Source of the DNA: Brevibacillus laterosporus LMG 15441
Lineage (GTDB): Bacteria > Bacillota > Bacilli > Brevibacillales > Brevibacillaceae
Reading direction: 5' to 3'
Assembly (NCBI RefSeq): GCF_000219535.2
Contig: NZ_CP007806.1
Coordinates: 742,501 to 806,500 of the forward strand
DNA length: 64,000 bases
Shown: positions 1-64,000 of the stretch, piece after piece
How the letters are laid out: the number at the start of each line of letters is the position of its first letter
Position numbering within the stretch: the first letter of the stretch is position 1
Notes under the pieces: model-generated
The model's database searches: none
Told to the model about the DNA's origin: nothing
What the model saw: only the letters and a program-made list of their open reading frames with translations
Translations under genes and position numbers: made by a program

Positions 1-372
<372 letters not shown>

Positions 373-432
373 CACATTGCCTTTATGCTGACTTCATTAT
401 CTAGTTTTGAAAGAACAATTTTTTCACATTGT

Positions 433-507
433 TCCTCAGTAGCTCAATGGTGGAGCAACCGGCTGTTAACCGGTAGGCTGGCGGTTCGAGTCCGTCCTGA
501 GGAGCCA
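433..507 (+). tRNA. tRNA-Asn (GTT)
   Basis: The acceptor stem TCCTCAG pairs with CTGAGGA, the anticodon GTT is at 465-467, and CCA is encoded at 505-507. It is the first gene of the tRNA cluster that follows the 23S rRNA. Confidence 0.95.
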
Positions 508-510
508 TAT

Positions 511-603
511 GGATGGATGTCCGAGAGGCCGAAGGAGCACGATTGGAAATCGTGTAGGCGGGGACAACTCGTCTCGTGGGTTCAAATCCCACTCCATCCG
601 CCA
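511..603 (+). tRNA. tRNA-Ser (GGA)
   Basis: A class II tRNA with a long variable arm. The acceptor stem GGATGGA pairs with TCCATCC, the anticodon GGA is at 545-547, and CCA is encoded. Confidence 0.95.
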
Positions 604-609
604 TAATTT

Positions 610-686
610 GGCCCGTTGGTGAAGCGGTTTAACACAGCAGCCTTTCACGCTGTCATACAGGGGTTCGAATCCCCTACGGGTCACCA
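610..686 (+). tRNA. tRNA-Glu (TTC)
   Basis: The acceptor stem GGCCCGT pairs with ACGGGTC, the anticodon TTC is at 644-646 in a 7-nt loop closed by a 5-bp stem with one G-U pair, and CCA is encoded. Confidence 0.93.
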
Positions 687-693
687 TTTATCT

Positions 694-769
694 GGAGGAT
701 TAGCTCAGCTGGGAGAGCATCTGCCTTACAAGCAGAGGGTCGGCGGTTCGATCCCGTCATCCTCCACCA
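694..769 (+). tRNA. tRNA-Val (TAC)
   Basis: The acceptor stem GGAGGAT pairs with ATCCTCC, the anticodon TAC is at 727-729, and CCA is encoded. Confidence 0.95.
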
Positions 770-786
770 TTTTAATATTTTATTGT

Positions 787-863
<77 letters not shown>

Positions 864-869
864 AATTAT

Positions 870-946
870 GGAGCTGTGGTGAAGTTGGAGTTCACGCCGG
901 TCTGTCACACCGGAGGTCGCGGGTTCGAGTCCCGTCAGCTCCGCCA
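870..946 (+). tRNA. tRNA-Asp (GTC)
   Basis: The acceptor stem GGAGCTG pairs with CAGCTCC, the anticodon GTC is at 904-906, and CCA is encoded. Confidence 0.94.
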
Positions 947-976
947 TTTCTGATTAAGAGTATGGCAAGTATGTTT

Positions 977-1049
<73 letters not shown>

Positions 1050-1061
1050 CCTTCATTATGT

Positions 1062-1135
1062 AGGGGCATAGTTTAATGGTAGAACAAAAGTCTCCAAAAC
1101 TTTTGGCGTGGGTTCGATTCCTACTGCCCCTGCCA
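1062..1135 (+). tRNA. tRNA-Trp (CCA)
   Basis: The acceptor stem AGGGGCA pairs with TGCCCCT, the anticodon CCA is at 1094-1096, and the 3' CCA is encoded. Confidence 0.94.
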
Positions 1136-1150
1136 CTATAATATTAATAT

Positions 1151-1227
1151 GGCGGTCGTGGCGAAGTGGTTAACGCATCGGATTGTGGCTCCGACACTCG
1201 TGGGTTCGATTCCCATCGATCGCCCCA
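1151..1227 (+). tRNA. tRNA-His (GTG)
   Basis: The anticodon GTG is at 1185-1187. An extra 5' G (position -1) pairs with C73, the identity element of histidine tRNAs, giving an 8-bp acceptor stem. CCA is encoded. Confidence 0.94.
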
Positions 1228-1235
1228 TTTTTTAT

Positions 1236-1311
1236 GCGGACGTAGCTCAATTGGTAGAGCGTCGCCTTGCCAAGGCGAAGGTCGCGGGTTCGAGACCCGT
1301 CGTCCGCTCCA
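1236..1311 (+). tRNA. tRNA-Gly (GCC)
   Basis: The acceptor stem GCGGACG pairs with CGTCCGC, the anticodon GCC is at 1269-1271, and CCA is encoded. Confidence 0.95.
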
Positions 1312-1316
1312 TATAT

Positions 1317-1390
1317 GGAGGTATAGCCAAGTGGTAAGGCACGGGTCTGCAAAACCCTCATCCCCGGTTCAAATCCGGGTACCTCCTCCA
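1317..1390 (+). tRNA. tRNA-Cys (GCA)
   Basis: The acceptor stem GGAGGTA pairs with TACCTCC, the anticodon GCA is at 1349-1351, and CCA is encoded. Confidence 0.95.
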
Positions 1391-1504
1391 TTTCAAACGA
1401 TTTGATATTTTTCTACAAGTATTGATAATATATGTTGATTTTTATAGAAAAATATGATAGATTTATAGGGCAATAAATTGAAATGGTTATTTGAAATTGA
1501 ACAT

Positions 1505-1587
1505 GCCGGTATGGCGGAATTGGCAGACGCGCGCGACTCAAAATCGTGAGGGAAACCGTGGGGGTTCAAGTCCCTCTACCGGCACCA
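1505..1587 (+). tRNA. tRNA-Leu (CAA)
   Basis: A class II tRNA with a long variable arm. The acceptor stem GCCGGTA pairs with TACCGGC, the anticodon CAA is at 1539-1541, and CCA is encoded. It is set apart from the other eleven by a 114-bp A+T-rich gap and is the last gene before a terminator. Confidence 0.94.
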
Positions 1588-1598
1588 TACGTAAAGGA

Positions 1599-1634
1599 AA
1601 TGCTTTCTTCAATAGAGAAGAAAGCATTTTTGCT
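1599..1634 (+). terminator. Intrinsic terminator of the rRNA/tRNA operon
   Basis: AATGCTTTCTTC at 1599-1610 pairs perfectly with GAAGAAAGCATT at 1617-1628 across a 6-nt loop and is followed by a T-rich stretch. Confidence 0.85.
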
Positions 1635-1728
1635 TTTATTACTATATTACTGCTTACAGCGCAGGTTATTTTGGTTCGAAAATAAATTCAGAGTCATTTG
1701 ATAGGAAGATGGTAAGGGGGAAGACGGT

Positions 1729-3066
1729 GTGAAGTACGGCTTACATAGTACACCACCTTGGAAGGTAACAATACCGGCAGCTGTTCAGTGGTTTATTGTA
1801 ACTCTTTCGTGTAGCATTGCAGTACCTATTGTCATTGGCGAAGCTTATGGTTTAAGCGAAGCCCAAACAGCTTTATTTATTCAACAGACTTTGTTTTATA
1901 TTGGATTAGCCTCCCTAATCCAGGGGTGGATTGGTCATAGATATCCTATGATGGAGGCACCTGCAGGGTTATGGTGGAGTATTTTTCTTATGTTAGGCCA
2001 AATAGGTGTTACAATGGGCTTAGCCCCAATGGAAATAGGACAATCCTTCCAGGTAGGGATGGTCATCTCGGGTTTAATCTTTTTAATTTTAGGCTTCACC
2101 AAGTCTATAAGTAAATTGCAGAAGCTTTTTACCCCTGCTGTAACCGGGACCTATATGATTTTACTAGCAATATCACTAGCTAGTAATTTTATTAAAGGGA
2201 TGCTAGGAGTAGGGTATCATGGTTCAACTACTGTACTTCCCAGTATTGCCTTAGCCTCTATTGTTATTATTATGATTGTGTTACTATGTCAAAAAATAAA
2301 AGCTGTTGCTAGCTTTGCAGTATTAATCGGAATGTTAGCAGGTTGGGGAACATATGCTTTAATGGGCTGGACAGATCCTATTAGAGAATCATCGAGTTTG
2401 ATAACTTTACCCCGGTTGTTTTTCTGGGGACCGTTTCATTGGGATCTAGGGATTGTAATAACATGTGTACTTACAACTCTAATTCTTTTAACTAATTTAA
2501 TAACTAGCATTGCAGTAATTGGTGAAACAACGGAAGAAAAGGCAGAAAAGAGACACTTTGATAAAGGTGGAGTATTTACAGGTGTGTCCCATCTCATATC
2601 TGGATTGGCAGGGGTTGTGGGAATGATACCACTCACACTTGCTGCGGCGTTTATACAAACGACAAGGATTGCATCTAGATTACCCTTTATTTTAGCTATG
2701 TCTTTCATGATGATAATTGGGCTTCTTCCTTCTATTTCTAATATACTAGCAACCTTGCCAACACCAGTTGCCTATGCAGCTATGTTTGTTGCGTATGCCC
2801 AAATCCTAGGATTTGGTTTACGAGATTTTAAAAGAATTCCTTTTAATGAACGAACGATTATTGTGGTAGGTTGTTCTTTATTATTGGGATTAGGTATCAT
2901 GTTTGTTGCCCCTGATGCGTGGCGAACTCTGCATCCTATGCTGAGTTTCTTATGTAGTAATGGACTCCTAGTGGGTGTGCTATTAGTTTTGTTATTAGAA
3001 CATGTTATTTACCCTAATCGTGCGGTACAAACTGTAGAGACAAAAAAAGACGAATCTGCTTCCTAG
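1729..3066 (+). CDS. Purine/pyrimidine permease, NCS2 family (YwdJ-like)
   Basis: A 445-aa integral membrane protein with about a dozen hydrophobic segments across its whole length, in the pattern of nucleobase:cation symporter-2 permeases (uracil/xanthine/uric acid uptake at the cytoplasmic membrane). The overall sequence reminds me of B. subtilis YwdJ. The start is GTG, preceded by AAGGGGG at 1714-1720. The gene stands alone between the tRNA terminator and its own terminator. I see no purine riboswitch in the short leader. The substrate is inferred from the family only. Confidence 0.8.
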   Translation: MKYGLHSTPPWKVTIPAAVQWFIVTLSCSIAVPIVIGEAYGLSEAQTALFIQQTLFYIGLASLIQGWIGHRYPMMEAPAGLWWSIFLMLGQIGVTMGLAPMEIGQSFQVGMVISGLIFLILGFTKSISKLQKLFTPAVTGTYMILLAISLASNFIKGMLGVGYHGSTTVLPSIALASIVIIMIVLLCQKIKAVASFAVLIGMLAGWGTYALMGWTDPIRESSSLITLPRLFFWGPFHWDLGIVITCVLTTLILLTNLITSIAVIGETTEEKAEKRHFDKGGVFTGVSHLISGLAGVVGMIPLTLAAAFIQTTRIASRLPFILAMSFMMIIGLLPSISNILATLPTPVAYAAMFVAYAQILGFGLRDFKRIPFNERTIIVVGCSLLLGLGIMFVAPDAWRTLHPMLSFLCSNGLLVGVLLVLLLEHVIYPNRAVQTVETKKDESAS

Positions 3067-3082
3067 GCAATTCGTCTTTTTT
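3043..3082 (+). terminator. Terminator after the permease, overlapping its 3' end
   Basis: AAAAAAGACGAAT at 3043-3055 pairs with ATTCGTCTTTTTT at 3070-3082, with the permease stop codon in the loop. With A- and T-runs on the two sides it can also end the convergent gene at 3086. Confidence 0.85.
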
Positions 3083-3085
3083 GAT

Positions 3086-3760
3086 TTACTTTGTTGAAAT
3101 AATTGCGGATTCAACAATGTCACCGCCATTGATCTCGATCATCATTCTAGCTGAGGAACCAATTATTTTTTCCTGTTCGTTTGGTGAAATATTTGGTGGA
3201 ATAAAGATGATCTGTATGAGCTCTGTACTGTCAGTTGTTACACTGGTTCGGAGAGAATCAACAATAGGGCTACCAAATGCTCCATTCTCATCAGCTAAGA
3301 TTATTTTTCCGTTCATAGTAACGTCACGTCCATTTAGAGCTGCATAAACATCATTTTCTGTACCTAATTGACAACGTATTGGAAGTTGTAGCTTGTGAAC
3401 ATCATATAGACCAAAAGGAAGAAAATGCGTAATTGATAAAAAATTATTTACATCGACTGCAGAATTTACCCAATGAAAGGGGTTTCCTTGTAGAATTCGG
3501 CGCAGTAACGCCTCAGAAGAAGGACGGTATCGACTAGGATCGATACCTAATGCTTTAAACCCAGCACGCCAGTAGCTTAGATTAGGGATATTCTTCATGC
3601 TTTCAAGAGAATGCTCTATACGCAGAGATTCAATAAAATAATTCATGCGACCCATTAGCATTTTGGGAGAGCTAGAGAGGGACATTCCCGAATAATGAAT
3701 CATTCCCAAAGAAAAACCAGGAAGCTTCTCTAACAGATTAGAATCAATGTTTATGTACAT
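3086..3760 (-). CDS. B3/B4 domain protein (PheT-like tRNA-binding/editing domain)
   Basis: A 224-aa protein resembling the free-standing B3/B4 domain family, relatives of the editing domain of phenylalanyl-tRNA synthetase beta chain. The family-typical stretches SYWRAGFKALGIDPSRYRPS and AVDVNNFLSITHFLPFGLYD are visible near residues 55-110. I start at ATG 3760 because AAAGGAG lies just upstream of it; an in-frame start 15 codons earlier has no ribosome site. The function is probably tRNA or aminoacyl-tRNA quality control, but this is family inference. It is convergent with the permease. Confidence 0.75.
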   Translation of the reverse strand: MYINIDSNLLEKLPGFSLGMIHYSGMSLSSSPKMLMGRMNYFIESLRIEHSLESMKNIPNLSYWRAGFKALGIDPSRYRPSSEALLRRILQGNPFHWVNSAVDVNNFLSITHFLPFGLYDVHKLQLPIRCQLGTENDVYAALNGRDVTMNGKIILADENGAFGSPIVDSLRTSVTTDSTELIQIIFIPPNISPNEQEKIIGSSARMMIEINGGDIVESAIISTK

Positions 3761-4049
3761 GAAAAATGCTCCTTTCAAATACAAAATTATAAAATAGTAT
3801 ATCACTCTTTAGAAATATATAAAATTCCGTCAGCACTATAAGCTTTTTAGTACATGTTCAAACGACATACAGCATGTTTAATCAGATCATGGAAAAGCCA
3901 ATAACAAACATGGGAATAAAGGGGAAATCATTTGTTTTTACGTAACAGATCACGTAACATGAGGGAAGAGATTTCAGTGAAATATTTTTGTAGAGGGCTC
4001 TGTCCTTTTATACAATAGAAATAGAAACCAAGGAGGGAACGGAACGACG

Positions 4050-4484
4050 ATGAAGGAAGTAACAATTTATACGGACGGAGCATGCTCGGGTAATCCTGGT
4101 CCAGGTGGCTGGGGAGCGGTTCTGTTTTATGGTGAACATAAAAAAGAAATGTCCGGATCAGCTGAGCAAACGACAAATAATCGAATGGAATTGCAGGCTG
4201 TTATCGAGGCTTTAAAGGTTCTTAAGGAGCCCTGCAAGGTTACGATATATAGCGATAGTGCCTATGTTGTAAACTGTTTTCAACAGCGTTGGCATGTGGG
4301 CTGGGTGCAGCGAGGATGGAAAAATAGCAAAAACCAACCTGTGGAGAATCAGGAGCTATGGAAAGAGCTTCTGTCACTCATGGAAATTCATCAGGTTAGC
4401 TATGTAAAAGTAAAGGGCCATGCTGACAATGAATGGAATAATCGTTGCGACGAATTGGCCACAGGAGCGATTAAACACCGGTGA
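4050..4484 (+). CDS. rnhA: Ribonuclease HI
   Basis: A 144-aa enzyme that degrades the RNA strand of RNA-DNA hybrids, removing R-loops and primers. All catalytic residues of type 1 RNase H can be placed: Asp9 (YTDGACSGNPGPGGWGA), Glu47 (NRMEL), Asp69 (YSDSAYVVN) and Asp134 (RCDELA), with His124 in KGHAD. AAGGAGGG lies upstream, though the spacing to ATG is a little long. Its stop overlaps the GTG start of queG by 4 bp (GTGA), implying translational coupling. Confidence 0.95.
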   Translation: MKEVTIYTDGACSGNPGPGGWGAVLFYGEHKKEMSGSAEQTTNNRMELQAVIEALKVLKEPCKVTIYSDSAYVVNCFQQRWHVGWVQRGWKNSKNQPVENQELWKELLSLMEIHQVSYVKVKGHADNEWNNRCDELATGAIKHR

Positions 4485-5662
4485 AGCCATCTCTAGACAC
4501 AGCATATTGGCAACAAATAAAAGAAACCATTCAACGTTATGCAGCAGAAATAGGCATTGATAAAATAGGATTTACCTCAGCAGATCCCTTTTTAGAATTA
4601 AAAGACAGACTGATCGTGCATCGTGAAAAAGGATATGAGTCAGGTTTTGAAGAGAAGGACATTGATAAGCGGGTGTATCCTGAGCTTACTCTTGAGGGAG
4701 CACGTTCTATCATCGCTATTGCTATTGCCTATCCCTCCAAGATGACCAATTTTCCCAAATCAGAACCAGAGGCGTATAGAGGGATTTTAGCCCGCTCCGC
4801 ATGGGGGGTAGATTATCATCACATTCTACGTGATAAATTGAACCAACTTGCCGATTTTATTCAAACATTGGAATCAGAAGCACGTTTAGAATCTATGGTA
4901 GATACAGGTGTCTTGTCTGATCGAGCTGTAGCTGAAAGAGCGGGAATAGGATGGGTAGGGAAAAATTGTTCCATTATTACCCCAGAATTCGGTTCTTATG
5001 TCTATCTAGGCGAGATGATCACGAACCTACCGTTACCATCCGATCAGCCAATAGAGGATCAGTGTGGAGACTGTACACTTTGTTTGGATACTTGCCCAAC
5101 GCAGGCCTTAGTTCAAGGTGGGCAACTAAATTCACAGAGATGTGTAGCGTTTCTTACTCAGGTGAAGGACGAAATACCAGAGGAATTCCGTGAAAAAATA
5201 GGCAATAGATTATATGGTTGTGATACCTGTCAGACGGTATGCCCTAAAAATAAAGGGATGAACTTTACACATCACCCAGAAACTTTACCAGATCCAGAGC
5301 TGGTTAAACCTTTGCTAAAGCCCCTACTTACAATTGGAAATAAAGAATTTAAAGCAAGGTTTGGAAAATCAGCAGCAGCTTGGCGCGGTAAAAAGCCTAT
5401 ACAAAGAAATGCCATTTTGGGTTTAGCACATTTTAGAGATAAGTCAGCAATTCCAGATCTAATCGAGCTTTTGAATAAAGATTTACGCCCCGTTATCCGA
5501 GGAACCTCTGCGTGGGCATTAGGACGGATTGGTGGAGAGTTAGCAGTGGAAGCATTGAAATTAGCCAATCTCAAGGAACAAGATGAGTCTGTTTTGCAAG
5601 AGATACAAAAAGCATTAAAAAAGCTAGAAGGAAAAAACGTGACAGCGAACAATAATACCTAG
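4481..5662 (+). CDS. queG: Epoxyqueuosine reductase
   Basis: A 393-aa cobalamin- and iron-sulfur-dependent enzyme performing the last step of queuosine synthesis in tRNA (epoxyqueuosine to queuosine). The N-terminal half carries the QueG catalytic domain. Two ferredoxin-like cysteine sets follow at about residues 193-206 (CGDCTLCLDTCP) and 243-254 (CDTCQTVCPKN). The C-terminal part is HEAT-like repeats. The start is GTG within the rnhA stop. It corresponds to B. subtilis yhbA, and its neighbours here follow the same order as in that genome. Confidence 0.95.
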   Translation: MKPSLDTAYWQQIKETIQRYAAEIGIDKIGFTSADPFLELKDRLIVHREKGYESGFEEKDIDKRVYPELTLEGARSIIAIAIAYPSKMTNFPKSEPEAYRGILARSAWGVDYHHILRDKLNQLADFIQTLESEARLESMVDTGVLSDRAVAERAGIGWVGKNCSIITPEFGSYVYLGEMITNLPLPSDQPIEDQCGDCTLCLDTCPTQALVQGGQLNSQRCVAFLTQVKDEIPEEFREKIGNRLYGCDTCQTVCPKNKGMNFTHHPETLPDPELVKPLLKPLLTIGNKEFKARFGKSAAAWRGKKPIQRNAILGLAHFRDKSAIPDLIELLNKDLRPVIRGTSAWALGRIGGELAVEALKLANLKEQDESVLQEIQKALKKLEGKNVTANNNT

Positions 5663-5721
5663 AAGGTTGCTTCCGTAATATCTAGCACATAACAATGCTA
5701 AATATAAAGGAGAGAGTAAGG

Positions 5722-6243
5722 ATGAATGTATTGTATTACTCTTATATGGATGCACCTATTGGGGGATTGATTTTAGTTACGAATCAAATTGGTGTTTGTT
5801 ATATCCAATTTGGACAAGATGAGGAAAGCATGCTTGCCGTCCAAAGCTGGGCAAAAAAATGGCAATATACCTTAGCAGATCGTCCTACACCGGAAAAACA
5901 CCATGAGCTCCACCAACAATTGCGGGATTATTTCCAAGGAAAACGTAAAACCTTTACTTTTCCTATAGATTTGCATGGAACAGTGTTTCAGAAAAAGGTT
6001 TGGAATGCATTACTTACGATTCCTTACGGTGAGACACGCTCTTATAAAGAAATTGCTTGTTTTATTGGCTCAGATAAGGCAGTAAGAGCAGTAGGAGGGG
6101 CTAACAACAAAAATCCAGTCTCGTTACTTGTTCCATGCCATCGAGTAATTGGGGCGGATGGATCCTTGGTCGGCTATGGTGGAGGGCTATCCATTAAGGA
6201 ACAATTACTTTCTTTAGAAGGGGTATTACCGATTGATAAATAA
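5722..6243 (+). CDS. ogt: Methylated-DNA--protein-cysteine methyltransferase
   Basis: A 173-aa suicide repair protein that takes the methyl group from O6-methylguanine. The active-site PCHRVIG has the acceptor cysteine at about residue 139, and the DNA-binding helix (YGETRSYKEIA) precedes it. The ATG at 5722 is chosen over one 27 bp upstream because AAAGGAGAG at 5706-5713 is well spaced. It follows queG by about 60 bp and may share its transcript. Confidence 0.92.
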   Translation: MNVLYYSYMDAPIGGLILVTNQIGVCYIQFGQDEESMLAVQSWAKKWQYTLADRPTPEKHHELHQQLRDYFQGKRKTFTFPIDLHGTVFQKKVWNALLTIPYGETRSYKEIACFIGSDKAVRAVGGANNKNPVSLLVPCHRVIGADGSLVGYGGGLSIKEQLLSLEGVLPIDK

Positions 6244-6417
6244 CAGAAACAATGTTATAGGTTTACTAGCTGAATGCTGTGAGGATTGCATACTCATGGG
6301 TCAAGGCTCTTAACCATATAATTAGCAATAGATGCTAGTTGCCCGATTAAGAATGCTATACGTTGAAAATACTTGATCGGAAGCGTACATCCCGAAATGG
6401 AAGGGAGCATACGTAAT

Positions 6418-7449
6418 ATGGTGGGAGAAGCTTGGAGAACTGAGGTAAACCAATATCTCGAAGAAATAGATAAGGCACTTCTAAGCCTGAATTTTTCTAT
6501 TTTGCCCCAACAAATGAAACTTACGGAAGAAACAAAGAAAGCGATTAGGTATTGGCAGGAAGCTTGGCTTCAATGGAGGAATGGACAATACGATCCCGAA
6601 AGCTGGTCATTGCATGCGGTTCATACAAAGCTAACACCTATTTATGAGGCTGCGTGCTCTTCAAATGTTATAGTATCAGGACTTCTTCATAGGAGAATTT
6701 ATTACAGACCGACTCCATCTGCCCCTCTTGAGTTTTATGAAATACAGACCAACGAACAAATAAAATTAATCTCTGATGACGGAAGCCTGTGGAAATTCGA
6801 ACAGGTGTGGGGGATGCCAATGCCGTTATTTCATGGCAATGATTCTGATTTGGCAAATTCCATGAACAATAATCAAGAGCAGGGTAGTTCCTCACATAAT
6901 AGTTTGCCTAATGATGTAGTGAATTCAAAAATCCATCCTGTTGTTCTATCCTATCGTTATAATCGGGAAGCCGCTGTTGCTTATGCAAATACGTATTGGG
7001 AAACTCCTAACCCGGCATATCCTTATTTTCAGGATGATTGTACCAACTTTATTTCTCAATGCTTGCATGCAGGTGGAATTCCTATGATATTTACTAATAG
7101 TAGGGCCAAAGGATGGTGGTATCGTCATCGGAAAGAGGGATGGAGTTTTAGTTGGGCCATTGCAAATAGTCTAGAATCATTGTTGGCAAAAGGAGGGGCT
7201 CCTTTTTATGCTCAACAAAGGGAATCTCCGCAGGAATTGGAACTCGGTGATATCATTTGTTATGATTTTACTGGGGATGGGAGATGGGATCATAATACAA
7301 TTGTCGTGGCAAAGGATGAGCAGGGATTTCCGTTAGTGAATGCGCACACGTTTAATGCGCAGTATCGCTATTGGGAGTACTTAGATTCTACAGCTTATAC
7401 ACCTGCTATCAAGTATCGCTTCTTTCATGTGATGGCCATCGATAATTAA
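6418..7449 (+). CDS. Amidase-domain protein, YhbB-like
   Basis: A 343-aa protein whose last ~160 residues match the putative amidase domain found in B. subtilis YhbB (NlpC/P60-like fold). The pattern runs YNREAAVAYANTYW, then DDCTNFISQCLHAGG with the probable catalytic cysteine, then a WDHNTIVVA stretch and NAHT. The N-terminal ~170 residues are a helical region without a recognised domain. I start at ATG 6418 because AAGGGAG at 6400-6406 precedes it; an upstream TTG at 6373 has no site. No signal peptide is seen. The location next to trmL matches the B. subtilis order. Confidence 0.75.
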   Translation: MVGEAWRTEVNQYLEEIDKALLSLNFSILPQQMKLTEETKKAIRYWQEAWLQWRNGQYDPESWSLHAVHTKLTPIYEAACSSNVIVSGLLHRRIYYRPTPSAPLEFYEIQTNEQIKLISDDGSLWKFEQVWGMPMPLFHGNDSDLANSMNNNQEQGSSSHNSLPNDVVNSKIHPVVLSYRYNREAAVAYANTYWETPNPAYPYFQDDCTNFISQCLHAGGIPMIFTNSRAKGWWYRHRKEGWSFSWAIANSLESLLAKGGAPFYAQQRESPQELELGDIICYDFTGDGRWDHNTIVVAKDEQGFPLVNAHTFNAQYRYWEYLDSTAYTPAIKYRFFHVMAIDN

Positions 7450-7555
7450 AACATTACTTTGTATGTTGTTACAGCAAAGGTTCAGATAAGAAAAACCTAA
7501 AAAAGTGCTTTTTTATCAAATAATTTGGTACTTACAAAATCACTAAGAATGGTCA

Positions 7556-7620
7556 AGAACCCTAAAGAGTAGTTTGCTTCTTTTGAATTGGGGGGAAGCT
7601 GTTCTTTAGGGTTTTCTTTC
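7556..7620 (+). terminator. Terminator after the YhbB-like gene
   Basis: AACCCTAAAGA at 7558-7568 pairs with TCTTTAGGGTT at 7603-7613, with a shorter inner stem (GCTTC/GAAGC) in the loop, then TTTTCTTT. Confidence 0.75.
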
Positions 7621-7701
7621 TAAAAGCTTTTTTCAAGCATATCGGAATTATCTTTTTTACGATAAGATGATAATGAGTTTGTTAGAGGAGAGATAGCGTC
7701 T

Positions 7702-8175
7702 ATGTCTTTACACATCGTACTACATGAACCATTAATTCCAGCCAATACAGGGAATATTGCCAGAACTTGCGCAGCTACTGGTGTTCATTTGCATCTTATA
7801 CGTCCACTTGGCTTTTCAACTGACGACAAGGCTCTGAAACGAGCGGGATTGGATTATTGGCATGCAGTAAATATCAGCTACTACGATAATTTTGATCATT
7901 TCGCCCAAGTTCATGAGCATAAAACAGATCGTTTTTTCTTTGTAGAGACAAATGGGACAAGGTCTTATAGCGATATCGCTTTTCAACCTGGCGATTTTAT
8001 TATCTTGGGTAAAGAAACTAGTGGCATTCCACAAGAAATTATGGACAGATACGATCCTAGTCAAATTGTTCGTATTCCTATGGGAGGCGCAACCAGATCT
8101 ATGAATTTATCTAATTGTGCAGCCATTGTTACTTTTGAAGGGCTACGGCAGATTGGCTTTCCAGGATTGGATTAA
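7702..8175 (+). CDS. trmL: tRNA (cytidine/uridine-34 2'-O)-methyltransferase, SPOUT family
   Basis: A 157-aa SPOUT methyltransferase, the length typical of TrmL (older name CspR in B. subtilis). It methylates the ribose of the wobble nucleotide in certain leucine tRNAs. Family motifs are EPLIPANTGNIARTCAATG at the N terminus, GKETSGIP mid-protein, and IPMGGATRSMNLSNCAAI forming the knotted AdoMet site. AGAGGAGAG precedes the ATG. Confidence 0.93.
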   Translation: MSLHIVLHEPLIPANTGNIARTCAATGVHLHLIRPLGFSTDDKALKRAGLDYWHAVNISYYDNFDHFAQVHEHKTDRFFFVETNGTRSYSDIAFQPGDFIILGKETSGIPQEIMDRYDPSQIVRIPMGGATRSMNLSNCAAIVTFEGLRQIGFPGLD

Positions 8176-8234
8176 ACTAGCTTGTTGTTTTTCTGTAGAT
8201 AAATATAAGGTAGGGTATTCAAAGGGAGGAAATT

Positions 8235-8966
8235 ATGTCACAGGCAACTACCGTTTTTTTTGACCTAGATGGAACATTATTAGAGATGCATACTGATCAA
8301 TTCGTGGAGAACTATCTAAAAGAGTTAGCTAAGTTTGTAGGGGATGCCTTTGAATCAAAGCAATTGATTAGTTGGCTATGGGATTCAACAAAAGCAATGA
8401 TTATTAATAAGGAAGCAGATAAAACAAACGAACAGATATTCATTGAGAATTTCGTTAAAAAGAGTGGCACGAAGAAAGAAGATGTATGGCCTATCTTTGA
8501 AAAATTTTATGTGGAGCTATTTCCAAATTTATCACACTACACCAATCCATCACCATGGGGGAAAAAATTAGTGGAAGCAGCGAAAGAGGCAGGTTATCGT
8601 ATTGCTGTTACTACAAACCCTGTTTTTCCAAAAGAAGCTATATACGGGAGATTGGCGTGGCTTGAATTAACACCCGAAGATTTTGAATGGGTAACGGTGT
8701 ATGAGACATCTCATTTCACAAAACCTAATCTGGAGTATTATCGTGAAGTATGTGAGCGTCTACAAGTAGCACCAGAAGAGTGCATCATGGTAGGAAATCA
8801 TATGCAGGAAGACATGGTAGCAAGTCAATTGGGTGTAAAAACATTTTTGGTGACCAATTACATGGAGGATCGTGGGGAGCCTACCTATCAGGTAGACCAA
8901 CGAGGGACGATTGAGGAATTATATCAAGCAATTATAAATCGTCAGGGTGTTTTTGCTAAAGCTTAG
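8235..8966 (+). CDS. HAD-superfamily hydrolase
   Basis: A 243-aa haloacid-dehalogenase-type phosphatase. Motif I is FFDLDGTL with nucleophile Asp10 and Asp12, motif II is VTTNPVFP, Lys of motif III is in the FTKPN region, and motif IV is MVGNHMQEDM. A long helical cap lies between motifs I and II. The substrate cannot be told. AAGGGAGG is well placed before ATG. It is separated from trmL by about 60 bp and ends before a terminator. Confidence 0.85.
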   Translation: MSQATTVFFDLDGTLLEMHTDQFVENYLKELAKFVGDAFESKQLISWLWDSTKAMIINKEADKTNEQIFIENFVKKSGTKKEDVWPIFEKFYVELFPNLSHYTNPSPWGKKLVEAAKEAGYRIAVTTNPVFPKEAIYGRLAWLELTPEDFEWVTVYETSHFTKPNLEYYREVCERLQVAPEECIMVGNHMQEDMVASQLGVKTFLVTNYMEDRGEPTYQVDQRGTIEELYQAIINRQGVFAKA

Positions 8967-9051
8967 ACAATTATTAGTGGAAGTATGAATAAGACTGGGA
9001 ATGAATAGACAAAGAAAAAAAAACAAAGAACAAGCGATTAACAGAAAAATT

Positions 9052-9080
9052 AAGTTGCCCAAAAAAGGCAGCTTTTTTTA
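9052..9080 (+). terminator. Terminator after the HAD gene
   Basis: AAGTTGCC pairs with GGCAGCTT around a short A-rich loop and runs into TTTTTT. Confidence 0.75.
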
Positions 9081-9117
9081 TGAAAAATTCTTTCAAAGCG
9101 CTCGAACTTCATTTAAT

Positions 9118-9447
9118 CTATTTTCTGAAATAATGATAAAATCTTTCTTGGTGTAATAGGGCGGATGTTACTTCTTGACCAGCAATACGCTGATTATTAA
9201 TTTGACCGTTATAAATTTTTATGGCTTTCACACGAAGGGCTGTTTTCTTTAGAATGATATGAGTCTTCTAATATTGTTAAGCAAGCTAGAGAGTTCAATA
9301 AGTTCCTTCTATATATTTACTTACATCGCGTCCAGATTTCTCCCCGACTTTAGCCACGTCCGAAATCTCCGCATTACCCCCGATAATTTTAGATGGACAT
9401 TGCAGTGTAACAAAACCACCGAGTATTTTGGGCAAACCATTATTGCC
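9118..9447 (-). pseudogene. Decayed gene of unknown family
   Basis: Reading the minus strand, codons from 9447 to 9298 give a natural-looking protein stretch (LPKILGGFVTLQCPSKIIGG, then NAEISDVAKVGEKSGRDVSK) ending at TGA. After a ~30-bp interval with further stops (TAG, TAA, TAG) the same frame resumes at 9261 with KKTALRVKAIKIYNGQINNQ and ends at TAG 9118. There is no start codon or ribosome site. I do not recognise the family. The amino-acid composition and shared frame suggest a dead gene rather than chance. Confidence 0.4.
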
Positions 9448-9452
9448 TTGTT

Positions 9453-9659
9453 TTGATCAGTATTTTTTCATTTAGCTGTGGTTACCGTTATAACAGCGAT
9501 AAGTCGAACTACAAAGGAGCTGGCGAGTAGCATGTCGATTCAGCTTTCTTTTGCTTACCTATTAAAAATAACCAGCCCAAGCTCACAGGATATGTGCCTC
9601 GTCTGGTTATCAATGCGTTAAAATATCTTGAAAAGTATAAGTATTTAGAAGCGTATTAA
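9453..9659 (+). pseudogene. Second decayed gene fragment
   Basis: On the plus strand a frame ending in TAA at 9657-9659 encodes LTGYVPRLVINALKYLEKYK near its C terminus. Upstream it reads CGYRYNSDKSNYKGAGE and is interrupted by a TAG at about 9528. No start or ribosome site is seen. The family is not recognised. Together with the neighbouring minus-strand remnant it shows that the 700 bp upstream of prkA is eroded coding DNA. Confidence 0.35.
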
Positions 9660-9703
9660 TGCCTAAAAACGAATACAGCCACAGAATCGTACGAACTTCT
9701 ACT

Positions 9704-9796
9704 TTACATATTCCAGGTCTTATCTTCGTTATATCCAGCCGTCAAGATGAAGAATAGAAAGACGACGAATACTCCACCAACAATAAACGTACCCAT
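9704..9796 (-). CDS. Small single-span membrane protein, 30 aa
   Basis: A 30-codon frame with a strong ribosome site (AAAGGAG, 9-nt spacing) before ATG 9796. Residues 4-19 (FIVGGVFVVFLFFILT) form one hydrophobic span, followed by a short polar tail AGYNEDKTWNM. The gene is divergent from prkA, 270 bp away. No family is recognised. The good ribosome site and membrane-like composition make it more likely real than not. Confidence 0.55.
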   Translation of the reverse strand: MGTFIVGGVFVVFLFFILTAGYNEDKTWNM

Positions 9797-9965
9797 AGAG
9801 TAGAGCTCCTTTCTTTACTGTAGTACATCCATTATAACGTAGACTGACTTTTTTGCCTATTGTATGACTTGACAGAATTGTTTCATCTTTTATGAAAACT
9901 TCTAACTACTTGAGTGAAACATGATGGGCATATCTGCATACTCATAGGAGAGAACCTAATTTTCG

Positions 9966-10008
9966 CCTGATATTTTGGGGTTTCTCAAGAATGCTAAAAA
10001 ATATCGGG
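9966..10008. promoter_or_regulatory. Inverted repeat in the prkA upstream region
   Basis: CCTGATATTTT at 9966-9976 and AAAATATCGGG at 9998-10008 pair over 11 positions with one G-U, around a 21-nt loop, and end 59 bp before the prkA start. It could be an operator or a leader hairpin. There is no T-run, so a simple terminator is unlikely. Confidence 0.4.
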
Positions 10009-10067
10009 ACATATATTTGTAAAAATTAATCTACAGTTATTGGCTGGTTTAGGGAGGAGTGACTTGC

Positions 10068-10958
10068 ATGGATATTTTACAAAGAATTGCAGAGCACCGG
10101 GCCCGTGAAGAAAAGTTAACGTGGAAAGGCACGTTTGCTGAATATCTTGAGCTTGTCCGCAAACATCCACAGATTGCTCAGACGGCTCATTCACGTGTCT
10201 ACAACATGATTAAAAGCCATGGGATTGAAGAAAATGAAGATGGTAGCAGGAGTTACAAATTTTTCGGACGTGAAATCTATGGTTTAGATCGTAGTGTTGA
10301 GCGACTGGTGGAGGAATACTTCCATTCTGCAGCAAGAAGATTGGACGTAAGAAAAAGAATTCTGTTGCTAATGGGCCCGGTCAGCGGGGGGAAATCAACA
10401 ATCGTAACGATGCTGAAGCGTGGTTTGGAGGAGTATTCCCGTACAGATGAAGGTGCAATTTATGCGCTAGAAGGATGCCCTATGCAAGAAGAACCCCTCC
10501 ACATGGTTCCGCATGAACTACGTCCTGAATTTGAGCAAGAATTTGGTGTGAAGATTGAAGGAGAGCTAACTCCTTTCAACAGAATGCGATTGGAAACAGA
10601 GTACGGTGGCCGAATAGAAGATTTCCCCGTAACACGGATTTTCTTTTCGGAGTCGAAAAGAGTGGGGATTGGTACCTTTAGCCCGTCTGATCCAAAATCG
10701 CAGGATATTGCCGATCTAACGGGGACTATCGATTTTTCTACGATTACGAAGTATGGTTCTGAATCTGATCCTCGTGCCTATCGGTTTGATGGTGAATTAA
10801 ACAAAGCGAACCGTGGTATCATGGAATTCCAAGAGATGCTGAAATGCGATGAAAAATTCCTGTGGCATTTATTATCGCTAACTCAAGAAGGTAATTTCAA
10901 AGCGGGTAGATTTGCTCTGATTTCAGCAGATGAATCGGTTATTATCTCATGGTACTAA
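10068..10958 (+). CDS. prkA: PrkA serine protein kinase, N-terminal part (interrupted by the element)
   Basis: Encodes residues 1-289 of PrkA, then seven or so foreign residues and a stop. The P-loop LLMGPVSGGKSTIVTMLKRG near residue 100 and the conserved blocks GTFSPSDPKSQDIADLTG and KCDEKFLWHLLSLTQEGNF identify it. Homology stops abruptly after RFALISADE, where PrkA should continue into ELIIAHTNE; that continuation lies 18.4 kb away at 29310. ATG 10068 follows GGAGGAG with 8-nt spacing and matches the start of other PrkA proteins. Joined halves would give 632 aa, the normal family length. In Bacillus PrkA acts in the sporulating mother cell. Confidence 0.95.
   Translation: MDILQRIAEHRAREEKLTWKGTFAEYLELVRKHPQIAQTAHSRVYNMIKSHGIEENEDGSRSYKFFGREIYGLDRSVERLVEEYFHSAARRLDVRKRILLLMGPVSGGKSTIVTMLKRGLEEYSRTDEGAIYALEGCPMQEEPLHMVPHELRPEFEQEFGVKIEGELTPFNRMRLETEYGGRIEDFPVTRIFFSESKRVGIGTFSPSDPKSQDIADLTGTIDFSTITKYGSESDPRAYRFDGELNKANRGIMEFQEMLKCDEKFLWHLLSLTQEGNFKAGRFALISADESVIISWY
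10929..10933. other. attL core GATGA
   Basis: Left junction: the prkA sequence TTTCAGCAGATGA is followed by element DNA ATCGGTTATTATC. The core is in frame as GAT GA. It is the longest string shared by the two junctions; the true crossover dinucleotide of the serine recombinase lies inside it. Confidence 0.85.
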
Positions 10959-12587
10959 AAAATCATCTTGCAGTATGTTATGCTTTAATACTGGATATAT
11001 GACATGTTTAGCTGGTTTTCTCCCCCGCCCTTTTTCAATTATTGTAATATAGGCATGGTCAAAAACAGAGCGTAGAATTTTGTTTCTCTGTGTTTTATTA
11101 GTATTGGTTTTATATGCTTCTAAAATCGAACCAATATTTTTTTTGATAATTTGAGGGTCAAATTTTTGTTCATTATTTTCTGTTGATTGGTTCTCTTTTA
11201 TATCATTTAGTTTCTCCATCTCTCTATCAATTTCCGCTTTACGTTCCAAAAACATTTCATCTGTATAGATACCATTTTCATACTTGTCATAAATAAAACT
11301 GAGTCTATTTTTTAGTTCTTTAGTTCTTTGCTCAAAATATCCAGTTAAATCTTCAATAAGATCAGCATTATTTGTTTCTTTATCCTCAGTAAGCTTTGTT
11401 GAAATTTCTTCTTTTAATAAATCGTCTTCCATGTCATGAAAGTGTCTTAGAGTTTCCAATAAATCTTCCTCAATTGCTCTGTATTTCACAAAAGTACATC
11501 CAGAGGTAGTACACCACAAAAATTCCTTGTGATAAGTGTTTATAGTCCCTGCTTTAGTTTTATAATTTTGGGTACTATACTGTCTTACCATACGTTTACC
11601 GCATTGATTACATATACACAATCCAGCAAGTTCACAAGGTGAAAAATCCATTTTTGTTCTAGGTTTGTGAGATGAGTCCTTGACTTTTTTTTGAGCAAGT
11701 TCCCATGTTTCCATATCAATAATTGCAGGGATAGCATTAGGTACTATTATGTGTTCTTCTTCAGGACGAACTACTCTTTTTCCATTAATAGTTTGATGCA
11801 CTCGGAACTTCATTGTCCCTATGTATCTTTCATTTGTTATTAGTTGTTTTAATTGCATAAAAGTCCATTCTCTTTTACCCTGTGGCGTTTTAATCGGTGT
11901 CTTCTTACTAAAATAAGTTGCAAGAGCGCGAAAACTCACATCGCGGCGTGTACCGTTTTCTTGTGGAACACCATTAACATAGTAATTAAAAATCATTCTA
12001 ACAACTGCCGCTTGTTCTTCATTTATTTCTAATTTTTTTGTTGTCTTATTGTAGTTAAAACCAAACGGAGCCGCACCAGCAACCCAACGTCCAGCCATTG
12101 CGTTATTCACACGCCCCCCGAAAAGTCGCTCCCTAGTAGTTTCAAATTCTTCCCTAGACATAAATAGTTCAAACCTAATTTGTCTTAGGTCTGAGGAATT
12201 TCGAGGGTCGTATGTTTTGTATGGAGTAATAATAAAAATACGGTTATCAACAATTAAATCATATATTATCCCCATATCTGTATATGATCCGCGCCCCATC
12301 CGTGATATCTCTTTCACAGCAATAGCCTGATACTTCTTCACTCGAAGTTCCTCAATTACATTTTGAAATACAGGTCTAGTAGAAATTTTATCTCCCGAAC
12401 CAACTTCAGCTTTTTGAGTAAAAGGAATGCCTAATGGTTCTAAAATGCGATCCATTATTTCTTTTTGTTCTTTTAGAACATCTTCACCGGTACGTCTTTC
12501 GCGTTCCTCATCTTGGCGAGATCGGCGTAAATAGTTAATTATATTTTCAATCCCAAGCTCAATTAAATACTCGCGTTTTAATGACAA
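10947..12587 (-). CDS. Large serine recombinase (skin-element type site-specific recombinase)
   Basis: A 546-aa recombinase expected to excise the element. The N-terminal resolvase domain has YLRRSRQ with nucleophile Ser23 and the later EISRMGRG block. Next come the recombinase domain (GAAPFGFNY, about residues 175-300), a zinc-ribbon with CICNQCGKRMV and a later CTTSGC, and a coiled coil near 420-490. Translation starts at TTG 12587, which sits 8 nt after AGGAGG; an overlapping ATG four nt nearer encodes only four codons. Its stop lies 13 bp from the left core, the usual place for the integrase of such elements. No frame damage is seen, unlike most phage genes here. Confidence 0.93.
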   Translation of the reverse strand: MSLKREYLIELGIENIINYLRRSRQDEERERRTGEDVLKEQKEIMDRILEPLGIPFTQKAEVGSGDKISTRPVFQNVIEELRVKKYQAIAVKEISRMGRGSYTDMGIIYDLIVDNRIFIITPYKTYDPRNSSDLRQIRFELFMSREEFETTRERLFGGRVNNAMAGRWVAGAAPFGFNYNKTTKKLEINEEQAAVVRMIFNYYVNGVPQENGTRRDVSFRALATYFSKKTPIKTPQGKREWTFMQLKQLITNERYIGTMKFRVHQTINGKRVVRPEEEHIIVPNAIPAIIDMETWELAQKKVKDSSHKPRTKMDFSPCELAGLCICNQCGKRMVRQYSTQNYKTKAGTINTYHKEFLWCTTSGCTFVKYRAIEEDLLETLRHFHDMEDDLLKEEISTKLTEDKETNNADLIEDLTGYFEQRTKELKNRLSFIYDKYENGIYTDEMFLERKAEIDREMEKLNDIKENQSTENNEQKFDPQIIKKNIGSILEAYKTNTNKTQRNKILRSVFDHAYITIIEKGRGRKPAKHVIYPVLKHNILQDDFLVP

Positions 12588-12600
12588 TTCATTTTCCTCC

Positions 12601-12658
12601 TTTTGGTTTGATCATAGTTGATTACAATCTATTATATACAAACCAAAAGAAATGTAAA
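12601..12658 (-). promoter_or_regulatory. Promoter and inverted repeat upstream of the recombinase
   Basis: On the minus strand a TTTACA -35 (12653-12658) and TATAAT -10 (12631-12636) are spaced 16 bp. A perfect 10-bp inverted repeat, TTTTGGTTTG at 12601-12610 and CAAACCAAAA at 12639-12648, has one arm in the promoter spacer and the other next to the ribosome site. This looks like an operator or a control hairpin. The -10 could also be read as a sporulation-sigma type (TATATAATA against CATANNNTA), so the sigma factor is open. Confidence 0.55.
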
Positions 12659-12737
12659 ATAAATCCGCTCCAAATAATAGTAAAAAATAGGTATAAAAAA
12701 AGCTTATAAAGCCTCTCCATTAGGTTTTAGATGGTGT

Positions 12738-12885
12738 AAATTTATATCATGAGATTTAAAGGTTAGTCGCCTGCTGGTGGCTATTTTAATTTCTTAGTAT
12801 AGAAAGTATATTGAAAAAATTACCAAAAAGCAGTTTACTTATAAACAGATCGGTGATAACATGAATTTATGGTAAATATTACCAA
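12738..12885 (+). repeat. Leader repeat, copy 1
   Basis: A ~148-bp leader upstream of the 12907 gene, almost identical to 13465-13612. It begins TTTATATCATGAG, contains the hairpin AGTCGCC-tgct-GGTGGCT followed by a U-rich tract, and ends with the palindrome GGTAAATATTACC. A hairpin of the same shape is present in copy 3, so its structure is conserved while its loop varies. An attenuator or terminator role is inferred. Confidence 0.7.
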
Positions 12886-12906
12886 ATGTAATTTGAGGTG
12901 ATTGTT

Positions 12907-13239
12907 GTGAAGAAGCTTTTAGTATCATTATCTACTTTTGCGGTATTTACTGGTGCTTTAGCTGTTCCTACTTTTGCAGCTACTGAGGTTAACACTGTAA
13001 ATGAAACAAACTCTCAAGTATTATTGGTTAAACCGGCATTTGATGTTAACAAAGGTGGAATAGTATCGCTGTATTCAGCTGGTATAGGATATTATGAGGT
13101 ATATGGTTATGGTCTAAGTGTTTATAAACAAGGCGGAACATGGTATCTATCTGCCTCACCGAATGCTCAAAGTGGGACATTATATGCATATGACACTAAC
13201 GGAAATTTTATTAGAACATATGTTGTTACTGTTCACTAG
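12907..13239 (+). CDS. Secreted small protein, family member 1
   Basis: A 110-aa protein with a clear signal peptide (KKLLVSLSTFAVFTGALAV, cleavage probably after PTFAA). The mature part is Tyr/Gly-rich and includes GGTWYLSASPNAQSGTLYAY. It is a paralogue of the 13634 gene: the leader sequences are nearly identical, the mature parts share a GTWYL core. GTG 12907 is the start, preceded by GAGGTGAT; an upstream in-frame GTG overlaps that site. The function is unknown; an exported effector or surface protein of the element is possible. Confidence 0.75.
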   Translation: MKKLLVSLSTFAVFTGALAVPTFAATEVNTVNETNSQVLLVKPAFDVNKGGIVSLYSAGIGYYEVYGYGLSVYKQGGTWYLSASPNAQSGTLYAYDTNGNFIRTYVVTVH

Positions 13240-13300
13240 TTAATATTTTTAGATAGTGGTACAATAAAATAAGTCCAAAAGAACTAAAAACCAATGAAAT

Positions 13301-13344
13301 AAATCCCGTTTCTTACTTGTTAAAAGTGGAACGGGATTTTGTTT
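13301..13344 (+). terminator. Terminator after secreted protein 1
   Basis: AAATCCCGTT pairs with AACGGGATTT across a ~20-nt partly structured loop, then T-rich sequence. Confidence 0.75.
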
Positions 13345-13410
13345 CTATATTATTTTATTGGTTAAGTGAGTTCAAAATTTGGGAAATGAGGTTACTTTTT
13401 TTGTGTTTTT

Positions 13411-13453
13411 CTTATGTACTTAATGTTTACATCATGTCGCAAGAACTCTGTTT
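13411..13453. repeat. 43-bp direct repeat, copy 1
   Basis: CTTATGTACTTAATGTTTAC and the following ATCATGTCGCAAGAACTCTG match 15469-15511 with only a few differences. The second copy lies inside the inverted-repeat block at 15469-15676, so this may be a stray half of that element. Confidence 0.65.
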
Positions 13454-13464
13454 AATATAAGGAT

Positions 13465-13612
13465 AATTTATATCATGAGATTTAAAGGTTAGTCACCTGC
13501 TGGTGGCTATTTTAATTTCTTGGTATAGAAAGTATATTGAAAAAATTACCAAAAAGCAGTTTACTTATAAACAGATCGGTGATAACATGAATTCATGGTA
13601 AATATTACCAAA
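13465..13612 (+). repeat. Leader repeat, copy 2
   Basis: A near-identical copy of 12738-12885, 726-727 bp downstream, again ending just before a GTG-started secreted-protein gene. The whole leader-plus-gene unit has therefore been duplicated in tandem. The hairpin here is AGTCACC-tgct-GGTGGCT; the A/G difference from copy 1 keeps pairing. Confidence 0.7.
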
Positions 13613-13633
13613 TAAATTTTGAGGTGATTTGTT

Positions 13634-13963
13634 GTGAAGAAACTGTTAGCATCTTTATCTACTTTCGCGGTTCTTACTGGTGCTTTAGCTGTTCCTACTT
13701 TTGCAGCTACTGAGGTTAATACAGCAAAAGAAACAAATTCTCAAGTATTAAAGATTCAACCAAATCTGAGTGTAAAACGTGACGGGAATACATCATTGTA
13801 TACTTCACCATTCACTTCTTATACGGTTGAAGGTCACGGTTTACATGTTGCGAAAATTGACGGAACATGGTATTTGTTTGCCGATCGTGATGCTAGGAAT
13901 GGAGACTTATATGAATATTACAATGGAAGCCAAATAAAAAGATTTGATGTCGTGGTAAGATAA
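13634..13963 (+). CDS. Secreted small protein, family member 2
   Basis: A 109-aa exported protein with signal peptide KKLLASLSTFAVLTGALAV and probable cleavage near PTFAA. The N-terminal ~45 residues are almost identical to member 1, while the mature C-terminal half has diverged strongly (SYTVEGHGLHVAKIDGTWYL). Start GTG 13634 follows GAGGTGATT. Such divergence after tandem duplication is what one expects of toxins, immunity proteins or other antagonistic factors, but there is no domain to prove it. Confidence 0.75.
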   Translation: MKKLLASLSTFAVLTGALAVPTFAATEVNTAKETNSQVLKIQPNLSVKRDGNTSLYTSPFTSYTVEGHGLHVAKIDGTWYLFADRDARNGDLYEYYNGSQIKRFDVVVR

Positions 13964-14023
13964 CTTAAAATTTCTGTCGACTACCTAAGATGATGACTCT
14001 ATAAGAGTAAAAAACATAAAGAT

Positions 14024-14066
14024 ATCCCGTCCCACTTCAAATAATTGTGGAACGGGATGTTTATTT
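14024..14066 (+). terminator. Terminator after secreted protein 2
   Basis: ATCCCGTCCCAC pairs with GTGGAACGGGAT (one bulge), then TTTATTTT. It corresponds to the terminator at 13301. Confidence 0.75.
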
Positions 14067-14097
14067 TAAATGATTAAATTACTTTTACTCTTTACAT

Positions 14098-14127
14098 TAA
14101 AAAAGCACCTTAGTTGGTGTTTTTTTT
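14098..14127 (+). terminator. Intrinsic terminator
   Basis: AAAAAGCACC, loop TTAGTT, then GGTGTTTTTTTT. It is one of three terminators in 230 bp; the stretch 13964-14443 holds terminators and the third leader repeat but no gene that I can see. Confidence 0.65.
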
Positions 14128-14224
14128 ATACTTATTATACAGGATGGTAGAGGCTACATGGCGGAATATTGGCGGTAGAATGGCGCTCCATTTGGAGAAT
14201 AAGGTTGTAAATAAAAGCAACGAC

Positions 14225-14253
14225 AGCTACTCGATCATTCGGGTAGCTTTTTT
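14225..14253 (+). terminator. Intrinsic terminator before leader copy 3
   Basis: AGCTACTC and GGGTAGCT pair around an ~11-nt loop and are followed by TTTTTT. Confidence 0.7.
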
Positions 14254-14255
14254 GT

Positions 14256-14310
14256 AGTAAATTTATATCATGAGATTTAAAGGTTAGTCACCTTCGGGTG
14301 GCTATTTTTT
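14256..14310 (+). repeat. Leader repeat, copy 3 (5' part only)
   Basis: GTAAATTTATATCATGAGAT and the following AAAGGTTAGTCACC match copies 1 and 2. The hairpin is AGTCACC-ttcg-GGTGGCT with a stable UUCG loop and then ATTTTTTAT. It lies right behind another terminator, so it is unlikely to exist only to end an upstream transcript. Confidence 0.65.
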
Positions 14311-14443
14311 ATATTGCTTTCAAATTAATATTCGACAATATATTGGTTTGATTGAAAAAGGTGTCGAATTTTTTACATATATTTACCTATTTTTGAATGT
14401 TATGCTTATATTGTAAAAAAAAGTCTGAAAGGATTTGAAAAAC

Positions 14444-15124
14444 ATGAAAAAAGTCTTACTTTCACTTTCGATGTTAGCTCTTTTAACAGCTATAGCAGTA
14501 CCAGCAGAAGCTTATGATAAAATTAATACTGCTGCTGAATCATCTACCGCTAAAAAAAGTATTGAAGAGAATCAAAATAAATATGTCGAAATGTTAGCAG
14601 AATATGTTATTAGAAAAGAGGATGGAACAATCTCTTTAGATCAATCGTACCATTCTGAATTATCAATCCCTGAAGAATTTGTTGATGATATTCAGAATCA
14701 TATTAATGATTTGAACATACAAGTAAAAGAGGGTAATATTGTAGTAAATAAAGACCTAAGTATCACGACCATAAAAGAGAACAAAAAAAGAAGTAATAAA
14801 GTAATGGCAATGGCAAAAGAACGTTCTCTAAAAGGCAACGTAGACATTAAAGTATATTGGTGGGGTTATGGAATGTGGCTAGATGATAGGGCTACTAGAG
14901 ATATGATACGCCAACATAAAGCAGGAGTCGCATTTGCTACGTTATTAGCCATGATAAATGTCATTTTGGACTATCCTGATTCAAAATCAGTTACTTTTGT
15001 TTCATCTTTAATAGCCTGGTTTCTCCAAACTACTGTTAATAAAATAGAAGAAGCAAATGAAGGTAATGGGGTTTTGATTACTACTACAAATCTAACTTTT
15101 GGTTTTGTAGTTGAACCGCTATAA
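14444..15124 (+). CDS. Secreted protein with hydrophobic C-terminal segment
   Basis: A 226-aa protein with a signal peptide (KKVLLSLSMLALLTAIAV, cleavage near AEA). Charged helical sequence covers residues ~30-125. KVYWWGYGMWLDDRATRDMI follows near 140, then a hydrophobic stretch around GVAFATLLAMINVIL and a C-terminal part rich in T and F. Start ATG 14444 is chosen; a TTG three codons earlier overlaps the AAGGATT ribosome site. The leader and signal-peptide style match the two genes upstream. The function is unknown; the late hydrophobic segment would fit a membrane-active exported protein. Confidence 0.7.
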   Translation: MKKVLLSLSMLALLTAIAVPAEAYDKINTAAESSTAKKSIEENQNKYVEMLAEYVIRKEDGTISLDQSYHSELSIPEEFVDDIQNHINDLNIQVKEGNIVVNKDLSITTIKENKKRSNKVMAMAKERSLKGNVDIKVYWWGYGMWLDDRATRDMIRQHKAGVAFATLLAMINVILDYPDSKSVTFVSSLIAWFLQTTVNKIEEANEGNGVLITTTNLTFGFVVEPL

Positions 15125-15182
15125 TAATACTTTATAGATGTTAAGTTTGCAGAGACAGAGGTGAGTCAGCATAGATAAGAAA

Positions 15183-15440
15183 ATGCCACCTAGCAAAACA
15201 GATCGGTTTAAAAAAGTTTGGTTTTATATCCAATTAGTTATTGCAATTTTTGTTACAATTTATTTGTTTGTCCATTTAGATGACGAAGATACTGGAAAGA
15301 CATACATAGCTATGTTAATCTTACTAGGCCTTAATGCATTAGCTCTTTTACTTAAAAGGCAATTTTTTCTATTTGCCATTTATCTGTGTTTAATATTATA
15401 CAGTAATAAAAAATGGCTTAGTGCGATATTGTTTGGCTGA
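15183..15440 (+). CDS. Small membrane protein, 85 aa
   Basis: Two to three hydrophobic segments (WFYIQLVIAIFVTIYLFV, YIAMLILLGLNALALLL, FFLFAIYLCLILY). The only in-frame ATG is at 15183, while the nearest good ribosome site (GAGGTGAG, 15158) fits a short GTG frame that stops after five codons, so initiation may be by reinitiation. Placed 58 bp behind the exported protein at 14444, it could be its immunity or partner protein; this is a guess from position and topology. Confidence 0.5.
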   Translation: MPPSKTDRFKKVWFYIQLVIAIFVTIYLFVHLDDEDTGKTYIAMLILLGLNALALLLKRQFFLFAIYLCLILYSNKKWLSAILFG

Positions 15441-15443
15441 GAT

Positions 15444-15470
15444 TAAGCACCCAATGTGGTGCTTTTTTCT
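15444..15470 (+). terminator. Terminator after the 85-aa membrane protein
   Basis: AAGCACC, loop CAATGT, GGTGCTTTTTTC. Confidence 0.8.
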
Positions 15471-15676
15471 TTTGTACTTATTGTTTACATCATGTCGCAA
15501 TAACTCTGTTTGAACTGTAGTTTCTGTAACATTAATAGGGGTTTTTGTTTACAATAACTAATTTAGCGGAAATGGGTATTTTAACCAGTTGAGTTTCTGT
15601 AAGCAATAACCTTCATTTCTGTAACAGTAACCCTAGTTTCTGCTGCATGATGTATGCAATAAGTACACAAAAGAAA
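15469..15676. repeat. Inverted-repeat block with iteron-like TTTCTGTAA repeats
   Basis: The ends are inverted copies of each other: TTTTGTACTTATTG...ATCATG at 15470-15495 and CATGAT...CAATAAGTACACAAAAG at about 15649-15676. Inside, TTTCTGTAA or a close variant occurs at 15521, 15594, 15616 and 15637; the last three are 21-22 bp apart, two turns of the helix. No gene is present. This could be a protein-binding array (replication or repression) or a small mobile-element remnant. Confidence 0.55.
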
Positions 15677-15740
15677 AGAAATAAATATATATAGGTCATG
15701 TTGATAGATATTTTCTCTACTAAACAAGGAGGATGAAACA

Positions 15741-16100
15741 ATGCCTAGCAAACCATTAAAGACGTGTTTACATTCCAGATGTCCAACACTAACAAGAAAA
15801 GCTTATTGCCCTTTGCATCAAAAGAAACAAGTCCAGTAGTATGATAGGGAACGTGGATCATCTACGCAACGTGGCTATGATGCCAAGTGGAGAAAAGCAA
15901 GAGTAGGATTTTTAAGAAAGCACCCACTCTGCAAACATTGCTTTGATAAAGGCTTACTAATTGGTGCTACAGTAGTTGATCATATCGTTCCACACAAGGG
16001 AGATAAGACGCTGTTTTGGGATCGGAACAACTGGCAGCCATTATGTGAGCAGTGTCATAACCGGAAGACCGCTAAAGAAGATAGAGGCTCTTGGAGATGA
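15741..16100 (+). pseudogene. Phage HNH endonuclease, premature stop
   Basis: A 119-codon frame with a good AAGGAGG site and the phage HNH nuclease pattern: QRGYDAKWRKARVGFLRKHP, two zinc-type cysteine pairs, DHIVPHKGD and NWQPLCEQCHNRKT. Codon 33 (15837-15839) is TAG where the frame otherwise continues perfectly into YDRERGSSTQRG. Such nucleases normally sit beside the terminase and help packaging. The single nonsense change suggests recent loss. Confidence 0.8.
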
Positions 16101-16310
16101 GGCTTTAAAAAGATTCAACCACCGACAAAGGATAGACGGTGGTTAAAAAGTGGTAAAAGATTGGGATTACAAGCTCATTGGTTCTGGAACTGCGGCTACA
16201 GCATTTCCATAATTTATTAGATGAATAAAAATAGAAAATGACTGGGTGGATTAATTGATTCATATGAATCATTTTCACGGAATTTTTTTCGTTAATTTAA
16301 AGCATGTTTG

Positions 16311-16673
16311 TTAACAAAATCCGCAGAAATAGCAGCAGTCTAAAGAACTCAATCCACTTTTTCCGCATCGTCGTATACAATCGGAATTGAAAGGATGATA
16401 GGAATCAAGCATAGGTGGAAGAGGTTGAGGGTTAAGAGCATAGGAATACGGATAAGGATATGGATATGGCTGTGGACTATAAGGCACTGGTTGACTCATA
16501 CCGTATGGTGTTGACGGCGGGTATGGCATAGATTCTGTACATATTGTATGCCAAGGCCTTGTTTTATACTGTCTACATACAGGTTCGCATTCTTCAACTG
16601 TACCTGGATTTTCTCCAGATGTGCAATCCTGCATACATTGCTCATAGGTATAAGGGACATTATAACAAACCAA
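16311..16673 (-). CDS. Cys/Pro/Tyr-rich coat-like protein
   Basis: A 120-aa low-complexity protein. It has an N-terminal cysteine-rich part (EQCMQDCTSG, VEECEPVCRQY), a central Pro/Tyr tract (PYPYPYPYSY), and a C-terminal cysteine cluster (CIRRCG, DCCYFCGFC). There is no signal peptide. TTG 16673 is the likely start since AAGGAG is 8 nt upstream; an earlier GTG overlaps that site. The composition resembles spore coat or exosporium proteins. Its presence in an element that should leave prkA during sporulation makes a spore role attractive but unproven. Confidence 0.6.
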   Translation of the reverse strand: MVCYNVPYTYEQCMQDCTSGENPGTVEECEPVCRQYKTRPWHTICTESMPYPPSTPYGMSQPVPYSPQPYPYPYPYSYALNPQPLPPMLDSYHPFNSDCIRRCGKSGLSSLDCCYFCGFC

Positions 16674-17074
16674 TACAATCACTCCTTAACTTAATCTTAA
16701 TTTTCTAGATATTATATTTATCTGTATACTTTTTGGGTGATTATCCATGCATAATTGGGTGAATACCTATCAACACATAGCAATACCCAAGTACAGACAT
16801 CCACAGAGGCACAGAAATAGGGTAAGATGAGCTTTTAAAGTTGTATGAAGGTGATTGTATCAAAAACCTGCACAATGCCGCCTCTAGACCGCGTGTCAGT
16901 CTTCCATAAAAAAAATTCCCTAAATGGATTTTCAGAAATGAAAGGTGTACACAGAAAATAAAGTGTCAGACTCATTGTAAATTATTGAACTAACGGGCAG
17001 AAATGCTCAGTAAAACTATTTTGGTTAAAGAGTAAGCGTGGTAAAATACGTTAACTGATTGGGGAGGGAGAAAT
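16674..17074. other. Intergenic region without recognised genes
   Basis: About 400 bp between the coat-like gene (leftward) and the acetyltransferase (rightward). I see no RNA gene, repeat or credible small coding frame. It must hold both divergent promoters. Confidence 0.5.
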
Positions 17075-17551
17075 ATGGATATATCTATCCGAAACGCTCA
17101 TCAAGATGACTACGAATCTTTGTTGCTCTTGTTCAGGCAGGTTCATGATCTACACGTTTTTGAAAGACCAGATTTGTATAAAGAAAACCCAACTCCAGTC
17201 GGGAAAGAATTCTTCGAAAGCCAGCTAATTGATGTCAAACAGCATATTTTCGTGGCTACCATAGGCTTAGAGATAATCGGAGTAGTTGTGACGAAGGAAG
17301 AAGACATAACTGAAAATTCATTTGTGAATGCGAGAAAAATATTATTTGTAAATAGTTTGTGTGTTTCCGAAACGTACAGAAATAAGGGCGTTGGAAAGAG
17401 ACTTATGCAATATGTTATTGATTTCGGGGGAAGTCTGAAGGTTGATAGTATTGAATTAGGGGTATCGGAGAATAATGCTTCTGCAATTTTATTTTATGAA
17501 TCAATCGGAATGACAACGAAGAGTAGAAAAATGGAGCTTAGATTGAACTAA
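17075..17551 (+). CDS. GNAT-family N-acetyltransferase
   Basis: A 158-aa acetyltransferase. The acetyl-CoA binding signature appears as VSETYRNKGVGKRLMQYVID (motif A), followed by NNASAILFYESIGM. GGGGAGGG precedes the ATG. The substrate is unknown. It is a cargo gene of the element, lying between the HNH pseudogene and the terminase small subunit. Confidence 0.85.
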   Translation: MDISIRNAHQDDYESLLLLFRQVHDLHVFERPDLYKENPTPVGKEFFESQLIDVKQHIFVATIGLEIIGVVVTKEEDITENSFVNARKILFVNSLCVSETYRNKGVGKRLMQYVIDFGGSLKVDSIELGVSENNASAILFYESIGMTTKSRKMELRLN

Positions 17552-17645
17552 CGGAGATCGGTTTCTTCCAGAAATAAATGCCAGTCTAGCACTTTGTTTG
17601 CACAGTCTAATACATTATTTTCAATAGACAAAAGGGGGTGAGGGA

Positions 17646-18173
17646 ATGGCTAGACCAAGGCAACCAGTTGACTTGCTGCTCTACAAGGGAAAGAAAAACC
17701 TAACAAAAGCTGAAATAGAACAGCGTAAAGCCCAAGAAATAAAGGCGGCAAATGATAAAGTAAAGCCCCCTAACTACCTACCGAAAGACCTGAAAAAAGA
17801 ATTTAAAAAGATTGCAAGCGAGCTACTGCAAATCGGCATCATGACTAATCTTGATGTAGATGCACTGGCTCGCTTTTTATATGCCCGAAAGATGTATATA
17901 AAAGTCACAGATGCTTTACTAGAAACGGAATTGACAGTACAGCGCAAACAAGCAATTCATGATGAAGACGGGGCTGTAATTGACATGAACGAATGGGAGG
18001 AAGCAAACGCAGCTTATTCAGATTTATTGATTAACCAAGATAAATTATTTAAGCAATGTAGATCAGCAGCAAGTGATCTGGGCCTTACTATTGCCTCTCG
18101 TTGCAAGCTTGTAATACCAAAGCAGGAGAAGCAGGAGCCTAGCGAGGTCGAAAAGGCATTCGGTGATTTATGA
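17646..18173 (+). CDS. Phage terminase small subunit, P27 family
   Basis: A 175-aa protein that recognises phage DNA for packaging. The N-terminal MARPRQPVDLLLYKGKKNLT, the PPNYLPKDLKKEFKKIASEL block and the C-terminal SDLGLTIASRCKL are typical of the family. AAAGGGGGTGAGGGA precedes ATG. It overlaps the large subunit by 4 bp (ATGA). It appears intact, though its partner is not. Confidence 0.88.
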   Translation: MARPRQPVDLLLYKGKKNLTKAEIEQRKAQEIKAANDKVKPPNYLPKDLKKEFKKIASELLQIGIMTNLDVDALARFLYARKMYIKVTDALLETELTVQRKQAIHDEDGAVIDMNEWEEANAAYSDLLINQDKLFKQCRSAASDLGLTIASRCKLVIPKQEKQEPSEVEKAFGDL

Positions 18174-19857
18174 TTAAACAATATCTAATTGACTACAGTC
18201 TTGATATCGTAGCTGGTGAGATAGTTGCTTGTGAGAAGCACAAATGGGCGTGTAGCCGTTTCCTTGATGATATCAAGAACGAGGGGACGGAACATTTTCC
18301 TTATATTTTTGATGAGGAAAAAGCACATCGTTTTTTATATTGGATGTCTTTATTTCGGCACACAAAAGGGAAACTTGCTGGTAAACGAATAACCCCTCAT
18401 GAAATCCAGGTATTTGTCTTTGGGAACATTTATGGATGGGTGCATAAGGATACAGGTCTACGGCGTTTTCGCAAAGCATATTGGCAGGTAGGTAGGAAAA
18501 ATGCTAAATCGCAATCCTTGGGGGCTGTAGCGAGCTATGAAGCCTCTGCTTTCGGTGAAAACATGTCAGAGGTTTATATCGGAGCTACCAAAGCCGAGCA
18601 AAGTAAAATTGTTTGGAATGAATCACGAACGCAAATTGATGGTTGCCCCGATCTAAAAGGTAAGTTCAAAGTAGCATACGGAAAAATTCAGCATATCAAA
18701 AGTGAATCTTTTATCGCTGCTCTATCAAAAGATGCAGGAAAAACGGGTGACGGTTTTAACGTACAAGCTGGCATCATTGATGAGTATCACGCCCACCCTA
18801 CTTCCGAAATTTATGACGTGCTTGTGTCGGGTATGGGCGCACGTAGTCAACCGTTAATGATGATTATTACAACAGCAGGATTCAACCTGCACCACCCTTG
18901 CTATAGTGTGGAATATAAGTATATTTCGAATATCCTTGATCCTCATTCATCCATAGAAAATGAGGAATATTTCGTAATGGTCAACGAGCTTGACAAGGAC
19001 GATGATATCAAGGACGAATCTGTCTGGATAAAAGCCAACCCGATCTTATGTTCATATGACGAGGGTATGGCTTATTTGCGTGGCGAGCTTAAAACTGCTT
19101 TAGACGTACCGGAGAAGATGCGAAACTACTTAACCAAAAATATGAATCGGTGGGTAGATCAGAAAGAAAACGGGTATATGTCACTGGAGGCTTGGGCCAA
19201 ATGTGGCGTTGATGAAATGCCTAATCTTGCCCAATTTGAATGTATTGTTGGTATTGACCTGTCTAAAAAAATTGACTTAACCAGTGTGTCATTTGAATTT
19301 GATTTAAAAAATGATCACATTGCTATATTAAATCATTCCTTTATACCTGAGGATACGTTAGCAGTAAAACGAAAAACAGATAGGTTCCCCTATGATCTAT
19401 ATATCCAGCAAGGATGGGTGACGGCTACTCCTGGGGCTGTTGTGGATTACACGTTTATTAAGGCGTATATTCAGCGCATGGAGCGCGAAAAGGAATGGAA
19501 AATCAAGGAGATTTGTTACGATCCATACAATGCAACTCAATTCGCTGTTGATATGGAAGCAGAAGGCTATACCATGATTGAAATTAGGCAAGGGGTTCGT
19601 ACTCTATCAGAGCCGAAGAATTTCAGAGAAATGGTCTTAGAAAAGAAGGTTCTACATGACAAGAAACCTGTCCTGGAATGGTCAATCGGAAACGCAGTTA
19701 CCAAGATGGATGCCCAGGAAAATATTATGCTGGACAAGTCTAAGTCTACGGAATCGGCCCGATAGCGTCAGCGATAAACGCACATGTAAGGGTAATGTGT
19801 AGAGACCCGAAAGCGGATTTAAACGCCCATATCTTATCGGGTAATTTCAGTTTCTAA
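18170..19857 (+). pseudogene. Phage terminase large subunit, frameshifted near the 3' end
   Basis: The ATPase/nuclease motor of DNA packaging. It has a Walker-A-like WQVGRKNAKSQSLGAV, Walker B AGIIDEYHAH, and the nuclease region VGIDLSKKIDLT and CYDPYNATQF. After MLDKSKST the frame runs into ESAR and TAG at 19763-19765. The family ending (PIASAINAHVRVM, through HILSGNFSF) continues in another frame to TAA at 19857. A small deletion near 19750-19760 therefore truncates the protein by about 33 residues. Confidence 0.8.
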
Positions 19858-19981
19858 AATCTTTAGTAAGTTTTTTCTTAATTTAGCCAACCCTTTTGAA
19901 AACTATTTTTAAAGATTGATTGTAAAATAATATACAAATATATTGAATTTAATTTATAGGTCAAAAGGAGATGAGATTTCA

Positions 19982-20440
19982 ATGTTTCAAGTTAAACCAA
20001 TTGGTTTTGTTGAGAATAAAAGAGAAGATTTGTCTCATGATTTTTGGGGGGAAGAGATTTCTACTATTACATTAGCTGATCATATGAAAGATAGTAGCTT
20101 GGATGGTATTGACGAGTACTCACATATAGAAATTATTTTTTATTTTGATCAAGTCCGAGACGATGAAATTGAATATGGTTCTAAGGTTCCAAGAAATAAT
20201 CCTAATTATCCTAAAGTAGGGATTCTTGCTCAACGAAGTAAATATAGACCCAATAAATTAGGGTTAACAACTGTAAAACTATTAAAAAGGGAGAATAGAG
20301 TTTTATATGTACAAGGTTTAGATGCTGTTAAAGGTACTCCAATACTTGATATTAAACCTGTTTTAAAGGAATATCTTCCTAGAGAAGAGGTAAGGCAGCC
20401 TCAATGGTTTAGTGATTTAATGAAAAACTATTGGTTGTGA
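19982..20440 (+). CDS. TrmO-like (TsaA/UPF0066) tRNA methyltransferase family protein
   Basis: A 152-aa protein of the family that N6-methylates t6A37 in some tRNAs. Visible marks are VKPIGFVENKRED at the N terminus, GIDEYSHIEIIFYF, and RSKYRPNKLGLTTVKLL, followed by VQGLDAVKGTPILDIKP. ATG 19982 is preceded by AAAGGAGATG. It interrupts the usual terminase-portal order, has its own terminator and is intact, so it is probably acquired cargo. Confidence 0.85.
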   Translation: MFQVKPIGFVENKREDLSHDFWGEEISTITLADHMKDSSLDGIDEYSHIEIIFYFDQVRDDEIEYGSKVPRNNPNYPKVGILAQRSKYRPNKLGLTTVKLLKRENRVLYVQGLDAVKGTPILDIKPVLKEYLPREEVRQPQWFSDLMKNYWL

Positions 20441-20452
20441 TAATAAGATAAT

Positions 20453-20487
20453 GAAAAAATCATCGTTATATATGCGGTGATTTTTTA
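20453..20487 (+). terminator. Terminator after the TrmO-like gene
   Basis: AAAAAATCATCG pairs with CGGTGATTTTTT around a ~10-nt loop. Confidence 0.8.
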
Positions 20488-20512
20488 TTATGCAATTTAA
20501 AGGAGGGAGAAA

Positions 20513-20701
20513 GTGAAGTACTTACGGTTCCTGCTATTATTTATCGAGGATATTCTCATTCTCTCTGGATGTGCTTGTATTACGACAGCCACCTACTTAC
20601 TAAATGGTATCGCCGGACTTTATGTATCCGGTGTTTTTTTATGTCTTTTAGGCTTTTTAATCAGCAAGAAACTCTCCAAAGTGCCTGAGCGCAGGAGGTG
20701 A
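20513..20701 (+). CDS. Small phage membrane protein (DUF1056-like)
   Basis: A 62-aa protein with two hydrophobic spans (LRFLLLFIEDILILSGC and GIAGLYVSGVFLCLLGFLI). The pattern and its place directly before the portal gene resemble the DUF1056 proteins of siphophages. Start GTG 20513 follows AAAGGAGGG. Function unknown. Confidence 0.65.
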   Translation: MKYLRFLLLFIEDILILSGCACITTATYLLNGIAGLYVSGVFLCLLGFLISKKLSKVPERRR

Positions 20702-20706
20702 AACCA

Positions 20707-21282
20707 ATGATATTCAGGAGCTTATTTCAAAGACTTACAGAACCCGAAAGACTGGCTCATTAATCTACTTGGTGGATCAACGACGTACAGTGGGGAACGC
20801 GTAACAGGTGACACAGCTCTACTAAACAGTAATGTCTACACATGCGCGAGTATCTTAGGTGGTGATATCGGCAAGCTACCGATCCAGATTTTCACTCGCA
20901 AGGGAAACAGAATTGAACGAGATCGAAACCATTCTGTCACGAGTCTGCTAGGCATTCGGCCTAATCCGTATATGAACGCCTACACGTTTAAAGAGTTGCT
21001 ACAAGTACATGTAATGCTATGGGGAAATGCCTACGCTCTTATTGATTGGGGATGGAATGGCAGACTGGAGGCATTATGGCCCTTAAATCCATCTGTAACG
21101 GAAGTAACCACCGATCCGAACACAGGTGAAGTGTGGTATACAACGACTTTACCAAATGGGGAGCAACGTAAAATCCCGTGGTTTGATGTACTTCACTTGA
21201 AGGCTATTAGTAAGACCGGATTAAAGGGCATTTCCCCTTAAACGAGCTGTAGAGGTCTTAAAAGATAAAGGAGATGGTAAGT
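20707..21282 (+). pseudogene. Phage portal protein, frameshifted and truncated
   Basis: HK97-type portal N-terminal part: TTYSGERVTGDTALLNSNVY, then CASILGGDIGKLPIQIFTRK and ELLQVHVMLWGNAYALIDWG. The frame from ATG 20707 (AGGAGG upstream) hits TAA at 20761, and the rest lies in the +1 frame until TAA 21239. After KGISP the homology ends. The following codons, in a third frame (LKRAVEVLKDKGDGK), end at the lysozyme ribosome site and look like the tail of another gene, perhaps a holin. The C-terminal half of the portal and the whole head/tail module are missing. Confidence 0.8.
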
Positions 21283-21283
21283 A

Positions 21284-22057
21284 ATGCAAGCAAAGAATAC
21301 AACCAATATCAAGGGTATAGACGTGTCTAAATGGCAAGGGGAAATTAATTGGAATCAAGTTGCATCTGACGGTGTGAGGTACGCTTTTATTAAGGCGACA
21401 GAAGGGACTAGCCTAGTAGATAGGAAGCTAAAAGAAAATGCTCAGGGAGCCAATAGAGCCGGAATCAAGGTGGGGTATTATCACTTTGCCCACCCTGATT
21501 TATCTGCCCAGGCACAAGCTGAACATTTTGTTCAAACGGTCAAAGGACTACCGTGTGATATGCCGTTAGTGCTTGATATTGAGACGGACAAGGGGTTAAC
21601 ACCTGCACAGATTACAGCGTTTTGTCTCGCGTTTCTTACCCATGTTAAGGGCCATACAGGAAAAACGCCTATGATTTATACAGGCGCTTATTTTGCAAAA
21701 AGAAACCTTGGGAAGGCTCTTGCTGGCTTTCCTTTATGGGTGGCCCATTATAATACAAACCAACCTATGTTAAATCCTACATGGAGCCGCTGGGCGGTAT
21801 TCTAGTATTCCGATTGTGGGAAAGTAGCTGGTATTAAAGGCAGCGTAGATATGAACTGTATGGAGAAAGATTTTTGGGATGCAACTATGAAGGAGGAAAC
21901 AACGGTGAAACCAGAAATAGCAAACGAAATTATTAGACATTTACAAGGGCAATGGGCTTTTTACAATCAAATGGGAATGAAGGATGAAGCTGTTAGGATT
22001 GGACATTTGGCAGATGAGTTGAGGGTTGCTAGTGGTCAGAAAGTACAAAATAAATAA
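21284..22057 (+). pseudogene. Phage lysozyme (GH25 endolysin), premature stop
   Basis: A glycosyl hydrolase 25 muramidase: KGIDVSKWQGEINW, ATEGTSLVD, YYHFAHPD and catalytic LVLDIET. The frame is cut by TAG at 21803-21805 in WAVF(stop)YSDCGKVAGIKGSVDM, where GH25 enzymes have Gln-Tyr-Ser, i.e. CAG to TAG. The remaining frame runs on to 22057 and includes a C-terminal helical wall-binding-like region (LQGQWAFYNQMGMKDEAVR). The truncated 173-aa product lacks the last strands of the barrel. Confidence 0.85.
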
Positions 22058-22060
22058 CTT

Positions 22061-22098
22061 TAAAATCCTCCTTAATTGGGAAGGTTTTCATTTTTTCT
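22061..22098 (+). terminator. Terminator after the lysozyme gene
   Basis: AAAATCCTCC and GGGAAGGTTTT form an imperfect hairpin followed by ATTTTTTC. Confidence 0.5.
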
Positions 22099-22216
22099 TG
22101 ACAATCATCTCTGCAACCATTTTGCTTATTTTCATGAAATTTTGCAACTAAACATTATTTAAACACCTTCTTATTTCTTAACAAGATGAACGGATGTTGG
22201 AAGATTAGAATGTAGA

Positions 22217-22246
22217 AAACCGCCAGATTTGCTCTGACGGTTTTTG
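22217..22246. terminator. Terminator between convergent genes
   Basis: AAACCGCCAG and CTGACGGTTT pair (one G-U) and TTTTT follows. It lies 18 bp from the stop of the minus-strand gene at 22264. Confidence 0.75.
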
Positions 22247-22263
22247 ATTTTGTAAATATTTAA

Positions 22264-22527
22264 TTAAGTACAGTGATACCTTTCTTTGTAAATAAGAGTA
22301 CGCGTACCTTTTTTATCATTGGTTATGGTTTGAGATAGGCTATAGATAACTCCAGCACGGTCAAGAGTCAAAGAATATTGGGCGCCTATTGGAAGATCAA
22401 ATTTTATTTCTCGACATTTAGCTGCAATATTAATTGATTGTTGATTAGAACTTGCATCAACGGATGTGATGCCGAAAGAAGAAGCTATTACGGTAACAAG
22501 GCTAGCCAATAGTAAAGCTTTTTTCAT
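22264..22527 (-). CDS. Small secreted protein, 87 aa
   Basis: A signal peptide (KKALLLASLVTVIASSFGI, cleavage near VDASS) is followed by ~60 residues with two cysteines (AAKCREIKF and the final YHCT), possibly one disulfide. AAAGGAGAG precedes the ATG. No family is recognised. It is one of several exported proteins of the element. Confidence 0.65.
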   Translation of the reverse strand: MKKALLLASLVTVIASSFGITSVDASSNQQSINIAAKCREIKFDLPIGAQYSLTLDRAGVIYSLSQTITNDKKGTRTLIYKERYHCT

Positions 22528-22707
22528 CTAAATCTCTCCTTTATAATTACATAATTATAATTCAATATAAATATACCATTTATTCCTTTTGATGTATATA
22601 TTTGGATTTTGTTTTCAATTATTTATTTTAATCCTTGAGCCAATTTTAGCCATTGCATAAATTCATCATCATCAAATAAAATAAGAACATACATTCCCGT
22701 TTTAAAG

Positions 22708-22761
22708 AGATGCTGGATGATCAGATAAGGGTTGCTAGTGGGCAGGAGCCGCAGAATAAAT
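22708..22761 (+). pseudogene. Orphan fragment of the lysozyme C-terminus
   Basis: The plus strand reads LDDQIRVASGQEPQNK then TAG, closely matching the last residues of the 21284 lysozyme frame (LADELRVASGQKVQNK, stop). No upstream part is present. It points to a duplication or recombination between two lysin genes. Confidence 0.6.
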
Positions 22762-22789
22762 AGAAAAAATAAACAGTTATTAGAGAACG

Positions 22790-22827
22790 AGAAAACGTCC
22801 GAATACGAGGGAGATTCGGACGTTTCT
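22790..22827. terminator. Strong hairpin, probable terminator
   Basis: GAAAACGTCCGAAT and ATTCGGACGTTTC form a 12-13-bp stem with a 9-nt loop, 37 bp downstream of the minus-strand gene ending at 22864. Confidence 0.5.
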
Positions 22828-22863
22828 ACATAATGTTTTTTAGTTAAGATTAAAAGAGGACTG

Positions 22864-23052
22864 CTATTCCTCTTTATCTTTGTATATTTTAGATAATAGG
22901 ATAGAAACAACGAAACCTACTACTAAAACAATCAAGAAACGAACAAACTCGGTAATAAACCAATTGTTAGCTATATTCATTTCTTTTGTAACTTGCAAAG
23001 TACCATATACAGAAAAAATAGTTAGAATGAACTTTAAAGTCTTTGGGTTCAT
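22864..23052 (-). CDS. Small membrane protein, 62 aa
   Basis: Two hydrophobic spans (LKFILTIFSVYGTLQV and FVRFLIVLVVGFVVSILL) end in a charged tail KIYKDKEE. AAAGGAG lies 7 nt before ATG 23052. It begins 17 bp after the stop of the secreted 23070 gene, so the two are probably co-transcribed. This pairing suits an exported toxin with membrane immunity protein, but no homology supports it. Confidence 0.6.
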   Translation of the reverse strand: MNPKTLKFILTIFSVYGTLQVTKEMNIANNWFITEFVRFLIVLVVGFVVSILLSKIYKDKEE

Positions 23053-23069
23053 TATATCTCCTTTCTGTT

Positions 23070-23582
23070 TTAAATTAGAGCGTACACGATACCTTGTGCA
23101 ATAATCCCGCAAGATTTTGCAACCCATCCCCAAACATATGGCTCCAAAGCTTCCGTTACAGTTTCTTTTACTTCCTCTAATGGTCCCATTAAAATATAGG
23201 TGTTCCAAATTCCAATCCACATGTCTTCGGACATTTTTTCTTTAACTATGTCTGGGAATTTAGTATATATTTTTTTTGGTAGCTCCTTTTTTACATAAGC
23301 TTTTCCAAAATATTTCATTAGCTTTGTTCCAAGAGAAACAAAACCCTGTGCTTCAAGTTGTGCAGGCTCTTTTACTACTACTCTTGGTGCAGTTTCTAAA
23401 ATTTCCTTAGCAGTTTCTTGGATGATCTTATCCATTTCTTTTTGTGACATTGGAGTTTGGTAAGAAACTGATTGCGACACTTTTTCTTGGGCAAACGCGC
23501 TGGTCGCCGGAGCTATAGCAGTCCCTAGAAACCCAACAGTAGATAAAATTGCAATTCCTTTAATTAACTTTTTGTTCATCAT
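23070..23582 (-). CDS. Secreted protein, 170 aa, unknown function
   Basis: A signal peptide (KGIAILSTVGFLGTAIAPAT, cleavage near AFAQE) is followed by a helical region (MSQKEMDKIIQETAKEILET) and a C-terminal amphipathic/hydrophobic stretch (YVWGWVAKSCGIIAQGIVYA). AGAGG precedes tandem ATGs at 23582 and 23579. No domain is recognised. The hydrophobic end and the downstream two-span membrane protein recall toxin-immunity cassettes. Confidence 0.6.
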   Translation of the reverse strand: MMNKKLIKGIAILSTVGFLGTAIAPATSAFAQEKVSQSVSYQTPMSQKEMDKIIQETAKEILETAPRVVVKEPAQLEAQGFVSLGTKLMKYFGKAYVKKELPKKIYTKFPDIVKEKMSEDMWIGIWNTYILMGPLEEVKETVTEALEPYVWGWVAKSCGIIAQGIVYALI

Positions 23583-23750
23583 AAAGTATAACCTCTTTTC
23601 CTAATATTATCAATAAAGGGATATTTTTACATTAAGACCTACAAACATTCCTTATTCTCGATCAATATAATTGCCTATAAGGAATAGCTGAACCACGGCT
23701 TTATTTTGTTATACAAAGTTTTCCGTACAGCTTATTCACATGTAAGATAA

Positions 23751-23945
23751 TTACTTTTTCGAAAAAAAATATTTTTTTCCATTTAAACGCAAAGGCATGG
23801 TAAACTTGAATGGAGCATCATTAATATGCTCTGTTTGTGGGGGTGTTCCTAAGCTTTCGTTGGGCATTTGGGAACATCCCGATTTTATTACCTGTTTAAA
23901 ATCCTTCTTTCGACGTCTACCCCTGCAATCGCCCCATACTAACAT
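23751..23945 (-). CDS. Small basic protein, 64 aa
   Basis: ATG 23945 has a good AAAGGAG site. The N terminus is basic with a cysteine (WGDCRGRRRKKDFKQVIKSG), and the rest lacks recognisable motifs. Its only support is the ribosome site and an open frame in an otherwise stop-rich region. Confidence 0.4.
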   Translation of the reverse strand: MLVWGDCRGRRRKKDFKQVIKSGCSQMPNESLGTPPQTEHINDAPFKFTMPLRLNGKKYFFSKK

Positions 23946-24119
23946 CTGTCAACTCCTTTCTTTGAATATTTCTTCTTTTCTATCCTCCTTTCTTCTGGCA
24001 TCCACAAAAATATAAAAATAATGTAATCAACCTAAATTTTATATGGATTACCATTTGTTGGGTTGATTATATATTAAGATAAACAAATTTCCTAAAAAAA
24101 TTTTTATTTAATTTTTTTC

Positions 24120-24146
24120 AAAAAAAAAAGAGGTATCCCTCTTAAC
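24120..24146 (-). terminator. Terminator of the receptor-propeptide transcript
   Basis: On the minus strand AAGAGG, loop GATA, CCTCTT runs into ten T residues. It lies ~50 bp after the propeptide stop. Confidence 0.75.
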
Positions 24147-24196
24147 AAAATGGATGATTTTCCAAAATGTAGATCAATTTATTAAGTTTAACGACA

Positions 24197-24334
24197 TTAC
24201 CAACCTTCTCCATAAATGAAAGTTGTAGAAAGGCTTTGTTCATTATGTGTTGCTGACAAAGCTGTTTCCGAGTTGATTCCGATAAAACCTAATAAGGACA
24301 GAGTCACCAGTGATAAAATCCATGTTTTCTTCAT
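24197..24334 (-). CDS. Exported signalling propeptide (Phr/NprX/AimP-like)
   Basis: A 45-aa frame starting inside the 3' end of the receptor gene (92-bp overlap, different frame). AGGGGG sits ten nt before ATG 24334. Residues 1-28 are a Sec-type signal peptide: KKTW, then a hydrophobic core ILSLVTLSLLGFIGI and ALSA as probable cleavage site. The exported tail is THNEQSLSTTFIYGEGW. Size, export signal, position right after the receptor and shared terminator match propeptides of RRNPP quorum-sensing pairs; their mature signal is usually the last 5-10 residues, here perhaps within TTFIYGEGW. The exact mature peptide is not knowable from sequence. Confidence 0.75.
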   Translation of the reverse strand: MKKTWILSLVTLSLLGFIGINSETALSATHNEQSLSTTFIYGEGW

Positions 24335-25616
24335 ATTGATTATTCCCCCTTGTCATAATGGTAACGAACTCTTCTTTCTGTTCTTCTGACGGATCGTTTT
24401 GGTAATGGAGCAGAATAAGGCTGCGTAATCGTTCTACATTTTTAAACATAAGTGCTAATTGGATGGCTTCCAAATTATACTTGAATCCCTTATCCTTTTC
24501 TCCCTTAATAAAATAATATGCGGAAAGAGCTTGAAATAGCTTTAATTTATGTCTTTTAATAAGTATATGCGTTTTGCTACATATTTCCATAATTTCTTTT
24601 TCAAATGAACATAATAATTCCCCGATGTTTTGTAGCATGTCTTTTTGAAGATATGTTTCTATTGCTACAGGTAAAAAAACACATAATTTATTTAAATCAC
24701 AGGCAATTAGCTTTATATGTTCCTCAATGTATTCAACATGGCCCATTTCAATCAGGAGCAACGTTTCATTGATTTTCGCTAGCTCTTCATACTCATTACC
24801 ATAAGTAGCATATTCCTTTATAACATGAAGTGCAGTTTTATAATCTTTCAAGCCTTCATAGCTAGCAACTTCATATAGCAAAGCTTCTGTAATATATTTT
24901 TTTTCGTTTTCAGAAGTAGCTAATTCTTTTAATTCTTTTGCATACTTTAATAGCTTATCCCATTTTTCTACGACATTATAGAATGTCAATATTTTATAAT
25001 AAGCATCAAATTTATATTCCTGTGGGAGCAATGGAAGATATTCTAGGAGTTGATACAACGTTTCATACCCAGAGACAGTAATGTCTACATCTCTTGCTAT
25101 GATAAATCGTCTAAAATAAGCAATGGCTAGTTGTTCGTTACGTGTCGAACTGTTATTAATCACAATGTCATATAGCGGTAGACTGTAATTTCGTTGTTCA
25201 GATAAAAAAATATGTTCTGCCATTTTAAATGTATTATCAACAAGTCTTTTTCTGTCTGTGTCCTCGTTGATAAAATCCATAATTTTTTTTGTAATATCGT
25301 ACCTTTCGGCCTTGATGCAACCTATAAAAAATTCAGCCGTTTTAACAGGTGATAGTTTCCCAGTTTCGTTAAAACATTCACCTAAAAAACATTCGTAGAA
25401 AGTATCCATCTGTATTTGTAAAGCCCTTGTAATTGTTTCTAATTGAGGTAATGTCATTCTTCGCCTGTTATTCATTAATTGGCTTATTGTGGCAGAATCC
25501 ATACCGGTAGCTTGTACAAGGTCTTTTTGTTTCCACCCTTTACTATCAAGTGATTCTTGCAAGCGTTGACGTAATTCAATTTGTGCTACTTGATGATTGT
25601 ATTCAAAGGCGTACAT
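24243..25616 (-). CDS. RRNPP-type peptide-responsive transcriptional regulator
   Basis: A 457-aa protein with an N-terminal XRE helix-turn-helix (residues ~12-70: GWKQKDLVQATGMDSATISQ, then LMNNRRRMTLPQLETITRAL). About 370 residues of helical TPR-like repeats follow, the architecture of PlcR, NprR and AimR. Such receptors bind a re-imported peptide in the repeat domain and change DNA binding. AAGGGGGAT precedes ATG. The overlapping propeptide gene at 24334 supports the call. In prophages this type of pair controls lysis-lysogeny; here it might tune excision, cargo expression or the host. The target is unknown. Confidence 0.82.
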   Translation of the reverse strand: MYAFEYNHQVAQIELRQRLQESLDSKGWKQKDLVQATGMDSATISQLMNNRRRMTLPQLETITRALQIQMDTFYECFLGECFNETGKLSPVKTAEFFIGCIKAERYDITKKIMDFINEDTDRKRLVDNTFKMAEHIFLSEQRNYSLPLYDIVINNSSTRNEQLAIAYFRRFIIARDVDITVSGYETLYQLLEYLPLLPQEYKFDAYYKILTFYNVVEKWDKLLKYAKELKELATSENEKKYITEALLYEVASYEGLKDYKTALHVIKEYATYGNEYEELAKINETLLLIEMGHVEYIEEHIKLIACDLNKLCVFLPVAIETYLQKDMLQNIGELLCSFEKEIMEICSKTHILIKRHKLKLFQALSAYYFIKGEKDKGFKYNLEAIQLALMFKNVERLRSLILLHYQNDPSEEQKEEFVTIMTRGNNQYEENMDFITGDSVLIRFYRNQLGNSFVSNT

Positions 25617-25765
25617 TAAACCTATCCCCCTTTTTTATTTGGAAAAATAAGTAAAAATATTCCATTACATCATACTTTAATTAGATAATATTGTAAATAA
25701 AAATAAAAGTATAAGAGTATTATTTTTAAAAATATTAAGTTCTATATGTTCCTAGCTACAAAAAA

Positions 25766-25808
25766 ATAAAACACCTTCAATTCCGTAAAAGGTTGAAAGG
25801 TGTTTTAT
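25766..25808. terminator. Inverted repeat, possible bidirectional terminator
   Basis: ATAAAACACCTTCAA and TTGAAAGGTGTTTTAT pair with one bulged base around a 12-nt loop. It stands in the 375-bp region between divergent genes (25616 leftward, 25993 rightward), so it may be a leftover terminator of a deleted gene. Confidence 0.5.
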
Positions 25809-25896
25809 ATGTTCATTGTATAGAGCTTGTAGGATGTCAATTTATAAGCTGTTCTCCTTGCTTAATATATTTCTGATGTTAATATTTTATTTATTA

Positions 25897-25931
25897 AAAC
25901 AAGAACGATCGTTCTTGTTTTATGTTATAAT
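25897..25931 (+). promoter_or_regulatory. LexA-box-like palindrome with extended -10 promoter
   Basis: A perfect 26-bp palindrome at 25897-25922 has the centre AAGAACGATCGTTCTT, which contains GAAC-N4-GTTC, the core of Gram-positive LexA (DinR) operators. Just downstream TGTTATAAT at 25923-25931 is an extended -10 element. It would drive the small frame at 25993. SOS control is inferred from the match only; the flanking bases differ from the classical CGAAC...GTTCG. Confidence 0.5.
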
Positions 25932-25992
25932 AGTTTAACAAGATTTAACAACTATGAAAAAACATAAAGTAAATAGGATGGTGGATTGATTA

Positions 25993-26175
25993 ATGATACG
26001 TGATCGCGTGATTGTAGATATAGACAAATTAGCTAATGTAATAAAAATCAATTTACGGAATGTGATAAATGATGTTACACCCAATATTAATGGTACTGAC
26101 GATCAACACGGAGAAAAGCAATTAACTTTTTCCATTCCTTCTCAGACAACTCCTGACCATCCAAAACTACTTTAA
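25993..26175 (+). CDS. Small phage frame, probably truncated
   Basis: A 60-codon frame behind the LexA-like promoter. The N-terminal 30 residues (MIRDRVIVDIDKLANVIKIN) look like a genuine small phage protein. From about residue 34 on it overlaps the 3' end of the minus-strand regulator and reads as shadow sequence, so the original C-terminus is probably lost. Function unknown. Confidence 0.4.
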   Translation: MIRDRVIVDIDKLANVIKINLRNVINDVTPNINGTDDQHGEKQLTFSIPSQTTPDHPKLL

Positions 26176-26614
26176 ACTGTTTTAGTAATTCTTCGTCTGC
26201 TAGATCAATATTTGCTAAGAACCCTTTTTCGTCTTTATACGGATCAGGGTTCTCTTTTTTTTGTGCTTCTTCTGCTTCTTCAGCAGGAGAAGGAATCCAG
26301 TCATATAGATTAATATCTGTCTTACATAAAAGGTAATCAGTCGTGCAATTTAAAACCTCTGCAAGTGCAACGATTATATCCCAAGGTGGCACAGCTCTAC
26401 CTGTTTCATAGTTAGATATGCTAACCCGATCAACCCCAACTCTTTCTGCTAAATGTGATTGGTATAATCCAGCCTCTGTTCTTTTTTCTTTGATTCTTTC
26501 ACCGATTCTTTTTTTTAGATCAGTATTTTCGCTGTTTCCTTGTACCTTATCAAAAAAAGATGCGGTTGCTATAGCTGTCGAGGAAATGTTCGGATATAGC
26601 CATCCTAGTGACAA
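26087..26614 (-). CDS. XRE-family repressor-like protein with foreign N-terminus
   Basis: A helix-turn-helix regulator, like phage cI/Xre repressors: LKKRIGERIKEKRTEAGLYQ, HLAERVGVDRVSISNYETGR, then a family-typical ALAEVLNCTTDYLL. Homology begins at about residue 33 (26518). The first ~30 residues are read from antisense of the RuvC remnant, and no start codon lies close to the homology start. The gene therefore lost its own 5' end in a rearrangement, leaving a 175-aa chimeric frame by chance. Whether it is expressed is unclear. Confidence 0.6.
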   Translation of the reverse strand: MSLGWLYPNISSTAIATASFFDKVQGNSENTDLKKRIGERIKEKRTEAGLYQSHLAERVGVDRVSISNYETGRAVPPWDIIVALAEVLNCTTDYLLCKTDINLYDWIPSPAEEAEEAQKKENPDPYKDEKGFLANIDLADEELLKQFKVVLDGQELSEKEWKKLIAFLRVDRQYH

Positions 26615-26708
26615 CGTTATTGACGCTTATGTGTTAGCTAGAATTGCTCTACATCAATATCGGGAGTCTGTAAGAAAGTACAAACTACGCCTTTTAAATA
26701 AAAAATAA
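26553..26708 (+). pseudogene. 3' remnant of a phage RuvC-like Holliday junction resolvase
   Basis: The plus strand reads KKDAVAIAVEEMFGYSHPSD, NVIDAYVLARIALHQYRES, then KLRLLNKK and a stop at 26708. It resembles the C-terminal catalytic helix region of phage RuvC-type resolvases (DAYVLA with a catalytic Asp). The N-terminal two thirds are missing, cut at the junction with the antisense regulator near 26530-26553. Confidence 0.6.
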
Positions 26709-26731
26709 ACTAACTAAGGAGAGAACGATCT

Positions 26732-27142
26732 ATGAAAACATTAGTTAAAGCTACCTTCCTTGATTTTAATGCAGGTTCAAAAAAGGACATTTTGAAATTT
26801 GAAATTAAAGGCGATCTGACAGACGCACAAATAGTCAGCTTGCATAAATTGAAAGGCAATATTGTGTTCCTGGATATTTCAAGCGACCAACTCGATATTT
26901 ACGATTACGACAGTGAGCCAAAGGTACATGAAGGCATTTGGTACAACGTAGATACGGGAGGAAACGTTGAGGTAACGGAAGAGCAATTGACCATTGAAAA
27001 CGTTCCTACACCAGTTGAAGAGTTTAACAAGGCAAAAGAAGCTCATGACAATGAAGAAAAGGAACCGCTAGAAGAGATGAAACAAGAAGAATCTAACGTA
27101 GATTCCACAAATAATGAAAATGACGATGACTTACCATTCTAA
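26732..27142 (+). CDS. Phage replication-region protein with SSB-like acidic tail
   Basis: A 136-aa protein with AAGGAGAG before ATG. An N-terminal ~80-residue beta-rich domain (VKATFLDFNAGSKKDILKFE) is followed by a Glu/Asn-rich linker and a C-terminal NENDDDLPF. DDDLPF is the signature tip by which single-stranded-DNA-binding proteins recruit partners. The N-terminal domain is not an obvious OB fold to me. It may bind the same host partners as SSB during phage recombination or replication. Confidence 0.6.
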   Translation: MKTLVKATFLDFNAGSKKDILKFEIKGDLTDAQIVSLHKLKGNIVFLDISSDQLDIYDYDSEPKVHEGIWYNVDTGGNVEVTEEQLTIENVPTPVEEFNKAKEAHDNEEKEPLEEMKQEESNVDSTNNENDDDLPF

Positions 27143-27208
27143 ATTGTTCCTGGCCCCTGTTAGCAGCAGGGGCAAAATCTTTCAATCCAAGCATTAAGGG
27201 GAGATATG

Positions 27209-27665
27209 ATGCAGATGAGCTTTTTTGCAGAAATAGACCAGAAAGAAACTCATAGGGCTGTAGAGTCTGCATTTGAACAATATCGGTTAAATAAATATTT
27301 GATGTTTGAAGAGCGAGAAGCAAATACCACAGCAGGATATACAGAAAGGTTTCATGGGCCAACGAATGTAACCAGTGACCAAACAGCTTCTATAGCAATA
27401 CACCATGTTGATACTATGAACGCAAGAAAGACCTATTGTAGTTTGATGGAACGAGCAGGTAAATAACTTGCCGCGCAAGGAACGTTTTTTAATAGAAGAA
27501 AGGTACATGTGTAGAGAAGCTGAGTATATCACTGACTACAATGTATATAATTTTAAGTTTGACCCCCCTATTAGTAAGGACACCTATAGAAAAATTCGAA
27601 AGAAAGCATTTCGCAAACTAGCTATGGTATTAAATATCCAAGTCGAAAAAAGTTCTTCATTATAG
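27209..27665 (+). pseudogene. ArpU-family phage late-gene regulator, frameshifted
   Basis: The family pattern is complete: SFFAEIDQKETHRAVESAFE, FEEREANTTAGYTERFHGPT, then NVTSDQTASIAI, and after the break LPRKERFLIEERYM and FDPPISKDTYRKIRKKAF. The break is one extra G at about 27459-27460: GCAGGTAAATAACTTG instead of GCAGTAAATAACTTG, which creates a stop at 27464. Two ATGs (27206, 27209) follow AAGGGGAG. Loss of this activator would silence late genes. Confidence 0.8.
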
Positions 27666-27725
27666 GGGTTAAGTTAAGATGGCGATTTGAATAAGATATA
27701 CAACTAGAAAAAAAGGGGGAGTTAG

Positions 27726-27929
27726 ATGCATACTGTTAAATCAGTAAATCCGCCAGTTATAAAAAATCTCGATGAACAGGTTACGCTATGGATTGATGGC
27801 AAACATGGCAGGATTGGTGTTATAGCTCCTAAAAAAAGACCAACACGAGAAGAATGGGTTCAACTACACAGAGAAATAGCAAGTATCTTGGTTGAATCAG
27901 CCAAAATAAAAAAAGAGGCCTCCCATTAG
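27726..27929 (+). CDS. Small phage protein, 67 aa
   Basis: A complete short frame with AAAGGGGGAG before ATG. A mid-protein TLWIDGKHGRIGVIAPKKRP is followed by a helix (REEWVQLHREIASILVESAK). Function unknown. Its stop codon is part of the 4-bp target duplication of the IS, and its terminator is split by that IS. It is the gene nearest the right end of the element. Confidence 0.6.
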   Translation: MHTVKSVNPPVIKNLDEQVTLWIDGKHGRIGVIAPKKRPTREEWVQLHREIASILVESAKIKKEASH

Positions 27930-27930
27930 G
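27908..27930 (+). terminator. Left arm of a terminator split by the IS
   Basis: AAAAAAGAGGCCTCCCAT here and TAGGAGCCTCTTCTTTTTT at 29230-29248 would form one hairpin if the IS were absent: GAGGCCTCC against GGAGCCTC with one bulge, then T-run. The IS landed in the loop. Confidence 0.65.
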
Positions 27931-28002
27931 TGATATTATCCCCTTTTAGTAGACAGTAAGAAGCAAGACCCCTTACTGTATTAACTAGGAGGGGAATTTT
28001 TT

Positions 28003-28311
28003 ATGGGGAAAATTAGAAAAACATATTCAAAGAATTTTAAGCTAAAAGCCGTACAGCTTTATTTGAGCGGTGAACAAGGGTACAAAACACTTACAAGGGA
28101 TCTCGGCATTAGTGACCCTTCTATTTTAAGAAGATGGGTTGATCATTATAGAAAGGAAGGTATACAGGGACTAGATGAAAAACGCGGGAGAACAAAAAAT
28201 CCTCTTAGAGGAAGACCACGAACAAGGCCAGAGAGTACGGAGGAAGAGATAGTTCGATTACGTGCAGAGAACGAATTCTTAAAAAAGTGGCTAGGTCTAG
28301 AAAAGAGGTGA
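28003..28311 (+). CDS. IS3-family transposase OrfA
   Basis: A 102-aa helix-turn-helix protein: KNFKLKAVQLYLSGEQGYKT and ISDPSILRRWVDHYRKEG, ending with a leucine-zipper-like ENEFLKKWLGLEK. TTAAAAAAGTGG near the 3' end offers an A6G slippery site for -1 frameshifting into orfB, which overlaps by 25 bp. Confidence 0.88.
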   Translation: MGKIRKTYSKNFKLKAVQLYLSGEQGYKTLTRDLGISDPSILRRWVDHYRKEGIQGLDEKRGRTKNPLRGRPRTRPESTEEEIVRLRAENEFLKKWLGLEKR

Positions 28312-29186
28312 AACCGAAAGATAAACGCTGTTTTTTCGAGCTTATTAAAGAATTGTCTAAAAAGTATTCTATTACTTTATTGTGTAAAATTACGAAAGTA
28401 TCTCGTAGTGGTTTTTACAAGTGGCTTTCTCATGAGAAACACCCCACCTCAAAACAATTGGTAAATGAAAAATTAAGAGGAATGATCATGGAGTGTTATC
28501 AAGAGGTCAAAGGCATTTACGGGTATCCCCGAATAAAAGTGTGGTTATTTAGAAGGTACGGACTAAAAGTCAATCATAAACGTGTGTATCGCATCATGAA
28601 GGAACTTGGGATACAAGCGCTAATCCGTAAAAAACGAAAATTCTTTGGGCGCAAAGAGAAGGTTGTTATCTCCGAAAACAAGCTGAATCGAAATTTTTAC
28701 GCCTCACGGCCAAATGAGAAATGGGCTACAGATATTACCTACATACTATTTAATGGTCGCCGTCTTTATCTGTCGGTCATATACGACATGTATAACAACG
28801 AAGTTGTTGCCTACAAAACAAGCAAACGTAATGATTTACAGCTTGTAATGGATACCGTAAAATTAGCGCTTAAAAAGCGGGATGTAAACGGAGTCCTCCT
28901 ACACAGTGATCAAGGATATCAGTACACCTCAAAGCAGTATAACCAGTTCCTTCAGAAATATAAAATCGTAGCAAGTATGTCTAGAAAAGGTAACTGTTTA
29001 GATAACGCCTGTATTGAGGGATTCTTTGGGCATTTAAAAACAGAGTGTTTGTATCTTCATTCGTTTCAAACAGATAAAGAAGTGGAAGAAGCTCTCCACG
29101 GTTACATTAATTTCTATAATCAGCAACGGTTTCAATCTCGATTAAAAAACCTGAGTCCGATAGAATACCGAACTCAGGCTGCCTAG
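28287..29186 (+). CDS. IS3-family transposase OrfB (DDE catalytic part)
   Basis: A 299-aa protein with HTH_21 and rve integrase core. The catalytic triad is visible: Asp in NEKWATDITYI, Asp in LLHSDQGYQYT, Glu in NACIEGFFGHLKTE. Normally produced as an OrfAB fusion by frameshifting. The C-terminal FYNQQRFQSRLKNLSPIEY is typical. Confidence 0.9.
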   Translation: MARSRKEVKPKDKRCFFELIKELSKKYSITLLCKITKVSRSGFYKWLSHEKHPTSKQLVNEKLRGMIMECYQEVKGIYGYPRIKVWLFRRYGLKVNHKRVYRIMKELGIQALIRKKRKFFGRKEKVVISENKLNRNFYASRPNEKWATDITYILFNGRRLYLSVIYDMYNNEVVAYKTSKRNDLQLVMDTVKLALKKRDVNGVLLHSDQGYQYTSKQYNQFLQKYKIVASMSRKGNCLDNACIEGFFGHLKTECLYLHSFQTDKEVEEALHGYINFYNQQRFQSRLKNLSPIEYRTQAA

Positions 29187-29309
29187 ATGGGGCTTGTTTA
29201 AAGTTGTCTACTTGACAGGGGTAAGATCATAGGAGCCTCTTCTTTTTTATTTCTTATCAGAAATGCGGTAACTATCCCCCTCCCCTTTTAGGTATATGAA
29301 GTTATAATT

Positions 29310-29314
29310 GATGA
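29310..29314. other. attR core GATGA
   Basis: Right junction: element DNA GAAGTTATAATT, then GATGA, then prkA sequence GCTGATAATTGCTCAC. In frame it reads GAT GAG CTG. The frame is open leftwards to a TAG at 29289, so the prkA 3' half has no start codon of its own here. Confidence 0.85.
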
Positions 29315-30347
29315 GCTGATAATTGCTCACACAAACGAAACGGAATACAAATCCTTTATCGGAAATAAAAAGAATGAAGCATTACAGTCTCGAATGATTG
29401 TTATGCCAGTACCGTATAATCTTCGCGTGAAAGAAGAAGAGAAAATTTATGATAAATTAATTAAACAATCTGATTTAGGTCATGTTCATATTGCCCCACA
29501 TGCGTTATATACAGCGGCCATTTTTTCCATTTTAACTCGTTTAAAAGAGTCCAAAAAACAAGGTGCCGATCTTTTAAAAAAATTGCGTTTGTACAATGGA
29601 GAATCCGTTGAGGGTTTCAAAGGATCAGATATCGAGGATTTACGGAATGAGTATACAGATGAAGGAATGTTTGGGATTGATCCTCGTTATGTCATTAATA
29701 GGATCTCCAGTGCACTCATACGCCGTGATACGGAATCTATAAATGCTTTGGATATTTTGCGGGCGTTAAAAGAAGGACTCGATCAGCATGCTTCCATCAG
29801 TAAGGAACAGCGAGAGCGTTATTTAAATTTCATCTCAATTGCGCGTAAAGAGTATGATGAAATTGCAAAAAAAGAAGTCCAGAAGGCATTTGTATACAGC
29901 TATGAGGAATCAGCGAAAACGATGATGGATAATTACTTGGATAATGTTGAGGCGTATTGCAATTCTAACCGATTGCGTGATCCAGTAACAGGTGAGGAAT
30001 TGGAAGCGGATGAGCGCCTCATGAGATCTATTGAAGAGCAAATCGGTATTTCTGAAAATGCCAAGCGTGCATTTCGTGAAGAGATTCTTATTCGGATATC
30101 AGCTTTTGCGCGTAAAGGAAAGCGGTTTGACTACAACACACATGATCGTCTACGTGAAGCAATTGAGAAAAAATTATTTGCAGATTTAAAAGATGTGGTC
30201 AAAATAACAACCTCCACAAAAACGCCAGATGAGCACCAATTGAAAAAAATCAATGAGGTAACACGTCGTTTAGTAGAAGAACACGGATATACGCCAATTT
30301 CAGCAAATGAACTGCTGCGTTACGTAGGTAGTTTGCTGAATCGATAG
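29310..30347 (+). CDS. prkA: PrkA serine protein kinase, C-terminal part (interrupted by the element)
   Basis: Encodes residues 288-632 of Prk[61 protein letters not shown] and the kinase-like C-terminal region. No start codon or ribosome site lies at the junction, so it should be translated only after excision joins it to the 10068 half. An internal ATG at 29394 has no good site. The frame is intact throughout, which indicates that selection still maintains it. It is followed 11 bp later by yhbH. Confidence 0.95.
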
Positions 30348-30358
30348 GGGGGAGCTTG

Positions 30359-31519
30359 ATGAACGATTCCTCGTTTATCGTCTCCAAAGAAGACTGGTCT
30401 CTGCATAGAAAAGGTCATCAGGACCAGAGCAGACATCAGGAAAAGGTAAAGGAGGCGATCAAGAGAAACCTGTCTGATTTAGTAAGCGAAGAAAATATCA
30501 TAATGTCGAATGGTCGAGACATTATTAAAATACCAATCAGATCGCTGGATGAGTATCGCTTTCGTTACAATTTTAATAAAGGACAGCATACAGGCCAAGG
30601 TAGGGGTGACTCCAAGGTAGGAGATGTTATAGCTAAAGACGGTGACTCGGCTGATGCTAGTGCTGGTCAGGGGCAAGGAGCCGGGGATCAACCTGGTGAT
30701 GATTATTATGAAGCTGAGATTACAGTTGAAGAATTGCAGGAGATGCTGTTTTCTGAGTTAGAGTTACCCAACCTTCAAACAAAAGCTGAACAGAAAATTA
30801 CCATAGAAGATATTCAATTTAACGATGTTCGGAAAAAAGGTTTGATGGGGAATATTGATAAAAAACGTACCTTACTGTCTGCCATTCGTCGGAATGCATT
30901 AGCTGGGTATACTGATCTAGAACTAGGAATTTCGATGGAAGATTTGCGCTTTAAAACCTGGGAAGAAATTGTGAAGCCTCATTCCAATGCTGTAATTATA
31001 GCGATGATGGATACGAGCGGTTCTATGGGAGTTTTCGAAAAATATGTAGCTCGTAGCTTTTTCTTTTGGATGCTTCGCTTTTTGCGAACCAAGTATGAAA
31101 AGGTGGAGATTGCTTTTATTGCACATCATACGGAAGCAAAAGAAGTGACAGAGGATGCGTTCTTTTCTAAAGGAGAAAGCGGTGGAACTATCTGCTCGTC
31201 GGCCTATCGGAAAGCCTTGGAAATTATTGATGAACGATATCCTGTAAGCCAATATAACATTTATCCGTTTCACTTTTCAGATGGGGATAACCTCACCTCA
31301 GATAATGAACGCTGCGTAAAATTGGTAAAGGAATTAATGGAAAGATCGAATATGTTTGGATATGGTGAGGTAAATCAGTATAATCGTCACAGTACTCTCA
31401 TGTCCGCATATCGTCATATTAAAGACCCGAAATTCATGTACTCGATTATTCGGGAAAAAGGTGAGGTTTACAAAGCTCTGAAACAGTTTTTTGGTAAAAA
31501 AGAAATAGAGGCCTACTAG
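30359..31519 (+). CDS. yhbH: YhbH-family protein (UPF0229), von Willebrand A-like
   Basis: A 386-aa protein strongly resembling B. subtilis YhbH, which is needed for normal sporulation. Marks: [39 protein letters not shown], the metal-site motif [10 protein letters not shown], and [16 protein letters not shown] 30359 follows GGGGGGAG. It probably shares a transcript with prkA. Read-through from the prkA promoter into yhbH would be broken by the element until excision. Confidence 0.92.
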
Positions 31520-31537
31520 AAAGAATAAAATTATTAA

Positions 31538-31617
31538 TAAAATCCCCTGTGGTTAATTATGCTGTATATCCTTATAGTTAAGGGAGCAGAGATAATCCAC
31601 CAGAAGGGGATTTTTTG
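31538..31617 (+). terminator. Terminator after yhbH
   Basis: AAAATCCCCTGTGG and CCACCAGAAGGGGATTTTTT form a long stem with a small internal loop, closing a ~45-nt region. Confidence 0.75.
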
Positions 31618-31767
31618 TGATATATAATCACTGTTTACATTGCTTGATGTAACCTCGTGGATAAATTTGGTAAATTGACGATTAAATTAACTTAGTTGTT
31701 GCGAAAATGAAATAAATTTTGCAAATAAGCATTCCTTTTGCTAGAGCATATCACTATCATTTGGGAC

Positions 31768-31808
31768 AAAAAAAGAGACTTTTCCATTATAGAGGAAGGT
31801 CTCTTTTC
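31768..31808 (-). terminator. Terminator of the 31818 gene
   Basis: On the minus strand AAAAGAGACCTTCC pairs with GGAAAAGTCTCTTTTTTT across an 8-nt loop. Confidence 0.75.
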
Positions 31809-31817
31809 TCTCTTTAC

Positions 31818-32231
31818 CTATTCTATAGAAAAGTCAGTCGTGGCTTCTATGAAAATACCATTATGTGTACTACGATTGAGCATCTCTAAAGTATATTTTT
31901 TTCCCTTTTTTACATCCCATGTAGTTGAGGCAGTTCCATTTTTTTTCACATTAAATACCTTACCAACCTGATTTCCGGTATCATCCCAGAGGGTATATTT
32001 AATATGAGTGGTAGAACCGTCGGATGACTGATCTACGGTAAGAGTCAAGGTATTACTGGAGGCTCTAAAAGTAGATGTCTCATATTTCTCCTCTGGTTCT
32101 AAAGTTCGGCTGTCACTAATAATAGAAGCTACTGCTACAGCGGCATTTTCAGATTGAATTTCCATTGCGATTGCGGGGGTAGCCGATACTAGTAAAGCAA
32201 GTACTGAAGCAATGCCAACTAATTTTTTCAT
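31818..32231 (-). CDS. Secreted protein, 137 aa
   Basis: A signal peptide (KKLVGIASVLALLVSATPAI, cleavage near AMA/MEI) is followed by a beta-rich mature domain: NTLTLTVDQSSDGSTTHIKY, then VKKGKKYTLEMLNRS. ATG 32231 is ten nt after AAGGAG. It resembles small extracellular beta-sandwich proteins; the family is not recognised. It has its own terminator and stands alone. Confidence 0.65.
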   Translation of the reverse strand: MKKLVGIASVLALLVSATPAIAMEIQSENAAVAVASIISDSRTLEPEEKYETSTFRASSNTLTLTVDQSSDGSTTHIKYTLWDDTGNQVGKVFNVKKNGTASTTWDVKKGKKYTLEMLNRSTHNGIFIEATTDFSIE

Positions 32232-32475
32232 TACCAATTCACTCCTTGATATGTATTTAATTTACAATTTTATATTATAAAAATATTCTGAATTTGTCCA
32301 CGGTATTTTGGTTTTTTTCGTCAACTTTGGTGAGAGAGCAATACAAATGGTACTCAAGTTAGAACATACAAGGTTCATGTTCACTAGTTTAATGTCTTTA
32401 GAGTAATTGGAAAAAGTAAATTCTAAAAGCTTGAAAGGTAAAGGTTATAGTCACTCTGGGATGTTAGAGGATGAT

Positions 32476-32515
32476 AAATAGGCCTGTCTAAGTAACTGAC
32501 AGGCCTATTTCTAAT
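32476..32515. terminator. Perfect 13-bp hairpin terminator
   Basis: AAATAGGCCTGTC at 32476-32488 and GACAGGCCTATTT at 32498-32510. The 490-bp stretch 32232-32723 contains this hairpin but no gene that I can support. Confidence 0.7.
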
Positions 32516-32723
32516 AAAATTATGCTTTAAATATTTAAACACTACTAATTTATAATAAAGGTGTTCAGTAAAACGTAATAAATAAGCAGATGTAAAGTAA
32601 ATTTTACAGTGTGGCAGTAAGTAATTTAATCGACTATCCAATAATGAATGTGAGCAACAGACATTTGAGACATGCTTCTTGCATAAACTTATAGAAATAC
32701 ATATGTTGGGGAGGACGCATTGG

Positions 32724-33557
32724 ATGGCGGATGCATTTGTAATTAGATCACTTGAGGAAGTTCGTTTTTGGTCTAGGATAATGAAGGAACATTCGCTTTT
32801 TTTGAAGCTAGGTTTTAATTGTGACGATACCCAATTAATCAATGAAGCTGATTATTTTTACCATATATTTGAGGAAATAGAAGCCAAGGCCCTTGCCTTA
32901 CCAGAAGATACCGACCCTCAATATATCGGTCAGTTCAATGCTCAAATTCTTCCCTGTGTTAATCAAATTTGGGCTTTCAAAAGAAGGGTATTAGGTTTGA
33001 TCATTTCCTGCCAAATTGGAGGTAATAATTTTCCGTTATTAGTGGATCATGTTAGCCGGGAAGCTGCTTATTTTGCGAAACGTTTGGAACAACTAAACAC
33101 TGGAACCCTAGATCCTTTGCCAGATGCTATTATTAATGAAAATGTCTTCTTTCTTAGGATTATGGCTGATCATGCTAAATTTATTAATCACTTACTTGAT
33201 CCTTCTGAAAGGAAATTGGTTGAACAAGCAAATGATTTTAGTCATGACTTCGATCAACTTCTATACCAAGCCATTGATTTAGATTCCATGAGTCCCCAAT
33301 CTCAAACTGTTCCGTTACTATCGCAGTTTGTTGATCAGAATAGAGTGTCTGTCCGTCAACTCCGTGATTTCAAAAAAACTGCTCGCGATCTAATCGAAGC
33401 TTGTCGTATTAAGAGCATTATCCCTCCTCTTCTTGCCGATCATGTTTTTAGAGAGGCATCACATTTTCTTGAAATTTTAGATGCATTTGAAGTGGTATTA
33501 GAAGGGGCAACCAAACGGAGTAAACAAAAAAGAAACAGCCCTGTATCCGATTGTTAG
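32724..33557 (+). CDS. DUF2935 family protein
   Basis: A 277-aa all-helical protein made of two similar halves (VIRSLEEVRFWSRIMKEHSL and NENVFFLRIMADHAKFINHL), each with HxxF and DHVxREA(A/S) patterns. This is the architecture of the DUF2935 family of spore formers. Conserved His/Glu residues suggest metal binding, as in hemerythrin-like bundles, which I infer rather than know. ATG 32724 follows GGGGAGG. Confidence 0.8.
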   Translation: MADAFVIRSLEEVRFWSRIMKEHSLFLKLGFNCDDTQLINEADYFYHIFEEIEAKALALPEDTDPQYIGQFNAQILPCVNQIWAFKRRVLGLIISCQIGGNNFPLLVDHVSREAAYFAKRLEQLNTGTLDPLPDAIINENVFFLRIMADHAKFINHLLDPSERKLVEQANDFSHDFDQLLYQAIDLDSMSPQSQTVPLLSQFVDQNRVSVRQLRDFKKTARDLIEACRIKSIIPPLLADHVFREASHFLEILDAFEVVLEGATKRSKQKRNSPVSDC

Positions 33558-33587
33558 TCAAGATAAAAAGTTGAAGTTATGTATTTT

Positions 33588-33613
33588 AGCTCACAAATCA
33601 TGTGAGCTTTTTT
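33588..33613 (+). terminator. Terminator after the DUF2935 gene
   Basis: AGCTCACA and TGTGAGCT pair around a 5-nt loop, followed by TTTTT. Confidence 0.8.
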
Positions 33614-33666
33614 GTTTGTTCCCAGATGATATTCAATGTGATGTTTCGCCAAACATGTTTTCCTGT

Positions 33667-34053
33667 TTAAGGAATTTCATTTTCTGTTGCTCCTTTGTAA
33701 TGATGGGTGTGAGGGTGTCTTCCGTTTACTGTTGTATACCCTTCAAAGTAATGAATATGTCCTCCACGCTGCAGTTCGATTGCAGGGCCGGTTGTGCCTT
33801 CAATTATATGAGAATGACCATCATTAAATGAAGTAATCGTATAATAGCGATGAACGTGGGGAACACCTGTCGGGGCTGGTTCAGTTACCCCAACGTATTG
33901 ATGATCATGACCATCATTAAATGAAGTAGTTCCCGAAAACGGATGTCGGTGTACAGGCATACCATTCCAAGAAGTGATATATAATCCATGCGAATGTTCT
34001 GCGGAGGAGTCATTTGATTGAAATAGAAAACCTGCAACAGGTATTTTTGTCAT
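33667..34053 (-). CDS. YmaF-family histidine-rich protein
   Basis: A 128-aa protein with repeated His-aromatic turns: HVHRYYTITSFNDGHSH, GGHIHYFEGYTTVNGRHPHT, and a parallel FNDGHDHQY. This is the YmaF family of Bacilli. The many His pairs suggest metal binding. No signal peptide. AGGAGAAGGGG precedes ATG. Function unknown, possibly spore-associated. Confidence 0.8.
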   Translation of the reverse strand: MTKIPVAGFLFQSNDSSAEHSHGLYITSWNGMPVHRHPFSGTTSFNDGHDHQYVGVTEPAPTGVPHVHRYYTITSFNDGHSHIIEGTTGPAIELQRGGHIHYFEGYTTVNGRHPHTHHYKGATENEIP

Positions 34054-34428
34054 TTTAAAACCCCTTCTCCTAGTTTATTACACTGTATGAAGGGGGATGG
34101 AAATTGACATGGGCATAAGTACCATTTCAGGATATTTGACCTGATAGTGTTTAATTAAGGGATTAGCAATCATTTTTTACTATTCATGGGCTGATTAAGT
34201 AAGTTATAGGTCCTTGATTAATCCATGGGAGTAGACCTGAGTACTGTGTCGATTATACTGGTTTACTTCACCCTATTTGTAGATGGACAATCAACTAAAA
34301 TTTCTATAATCAAATATAATAACAGGAAAAATGATGGATAACAGGAGTAATACACTTTGTATAACGCATGAACGGACATTCTCCATGCGATAATCCATCT
34401 TCATGTTTCTATTCTTTTAAGAAGTTGG

Positions 34429-34535
34429 GGGCAGGGTGAATTGGTCAATATGGACAATATGGACAACATGGACAACATGGACAACAAACTTCCCCTTACT
34501 CTCCGCGTATGACGTACAGCCTAACAATAACGGGC
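34429..34535 (+). pseudogene. Degenerate Gly-Gln-Tyr/His repeat frame with 9-bp tandem repeats
   Basis: Four tandem 9-mers of the type ATGGACAAC lie at about 34449-34485. One frame reads GQYGQYGQHGQHGQQTSPYS and ends in TITGEE with its stop inside the ribosome site of the DUF1036 gene, as in an operon. A TGA lies just before the first repeat and no start codon is in frame, so the gene seems frameshifted. The composition is coat-like. The rest of 34054-34428 shows nothing I recognise. Confidence 0.35.
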
Positions 34536-34550
34536 GAGGAGTGATCGACG

Positions 34551-34910
34551 ATGGGGCTTCATTTCCGCAACAGGACTAACGTAGGCTTGCAGATTGTTTA
34601 TGCCTACTCGGCTCCCAATTGTGAGGGGAGCAACAAGTGGTCAAAGAAGGGCTGGTATAAGGTGGCTCCGGGGAACACGGTGCAGGTTTGGAGCGGGTGG
34701 GCCAACGGTAGAAAATTCTTTTACTACGCTGAGGATACAAGTGGTCTTGGACGTACGTGGTCGGGCGAATTTGTTACCCCAATCCCCTCGAGAGCTTTCG
34801 AGTGGTGCTGGGATACAGGCAGTACCGACAGCAGAAACCTGGGGCTTAAGAAATTACAGGTCCCTAATCAATTTCCGCCCATTTTAGACTATACAATCAA
34901 CCTACAATAA
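34551..34910 (+). CDS. DUF1036 family protein
   Basis: A 119-aa protein with the DUF1036 pattern: an N-terminal LHFRNRTNVGLQIVYAYSAP, the WSKKGWYKVAPGNTVQVWSG block, and FFYYAEDTSG. Function unknown. GAGGAG precedes ATG. Its G+C content is visibly higher than that of its neighbours (many GGC/GGG codons), which hints at separate origin. Confidence 0.75.
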   Translation: MGLHFRNRTNVGLQIVYAYSAPNCEGSNKWSKKGWYKVAPGNTVQVWSGWANGRKFFYYAEDTSGLGRTWSGEFVTPIPSRAFEWCWDTGSTDSRNLGLKKLQVPNQFPPILDYTINLQ

Positions 34911-35088
34911 AAAGAGAGGGACAAAGCGCTGGCGGAACAACTTATAATCTTGGCGTGATTAACAATCCATTCCTGCCTTTCTCTCCAACCGTAGCACACC
35001 TTTCCATTATACGTATCACAGATTAATAAGAGAAATGTCGATGACCTAATAAAAATGTAGTAGACCAGAAAGGAAGTAATTCAATACG
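34911..35088 (+). other. Non-coding or eroded stretch after the DUF1036 gene
   Basis: One plus-strand frame without a start codon reads GGTTYNLGVINNPFLPFSPT and ends at a TAA near 35024. It could be the remnant of a further gene, but I cannot identify it. Confidence 0.3.
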
Positions 35089-35123
35089 GCTCTCTTCTGG
35101 ACACATCCAGAGAGAGCTTTTTT
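35089..35123 (+). terminator. Intrinsic terminator
   Basis: GCTCTCTTCTGGA and TCCAGAGAGAGC (one bulge) followed by TTTTTT. From here to 35391 I see no gene; a shorter AGAGCT/AGCTCT hairpin near 35342-35366 precedes the hydrolase. Confidence 0.8.
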
Positions 35124-35391
35124 GCGTGCAACAGTTGTATGTAAGCGAAGAATCGCTCTTATCCAAATACCTATTGTTGGGTATTTTAATATGCTACACT
35201 TCCTAGATAGGGATATTATGTTTTCGTATCCCAAATGTTTTACTATCGAAGCAACACCATTGATTGAGGTGATGTAAATTGTTAGAGCGTTCAATGGAAA
35301 ATATAAGGGGATTAGAAGCAGGAAAGGGAGTGATTGAAAGGAGAGCTTGAGTTTTATTAGCTCTTCTTAACAAAAAAAGGGAGCTATTCAG

Positions 35392-36243
35392 ATGAACCAA
35401 TTTAAAAGTATAACCAGTGATGGATTCACATTAAACTATTGTATAAAAGGGTTTGGAAAGCCAGTACTGGTGGTAGGGAGCAGCATATATTATCCTCGTT
35501 TATTCTCAGAAAATTTATTTGAAACATTTCAATTTATTTTTTTAGACCATAGAGGCTTTGGAAAGCCACCTCGTGCTTTAGAACCAGAAGATTATAAATT
35601 AGATAAAATTTTAGATGATACAGAAAGGGTAAGACAGGCACTCGAATTGCAGGATTTTATTATACTGGGACATTCAGGACATGCCTTTATGGCCTTAGCA
35701 TATGCCCAGAAATATCCAGAGGCTGTTCGGAAAGTTGTCTTACTTAATTCAGCACCTACAAATAGTCAAGAAAGACAGCAGCAAAGCACCTCATTTTTTT
35801 ATCAAACGGCCAGCCTAAAGAGAAAGCGGCAGTTTGAAGCAGATATCGCGTTTTTAGAAAGTGACATCCAAAAAGATCCTGAAAGACGATTTGTCCATAT
35901 GTGCATTCGCATGGGGGCTCAAAGTTTTTACGATTATACATTTGATGCAGCTTATATGTGGGAGAATGTATATACCAATATGCCAATTATGGATCATCTG
36001 TGGGGAGAAGAGTTTGGAAAACGTAATTTAATCCAATCGTTGGCGGATTTCAAAAAACCAGTATTCATTGGTCTAGGAAGATATGATTATCTGGTTTCTC
36101 CCGTTTCACTATGGGACTCACTTGATAACACATATAGGAACGTGAAGAAAGTAATTTTTGAGTATAGTGGACATAATCCTATGTTTGAAGAACCAGAGTT
36201 ATTTGCTAAAACCTTAATGGAATGGATGAATGAGGACAAGTAG
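35392..36243 (+). CDS. Alpha/beta-hydrolase (proline iminopeptidase-like)
   Basis: A 283-aa cytoplasmic hydrolase. The nucleophile elbow GHSGHAF has Ser95, the acid is probably the Asp in GRYDYLV, and the histidine is in YSGHNPMFE near the C terminus. The LDHRGFG oxyanion region is typical. The substrate is unknown. AAAGGGAG precedes ATG. The gene is alone and ends at a strong terminator. Confidence 0.82.
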   Translation: MNQFKSITSDGFTLNYCIKGFGKPVLVVGSSIYYPRLFSENLFETFQFIFLDHRGFGKPPRALEPEDYKLDKILDDTERVRQALELQDFIILGHSGHAFMALAYAQKYPEAVRKVVLLNSAPTNSQERQQQSTSFFYQTASLKRKRQFEADIAFLESDIQKDPERRFVHMCIRMGAQSFYDYTFDAAYMWENVYTNMPIMDHLWGEEFGKRNLIQSLADFKKPVFIGLGRYDYLVSPVSLWDSLDNTYRNVKKVIFEYSGHNPMFEEPELFAKTLMEWMNEDK

Positions 36244-36263
36244 GTTCCTTGGTTCTTTTTCCA

Positions 36264-36303
36264 AAAGGCCGTTTCTTTGCTTTCAAGGAAACGGCCCTTT
36301 TTT
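36264..36303. terminator. Terminator between convergent genes
   Basis: AAGGCCGTTTC and GGAAACGGCC around a ~10-nt loop, then CTTTTTT. Confidence 0.8.
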
Positions 36304-36367
36304 GATAACCTTACACCAATCAATACAATCAAACCTTATGTTTATTCCATACTCATATAGAGATTAC

Positions 36368-38377
36368 TTATTTTTTGAAAATATGCCGTGCATAGTTATA
36401 CAGGAAGGCAGCTGCTTCTTGGCGCAGTAGAGGTTCCTTAGCCTTATAGTCAATCAAGCCTTTGGAGGAAATAACCTCAGGTCCGTATAGACCATGAAAC
36501 ACTACATATTGAACAGCTTGAGTGGCCCAAGGATCAATGGCGCCTTTAAGGTTAACCTTAACAGGCTGAGCATTCAGTAATGATTTGGACACCTCAAATA
36601 CAATAACGGCCGCTTCCTGCCTTGTAATAGGACGATTGGGTTCAAATTTAGTAGGAGAGGTTCCTTTTAAGGCATCTGCTTCTACAAGAGCTTGAATTTC
36701 TTTTACGTATGGACTCTTTTTAGAGTCTATAAATGACACGGGATTAGTAGAGGCACGAACCCCAATAAGCCGTACTAAATCACCTGCAAATTCGGCTCTT
36801 GTAATGGGTGCTAAAGGACGGAAGGCATGATTCGAATCTCCCCGGAGCACTCCAAGGTCTTGAACGCCATTGATATATGCGGCATATGGGTGTGACTGAG
36901 GAACATCGGTAAAATGCTTAGAGGGAGAAATTTTTTGAGCCATACTGACCATATTACGATATTGCAAATAGCCTATGCTACCATCAGCGGATTCCTTAAA
37001 GGCTAAAAAGGTGCCTTTTTCGTCCTTGAACAGCAATGGATCGACCTGGCGAAGAATATTTTTTTCCATCGGATCTTCTGCTAGTAGCTGTCCCTGTGAG
37101 GTTACTGTAATTTTAGTGATCCAAGGATTTATCCGCAAATCCCGATAGGTACCCTCAAAGCGTTTCAATTGTTGAGGGGAGGATGTCATATAGGTCTGTT
37201 CTTTCTTAGGTATAGGGTAATAGTGATTCATGAAGGCTTTAAATAACTCCTCGCGAAACTCCTTATCTTTATTGAAAATAATAAACCCACCAACCTTATG
37301 CTCTGGCAACAGCCACATCCAAGAATGGAACCCGGGTATATCTCCACCTTTGCCTATAACAAATTGATTATTGTGACTGGAATGGTAGTATGTTTCAAAG
37401 CCGTATGCCATATTTGGAACCTTGGGATGAACGGAATAGTGAATGGTATGCATATTTTGAGCTGTACCCTGTTTCAGGATTGTTCTACCGTCAAACGAAC
37501 CCTTATTGAGATGAGCCATCATAAACTGGGCCATGTCATGCCCAGTTGAAACCATTCCTCCTTCAGGCTGTTCAATCGGATTGGATAAAAAAACAGGAAA
37601 TGGTTGATTGCTAGAAGTATATCCAGTTGCTAAATTAGCTTTTAATTGCGGTGTAAGTAAGAAGCTGCTATTTTCCATTTTCAAAGGGGTAAAAATATTC
37701 TCAGTCATGTATTGGTTGAAGGATTTACCGGACAACTTCTCCAGAATGTATCCTTGAAGACTAAAGCCAAAGTTATCGTAGCGGAATGCTTCTCCGGGTT
37801 TACGGACAATACTAGGCATATTCTCTTTCACGTATTTATCCAACGAGATCCGCGGGATACTATGGTGATGGATGGATTCCAGCTTATCTGTAAAATCAAA
37901 GCCTGCTGTGTTGGTTAATAGATGCTTCATTGTTAGTTTGTCAGTGGTTTTATTGTTTAGCGTTATGTCCTTAAGATAGGTTTGGATATCCTCATCTAAA
38001 TCGAGCTTTCCTTGTTCGACTAACTGCATAATTCCTGTAGATGTAAAAACTTTAGAAATAGAAGCTAGCGGGAAAATAGTATGGTTTGGATTGACAGCTA
38101 TTTTTTTTTCTACATCAGAATAACCGTACCCTTTATTCAGCAATATCCTGCCATCTCGGACGATAACAAAAACAGCTCCCGCCAACTGATTTTTAATATG
38201 TGATTGATTAAAGAACTGATCTGCAAAATCTTCTACTTCTTTAGAGTCTGTTGGGCCCAAGAGAGGTTCTTTTACAGGTGAACTATAGATAGAAGGTGTA
38301 GGAAAAAGAATGGTTATGGTCAGGATTACTACAAACATGAATATACTGTATTTCCTACTTTGCTGTTTAACCATCAT
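36368..38377 (-). CDS. Exported beta-lactamase-family serine hydrolase with S-layer homology domains
   Basis: A 669-aa surface protein. After an N-terminal membrane/signal segment (FMFVVILTITILFPT) comes a class C beta-lactamase/DD-peptidase-like domain: nucleophile motif SISK in LASISKVFTS, YDNFGFS as the YxN motif and GKGGDIPGF as the HxG-like motif. The last ~190 residues hold three SLH repeats (FTDVPQSHPYAAYINGVQDL...), which attach proteins to the secondary wall polymer. Likely a wall-bound esterase or peptidase. Start ATG 38377 follows GGAGAG; an ATG four codons earlier overlaps that site. Confidence 0.85.
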   Translation of the reverse strand: MMVKQQSRKYSIFMFVVILTITILFPTPSIYSSPVKEPLLGPTDSKEVEDFADQFFNQSHIKNQLAGAVFVIVRDGRILLNKGYGYSDVEKKIAVNPNHTIFPLASISKVFTSTGIMQLVEQGKLDLDEDIQTYLKDITLNNKTTDKLTMKHLLTNTAGFDFTDKLESIHHHSIPRISLDKYVKENMPSIVRKPGEAFRYDNFGFSLQGYILEKLSGKSFNQYMTENIFTPLKMENSSFLLTPQLKANLATGYTSSNQPFPVFLSNPIEQPEGGMVSTGHDMAQFMMAHLNKGSFDGRTILKQGTAQNMHTIHYSVHPKVPNMAYGFETYYHSSHNNQFVIGKGGDIPGFHSWMWLLPEHKVGGFIIFNKDKEFREELFKAFMNHYYPIPKKEQTYMTSSPQQLKRFEGTYRDLRINPWITKITVTSQGQLLAEDPMEKNILRQVDPLLFKDEKGTFLAFKESADGSIGYLQYRNMVSMAQKISPSKHFTDVPQSHPYAAYINGVQDLGVLRGDSNHAFRPLAPITRAEFAGDLVRLIGVRASTNPVSFIDSKKSPYVKEIQALVEADALKGTSPTKFEPNRPITRQEAAVIVFEVSKSLLNAQPVKVNLKGAIDPWATQAVQYVVFHGLYGPEVISSKGLIDYKAKEPLLRQEAAAFLYNYARHIFKK

Positions 38378-38544
38378 ACATCTCTCCATTCGATCAGTTT
38401 TGTTAGATGCATATAAAATTCAACTCGCCTACAAGTGCGATCACTCCCTGGTATTGGAATCATAATGGAAGTCTTGCCTGATGGGATCGCTCTTTTAGAT
38501 AAAAACAGAAAATAGGAACAGTACGTACATGATTTGCCAACAGC

Positions 38545-38590
38545 ATGTGAAAGGACTTTTTCGCTAGGAAGAGAAAAAGTCCTTTCACAT
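38545..38590. repeat. Perfect 18-bp inverted repeat
   Basis: ATGTGAAAGGACTTTTTC at 38545-38562 and its exact complement at 38573-38590, loop 10 nt, 27 bp after the stop of the 38617 gene. There is no T-run outside the stem, though the stem itself contains one. It is probably the terminator of the 38617 gene. Confidence 0.6.
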
Positions 38591-38616
38591 AAATAATTAT
38601 CGTTTTACTAAAAATA

Positions 38617-40104
38617 TCAGCTTGTTTCTAGCACATGCATAAATGGCTCGTCGAACATGGATAACAGCAATTCCCGAGTAGCTGTATGGCGTAATCCACA
38701 CAGAATAATGCGAATTTCTTTACGCATATTTTCTACAGACATGATTTCACTTGTGTGGTTTTTCGATAATTTATCCTTTGTGGAATACGTATTCAAATAA
38801 TGAGCATTTCGTTTCGCCACGATCAGTAATCGACGTTGAATGTCTGGTATCGCATCTGTGAGGGGGGCTTCCATTTCAATATACCCGCGAATTTCAGCCA
38901 AACGAGCATATGCTTCTCGCCAACGCCATAATTGCTTTTTCTGTTCCCGCTGGTCTGAATCTGGCTCTGGTAAGTCTTTGGATATCTGTGAGGCAGTATA
39001 TGTGCTTGGATGCAGAGCTTCTTGTACTTTTGCAAAATCATTCAAATCTGGTGCCATTAATTCAATGACTTCTCGATAGGCTGGAATATGATCATATGCC
39101 CCATTTCGAATTGTCCATCGAAAGTGCTGTTTGTTATTTTCTATATGCGGTAGGCAAGGAGGTATCATAGAAAATGTTTTTTCTTCTGTAAGCGGATGAC
39201 TAGATACCAGTAGTTGGTTAGCAGAGTTTGCGTTATTTGGTGTGTCATTATTTTCTGTTCCTACTTGCATGTAAGCCTTTGTGAACCATTTTAGAGAGCT
39301 AGCGGATATCGAAGAAATTTCACCACTTATAACACTAAGGTTATATTCTCTGAATTCGGGGGAGCTGGAACCATTAAATCCATCATGAATCACATGTAGG
39401 TTATCTCTTACAGCAATTAATTCGGAAAGTACCTTTTTTTCAAGAGTAACAATCCCCTCTTCCACGTAGGAAAGATAGTTATTTCTTTCATTTTCATTAG
39501 CTAAGACGTGCGCGTAAAGGTTATAACAAAACAGAATGTGAGCCATTTCATGAAAATAACTTTGATAAGGAAAATTGACGTAGTTCATTTGGAGAAAATA
39601 TTGATGATTCTGATAAATTAGATCATTCTCAGGTCGGAAAAGAGAGAGATGGGAGTTGGCTTTGTCTGCAATGTACAGAGTAAGTCCTTCGTTGTAACCG
39701 GTAATCCACATAGCCTGATAGGTAGGGCTTAGTAGCAAAGCAATCGAATGATTGGTAATACGACCAGAAAGATTAAAAAAATCACTCTGATAATGAGGAT
39801 AGAAAGAGAGCCAGGTCATCCCCAAAGCGAGTGCTTTGTATAACTCAAATTCACTTTCTTTAGCACAACCAACAGTGAATTGATGTAGGGAAGTTAAACA
39901 TCGCATAAAAGAATGTGAATCGTATGTATAATTTTCAACAAATTGTTTATAGGCAGACTCAAAATCAGCAGGCTCTATCGTCAAAAAAACTTGCAAGCCA
40001 TCAATCCATAGGTCTCCACCAATCGAGGAATTCATCCATGCTTCATAATCTTGAGTAAGAGAACGAATCTCTTGATATTTTTCGAATAGTTGGCGGTATT
40101 GCAC
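38617..40104 (-). CDS. Unknown 495-aa protein with a HExxH motif
   Basis: No known family is recognised. Near residue 200 YFHEMAHILFCYN contains HEMAH, the HExxH signature of zinc metallopeptidases, followed ~25-40 residues later by ENERNNYLSYVEEG, which offers a glutamate for a third ligand. No signal peptide. The C-terminal third is helical and charged. GTG 40104 is the start, 8 nt after AAAGGAGG. It stands alone between two terminator-like hairpins. Confidence 0.7.
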   Translation of the reverse strand: MQYRQLFEKYQEIRSLTQDYEAWMNSSIGGDLWIDGLQVFLTIEPADFESAYKQFVENYTYDSHSFMRCLTSLHQFTVGCAKESEFELYKALALGMTWLSFYPHYQSDFFNLSGRITNHSIALLLSPTYQAMWITGYNEGLTLYIADKANSHLSLFRPENDLIYQNHQYFLQMNYVNFPYQSYFHEMAHILFCYNLYAHVLANENERNNYLSYVEEGIVTLEKKVLSELIAVRDNLHVIHDGFNGSSSPEFREYNLSVISGEISSISASSLKWFTKAYMQVGTENNDTPNNANSANQLLVSSHPLTEEKTFSMIPPCLPHIENNKQHFRWTIRNGAYDHIPAYREVIELMAPDLNDFAKVQEALHPSTYTASQISKDLPEPDSDQREQKKQLWRWREAYARLAEIRGYIEMEAPLTDAIPDIQRRLLIVAKRNAHYLNTYSTKDKLSKNHTSEIMSVENMRKEIRIILCGLRHTATRELLLSMFDEPFMHVLETS

Positions 40105-40678
40105 GAAATGACCTCCTTTTTATTTTTCGATAGATTAGGAATCAATTCCATAATGAAGAGCACTCTAAGTAGGTATCCCTATCTAGCAGTGTACGATTTC
40201 CTGCAAACTATTTTAGGTTATAGATCAATAAAAGAAAGTGACAGCTTTTAGTTCTTACATAGCAGGATAAAATGTTACTTTTGACTACTTTTTTGTGAGT
40301 AATTCCCCTTTCTTAGATAATATATAACAAACATTACAAATATACAGTAAATTAGTGTTTGTTTATGTAGTATATGGTAATATTTGGGTATAGTCAATAG
40401 ATCATATACAAAAATTCATTGCTAATTTTTGAACGATTGGTCCTTCCTTCTCGTAGATAGGAAGGGTATTTCGCATGTCATAATTTGAAAACAATATATT
40501 ATGTTTTTAGATGTTCTGCTAAACTTGTAGTAGTGTATTTTGGTAATTTTTATGAAAAAACTTTGGAAGTGTCTCCCTCGTTTTTAGGCTCGACTGCGCT
40601 TTTCTTCATCTATTCATTAGGTAATAGTCGCAGGAAAAACGCTTGTCACAGTATTTTTGCAAGGAAAGGTGATTTTAG
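40105..40678. other. Long intergenic region without recognised genes
   Basis: About 570 bp, A+T-rich, between the leftward 495-aa gene and the rightward signalling kinase. A short hairpin (TCCTTCCTTCTCG / TAGGAAGGG) lies near 40440-40468. I find no RNA family or convincing small gene here. Confidence 0.4.
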
Positions 40679-43600
40679 ATGTCCAATCGAGAAGAAGATT
40701 CTATCCAAAGAAATGAAACGAACAAGCAGAATACAGAAGAATTTGCAGTAGTAGGGATTGGTGCATCTGCTGGGGGACTAGAGGCGTTACAGGAATTCTT
40801 TGATCATTTACCAGAGGCTTCAAACATGGCATTTGTTATTGTCCAACATTTATCACCACATTATAAAAGCTTTATGGCTGAATTGTTGGAAAAACACACA
40901 TCCCTTAGGATAAAGCAAGTGACCGATGGTATGAAAATCGAGCCCAACTTCATCTATTTAAATCCGCCTAAGAACTATATTCAACTTAGCAATGGTCATT
41001 TTTCTTTAACTACGTATCCTGAAGTGTCCGGGATTCATTTACCTATAGATGCCTTTTTGGAATCCTTGGCCACTGAGAAAAAACAACGTGCTATCGCCAT
41101 CATTCTTTCGGGAACCGGGACAGATGGTTCCAATGGAATAAAGGCTATCCATGAATATGGAGGAATGGTTATGGTACAGGATGGCGAATCGGCCAAGTTT
41201 GATGGTATGCCAAGAAGCGCGCTCTCTACGGGAATAGTAGATTTTATCTGTGCTCCTTTTCAATTAGGAGAGTATCTAGTACAGTATGTAAAACGTTATG
41301 TCCTTGGTGAAAGAGAAGAGGAGAAAAATATTGCAAAGGATCGAGTGAAAGACATACTCACCCTGCTTACAAGGGATAACGGAGTCGACTTTACTGGCTA
41401 TAAACGTGATGGTATCACCCGGCGTATTGAACGACGAATGAAAATAAATAACAAGCAATCCTTAGAAGAGTACCTTCAGTATTTAGAAGAAACACAAGAG
41501 GAGCAGGGAGCCTTACAAAAAGATATGCTGATTAATGTCACCCATTTCTTTCGAGATCAAGAAGCGTTTAACATCGTAAAAGCAAATGTAATTCCCAAAA
41601 TAATCGAAAATAAACAAGCAAATGGTGAGCAGCATGTGCGTATTTGGGTAGCGGGATGCTCCACGGGAGAAGAGGCCTATTCACTTGCTATGTTGTTTGA
41701 TGAATATTTATGTAAAAAAGAAATTACACTTGATGTTCGAATCTTTGCTACCGATTTAGATAAAGAAGCAATAAACTACGCTGCTCAGGGTGTTTACCCC
41801 GCCTCCATTGAGAAGGATATTTCGAAAGATTTGTTAGATCGGTATTTTGAGAAACAGGGTGATGCCTATCACATCATTAAAAATATCCGGAGAATGATCG
41901 TTTTTGCCCCACATAATATTATAAAAGACCCACCTTTTGTCAATATGGATTTTATCACATGCCGAAACATGATGATTTATTTTCAACCAGATGTGCAAAA
42001 AAGGGTACTGAGCTTGTTTCATTTTGCTTTGCATCCTAAGGGATATTTATTTTTAGGACCAAGTGAAAGTATCGGAAAGCTAGCGAATCTATATGTTCCT
42101 CTCAATCGTAAATGGAATATTTTCACCATTCGGAAATCGAATCAAAACACTCCCAATCATACGATCCGTATTGATAAAGAAAGCGGACGTCCAGTTCTAC
42201 AGTCCAGCCCGGTGAAAATAGGGGAAAGAGAAATGATTTCGGGAACGAATAAGCTAGACGATATATATGCTACGATCATAGAGGAATATTTGCCAGCATG
42301 TGTGATTGTTGATCGAAACTATGATATCGTTCATACTTCAGGTCCTGTTAATAAGTATCTAACCTTACCACGCGGCAAAATTACACTAAATATTTTTAAG
42401 CTAGTTTCGCCATCCTTATCAGTAGCAATTGGCTCAGCAATGCATAAAGTCAGGAAGGAAAATAAAGAGATTACCTTTACCAATGTAAAAGTAAAAGAGG
42501 GGGCTGACCTTTCTGAATTCATAACACTTAGCATTACCAATTTTGCTCCCCATAAATATAACGGGCAATATATGATGATTACCTTTAAAGATGAAGCAAA
42601 ACCTGATAAATATCCGGAAGATGCGCAACAGAGCTTTCATGCTCAAAGTACGACCACACAACGAATTCGCGAGCTGGAGCTAGAACTACAATATGCACAG
42701 GAAAGTCTACAGGCAACGATCGAAGAACTAGAAACCTCGAATGAAGAGCTACAATCTACCAATGAAGAATTAATTGCTGCAAATGAGGAACTCCAATCCA
42801 CTAATGAAGAACTCCAATCTATTAACGAAGAATTAATTACCGTTAACGCTGAACATCAAGCCAAAATACAAGAACTGCTTGATTTAAATAATGACATAGA
42901 TAATTTTCTGCTTAGCACGAAAATCGGGACGATATTTTTAGACAGAAATATGTGCGTACGCCGATTTACACCAGCAGTAACCACCCTTATTAATCTAATG
43001 GACATGGATATCAATCGTCCGATTAGTCATATAACACATCAATTGAAGTATAACAATTTGGTAGAAGATGCTGAGCACGTCTTACATAGCGTAATGCCGT
43101 TGGAAAAAGAGATTCAAAGCTTACATGGTCAATGGTATAGCATGGAGATTTTGCCCTATCGGACACAGGATAATGTTATTAAGGGTGTAGTCATTACGTT
43201 TGTAGATATTACGGAATTAAAAATGGCCAACAAAGAGCTACAGAAGCTCTCCTATGCGATTCATCAAATCCCCAATAGCATTATTATTACAGGCCTTGAC
43301 GGTGAAATTCAGTATATTAACCCATCTTTTACCGCTAAGACAGGCTACACAGGAGAAGAAGTGATCGGTCAAAAGCTTAATCTTATTGAAAATCATGAGG
43401 ATTATGAGGAGAACATTCAAGAAGAAATAATCCAGACCCTAACCAAGGGGAGAAATTGGTATGGTGAATTACAAAGCAAACGCAAGAATGATGAGGCCTT
43501 TTGGGAACGAACAGCATTCTTGCCCATTAAAAATGAAGAAGGGGAAATCATTCATTTCCTTAAAATTAGTGAGGATATTACCCAACAGAAAAAAGCGGAA

Positions 43601-44275
43601 GAGTTGTTACGTAAATCCGAAATGCTATCTGCCGTTGGCCAATTGGCTGCTGGAATTGCTCATGAAATTCGCAATCCATTAACAGCGCTAAAGGGCTTCA
43701 TACAATTAATGATGGCAGATGGGCAGGGGAATGAGAAGTATTTTCAGATTATGATGGGCGAGTTTGATCGCATTGAATTGATTATTACGGAATTGCTGTT
43801 ATTATCCAAACCACATGCCCTTAGCTTTCAGACAGAGGATATTGGAATTATTCTCAATGATGTATTAATGCTAATCGAAACACATGCCTTGATGAACCAA
43901 GTAGATATTATCCCGGTAATTCCAACGCCTTTACCAAAGATTCATTGTGTGGAAAATCAGCTAAAGCAAGTATTAATTAACGTGTTAAAAAACGCCATTG
44001 AGTCCATGCCGACTGGTGGCAGTGTTGACGTGCATGTTAGTAGAAAGGCATCAGGAAAAATTGCTATAGAGATTACAGATCAAGGAAAGGGAATTCCTCA
44101 GGATAAACTAGCAAGAGTTGGCGAGCCATTCTTTACTACCAAAGAAAAAGGAACTGGACTAGGCTTAATGGTTAGCTACAAAATTATTGAAAATCATAAT
44201 GGAGAAATACAGATTGAAAGCGAACTAGGTAAGGGAACGACAGTCCGAATTATTTTGCCAACCGTTTCGATATAA
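40679..44275 (+). CDS. CheB-CheR-PAS-histidine kinase fusion
   Basis: A 1198-aa cytoplasmic signalling protein. It starts with a CheB methylesterase domain (~22-205: catalytic Ser30 in GIGASAGG, His57 in QHLSPHY, Asp149 in GTGTDGSN). A CheR methyltransferase domain follows (~215-480: [34 protein letters not shown]). Next is a heptad coiled coil of repeated [11 protein letters not shown] (~675-725), then two PAS-like regions. The C-terminal kinase has [17 protein letters not shown] with the phospho-His and [16 protein letters not shown] for ATP. No membrane span and no receiver domain; the partner regulator must be elsewhere. AAGGAAAGGTGAT precedes ATG. Confidence 0.9.
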
Positions 44276-44527
44276 AATAAAGCTCAGTGCAGCCCCTCTT
44301 TTTAATCGCCATAATCTCCAAAAAAGGGGGGATGTACATTCATCATTGACTGCATCTGTTTGATTATTTGTGAGTGGAAAGTGACTAACCGAAAAAATGT
44401 GGAAAATGTTGGTTGAAAAATCCAGAACTTAAATGTAGGATAATAAATTATGAATGTAAAGTAAAATAATGGTACAAATGAGAAAGAATGATTTTTTAAA
44501 AAAATAATAACGAAAGGAGAAAACAGC

Positions 44528-45894
44528 TTGCAGAAAAGAGGAACATGCACAAGGGTTTTGTTGCTTGCAGGCTACTTACTACTGGCAAGTGTTAGCCTAG
44601 GAGGAGTTACCGCAGAAGCAAGCGGATTTCAATCAAGCGTATTTGCAAACAAAGAAACAACAAAATCCTCAAACAAGCAAATATCTGATCAACGGACATT
44701 TGATGTAGAGATTCCTACCAGAGTGTCTACGCAAACCTTTCCTTTTTATGTAGCCTTGCAAAATGAACATACGGTCTTGTTGTGGGATGCATCCAAGCAG
44801 GGTAGCCAACCGATCCCTATAGCGACAAATGGCAAGGTGCAGATTGTCGATTGGTCAGCTAATAAAGAGTCGATTGCATATTTACAAAGTCCCGATCCAA
44901 AAAGTTATTCAGGTCCGTGGTATTTATGGATTTCGAAGGCAGATGGCAGCAAGAAATATCAGGTAGATCAAAGAGAAATTACAGGTACTCCTAAATGGTC
45001 GCCTACAGAAAATATGCTGGCTTATCAGACAAGAGAAAATTCAAAGGAAGAAGGAATAGTTGCTCGGATTACTCCTGGTATCCCGATGGAAAAAGTCTTG
45101 CCGTATCCTTTCCACCAACGATAACTGAAAATCTACATATTAATCAGGTTTTCTTAGATGGTACTTCACGAACCCTATACAGCCAAATGACATCTACTGT
45201 TGAAGGAATCTATGCCCGTGATGCTACTGGATTAGTGTGGTCGCCGAACGGTGCCTATCTTGCCTATTTTGAAAAACCTAATTCTGCTGCGTTATCAGCA
45301 GATGGAGTCCCCATTAAAGTGTTACAAATTCACTCACAAAAAACCTTTCAAATAGGTGTGGGTTTAGCTTATCCAGAGTGGCTGACCTGGTCCAAAGATA
45401 GTACTAAGCTTGCCTTTATAAATGGGGTCGATCGTATGGCTACCTATGAGAAAAAATTAGGAATATGGGAGACGCTAAATAAACAGGTGTATAGCAAAGG
45501 TCAAACGGATAAAGTGGATTCCTTGCCCGCGTTTGGCTCAAAAGCAGATGCTCCACTTCTATTTTTACGTGGACAGGAAGCACCGTGGCCAACCCAAATG
45601 GAGAATCTTCCCTTAGTACCAGGTCAACGAATCTGGCAACTAGATCAGGCAGATCAGGCTAAAGCTATTACGGCTGGCTCATCAGCAACAGCGGACAGTT
45701 CCTATTCTTTGGCACCAACAGGTCGTCAGGTAGCATATGTTCGTTTGCAAACTCATGTTAACGGTTCGTTATTTGTAAAAGATCTCAGTACGGGAAAAGA
45801 ACATGAGCTTCTTAAAGGCGTAACAGTTTCCAGTGGCTATTACGGAAGCTACCTACCAAGCTGGATACAGATTGCTTGGAAAAGGGAGACTTAG
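44528..45894 (+). pseudogene. Exported TolB-like beta-propeller protein, frameshifted
   Basis: Starts at TTG 44528 after AAAGGAG with a signal-peptide-like N-terminus (VLLLAGYLLLASVSLGGVTA). It continues with propeller blades (WSANKESIAYLQSPDPKSYS, PKWSPTENMLAYQTRENSKE). At about 45058-45068 the blade sequence jumps frame: SDYSWYPDGKSLAVSFPPTI and all later blades (LVWSPNGAYLAYFEKP, LTWSKDSTKLAFI) are in the +1 frame to 45894. A single indel, either true or a sequencing error, separates the two parts. Confidence 0.75.
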
Positions 45895-45914
45895 CAAAGC
45901 AAATGATCTTGACA

Positions 45915-45942
45915 ACCTGAGGCATTGCTTCAGGCTTTTTTA
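45915..45942 (+). terminator. Terminator after the propeller gene
   Basis: CCTGAGGC, loop ATT, GCTTCAGG, then CTTTTTT. Confidence 0.75.
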
Positions 45943-46108
45943 TGCTTAAACCAGAGGGAACGGTACTAGTCACAAAGAAGGGGAAAAGCCTAGTAACATT
46001 TTTAAATCATAGTCACTCCGACCCTTTTATATTGAGAGAAGATGGGGTATTGTGGAAAGCAGGATGGATGGAGAAAAAATGAAGGTTACGACAGAAGGAG
46101 AAGTTGCA

Positions 46109-47941
46109 ATGAACGACGTTTCAGAAATGATGAATTCGCTCATCCTCTCTTTTTTTGTCGGGATGGGGGTAACCCTGCTTATTGTAGGGACCGTCGTACT
46201 GTTACGCAAACAGGGGAATTTAGACATCGAGAAAAGAAGTATTTGGAAAAAAGCGAATCGTAGCCAAATGTTTTGGGAAACAAATAGTGATGCTTGCCTG
46301 CTTCTTAACACGAATAGAGAGATTTTAGAAGTGAATCCTGCCTGGAGAAATTTGATCGGTGAAGATTCTACAGGAGCTGGATGTTCAAGCAGAACATTTA
46401 TGGACTATGTAGGCCAAAAAGAAATACCCGCTATACGAAAGTATTTACATCGATTGTTCCAAGGTGAAACCCTGAATGCTAATGTTACTTTAGTTGAAAA
46501 TAGCCATCGTTTTTTACACGTGAATATAACATTCCTGCCGTTGATCAGGAGAAAACGTGTCCTAGGAGGCATTCTGATGATACGTGATTATACTGATCAA
46601 AAAAAGGTGGAGGAACAGCTTTACCATATGGCATATTACGATATCCTCACCGACTTACCTAATCGACGTTTGCTAGAAATTAAATTTCAAGAAGCGCTGC
46701 AAACGGCGAGAAGTCCAAAACCACTTGAGAAACTAGCTATACTGTTTTTAGATATAAATAGCCTTCAAGGAATCAATCATTCTTTAGGTCATCAATTTGG
46801 TGATTTAGCGTTGATTACGGTAGCGAACCGTCTAAAATCCTGTGTACGTGAGTGTGATACAGTATCGCGGTTAGACGGAGATGAATTTATTTTATTATTA
46901 CCTAGTATTATGCAAGATGAACTTTTCCTTATCTCAGATAAAATTATTCAAGCCATTGAACAGCCTTGTTTGATTAAAGGTCATGAAGTGCATGTAACAG
47001 CGAGTATTGGGATTGCCCATTATCCAGACGATGGTCAAGATTTACAAGCTCTTATGAAACAAGCAGATACTGCAATGTTCCACGCAAAAAGCCGAAATGG
47101 CAGCCATTATAAACTTTTTTCTCCCATAATGAATGATATAGATTTTGAACGATTACATGTAGCCAGCGAATTACAACGAGCGATGAAAAATCATGAGCTA
47201 CGGTTATATTATCAGCCAAAGGTTTCTATTGAGACACAACGAATTGTAGCGATGGAAGCTTTGATACGGTGGGAACATCCGATGAAAGGCTTGATTGTGC
47301 CTGATGAGTTTCTACCGTTAGCAGAACAGACAGGCTTGATTATCCCTATTGGTGAATGGGTATTACGTACTGCTTGTAAACAGACAGTGGAATGGCAACA
47401 GCAGGGATATCCTCCCGTACGAATTTCGATTAATCTGGCGAATAGTCAAATTTGGAAGCATGACTTTATTGATATGATTGCTGCCATTTTAAAAGAAACA
47501 GGATTACAGGCAGAATATTTAGAGCTTGAGCTGACTGAGAGTATGCTGTTAAATAACAAGCGAGGATATGAGCTTGTCCATCAGGTAAAGGAGCTGGGTG
47601 TACAAGTATGCCTTGAGCAATTTGGCAGTGATTTGCATAGTTTGCAACAGTTGATTCATTTGCCAATTGACCGAATTAATATTGATCGCCGCTTTATCTA
47701 TGAGCTGCCGTATGAGGATAAAAATCAGGCCGTGGTTTTATCTGTGATTGCACTAGCTCAAAACCTCAATTGGACGGTATTGGCAAAGGGAGTCGAAACT
47801 CAGGAAGAACTAGATTATTTAAGCAAGCACCGCTGTGATGAATATCAGGGCTATCTGTTTCAAGAGCCTGTTTCTTCTGACAAAGTGAAAGCCTTACTAC
47901 GTCAAAATCTGGTGCTATTAAATAAAATGAATGAAAGATAA
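46109..47941 (+). CDS. Membrane PAS-GGDEF-EAL protein with degenerate motifs
   Basis: A 610-aa protein with one N-terminal membrane span (SLILSFFVGMGVTLLIVGTV), a PAS domain (~50-165), GGDEF (~185-345) and EAL (~360-605). GGDEF has DGDEF (SRLDGDEFILLL) in place of GGDEF. In EAL, the EAL triplet (MEALIRWEHP), INLANSQ and ELELTES are kept. DDFG has become LEQFG, KID is NID, and AEGVE is AKGVE, so several metal or catalytic residues are lost. Probably a c-di-GMP synthase or sensor with little phosphodiesterase activity. ATG 46109 follows AGAAGGAG; an upstream GTG at 46052 lacks a site. Confidence 0.85.
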   Translation: MNDVSEMMNSLILSFFVGMGVTLLIVGTVVLLRKQGNLDIEKRSIWKKANRSQMFWETNSDACLLLNTNREILEVNPAWRNLIGEDSTGAGCSSRTFMDYVGQKEIPAIRKYLHRLFQGETLNANVTLVENSHRFLHVNITFLPLIRRKRVLGGILMIRDYTDQKKVEEQLYHMAYYDILTDLPNRRLLEIKFQEALQTARSPKPLEKLAILFLDINSLQGINHSLGHQFGDLALITVANRLKSCVRECDTVSRLDGDEFILLLPSIMQDELFLISDKIIQAIEQPCLIKGHEVHVTASIGIAHYPDDGQDLQALMKQADTAMFHAKSRNGSHYKLFSPIMNDIDFERLHVASELQRAMKNHELRLYYQPKVSIETQRIVAMEALIRWEHPMKGLIVPDEFLPLAEQTGLIIPIGEWVLRTACKQTVEWQQQGYPPVRISINLANSQIWKHDFIDMIAAILKETGLQAEYLELELTESMLLNNKRGYELVHQVKELGVQVCLEQFGSDLHSLQQLIHLPIDRINIDRRFIYELPYEDKNQAVVLSVIALAQNLNWTVLAKGVETQEELDYLSKHRCDEYQGYLFQEPVSSDKVKALLRQNLVLLNKMNER

Positions 47942-47977
47942 CCCTCCTTGAGTTTTAAAATAGCTGAAAACAGGACA

Positions 47978-48015
47978 AAGACTGGGCAATAGGCAACTTG
48001 CTCGGTCTTTTTCTT
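47978..48015 (+). terminator. Terminator after the GGDEF/EAL gene
   Basis: AAAGACTGGGCAA and TTGCTCGGTCTTT pair (with G-U) and TTCTTTT follows. Confidence 0.75.
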
Positions 48016-48194
48016 TTATGCTAGTAAAGAAAATGTAGCCCTATTCTCTCAGCTTTTTCATAAAACTATGAATACTCTACCCCCTTAATTCATATAGTAG
48101 TAGAGAGGCAGTACAGCTTTTGATTGGAACGAAACCATTTTGCCTAGCTTAGCAATTAGGCGAATGATGATTTGCGAACAAGGGGGAGTGTAAT

Positions 48195-48890
48195 ATGGTA
48201 TGTAATGATCGACTGCGCAAACGAATAATCGTCTTACCTATCATTGCAATATTATTGGCAGGTTGCGGGAATGGTGTTCAAGCTACTCCTGACTCTGAAA
48301 AATCAGGCCAAATAGTCAAATCAGGAGCGACAGCTACTGTCTTGGAAGAAAACAAAGATCATACGAAACAGATACCTCAACCTAACAATCCAGTTAGTAG
48401 CAAGGGCCAACCGCCAGCTCAAACCAGAGAATTGACTTACACGATAGATGGTAAAAAAGTGAGTGAGCAGGCGCAGCTTTTTGAAAGTCACTTAGGATAT
48501 TTCCTTTATTATTTACCTGACTTTACAGCCACTGGCGAAGAGCCGGGGAAGGATATGCTCTTCTATGAGAAGAATGACCGGTATGCTGTCCGGATTGAGC
48601 AAATGCCGGATAAGGTAGATCTAGCTGCACAAAAGAAGCTAATGGAAGTTGAATTAAGTGATTTAGGAAATGTACGGAATCTGAAAAAAGAGCAGGAAAC
48701 AGATCCTTTTTTGCAAAAAACAGCCCTTCATCTCGGGGTGGATACGAAAAACGATCATAAAGAAATTATCGTTACAAAAATAGATAGCAGATGGTTCAGA
48801 TTTACGGTATTTGCTCCTAACGAAACAGAAAATGCTGTTATTCTCCCCAAAATCTGGGCTATGTTGAAAACGATTATGGTAAAGGAATAA
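48195..48890 (+). CDS. Lipoprotein of unknown function
   Basis: A 231-aa exported lipoprotein. The signal peptide IIVLPIIAILLAGC ends in the lipobox LLAGC with the modified cysteine at about residue 24, and a Ser/Pro/Gln-rich linker follows. The mature domain (~75-231) has LFESHLGYFLYYLPDFTATG and resembles no family known to me. AAGGGGGAG precedes ATG. Alone between terminators. Confidence 0.75.
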   Translation: MVCNDRLRKRIIVLPIIAILLAGCGNGVQATPDSEKSGQIVKSGATATVLEENKDHTKQIPQPNNPVSSKGQPPAQTRELTYTIDGKKVSEQAQLFESHLGYFLYYLPDFTATGEEPGKDMLFYEKNDRYAVRIEQMPDKVDLAAQKKLMEVELSDLGNVRNLKKEQETDPFLQKTALHLGVDTKNDHKEIIVTKIDSRWFRFTVFAPNETENAVILPKIWAMLKTIMVKE

Positions 48891-49081
48891 TTGCAACAAA
48901 CCATAGCCGGGACTAAATTTCAATACGCCAACCGATATAAGAGAGAACAAAAGATTGGATATATAACCAGTACAATTGAGACCTGTGGATTTCAATCGTA
49001 TTGGTTTTTTGTTGCATGAAAATACCTCTATCCTTCATAATATAAGAACATATGATCTCATTTAATAATAGGTGATAATAA

Positions 49082-49441
49082 ATGGAAATTCAAGAACAAA
49101 TTTTTGCTTATGTTATATGGAAAGAGGCAGGAAAGTATTTAAAACGAGATACAGAGCTACTAATCAATTCTTCTTTAAAACTTGGGATGGCGTATGGGCA
49201 TTTGCTCTCCTTCCTTTGCGAAGTAGCTTATGGGATGGAAAAGGCCGTTGCGAAAGACCTACGAAAAATAGATGTAAGAATGCTTGCCATAGAGGAGGAT
49301 CGCGGGGAGACATTTGTACTATGGAAGCATAGGGGAGAAAATCGTTTAATGAGAATTCCCTTCGCACGAATAAAAAGACAGATTCAAGAAAAAATGGAAG
49401 ATATGATTGAGTCTTTACATAAACGTACGGAAAAACTCTGA
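49082..49441 (+). CDS. Hypothetical protein, 119 aa
   Basis: A mostly helical, charged cytoplasmic protein (KEAGKYLKRDTELLINSSLK ... RIKRQIQEKMEDMIESLHKR). No domain recognised. AGGTGAT lies 6 nt before ATG. Confidence 0.6.
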   Translation: MEIQEQIFAYVIWKEAGKYLKRDTELLINSSLKLGMAYGHLLSFLCEVAYGMEKAVAKDLRKIDVRMLAIEEDRGETFVLWKHRGENRLMRIPFARIKRQIQEKMEDMIESLHKRTEKL

Positions 49442-49549
49442 ATATATCCGTTTACATTACCAATTTTGCGACAAAAAGATAGGGGAAAGCAAAAAAACTT
49501 GGTATAATAGCTACGACATTATATTTATTTTTGGGAGGAGACTCAATAC

Positions 49550-51403
49550 ATGAAAAAAAGTATTACTGGATATTCCCTCTTAACAGGCTTACTAGCTTCT
49601 TCTTTATTCGCAACAAGCGCTTTTGCGGCACCTCTTCAACCAGTTACACATGCAAACTGGTTGAAGGAACAGAAGATTATCTCTGATTTGTCTTTGGACA
49701 GAAATATTACATTGGCGGAAGTAGCAGTAACCATGACAAAAGTAAAAGGTGTTACCTTGGGAGCGGCGCAAGGTAAAGCACATTGGGCTACTCCTGCTTT
49801 GCAATGGTTGGAAAAACAAGGTGCATTAACGGCAGCAGAAGTAAAAACACCAGCAGTAAACGTTTCTTCTGACAAAGCGATCGCAATTGCTAAAAAACTA
49901 GGCTATGACTTGAAAGTAGACAAAAAAGCTACGCTTACTCGCGGTGATTTCCTACAAGCAATAGGTGATGCCATTACAACTCATGTAACGATTGCTCATA
50001 CAAATGATGTACATGGTCACATCGACGAGAATGAAAGCGGAAAAGAGTTTGGGTATGCCAAAATGTCTACCCTAATTAAGGAATGGCGTGAAGAAAACAA
50101 AAACTTCTTATTGCTAGATGCTGGTGATACATTCCAAGGGACAATCTTTGTAAACCAGTTTAAAGGTGAGTCTGTTCTTCCGATCCTTAATCACTTAAAT
50201 TATAATACGATGGCAGCAGGTAACCATGAATTTGACTTTGGCTATGAGCAACTGTTGAAATTGCGCGATCAATTGAAATACCCAGTCATTAATGCCAATG
50301 TAGTTAAAGAGGATGGCACTAATCTTTTAGTTCCGGTATACAAAACGGAAATTAATGGCAAAAAATTTGCTTTCCTTGGCTTTGTAGCTGAAGATACGCC
50401 AATCTTGACTCATCCTGACAATGTAAAGGGGTTAACCTTCAAATCACCAGTAGAAGTTGCCAAGAAAATGGTACCTGAGTTGAAGAAGGAAGTAGACCAT
50501 GTTGTTGTAGTTTCCCATATAGGTATTGATGTCGACCGTGAAGTAGCAAAAGCAGTTGATGGTATTGACCTTATCGTAGGTGGCCACTCTCATACACCAT
50601 TACGACAACCTGAAAAAGTAAATGGCACCTACATCGTTCAGGACTGGGAATACGGTAAATCATTAGGTCGTGCTGATCTGTTCTACTACAAGAACAAGCT
50701 CGTAGGCTTCAGCGGTGGCTTAGTTGAATATGATAAAAATGTAAAACCTGATCCAGAAGTAGAGAAACTGGTAAAAGACGTAGTAAATAAAGTAGATAAC
50801 GCTATGAAAGTGGTAATTGCAAAAGCTGAAGTACCTCTTGATGGCGATCGTGAATTGGTTCGCAAACAAGAAACAAACATCGGTAACTTAATTGCAGATG
50901 TAATGCGTGAAAAAACACAGTCCATCAAAGGACATGAAGCGGATATCGCCATTACAAACGGTGGAGGAATCCGTACTCAATTACCAGCGGGTGATATCAC
51001 TAAGAAAGATTTGTACACATTGCTACCGTTCCCGAACACACTCGTCATTATCGAGGCAACGGGGGATGAGATCGTTAAAGCAATGGAAGTAGGTGTAAGT
51101 GAAGTAGAGAAAGGTGCAGGTCGTTTCCCACACATCAGCGGCATGTCCTTCTCCTACAATCCGACAAAACCTGCGGGTCAACGCCTTGTGGAAGTTAAGG
51201 TAGCAGGTAACCCGATCGATTTGAAGAAAACATATCGTATCGCAACAAATGATTTCATTGCAACTGGCGGCGACGGGTACTCATCACTGAAAAAACCAGC
51301 ATTTGATACAGGCTTCACTCTTTACAGCATCATGGAGGATGCATTCAAAGAGCGCAAGGTGATTGCACCTAAAGTTGAAGGTCGCGTCGTTGAAGTAAAA
51401 TAG
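49550..51403 (+). CDS. Secreted 5'-nucleotidase/metallophosphoesterase
   Basis: A 617-aa exported enzyme that dephosphorylates nucleotides outside the cell. After the signal peptide (TGYSLLTGLLASSLFATSAF) residues ~35-140 resemble degenerate SLH repeats (HWATPALQWLEKQGAL). The metallophosphoesterase domain has HTNDVHGH, DAGDTFQG, GNHEFDFG and GGHSHT. The C-terminal nucleotide-binding domain has NGGGIRTQLPAGDIT and ATNDFIATGGDGYS. All metal ligands are present. GGGAGGAG precedes ATG. A terminator follows. Confidence 0.9.
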   Translation: MKKSITGYSLLTGLLASSLFATSAFAAPLQPVTHANWLKEQKIISDLSLDRNITLAEVAVTMTKVKGVTLGAAQGKAHWATPALQWLEKQGALTAAEVKTPAVNVSSDKAIAIAKKLGYDLKVDKKATLTRGDFLQAIGDAITTHVTIAHTNDVHGHIDENESGKEFGYAKMSTLIKEWREENKNFLLLDAGDTFQGTIFVNQFKGESVLPILNHLNYNTMAAGNHEFDFGYEQLLKLRDQLKYPVINANVVKEDGTNLLVPVYKTEINGKKFAFLGFVAEDTPILTHPDNVKGLTFKSPVEVAKKMVPELKKEVDHVVVVSHIGIDVDREVAKAVDGIDLIVGGHSHTPLRQPEKVNGTYIVQDWEYGKSLGRADLFYYKNKLVGFSGGLVEYDKNVKPDPEVEKLVKDVVNKVDNAMKVVIAKAEVPLDGDRELVRKQETNIGNLIADVMREKTQSIKGHEADIAITNGGGIRTQLPAGDITKKDLYTLLPFPNTLVIIEATGDEIVKAMEVGVSEVEKGAGRFPHISGMSFSYNPTKPAGQRLVEVKVAGNPIDLKKTYRIATNDFIATGGDGYSSLKKPAFDTGFTLYSIMEDAFKERKVIAPKVEGRVVEVK

Positions 51404-51427
51404 TAAAGTGAAAAGATAGTAAAAGGG

Positions 51428-51466
51428 GCAACTTTCCGGTCATCAGACTGGAGAGTTGCTTTTTTT
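51428..51466 (+). terminator. Terminator after the 5'-nucleotidase gene
   Basis: GCAACTTTCCGGT and ACTGGAGAGTTGC pair with small mismatches, then TTTTTTT. Confidence 0.8.
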
Positions 51467-51698
51467 GATGTTCATGAAATCTAGTAATAGTTATTTTTAT
51501 CCAATGTGACTAGGTTTGCCTATTTTCGAATTATTCATCACATTTATAGATTATTATTTATACTGTTAATTTATGTCTGTTTATAAAGAACAAAATAAAA
51601 AAATGATGAAAAATGTAAAAAAATAAGTTGACAATATTTTCGAAATATTTAAAAATGAGGATGTACTTGAAAATCTTATTGGAAATGGAGGAATTATT

Positions 51699-53393
51699 TT
51701 GAAAAAACATCAGGTCTCATCTAGTATTATTGCTACTATTTTGTTAGGGTCAAGCTTATTGGGAGGCGGACTTCCAGCATTCGCAAAAAGTAATGTTATG
51801 TATAATAGCGACTGGGAAACTCCTTCTTACATGAGTGAGACATGGAAAGCACCTAAGAAAGTCAAAAAGCAAGAGATTGTTTGGAAATATTTATCCGACA
51901 AGAGTGATGTACTTAAAGTACAAGGCGAGGTAGAGAATCAGTTTGAATTGCTAAACGAAATAGAGGATACAGACACTGACACAACTCATTACCGTCTACG
52001 TGAGGTATATAAAGGGGTTCCAGTGTACGGCTCTGATCAGACTGTGCATCTAAATGAAGACGGGGATGTAACCTCCTTCTTTGGACAAGTAGTTCCTACA
52101 GAGTCTCTAAAAAAAGTAAAAACAAAGCCTAAATTAAAAGAAAATGATGCGATTAAAGCTATCAAAAAAGATTTGAAGAAGGAGGTAGGGGAAGTATCAG
52201 AATTTAGCGTTGACCCAGAGGCAGATTTATATATCTATCCTCAGGAGAATAAGGTTTCTTTGGCCTATATAACAGAGGTTACCTTCCTTGAACCAGAACC
52301 AGGCCGTTGGTTCTATGCAATCGATGCACATAATGGAAAGGTCTTAGACAAATATAACATTATGGAGCATGTCACAAAGGCGCATAAGTCTAATATCAAA
52401 GTAGGAGAAGCTGTAGATTCAACTGTTGATGTTCGATCCTTGGATGGACAAGCAGATGATGCTGGTTCAGCCGATCCAAAAGAATTAGGCACAGGTAAAG
52501 GGGTTTTAGGTGATACGAAAACATTCCCAACCACATATGCTAACGGGACCTATTCTTTGAAGGACACTACTCGCGGTAAAGGAGTTGAAACGTATACAGC
52601 GCGTAATGGCACCACTTATATGTACCCAGTAACAAGTACAAATAACAAATTCGACGATCCAGCCGCAGTTGATGCGCATGCTTATGCGGGCAAAGTGTAC
52701 GACTACTATAAAAACACATTTAATCGTGATAGCTTTGATAATGCTGGCGCCAAGCTTAATTCTATCGTTCATTATTCTACGGACTATAACAATGCCTTCT
52801 GGGATGGCGCTGAGATGGTGTATGGCGATGGAGACGGCAAAAAATTCATCAGTTTATCGGGCGGCCTTGACGTAATTGCTCATGAATTAACCCATGCTGT
52901 AACAGAAAGAACAGCAGGCTTGATTTATAGAAATGAGTCAGGTGCATTGAATGAATCTATTTCGGACATTTTTGGTGCAATGGTAGATCGTGATGATTGG
53001 GAAATCGGTGAAGATATTTACACTCCTGATATTCCTGGGGATGCACTGCGCTCACTCTCTGACCCAGCTAAATATAATCACCCTGACCATATGAGCAAAA
53101 AATATACAGGCACTAAAGATAATGGTGGCGTTCATACCAATAGCGGTATCAATAACAAAGCAGCCTACCTGATTTCTGAAGGTGGCACTCATTATGGAGT
53201 CACGGTTGAAGGAGTAGGACGCGAAGCAACTGAAAAAATTTACTATCGTGCATTAACGGTTTATCTAACGTCAACCTCTAACTTTGCTCAAATGCGTCAA
53301 GCAGCAATCAATGCAGCAACAGATTTATACGGTGCTGATTCCGCTGAAGTACAAGCAGTAAAAGATGCTTACAAAGCGGTTGGTATCAACTAA
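51699..53393 (+). CDS. Bacillolysin-type neutral metalloprotease (M4)
   Basis: A 564-aa preproenzyme: signal peptide ([20 protein letters not shown]), FTP and PepSY propeptide (~30-240), then the thermolysin-like catalytic domain. The zinc site is complete: HELTHAVTE plus the glutamate of NESISD; the catalytic His lies in [16 protein letters not shown]. The maturation site should fall near the [11 protein letters not shown] stretch. AATGGAGGAA precedes the TTG start. The 295 bp upstream are very A+T-rich and may hold regulatory sites I cannot define. Confidence 0.92.
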
Positions 53394-53427
53394 GCTATTA
53401 TTTCCATTCTTTAGAAACGACAGATTC

Positions 53428-53466
53428 AAAAAACCTCGACCGGAGAATATCTGGTCGAGGTTTTTT
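53428..53466 (+). terminator. Terminator after the M4 protease gene
   Basis: A perfect 14-bp stem: AAAAAACCTCGACC with GGTCGAGGTTTTTT, loop 11 nt. Confidence 0.88.
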
Positions 53467-53574
53467 GAATGTGACGAGCTAATGAAAAGTTTTTGAGGGA
53501 ACAAAGCTGTCCTTCTTCTTAACGCTTTAAACATGACATACAAATGAATGATACAACAAAAGGGAGGGAACGGT

Positions 53575-54384
53575 ATGGCCTGCATAGAGGTAGAAGAAGG
53601 TGTGCATATTTACGCAGAGGATTTGTATCCAGAGGGCGACAAAACAGTGGTATTTATTCATGGATGGCCAGTTAATCATCAGATGTATGAGTATCAAACC
53701 ACCTGGCTACCAAACTATGGATACCGTTGTGTAGGGATAGATTTGCGTGGGTTTGGCGATTCGGATCGGCCTTGGCAAGGATACTGTTACGATCGACTAG
53801 CAGATGATATTCGCGTCATAATGGATGCGCTGTGTTTGGAAAACGTTACATTGGTTGGACATTCGATGGGGGGAGCAATTTCCATTCGCTATATGGCTCG
53901 ACATAAAGGGTATCAGGTGGGAAAGCTGGCTTTGTTAGCAGCAGCAGCGCCATCTTTTGTACAACGAAAAAATTATCCCTATGGAATGACCAAACGGCAA
54001 GTAGACGAATTAATTTATAAAACGTACACGGATCGGCCGGCTATGATGCGAGATTTTGGAAACATATTTTTCTACCAGCCCGTTAGTGACGAGCTTCGTT
54101 TATGGTTTTGGGGGCTGGGTATGGCAGCTTCTAACCATGCTACAGCTATGACAGCTATGTCGTTACGAGATGAGGATTTACGTTCTGACTTAGACAAGAT
54201 ACATGTACCAACGGGAATTTTTCATGGAAAGCATGATCAGGTATGCCCGTATGAATTTGCTTTGGTGATGCATCAAGGGATATACGGATCGCAATTGTTT
54301 CCATTTGAGCAGAGCGGACACGGGATATTTTATGAGGAATTAGCTCTTTTTCAACAAAGATTTTTGACTTTTTTAGAGTCCTAA
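53575..54384 (+). CDS. Alpha/beta-hydrolase (haloperoxidase/lactonase-like)
   Basis: A 269-aa hydrolase. FIHGWPVNHQMYEYQ supplies the oxyanion hole, GHSMGG carries nucleophile Ser97, the acid is probably Asp in GKHDQVCP and the base His in SGHGIFYE. The pattern is that of cofactor-free haloperoxidases and related esterases. ATG 53575 follows GGGAGGGAA; an ATG 27 bp upstream has no site. Confidence 0.82.
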   Translation: MACIEVEEGVHIYAEDLYPEGDKTVVFIHGWPVNHQMYEYQTTWLPNYGYRCVGIDLRGFGDSDRPWQGYCYDRLADDIRVIMDALCLENVTLVGHSMGGAISIRYMARHKGYQVGKLALLAAAAPSFVQRKNYPYGMTKRQVDELIYKTYTDRPAMMRDFGNIFFYQPVSDELRLWFWGLGMAASNHATAMTAMSLRDEDLRSDLDKIHVPTGIFHGKHDQVCPYEFALVMHQGIYGSQLFPFEQSGHGIFYEELALFQQRFLTFLES

Positions 54385-54484
54385 CATTTTTTATAGGTTG
54401 AGTAGCGTGAGCGAATGTATTAAGATGTATATCGTTGAATAATTATTTGTTTGTATGCAATATGACAAACTTTTGAGGAGAGCC

Positions 54485-55855
54485 ATGCAGACAGTTAAAA
54501 AAGAGACTTATGTTCATATAACTACATGTAAGCAGCTTATGCGCTTTTTACTACCTTCTATCATCGGGGTGTTATTATTTATTACCCCGATTTCTATTGA
54601 TGGACAGGTTACGATTCCAATAGCATTATTGTCCCAATTATTACAGGAGCAATTTGCGTTTATTTTACCACAGCTAGTAACCATTTTTATTAGTACGACT
54701 GCGCTTTTGAGCCTGTGGGCCAAGCTATTTCGTCCAGCGGCTTTAACTACTAAAACCTCTTTTTGGACGACCTTATGCCGAGTTTCTCCATTTTGGCTCG
54801 TGATGCGAGTGGTCGGTATGCTTTTGGCTATTTGCACATTATTTCAAATAGGCCCAGAATGGATTTGGTCTGAAAGCACTGGTGGTATGCTTTTATACAA
54901 ATTGTTGCCGTTACTAGTTACCGTGTTTTTATTCGCTGGCCTATTCATGCCTCTCTTAATGAATTTTGGGCTATTAGAATTTTGTGGTACGTTATGTTTA
55001 AAAGTAATGCGACCTTTATTCAAGCTACCCGGACGATCCTCTGTCAATTGCATTACTTCCTGGCTTGGGGATGGGACAATCGGAGTATTGCTGACTAGCA
55101 AGCAATATGAGCAAGGATTTTATACAAAACGTGAGGCTGCCGTTATTAGTACAACATTTTCGGCGGTATCGATTACGTTTTGCTTTGTTGTGTTATCTCA
55201 GGTAAATCTTGCGCATATGTTTGTACCGTTTTATCTGACCGTTACTTTTGCAGGACTCATTGCGGCTATTATTATGCCTCGCATACCGCCATTGTCTCGT
55301 AAAGCCGATACGTATCATGAAGATGTAGTACCGCATAAAGAGGATGAGGAACAAGAACAATCGTTAGTGCGAAAGGGATTGAGACTAGCAGTAACGCGAG
55401 CTGAACAAAATAACAGCTTCTTTGCTTTTTTAAGAGAAGGCTCACAGAATGTATTGGATTTGTGGCTCGGTGTTACACCAATCATTATGGCTGTCGGAAC
55501 CATTGCGCTGATTATTGCGGATCAAACCCCTATTTTCGCATGGCTAGGCTTGCCATTTACTCCGTTGCTAGAGTTATTGCAAATACCTGAAGCGCAAGTA
55601 GCTTCGCAGACATTAGTTGCTGGTTTTGCCGATATGTTCCTGCCAACGGTACTTGCCAGTGGTATTTCTAGTGAGCTGACTAGATTTGTGATTGCTTGCG
55701 TTTCAGTTACTCAACTGATCTATATGTCTGAGGTAGGTGGTCTATTACTAGGTTCCAGATTGCCTGTTACGCTCAAAGATCTTCTCCTGATTTTCCTATT
55801 ACGGACCTTAATTACATTACCGATTATTGCTGGTATAGCACATATGTTGTTTTAA
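54485..55855 (+). CDS. YjiH-family membrane protein (nucleoside-recognition/Gate domain)
   Basis: A 456-aa protein with about ten membrane spans and the Gate-domain features of YjiH proteins (NCITSWLGDGTIGVLLTSKQ, TFSAVSITFCFVVLSQVNLA). A charged cytoplasmic loop lies near residues 275-305. Transport substrate unknown. ATG 54485 is preceded by GAGGAGAG. It follows the hydrolase by 100 bp. Confidence 0.78.
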   Translation: MQTVKKETYVHITTCKQLMRFLLPSIIGVLLFITPISIDGQVTIPIALLSQLLQEQFAFILPQLVTIFISTTALLSLWAKLFRPAALTTKTSFWTTLCRVSPFWLVMRVVGMLLAICTLFQIGPEWIWSESTGGMLLYKLLPLLVTVFLFAGLFMPLLMNFGLLEFCGTLCLKVMRPLFKLPGRSSVNCITSWLGDGTIGVLLTSKQYEQGFYTKREAAVISTTFSAVSITFCFVVLSQVNLAHMFVPFYLTVTFAGLIAAIIMPRIPPLSRKADTYHEDVVPHKEDEEQEQSLVRKGLRLAVTRAEQNNSFFAFLREGSQNVLDLWLGVTPIIMAVGTIALIIADQTPIFAWLGLPFTPLLELLQIPEAQVASQTLVAGFADMFLPTVLASGISSELTRFVIACVSVTQLIYMSEVGGLLLGSRLPVTLKDLLLIFLLRTLITLPIIAGIAHMLF

Positions 55856-55868
55856 ATTATGATAAGTT

Positions 55869-55900
55869 AGCGATGGTTCCATAAGAATCATCGCTTTTTT
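55869..55900 (+). terminator. Terminator after the YjiH-like gene
   Basis: AGCGATGGTT, loop CCATAAG, AATCATCGCT, TTTTT. Confidence 0.8.
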
Positions 55901-55969
55901 ACTGCTCCTTGTTGAGAATTTGATATAATACCCAATAGACTTGCTATTTAGATAGAAAGGATAAAGCAT

Positions 55970-57604
55970 ATGAACAATACGGCCAAAGGAGCCAATCATT
56001 TTATAAAGGCAGCAGCGATTCTAGCGATTGCAGGGTTAATTTCAAAGGTTTTAGGTGCTGCCTATAAAATTCCTTATCAAAATATTACAGGGGATATCGG
56101 TATGCATGTGTACGGTACCGTGTATCCGCTCTACACCACTCTAATTGCCTTGGCTACAGCGGGCTTCCCTCTAGCCATCTCCAAAATGATTGCAGATCGT
56201 TATGCAGTAGGAGATAGCAAGAGTGTGCAACAAATTTTTCGGATTTCATCACTTACTTTGGGGATTTTAGGGGTTGTTTTCTTTTTACTAACCTTTATCA
56301 CCGCGCCAATGATTGCGAATTTGATCGGCGACCCTAATTTGACCAATCCGCTTCGAGCTATTTCAGTTTCATTGGTATTGGTGCCACTAATAGCTAATAC
56401 ACGCGGGTATTTCCAAGGTCACCAAAACATGCTACCAACGGCCGTATCTCAGGTGACAGAGCAATTCTTCCGCGTCATTATTATCATTGTGGGAGCTTAT
56501 ATTGTGATGAAGCTCTATGATGATCCTTATTTGGCCGGTACAATTGCCGTGTTTGCAGCAACCCCAGGCGCCATTATTGCTCTGTTGGTATTAGGCTATT
56601 TCTATCGAAAACAAAAACGTGCCATACTAGCTCTCCCAATTCAAGCAGGAGACCAGGCGGAAAGCTTATCAGACGGAGCGGTTTTTAAACGGATTATCAT
56701 GTATGCGATCCCAATCTGTTTAGCTTCACTGGTATTACCGTTAATACCGCTTGCCGATAGCTTTACAATAATTAATATGCTGGTGTACACCGGAATGGAT
56801 AACGAGACGGCTATCCTATTAAAAGGTGCCTTTGATCGCTCTCAGCCATTATTGCAGTTTGGAACATTCTTTGCTACGTCTCTATCACTTGCTATTGTTC
56901 CATCAATCAGTGAAGCCATTGTTCGAAAACAGGATGATCTTATCCACTATCGCACACAAACAGCAATTCGGCTGACTTTTCTCTTAGGAGCGGCTGCTAC
57001 AATAGGCTTGGCTATCTTAGCAAAACCAATTAATATTATGCTTTTTGGCGATGAAAATGGAACGCTGGCACTTGCCGTCAATGCTTTTGCTATTCTTTTC
57101 TCGACGCTTGGTATCGTGTCTTCAGGTATCCTGCAAGGGATGGGAAAGGTGAATTTGCCACCTAAGTACTTATTAATTGGGGTACTTGTAAAATTTGTAG
57201 CTAACTTGATTCTATTGCCTCTTCTGGGCGTTGCAGGGGCAGCGATCGGCACGGTGCTTGCTTATTTAGTCTCAACGGTTTTAAACCTGCGCGCTATTGG
57301 AAGATTAACACAGGTGACTCAGCAGGATAAGCAGAAATATGGTCGATCGGTGCTGGCTGTGCTGATGATGGGAATCATTGTGGCAGTTGTTGCCTTTGGA
57401 CTTATGGCGGTATTACCTACTGTAATTGGGAAGGGACGTTTGTTATATACGATCGTATCTCTTGCTTCTGTAGGATTAGGAGTTCTTGTCTATGGAATTT
57501 CACTGATTAAATTTGGCGGAATTACAAAAGATGATATTCAATTTTTGCCTAAGTCGGGTAAGATTTTAGCGTTGTTGCAGAAGATGAGATTGCTAGAGAA
57601 ATAA
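55970..57604 (+). CDS. MOP-superfamily lipid flippase, MurJ/YtgP-like
   Basis: A 544-aa membrane protein with ~14 spans, resembling the YtgP/SpoVB branch that flips lipid-linked sugars (lipid II or similar) across the membrane. Marks: GLISKVLGAAYKIPYQNITG, ATAGFPLAISKMIADRYAVG and TRGYFQGHQNMLPTAVSQVT. ATG follows AGAAAGGAT. Whether it is the housekeeping MurJ or a sporulation paralogue cannot be decided here. Confidence 0.82.
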   Translation: MNNTAKGANHFIKAAAILAIAGLISKVLGAAYKIPYQNITGDIGMHVYGTVYPLYTTLIALATAGFPLAISKMIADRYAVGDSKSVQQIFRISSLTLGILGVVFFLLTFITAPMIANLIGDPNLTNPLRAISVSLVLVPLIANTRGYFQGHQNMLPTAVSQVTEQFFRVIIIIVGAYIVMKLYDDPYLAGTIAVFAATPGAIIALLVLGYFYRKQKRAILALPIQAGDQAESLSDGAVFKRIIMYAIPICLASLVLPLIPLADSFTIINMLVYTGMDNETAILLKGAFDRSQPLLQFGTFFATSLSLAIVPSISEAIVRKQDDLIHYRTQTAIRLTFLLGAAATIGLAILAKPINIMLFGDENGTLALAVNAFAILFSTLGIVSSGILQGMGKVNLPPKYLLIGVLVKFVANLILLPLLGVAGAAIGTVLAYLVSTVLNLRAIGRLTQVTQQDKQKYGRSVLAVLMMGIIVAVVAFGLMAVLPTVIGKGRLLYTIVSLASVGLGVLVYGISLIKFGGITKDDIQFLPKSGKILALLQKMRLLEK

Positions 57605-57633
57605 GTAGGAATTAGCAAAAAAACTAGACGAAT

Positions 57634-57672
57634 AAAAAACCAGCATAGGACCCGTTCCTTGCTGGTTTTTTT
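57634..57672 (+). terminator. Terminator after the flippase gene
   Basis: AAAAAACCAGCA with TGCTGGTTTTTTT, loop ~14 nt. Confidence 0.85.
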
Positions 57673-57714
57673 GTGGGCACTTGGAGAGAAAGCTTCCCAT
57701 ACCTACAGCCCTTC

Positions 57715-57753
57715 AAAAAAAGCGGAGATAGGAATCATATCCTATTTCCGCTT
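57715..57753 (-). terminator. Terminator of the DJ-1/PfpI gene
   Basis: On the minus strand AAGCGGAAATAGGA pairs with TCCTATCTCCGCTT, then TTTTT. Confidence 0.8.
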
Positions 57754-57789
57754 ATACGTTTTCGTAGATGTTATAGATAGGACTACCCG

Positions 57790-58311
57790 CTATTTTGCTA
57801 ATAGATCAGCAAACGCTTTGGCATAAGCAGGTAGGTCTGGCGGACGACGAGACCCTACGATGTGTCCATCCACAACTACCTCTTCGTCAACCCAAATGGC
57901 CCCGGCATTTTCAATATCATCCTTAATCCCTGGTGTAGAAGTAGTTGTTACACCCTTGAGAATTTTGGCTGAGATTAATACCCATCCTGCATGGCAAATG
58001 TGACCTATTGGCTTTTTGGCCTGATCCATTTGCTGAATGAAGGAAATGATCTCTGGATAACGACGCAATTTATCTGGTGCCCAGCCTCCTGGCACGAGTA
58101 CAGCATCGTAGTCTGATGCCTTCACCTCGGAGATTGATTTATCAGAGGTGCAAGGAACACCGTATTTACCTATATATTTTTTATTCGCTTCTGGTCCTAC
58201 TAAGTGAACAGTAGCCCCTTCTTCACGTAATCGATAAACGGGATACCATAGTTCTAAGTCTTCAAATTCATCTTCCACATAACATACTACTTGTTTACCC
58301 TGTAAGCGCAT
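57790..58311 (-). CDS. DJ-1/PfpI-family protein
   Basis: A 173-aa protein of the PfpI/YfkM type (stress-related deglycase or general stress protein). The catalytic cysteine is Cys106 in GHICHAGW, the partner glutamate is in YVEDEFEDLE, and VLVPGGWAPDKLRRYP is conserved. AAGGAGGGC precedes ATG. Stands alone. Confidence 0.87.
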   Translation of the reverse strand: MRLQGKQVVCYVEDEFEDLELWYPVYRLREEGATVHLVGPEANKKYIGKYGVPCTSDKSISEVKASDYDAVLVPGGWAPDKLRRYPEIISFIQQMDQAKKPIGHICHAGWVLISAKILKGVTTTSTPGIKDDIENAGAIWVDEEVVVDGHIVGSRRPPDLPAYAKAFADLLAK

Positions 58312-58501
58312 GATTGCCCTCCTTGTATTTCCTAAATCATGTTCTTTTTCTATTGTAACCGTTTCTGATGGCTACGACTCGTTTTAATGTGCTCTAGCCA
58401 TGCTTCTTATCAAGAATAACTCTCGTTCTAATCTGTTTAAACAAGTCGTATAAATCAAGAGAAGAAGAGCGGTAGCTTGTGACAAAAGAAAGGATGACAG
58501 G

Positions 58502-58630
58502 ATGCTTTACACAGAATTTATTGTGGATGTGGTTTTACTTGGATGTGTGATTTTTGTAGTTGGAGCTTTTTTTATCATAACAAGTGACCAGAGAAGGGAA
58601 GAACAAAAAAAGAAACATCCTGAGCAATAA
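58502..58630 (+). CDS. Small single-span membrane protein, 42 aa
   Basis: A short frame with AAAGGATGACAGG before ATG. Residues 5-25 (EFIVDVVLLGCVIFVVGAFF) form one membrane span, followed by a charged tail RREEQKKKHPEQ. No family recognised; the composition and ribosome site make it credible. Confidence 0.6.
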   Translation: MLYTEFIVDVVLLGCVIFVVGAFFIITSDQRREEQKKKHPEQ

Positions 58631-58706
58631 GTAAATATTGTTCACTTTTCGAATGGATTTTTCTAGGATTAAATAAAATGTGATTCGCTATTCATTTAAT
58701 GGATTC

Positions 58707-58770
58707 TTACAAACATAAACAGCACATATTCCTAACGTATTGTGAGGAGATGTGCTGTTTATGTTTGTAA
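58707..58770. repeat. Perfect 21-bp inverted repeat
   Basis: TTACAAACATAAACAGCACA(T) at 58707-58727 is exactly repeated in inverse at 58750-58770 with a 22-nt loop. It lies between the 42-aa gene and the convergent EamA gene. No T-run follows. It is longer than a usual terminator here and could be a bidirectional terminator, a structured RNA or a mobile-element footprint. Confidence 0.6.
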
Positions 58771-58828
58771 ATAACAGGGTATAACCTTGGGTCCAATCTA
58801 AACTATTTTCATAGAGGGGCAGTGTTTT

Positions 58829-59785
58829 TTAGCCTTCAATTATAGTAGATGGTTTTTCTGAAGAAGAGGGTTTTTGGCTTAACAGGAAAACCATGATCAG
58901 AACAGATAAGGTCCCTACAGATTGGAAGAATCCAAATGGAACTTGTAAAAATAAAACCGACGTAATAATAGCTGCCAGCGGCTCTGTACACCCTAGTAAG
59001 CTGGTTTCTTTTGGAGTAATATATCTGATGCTCTCCAGATAGAGATAAAAAGCAATTAATGTACCAAAAATAACAACAAATCCTATTAATAAAAAAGCTT
59101 CTAATGTTAAATTATCAATGCGTGTTAGTACTATCATTTCTTTCGTGGAGATAAAGTGTAATAAGATTAACCCAATTCCACCGATAATCATACCCCAGCC
59201 AACTACTATAGAAGAAGCCCATTTTTGCAATAAGCCCTTTGAATAAAGGGTATAGAATGCCAAGGATAAGCCAGATAAAACGCCCCAAATAATTGCCGAC
59301 ATGGGCACTGTTAAATTATCGGTTGATCCATTGGTGAGCAATAAAAAGGTTCCTAATAAGGCTAAAAAAATAGAAACAGCATCAATTTTTGTTGGAATAT
59401 TTTTACATTTTATAATAAGATAGAGAGTGATAAAGATAGGCGCTAAGTACTGTAATAAGGTTGCTACAGCCGCATTTCCCTCGTTAATCGAGGCAAAATA
59501 GGTGTACTGAACTCCTAACATGCCTAATATCCCGAACAAAAGTATTTTGATTGATTCGCTTTTATGCTTCCATATACCAAATATTTGATCTCTATTGGGA
59601 CTGCACGATGAAAGGAGCAGCAGGATAATACCTGAAATCAATAGTCGGACGGTAACGAGCCATTCTGTAGAAATGTTTAGCTGTTGGAAAAGCTGTTGAG
59701 CTACGGTACCTGATACCCCCCATAAACCAGCACCTATAATTGCCATTATCATTCCTTTCATACGATTCCCAGCTACTACTTTCAA
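58829..59785 (-). CDS. EamA/DMT-family exporter
   Basis: A 318-aa protein with ten membrane spans in two EamA repeats (IIGAGLWGVSGTVAQQLFQQ; AIIWGVLSGLSLAFYTLYSK; PKETSLLGCTEPLAAIITSV). Such carriers often export amino acids or small metabolites. TTG 59785 starts 7 nt after AAGGAGG. It is divergent from the diaminopropionate operon with a shared 178-bp promoter region, so it may export that operon's product. Confidence 0.82.
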   Translation of the reverse strand: MKVVAGNRMKGMIMAIIGAGLWGVSGTVAQQLFQQLNISTEWLVTVRLLISGIILLLLSSCSPNRDQIFGIWKHKSESIKILLFGILGMLGVQYTYFASINEGNAAVATLLQYLAPIFITLYLIIKCKNIPTKIDAVSIFLALLGTFLLLTNGSTDNLTVPMSAIIWGVLSGLSLAFYTLYSKGLLQKWASSIVVGWGMIIGGIGLILLHFISTKEMIVLTRIDNLTLEAFLLIGFVVIFGTLIAFYLYLESIRYITPKETSLLGCTEPLAAIITSVLFLQVPFGFFQSVGTLSVLIMVFLLSQKPSSSEKPSTIIEG

Positions 59786-59963
59786 GATGATACCTCCTTT
59801 TTACAAAATATCCATAAACTGCAAATATATAATGAAATATATCATGAGTGATGTTAAAATGAAATGGGTTAAAAAGATTATAAATATTTTAAAATTTTTA
59901 TAGGTATGTTTCGTATCAATAGGTAACTGATCATTCTCATTTAGCTGTAAAGGAGGAAATAAT

Positions 59964-60725
59964 GTGTTATCTGAGCTACGAGTAGTACCAATTAATCAAG
60001 TATTTTTACATGAAGAATACGAAGTAGAGAGGCTAAAAAAACTTTGCAGCAGAATTAAAAATGAGCAAAAGGTAAAAAATCCTCCTATTGCTTTGCAACT
60101 TGAACATGACAAATATTTGATTCTGGATGGAGCTCATCGCACATTATCTTTACAGAGATTAAATTGCAAACGAATTGTGATACAAGTGGTGGATTTAGAG
60201 TTTCTTTCCATAGATGCCTGGGCTCATCATCTTGTAGATGCTGAGAATCTTATCGAGGAATTGCTACAGAACCCCGATTTATTATGGCGGAAGGAAAAAT
60301 ATGCTGTAGAGCCGATCGCGACACTTTTCGTTAGGAATGAGAAACACTATGTATACACTCCCGCAGATTTTTACATGGATGTAAAAAAGAGAATTACGAT
60401 TTGGAAGGAGATTGTTAATTCTTATTCTAGTAAATATAACTTTGATCGTATAACAGCAGAGCAATTGCCTGTTGACCGAGGCATTGTATTTCAATATCCT
60501 GCTTTTCATATTGATCAGATTAAAAAAATAGTTGATGAAGGCCTTCTTTTACCAGCAGGTGTAACAAAATTTACCCTTACTTGCGGGCGAATTTTGAATT
60601 TGAACATCCCGCTTAGTTTTTTGATTCGAGAAGATTACGTAGAAGAGGATTGGCTTGAATTACTGGCATTATGGAGAGCTTCTATTAGGCTTTATACTGA
60701 TCCGGTTTTTTTGTGTGAAATTTAG
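59964..60725 (+). CDS. SbnI-like ParB/Srx-fold protein (probable free L-serine kinase)
   Basis: A 253-aa protein with an N-terminal ParB-like domain (VPINQVFLHEEYEVERLKKL; ILDGAHRTLSLQRL) and the overall length of SbnI. In Staphylococcus aureus SbnI phosphorylates free L-serine to O-phosphoserine for SbnA. The DGAHR motif corresponds to DGHHR of SbnI/SerK proteins. GTG 59964 starts 7 nt after AGGAGG. It is the first gene of the operon with sbnA and sbnB homologues, which supports the role. Confidence 0.7.
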   Translation: MLSELRVVPINQVFLHEEYEVERLKKLCSRIKNEQKVKNPPIALQLEHDKYLILDGAHRTLSLQRLNCKRIVIQVVDLEFLSIDAWAHHLVDAENLIEELLQNPDLLWRKEKYAVEPIATLFVRNEKHYVYTPADFYMDVKKRITIWKEIVNSYSSKYNFDRITAEQLPVDRGIVFQYPAFHIDQIKKIVDEGLLLPAGVTKFTLTCGRILNLNIPLSFLIREDYVEEDWLELLALWRASIRLYTDPVFLCEI

Positions 60726-60759
60726 GCTGGGAAAGGTAAAAAAGAGGAGGAGACTTTAG

Positions 60760-61641
60760 ATGGAGCTGAAAAAGGCTAAAGCTCATCTGTTACTGACAGA
60801 GGGAAGTTTTCACGCTGTATATTTAATCAGAGATTGGTATGAAAGCTTTAAAGATACGACTTCATTCAAGGGCATTGTTATCAGAGATAATCAGGGTAAC
60901 AGTGAACAAAAGGTGCAATTCCACCGTACCTTCTCTGGTAAAAAGCAACTTACAGAGAATGAATACAGTGAACTTCTTTCGCTATACGGAACCATCAGTG
61001 AAGCAGAAAAAAGTATGATTTCATTATATGGAATTCCCTCCTATCCTGCTGATGTCGTTGGGCATATCCATTATAGCGGACCCAATTTGAATCACCCTGA
61101 CATGGAAGCATTTATCAGCAGTTTGACCAAGGAATATGATCTTACGGTATATATTTTCTTGGATCAGATTTTAAAACCCTGGTGGATTGAGTATACAGAA
61201 GGAAACATTATTAATGCTCATTCAGCAGTTCTTCCGTATGCGAGAGGAATGTATGCCATCGAAAATATGGCTGTGAAAGGTAACCAGAATGACTTTCAAA
61301 GAGCCGCTGGAGCATCCATTCATTATGTAGATAACGGAATCGATACAGGGCCAATTATCAGAGCGGTAAGAATAAAGGACCCATTTCGTTATGAATCCAT
61401 TTGGGAAGTGAAAGCTACCTCCTATCGATTAGCTTTTGAGCTTTTAGTCAATCAGGCGGGGGCAGAATTTAAAAATCCTGATTTGCAATATGTAGGGGTT
61501 AAAAGCGATAAAAATAATTTGGGAGAAAATTTTTTAAGTAAAAATTTTGATGAGGATAAAAAGAAGGTAGCCCAAGAGCAATTTCTATCAATGAAAAAGT
61601 CTCAAATGTCATTTAAAAAAGCATGGGAGGCCAGAACATGA
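60760..61641 (+). CDS. Formyltransferase-family enzyme
   Basis: A 293-aa protein with the formyl-tetrahydrofolate-dependent transferase core: NAHSAVLPYARGMYAIENM with catalytic Asn/His, then GASIHYVDNGIDTGPII with the catalytic Asp. The N-terminal ~110 residues are a variant nucleotide-binding-like half. AGGAGGAG precedes ATG. It overlaps the SbnA start by 4 bp (ATGA). The likely acceptor is the amino group of 2,3-diaminopropionate made by its neighbours; this is inferred from the operon. Confidence 0.78.
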   Translation: MELKKAKAHLLLTEGSFHAVYLIRDWYESFKDTTSFKGIVIRDNQGNSEQKVQFHRTFSGKKQLTENEYSELLSLYGTISEAEKSMISLYGIPSYPADVVGHIHYSGPNLNHPDMEAFISSLTKEYDLTVYIFLDQILKPWWIEYTEGNIINAHSAVLPYARGMYAIENMAVKGNQNDFQRAAGASIHYVDNGIDTGPIIRAVRIKDPFRYESIWEVKATSYRLAFELLVNQAGAEFKNPDLQYVGVKSDKNNLGENFLSKNFDEDKKKVAQEQFLSMKKSQMSFKKAWEART

Positions 61642-62624
61642 TTTATGAAAATGCTTTAGAATTAATAGGTAATACGCCAGTGGTGAAGCTTAAGCATTTA
61701 GTTCAGAGTGAAAATAGTGAATTATTTGTAAAATTAGAAGGCTTTAATCCCGGTGGAAGCTCAAAAGATAGGGTTGCCAAGCGCATAATTGAGTTTGCTG
61801 AAAAAAACGGGCAACTAAAGCCCAATGGAACAATTGTTGAATCCTCATCAGGCAATCTGGCTATAGGATTAGCTATGGTAGCGAAGATGAAGGGCTATAA
61901 AATGATATGTGTAGTAGACCCTAAAATTAGCAAGGTTAATTTAAACCTGATTAAAGCATTTGGGGCACAGGTTCATATGGTAGAAAAGGCAGATGAGCAT
62001 GGAAACTATTTAAAAACACGGTTGGCCACGGCTCAATTATTAGAAAGAACAATAGAGGGGGCTTATTGGCCCAATCAATACAACAATCCAGAGAATCCTA
62101 GAGCGTATATGGAGTCATTAGCCCGTGAAATTCACAGTGATTTTCAGGATACACTGGATTGGATTGTTTGTCCGGTTGGCACAGCAGGATTAATTACAGG
62201 AGTGGCAGCAGAAATGAAAAAATTAAGCCCCTCTGTGAAAATTTTAGCTGTAGACGCTGTAGGATCGGTTATCTTTGGCGGGCAACCAGGCCCACGAAGG
62301 TTGCTGGGGATTGGCAATGCTATTGTTCCAGGGAATTTAGATAAAAGCTTGTATGATGATGTAAGCTATGTAAATGATGCAGATGCGTTCTATATCACAA
62401 GGCAATTGGTACTACAGGAAGGATTACTCGTAGGAGGATCATCAGGGGCAGCCGTTTGTGCAGCCCTGCGTTTACTCGATGATTTAGCTGAAGGACAAAG
62501 AGTATTAGCCATTTTGCCTGATAGGGGAGATAGATACTATAGCACCATTTTTTCAGATGAATGGATGAGTCAACATGACATTACACTGCCTACCTCTATT
62601 TATAAATCTATTTCGATTAATTAA
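61638..62624 (+). CDS. sbnA: 2,3-diaminopropionate biosynthesis protein SbnA
   Basis: A 328-aa PLP enzyme of the cysteine-synthase fold. NPGGSSKDRVAKRIIEFAE carries the PLP lysine, SSSGNLAIGLAMVAKMKGYK the phosphate/substrate loop, and PVGTAGLITGVAAEMKK plus GGSSGAAV the PLP phosphate binding. SbnA condenses O-phosphoserine with glutamate to N-(1-amino-1-carboxyl-2-ethyl)-glutamate. ATG 61638 follows GGGAGG inside the end of the formyltransferase gene. Adjacent sbnB makes this call firmer than sequence alone. Confidence 0.88.
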   Translation: MIYENALELIGNTPVVKLKHLVQSENSELFVKLEGFNPGGSSKDRVAKRIIEFAEKNGQLKPNGTIVESSSGNLAIGLAMVAKMKGYKMICVVDPKISKVNLNLIKAFGAQVHMVEKADEHGNYLKTRLATAQLLERTIEGAYWPNQYNNPENPRAYMESLAREIHSDFQDTLDWIVCPVGTAGLITGVAAEMKKLSPSVKILAVDAVGSVIFGGQPGPRRLLGIGNAIVPGNLDKSLYDDVSYVNDADAFYITRQLVLQEGLLVGGSSGAAVCAALRLLDDLAEGQRVLAILPDRGDRYYSTIFSDEWMSQHDITLPTSIYKSISIN

Positions 62625-62651
62625 AGCGACAGCGATAAAGGAGTGGTTATG

Positions 62652-63671
62652 ATGTTAGTGGAAACGAAGCCGGAATTAATTTATCTGAACAAGCAAGATA
62701 TTATCGACGTAGGTGGCTATAAGTCGCAAATATACGTACAGGCTATAAAACAAGCTCTTAGCCTACATTCAGAAAAGAATTTCAGTCAGCCTCTAAAACC
62801 GTATCTCAAAACGAATAAAAAAGATGAGCATATCGCTGATAGAATCATAGCTATGCCGGCCTACTTGGGGGAGCCTGCCATCTCGGGCATCAAGTGGATC
62901 GGAAGTAAATTTTCCAATCCTACGAAAAAGAATTTGGAAAGAGCAAGCGCTTTGATTATTTTAAATGATCCTGAAACAAACTTCCCCATCGCTATTTTAG
63001 AAGGCAGTGTTATCAGTGCTATGAGAACGGCGGCAGTAACAGTAGTAGCCACCGAATACTTGGCTAAAAAAGACTTCCAGCATTTATCCGTTATAGGTTG
63101 TGGATTAATTGCTAAGATGCAAATAAATTCTTTATTAGAGCAGTTTGACCAGATTAAGAATGTTCACTTGTTTGATTTAGATTTACAAAAGGCTAAAATG
63201 TTTGGCAAGGAGATGCAGCAGCGCTTTAGTCATGTTGTATTTCAGATTCATCACTCAGCTCAAAGTGCAGTAGAGAATGCAGAAGTTCTCGTCACGTGCA
63301 CCGTCACAGACCAGCCGTATATTAAAGCAGACTGGATCAAGAAAGGAACATTTGTTAGTAACATTTCTATTATGGACGTAGAGAAGGAAGCTTATTTACG
63401 GGCAGATAAAGTGGTGGTCGATGACTGGGATCAATCCAATCGTGAGAAAAAAATTATTAATCAGTTAGTATTAGAAGGTAAATTTTCAAAGGAAATGCTT
63501 CATGCAGAACTAGGAGATATTATCACCAATAAAAAAGCCGGCCGAGAAACCGATGATGAGATTATTATTTTAAATCCGATGGGGATGGCTATAGAAGATA
63601 TCTCGTGCGCTTATGAAATTTATAGAAAAGCACGACAAGAAGGAGTAGGTACAGTATTGAGCTTGTATTAA
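62652..63671 (+). CDS. sbnB: 2,3-diaminopropionate biosynthesis protein SbnB
   Basis: A 339-aa NAD-dependent enzyme of the ornithine cyclodeaminase/mu-crystallin family. SbnB oxidatively splits the SbnA product into L-2,3-diaminopropionate and 2-oxoglutarate. Marks: GIKWIGSKFSNPTKKNLERA, ILEGSVISAMRTAAVTVVAT and the Rossmann region SVIGCGLIAKMQINSL. I take ATG 62652, 8 nt after AAAGGAG; ATG 62649 is an alternative. Last gene of the operon. Confidence 0.88.
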   Translation: MLVETKPELIYLNKQDIIDVGGYKSQIYVQAIKQALSLHSEKNFSQPLKPYLKTNKKDEHIADRIIAMPAYLGEPAISGIKWIGSKFSNPTKKNLERASALIILNDPETNFPIAILEGSVISAMRTAAVTVVATEYLAKKDFQHLSVIGCGLIAKMQINSLLEQFDQIKNVHLFDLDLQKAKMFGKEMQQRFSHVVFQIHHSAQSAVENAEVLVTCTVTDQPYIKADWIKKGTFVSNISIMDVEKEAYLRADKVVVDDWDQSNREKKIINQLVLEGKFSKEMLHAELGDIITNKKAGRETDDEIIILNPMGMAIEDISCAYEIYRKARQEGVGTVLSLY

Positions 63672-63747
63672 AGGGAAGTAAATAAGCAAGCAGTAGGCTA
63701 TACGATAAAAAATGATTTTGTAGCGATAAAAAAGCACATGGTTTGGC

Positions 63748-64000
63748 TGGTCAAGCCCCCGTTTTGTAGACAGTAAGAAAAGCCCCGGCCGTTAGGCCGC
63801 TAACTGACGCCTAAATTCACTAGGCGTCAGTTTATTTAACTTCAGTTGAAGACGTTCTTCGTTGTAAAAATAAATGTAATTTTCAATTCTCCTTTGAGCA
63901 TCTTGAAGATCTCGTATATCATAGGGATATAGGGCTTCGGTTTTCAAATGAGAAAAGAAGCTTTCTATCGAGGCATTGTCTAGGCAATTGCCCCGTCGGG
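63748..64000 (-). mobile_element. IS3-family element, end (partial)
   Basis: The end at about 63748 (TGGTCAAGCCCCCGTTTTGTAGACAGTAAG split as TGGTCAAGCCCCCG and TTTTGTAGACAGTAAG) resembles the left end of the IS at 27931, which also has GTAGACAGTAAG. The rest of the element runs off the window. Confidence 0.75.
63792..64000 (-). CDS. IS3-family transposase, C-terminal part (partial)
   Basis: The minus strand reads RGNCLDNASIESFFSHLKTE, with the DDE glutamate, and ends LNKLTPSEFRRQLAA, stop at 63792. The 5' part is outside the window. Related to, but clearly different from, the orfB at 28287. Confidence 0.85.
   Translation of the reverse strand, partial: RRGNCLDNASIESFFSHLKTEALYPYDIRDLQDAQRRIENYIYFYNEERLQLKLNKLTPSEFRRQLAA

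Follow-up and report, generated by a model that had tools for sequence, protein, structure and literature searches.

Sporulation genes named as interrupted in the published accounts on which we draw are sigK, spsM, spoVFB, spoVR, gerE, kamA, and yabG. The skin element in sigK of Bacillus subtilis and Clostridioides difficile is described there as defective and prophage-like with a serine recombinase, and its excision restores a mother-cell gene exactly. SPbeta of B. subtilis, an active prophage of ~134 kb, splits the mother-cell sporulation gene spsM (PMC4191935, PMC8270828), and yin in yabG (C. botulinum) and phi3T in kamA (B. subtilis) are likewise described as splitting sporulation genes and as carrying their own recombinase. 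Our literature search found no paper naming prkA as the target of such an element. The prkA gene of B. subtilis is reported to be under SigE control, and its deletion to reduce sporulation (PMC4837961, PMC13001217).

The window, by which we mean the whole 64,000-nucleotide stretch of Brevibacillus laterosporus LMG 15441 DNA that was analysed, contains a prkA gene with an insert of 18,381 bp between codon 288 and codon 289. The frame of the 5' part continues into the element and reaches a stop codon at 10958. The left junction, GCAGATGAATCGG from position 10926, and the right junction, ATTGATGAGCTGAT from position 29307, share the motif GATGA in an identical codon phase, with cores at 10932 and 29313, and joining the halves yields a single frame of 632 codons plus a stop codon. 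A sequence-only reading of this DNA had placed the end and the restart of PrkA homology at these junctions, with the shared GATGA and a 632-codon join, and all of this was borne out by the sequence together with Pfam searches, in which the AAA_PrkA family is divided in the same way (positions 2-278 on the left, 271-356 on the right). The C-terminal PrkA domain of Pfam occurs once in the genome, and a third AAA_PrkA match, away from the prkA halves, scores below the cut-off. An intact second prkA, which could have supplied the function and spoken against excision, was searched for across the genome and none was found.

The recombinase encoded at the left end of the element (Table 1) has the Pfam Resolvase and Recombinase domains above the cut-off and a zinc-ribbon match slightly below it, and among PDB entries it matches YokA and a YokA-YotN chain best. 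Its ORF stops 13 bp to the element side of the left GA, and the large serine recombinase proposed at this spot from the sequence alone is confirmed by both ORF and Pfam evidence. The locus has these features of an intervening element: a split coding gene with no other copy that regains its full frame on joining, and a site-specific recombinase of the element's own adjoining an att site. Comparing the bases that attL and attR share in the different genomes narrowed the crossover to two bases, the GA of codon 289. The arms of the deduced attP are inverted repeats around this GA at p<=0.0025 in 11 of the 13 split genomes; the repeat is weak in G290 (p=0.0145), and the repeat was not found in G369 (p=0.49). 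The corresponding control with host arms gave p>=0.166 in 12/12 tested, a set that excludes G053 and three IMG/VR sites and in which the control for G310 predates the revision of its core. The exact attP pattern of the window element had 0 matches in IMG/VR. Three IMG/VR contigs have the two phage ends joined as an attP with a small rdf-like gene alongside, and the integrated contig L135 and the joined-attP contig L136 share 84% identity along the 5.6 kb leading to the core. The central dinucleotide and the symmetric attP arms are those of sites of the serine-integrase type, and in relatives the attP is found joined.

Table 1. Features of the split prkA locus and its element, in window coordinates.
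Feature	Position	Strand	Basis or remark
prkA 5' part, codons 1-288	10068..10931	+	
attL core GA, first two bases of codon 289, presumed crossover	10932..10933	+	
P' arm of deduced attP	10934..10963	+	inverted-repeat partner of 29283-29312; p=0.001 vs shuffles
large serine recombinase, 546 aa	10947..12587	-	Pfam; 43% identical to SPbeta YokA/SprA
phage terminase small subunit	17646..18173	+	
phage terminase large subunit	18170..19765	+	C-terminus shorter than in relative G040 (531 vs 564 aa)
portal protein fragment, 89 aa	20972..21241	+	183 in G040, 406 in J31TS4 prophage
GH25 lysozyme, two ORFs (173 and 68 aa)	21284..22057	+	single 257-aa ORF in G040
HTH regulator, long C-terminal part	24243..25616	-	
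Cro/CI-type HTH regulator	26087..26614	-	
ArpU-type phage regulator, two ORFs	27206..27665	+	single 161-aa ORF in J31TS4
candidate RDF, 67 aa	27726..27929	+	position and family of small att-side genes
IS3-family transposase genes	28003..29186	+	between candidate rdf and attR
P arm of deduced attP	29283..29312	+	inverted-repeat partner of 10934-10963
attR core dinucleotide GA	29313..29314	+	
prkA 3' part, codons 289-632 and stop	29313..30347	+	
yhbH	30356..31519	+	TIGR02877; ORF start 8 bp past prkA stop

The sequence-only reading had also pointed to the genomes of other spore formers. There, prkA is unbroken in 4/4 congeners, whose PrkA shares 88-99% identity with the rejoined protein, and 12 further genomes (13 with the window included) have it interrupted at exactly the GA in codon 289. 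Both observations argue that the split did not arise by chance. Such splits are present in 8/262 prkA-bearing genomes of the class sample, window included, and in 5/103 genomes of the family of J31TS4, a sample built around G005, which itself entered the comparison via its recombinase. The split halves total 631-632 codons and are free of stop codons in 13/13 genomes. The elements at codon 289 range from 2.2 to about 65 kb in the 9 of 13 genomes that have both halves on one contig, and four of them are mini-elements of 2.2-6.2 kb, in which the recombinase ORF is 527-557 aa long and the prkA halves on either side are open. Two low-scoring candidates were rejected: G062 in the family sample has a frameshift near codon 113-119 rather than an insertion, and G464 in the class sample is not a codon-289 split. 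Nor do we claim convergent retargeting of the recombinases, as their tree needs three label changes yet is compatible with one origin; G369 and G464 are long branches in it, and the G369 record has more than one recombinase match.

At the opposite end of the element lies a small gene for a candidate recombination directionality factor (RDF). Its relatives lie just inside attR, or adjoin attP, in related elements; small att-side genes were present in seven elements and adjoined the joined attP in the three IMG/VR contigs. Aligned with SprB of SPbeta, the candidate is colinear without reaching significance (hhalign probability 2.7% and 1.5%). Searches for a PHROG, for a match in the phage collection, and for a PDB match by single sequence returned none, and a profile search gave unconvincing matches only. 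AlphaFold, given one sequence, produced a poor strand-strand-helix model (pLDDT 60.7) with which Foldseek found 0 PDB matches at E<=0.001, and as a result we make no structural claim for this protein. The IS3 element that separates the candidate rdf from attR was counted against our main reading.

Several phage genes of the element are broken (Table 1), and scans of 25 of its ORFs with Pfam or PHROGs revealed no capsid or tail family. Assignment to the SPbeta-like phages (Spbetavirus) was rejected because the element, at 18.4 kb and with terminase and portal remnants, falls short of their large genomes; comparison with phage records covered only its recombinase and candidate RDF. Such decay could mean that the element is a prophage scar, i.e., that prkA is dead in this strain and gene and element are decaying together with no developmental excision. 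In G040, an IMG/VR record of nearly the same element, prkA is further disrupted, being not continuous upstream of codon ~140, with its first ~140 codons either lost or moved. The window branch also shows a slight excess of nonsynonymous prkA changes, with 7 where the G004 branch has 2 (Fisher p=0.07). Nevertheless, the recombinase, the candidate RDF, and the two prkA halves all have open frames, and the halves are fully open in all 13 split genomes, the four mini-elements among them. Had prkA been unconstrained throughout, the window branch should have gathered about 88 nonsynonymous changes, against the ~7 counted, a comparison in which a late insertion would mask relaxation. The dN/dS of window prkA vs G004 is 0.024 in the left half and 0.049 in the right half. 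An attempt to date the insertion via G040 was abandoned because its prkA fragment differs too little from that of the window (a single synonymous substitution, apart from codon 141 where it breaks off). We consider a scar unlikely.

Active lysogeny alone, in which stress would induce excision without sporulation control and prkA would merely be a good attB, appears less likely still. The J31TS4 relative, a 43,653-bp element, does have terminase, portal, head protease, and major head protein genes, and the joined attP of the three IMG/VR contigs also agrees with lysogeny. In contrast, the window element has yielded no capsid or tail family, and the mini-elements have full-length recombinase ORFs yet lack the room for a phage, so that induction would gain them nothing. 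Moreover, SPbeta, which has the closest characterised recombinase, is described as having both stress and mother-cell routes (PMC6957869, PMC8270828). Misassembly of an unrelated prophage onto prkA, for which we found no supporting point, is hardly credible given that the prkA halves are in the correct order, the recombinase is at the att site, and 12 other genomes have prkA split at the same place.

Any conservative insertion by a serine recombinase restores its target gene exactly, and restoration alone is therefore no proof of developmental use. Nevertheless, the skin-like element proposed by the sequence-only reading is supported. That reading was right on the target, the type of recombinase, the sites, and the exact restoration, and the comparative evidence makes a skin/SPbeta-type element the best explanation. 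We consider the window element to be, quite probably, a decayed prophage that persists as an intervening element like skin and SPbeta and is excised in the mother cell, the developmental excision being what we infer from sequence. A SprA-type large serine recombinase would once have integrated the 18.4-kb prophage at the GA of prkA codon 289. During sporulation, the mother cell would make the RDF, the recombinase would recombine attL with attR, and the circle would be lost, leaving the rejoined prkA readable, probably with yhbH behind it as well. The short distance between the prkA stop and the yhbH ORF suggests that both genes form one operon, and the element probably cuts yhbH off from the promoter shared with prkA. 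The forespore chromosome would retain the element, which would accordingly be inherited through the spore. Scanning for the SigE consensus upstream of prkA, int, and rdf in the window gave results no better than shuffles, and for the 21 regions tested, drawn from 12 genomes, the lowest p was 0.047, reached by two of them; the scan missed prkA itself, showing that its power is poor.

Judged from these genomes, prkA is a new, recurrent target for a known kind of element. With yhbH probably behind it, prkA joins the list of interrupted sporulation genes, of which spoVR works alongside prkA-yhbH. Since prkA has been reported to raise SigK production (PMC4837961), excision of the element would gate an earlier step. 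One codon struck in 13 genomes by elements of such different sizes offers a test of whether these elements are retained as developmental switches after the death of the phage. More tentatively, genome rearrangement in the mother cell of Bacilli could recurrently centre on prkA, a possibility we rate below our main reading. On this view, divergent recombinases would share the GA of codon 289 as their site, prkA codons ~140 and ~510 may serve other elements, and some elements would no longer be phages and would carry ordinary or spore genes. Cargo cited in this connection comprises a thioredoxin-reductase-like enzyme, an M29 peptidase, and a gerA-type germinant-receptor operon. In that case, the mother cell would lose such cargo, which only the spore line would retain.

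Among known systems, SPbeta (SprA/SprB) is the one to which the window element can be compared most directly. The two recombinases are 43% identical and adjoin an att site in both elements, the rdf of SPBc2 adjoins the other att site, and each element splits a gene of mother-cell sporulation. They differ in that the window element is 18 kb, decayed, and in prkA, and its small gene has no detectable homology to SprB. The remaining systems are likened by description. Skin shares with the window element a defective prophage-like nature and a serine recombinase, and the window join would likewise restore prkA exactly, whereas skin occupies another gene and its excision has been shown, the window element being known from sequence. 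Similarly, yin and phi3T have other targets and excision that has been observed, and vrin interrupts the mother-cell sporulation gene spoVR in Geobacillus thermoglucosidasius C56-YS93 (PMC4191935). Finally, gin in gerE of B. cereus ATCC10987 is reported as a non-phage intervening element with a serine recombinase, a directionality factor, and attachment sites that have a 27-bp imperfect inverted repeat; it parallels the prkA mini-elements, from which it differs in its 28.6-kb size, its gerE target, and a rearrangement that was shown experimentally (PMC5595907).

The sequence-only reading had prkA split by an inserted element, and the split is confirmed. From its start, prkA is colinear with intact homologues for its first 288 codons; homology ends at GCA-GAT/GA and picks up again at GAT/GA-GCTG, and the two halves joined give 632 codons plus a stop. 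The second intact copy that would have spoken against that reading was not found in the genome (5.15 Mb, 3 contigs), where the C-terminal PrkA domain has a single match and the two prkA halves alone score above the cut-off for the AAA domain. All four other genomes of the genus carry prkA unbroken. Since the yhbH ORF begins 8 bp past the prkA stop, we infer one operon, in which the element probably severs yhbH, too, from the prkA promoter.

Between its two GA dinucleotides the element measures 18,381 bp. Its recombinase finds its best phage-collection relatives in the SPbeta-group YokA/SprA proteins (43% identity); in the PDB it is matched best by YokA and by a YokA-YotN chain. The remainder is a phage remnant with terminase subunits, HTH regulators and pieces of portal, lysozyme and ArpU genes; none of 25 element ORFs scanned with Pfam or PHROGs matched a capsid or tail family. 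An IMG/VR prophage record, G040, holds nearly the same element (~96% over 9.3 kb): 20 window ORFs match one of its ORFs, 15 of them at 96-100% identity, and compared with this record the window has a shorter or split terminase large subunit, portal and lysozyme. The repeat content around 12898-13963 is also unlike that of G040.

Features of split prkA and its element (window positions)
Feature	Position	Strand	Remark
prkA start	10068
attL core (GA)	10932
Large serine recombinase	left end of element	minus	546 aa
Small proteins	12898-13239; 13634-13963		similar to each other; signal-peptide-like starts
Portal piece	within element		89 aa
Lysozyme	within element		two ORFs
ArpU regulator	within element		two ORFs
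Candidate directionality factor	27726-27929	plus	67 aa
IS3 element	near right end of element
attR core (GA)	29313

The same site is occupied elsewhere. The closest named relative of the recombinase (70%), from Paenibacillus sp. J31TS4, directly adjoins a prkA half ending at the same codon, the second half lying 43,653 bp away. Among 398 genomes scanned as a class sample, 262 have prkA, nine with markedly weaker matches (best E ~1e-96 to 1e-102; the rest 2.3e-128 or better); eight of these nine, counting the window, have the break at codon 289 (G000, G010, G242, G243, G290, G310, G369 and G424), and the ninth, G464, is a different case with no split there. In the J31TS4 family prkA is present in 103 of 104 genomes and weak in six, of which five are split at codon 289 (G005, G053, G059, G107 and G124) and the sixth, G062, is frameshifted. 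The G062 frameshift (locus L143), near codon 113-119, is either real or a sequencing error. A related recombinase lies at most ~140 bp from the left half in 10 of the 13 split cases; it lies within the element closer to the right end in G243 and G290, and ~2.1 kb inside it in G369. In G053, G059, G107 and G369 the halves are on separate contigs and are presumably continuous.

In all 13 genomes the halves sum to 631-632 codons with no stop, the stops counted in G005, G107, G242 and G369 falling beyond the junction. Serine integrases use a non-palindromic central dinucleotide. Left and right junctions agree in every pair at GA alone, the first two positions of codon 289; in G107, G124 and G242 the base just before it is not the same at both ends. 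When tested for symmetry about GA against mononucleotide shuffles, the deduced phage arms are inverted repeats in 11 of 13 genomes (p<=0.0025; G290, p=0.0145; G369, p=0.49); host-arm controls showed no symmetry (p>=0.166 in 12/12), the G310 control being centred on a misplaced core. Symmetry of attP about central dinucleotides is stated in a passage of PMC5595907. Exact restoration of the gene is mechanical for this recombinase class; the open halves and open recombinases are the informative part.

Selection on prkA was gauged against the comparison genome G004: dN/dS is 0.024 in the left half of the window gene and 0.049 in its right half. The window branch carries ~7 nonsynonymous and 24.5 synonymous changes, an unconstrained gene being expected to show ~88 nonsynonymous ones, versus 2 and 32.5 on the G004 branch (Fisher p=0.07). 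Insertion late on the window branch would hide relaxed constraint, which makes these counts supportive and not decisive.

Four small elements occupy the prkA site (2,215 bp in G243, 3,076 in G290, 3,948 in G310 and 6,172 in G424). No phage would fit in this length, yet they retain recombinase, att arms and prkA halves, as expected if rejoining of prkA is important; PMC6957869 reasons likewise about small intervening elements. Three of the four carry non-phage cargo, comprising a thioredoxin-reductase-like protein, an M29 peptidase and a three-gene gerA-type germinant-receptor set (L104:3835-7809, within the 6.2-kb element).

Searched once with the J31TS4 recombinase, IMG/VR yielded 17 loci. 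Five have the prkA 5' half beside the recombinase (one being the G107 sequence and one G040 again), and three have the other phage end instead, in the order int-P'-GA-P, together with a small ORF (57-76 aa). Of the rest, one has an IS200-like ORF (identified by eye), another is without the recombinase end, and seven stop no more than a few dozen bases from the recombinase and fall outside the classification. The arms of the three joined sites are symmetrical (p=0.0006, 0.0054 and 0.0002), and in our reading they represent circular or packaged molecules. The integrated locus L135 (in prkA) shares 84% identity with the joined L136 across 5.6 kb, and the two diverge at the core. The small ORF belongs to a family marked by the pattern G-K-H-G...P..PT.EE...L...A. 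The 67-aa window ORF, separated from attR by the IS3 element, has BLAST matches just inside attR in G124 (E 3e-14), G107 (1e-8) and G005 (2e-4); for ORFs at the equivalent place in G059, G242 and G010, membership rests on alignment only, and G369 showed no such ORF. By position and conservation only, the 67-aa ORF is a candidate recombination directionality factor. SprB occupies the equivalent place in SPBc2, and its similarity to the family is not significant.

Other breaks in prkA weigh against this picture, as does the lack of a recognisable SigE-type promoter in the window. In G040, prkA upstream of codon ~140 is replaced by other prophage-like DNA, a sign of either a second element at that point or a defective gene in this strain. 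The G464 gene has its break there too (codon ~140/141), and the assembly yielded nothing for its first ~141 codons; a second interruption near codon 510 (L111/L117, ~2.8 kb) holds another serine recombinase and an FlhB-C-like ORF. The codon ~140/141 breaks of G040 (L056, ~16851) and G464 (L111) share similar sequence, TGCA[CT]GGGGAACC, which may mark a second att site within prkA.

In four genomes (L048, L049, L050 and L051), related SprA-type recombinases adjoin C-terminal pieces of proteases of the trypsin-like (HtrA-like) type; in one (L075) the neighbour is a truncated Clp-protease-like (TepA-like) gene, and in two (L076 and L077) an SpsM-like polysaccharide-synthesis gene. These may be further split genes.

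In the open-access literature searched we found no report of prkA as the target of such an element; where PMC4605624 treats prkA, it concerns Thermus, with no insertion. As far as our searches reach, the target gene and its repeated use at a single dinucleotide, seen in 13 genomes, are new within the open literature, as are the cargo-bearing mini-elements in prkA and, judged from sequence, the putative attP and candidate directionality-factor family. The interrupted sporulation genes on record in the accessible texts are sigK, spsM, spoVFB, spoVR, gerE, kamA and yabG. The interpretation first offered from the sequence is also the best supported one: the window element would be an SPbeta/skin-type intervening element in prkA, for which we propose developmental excision.
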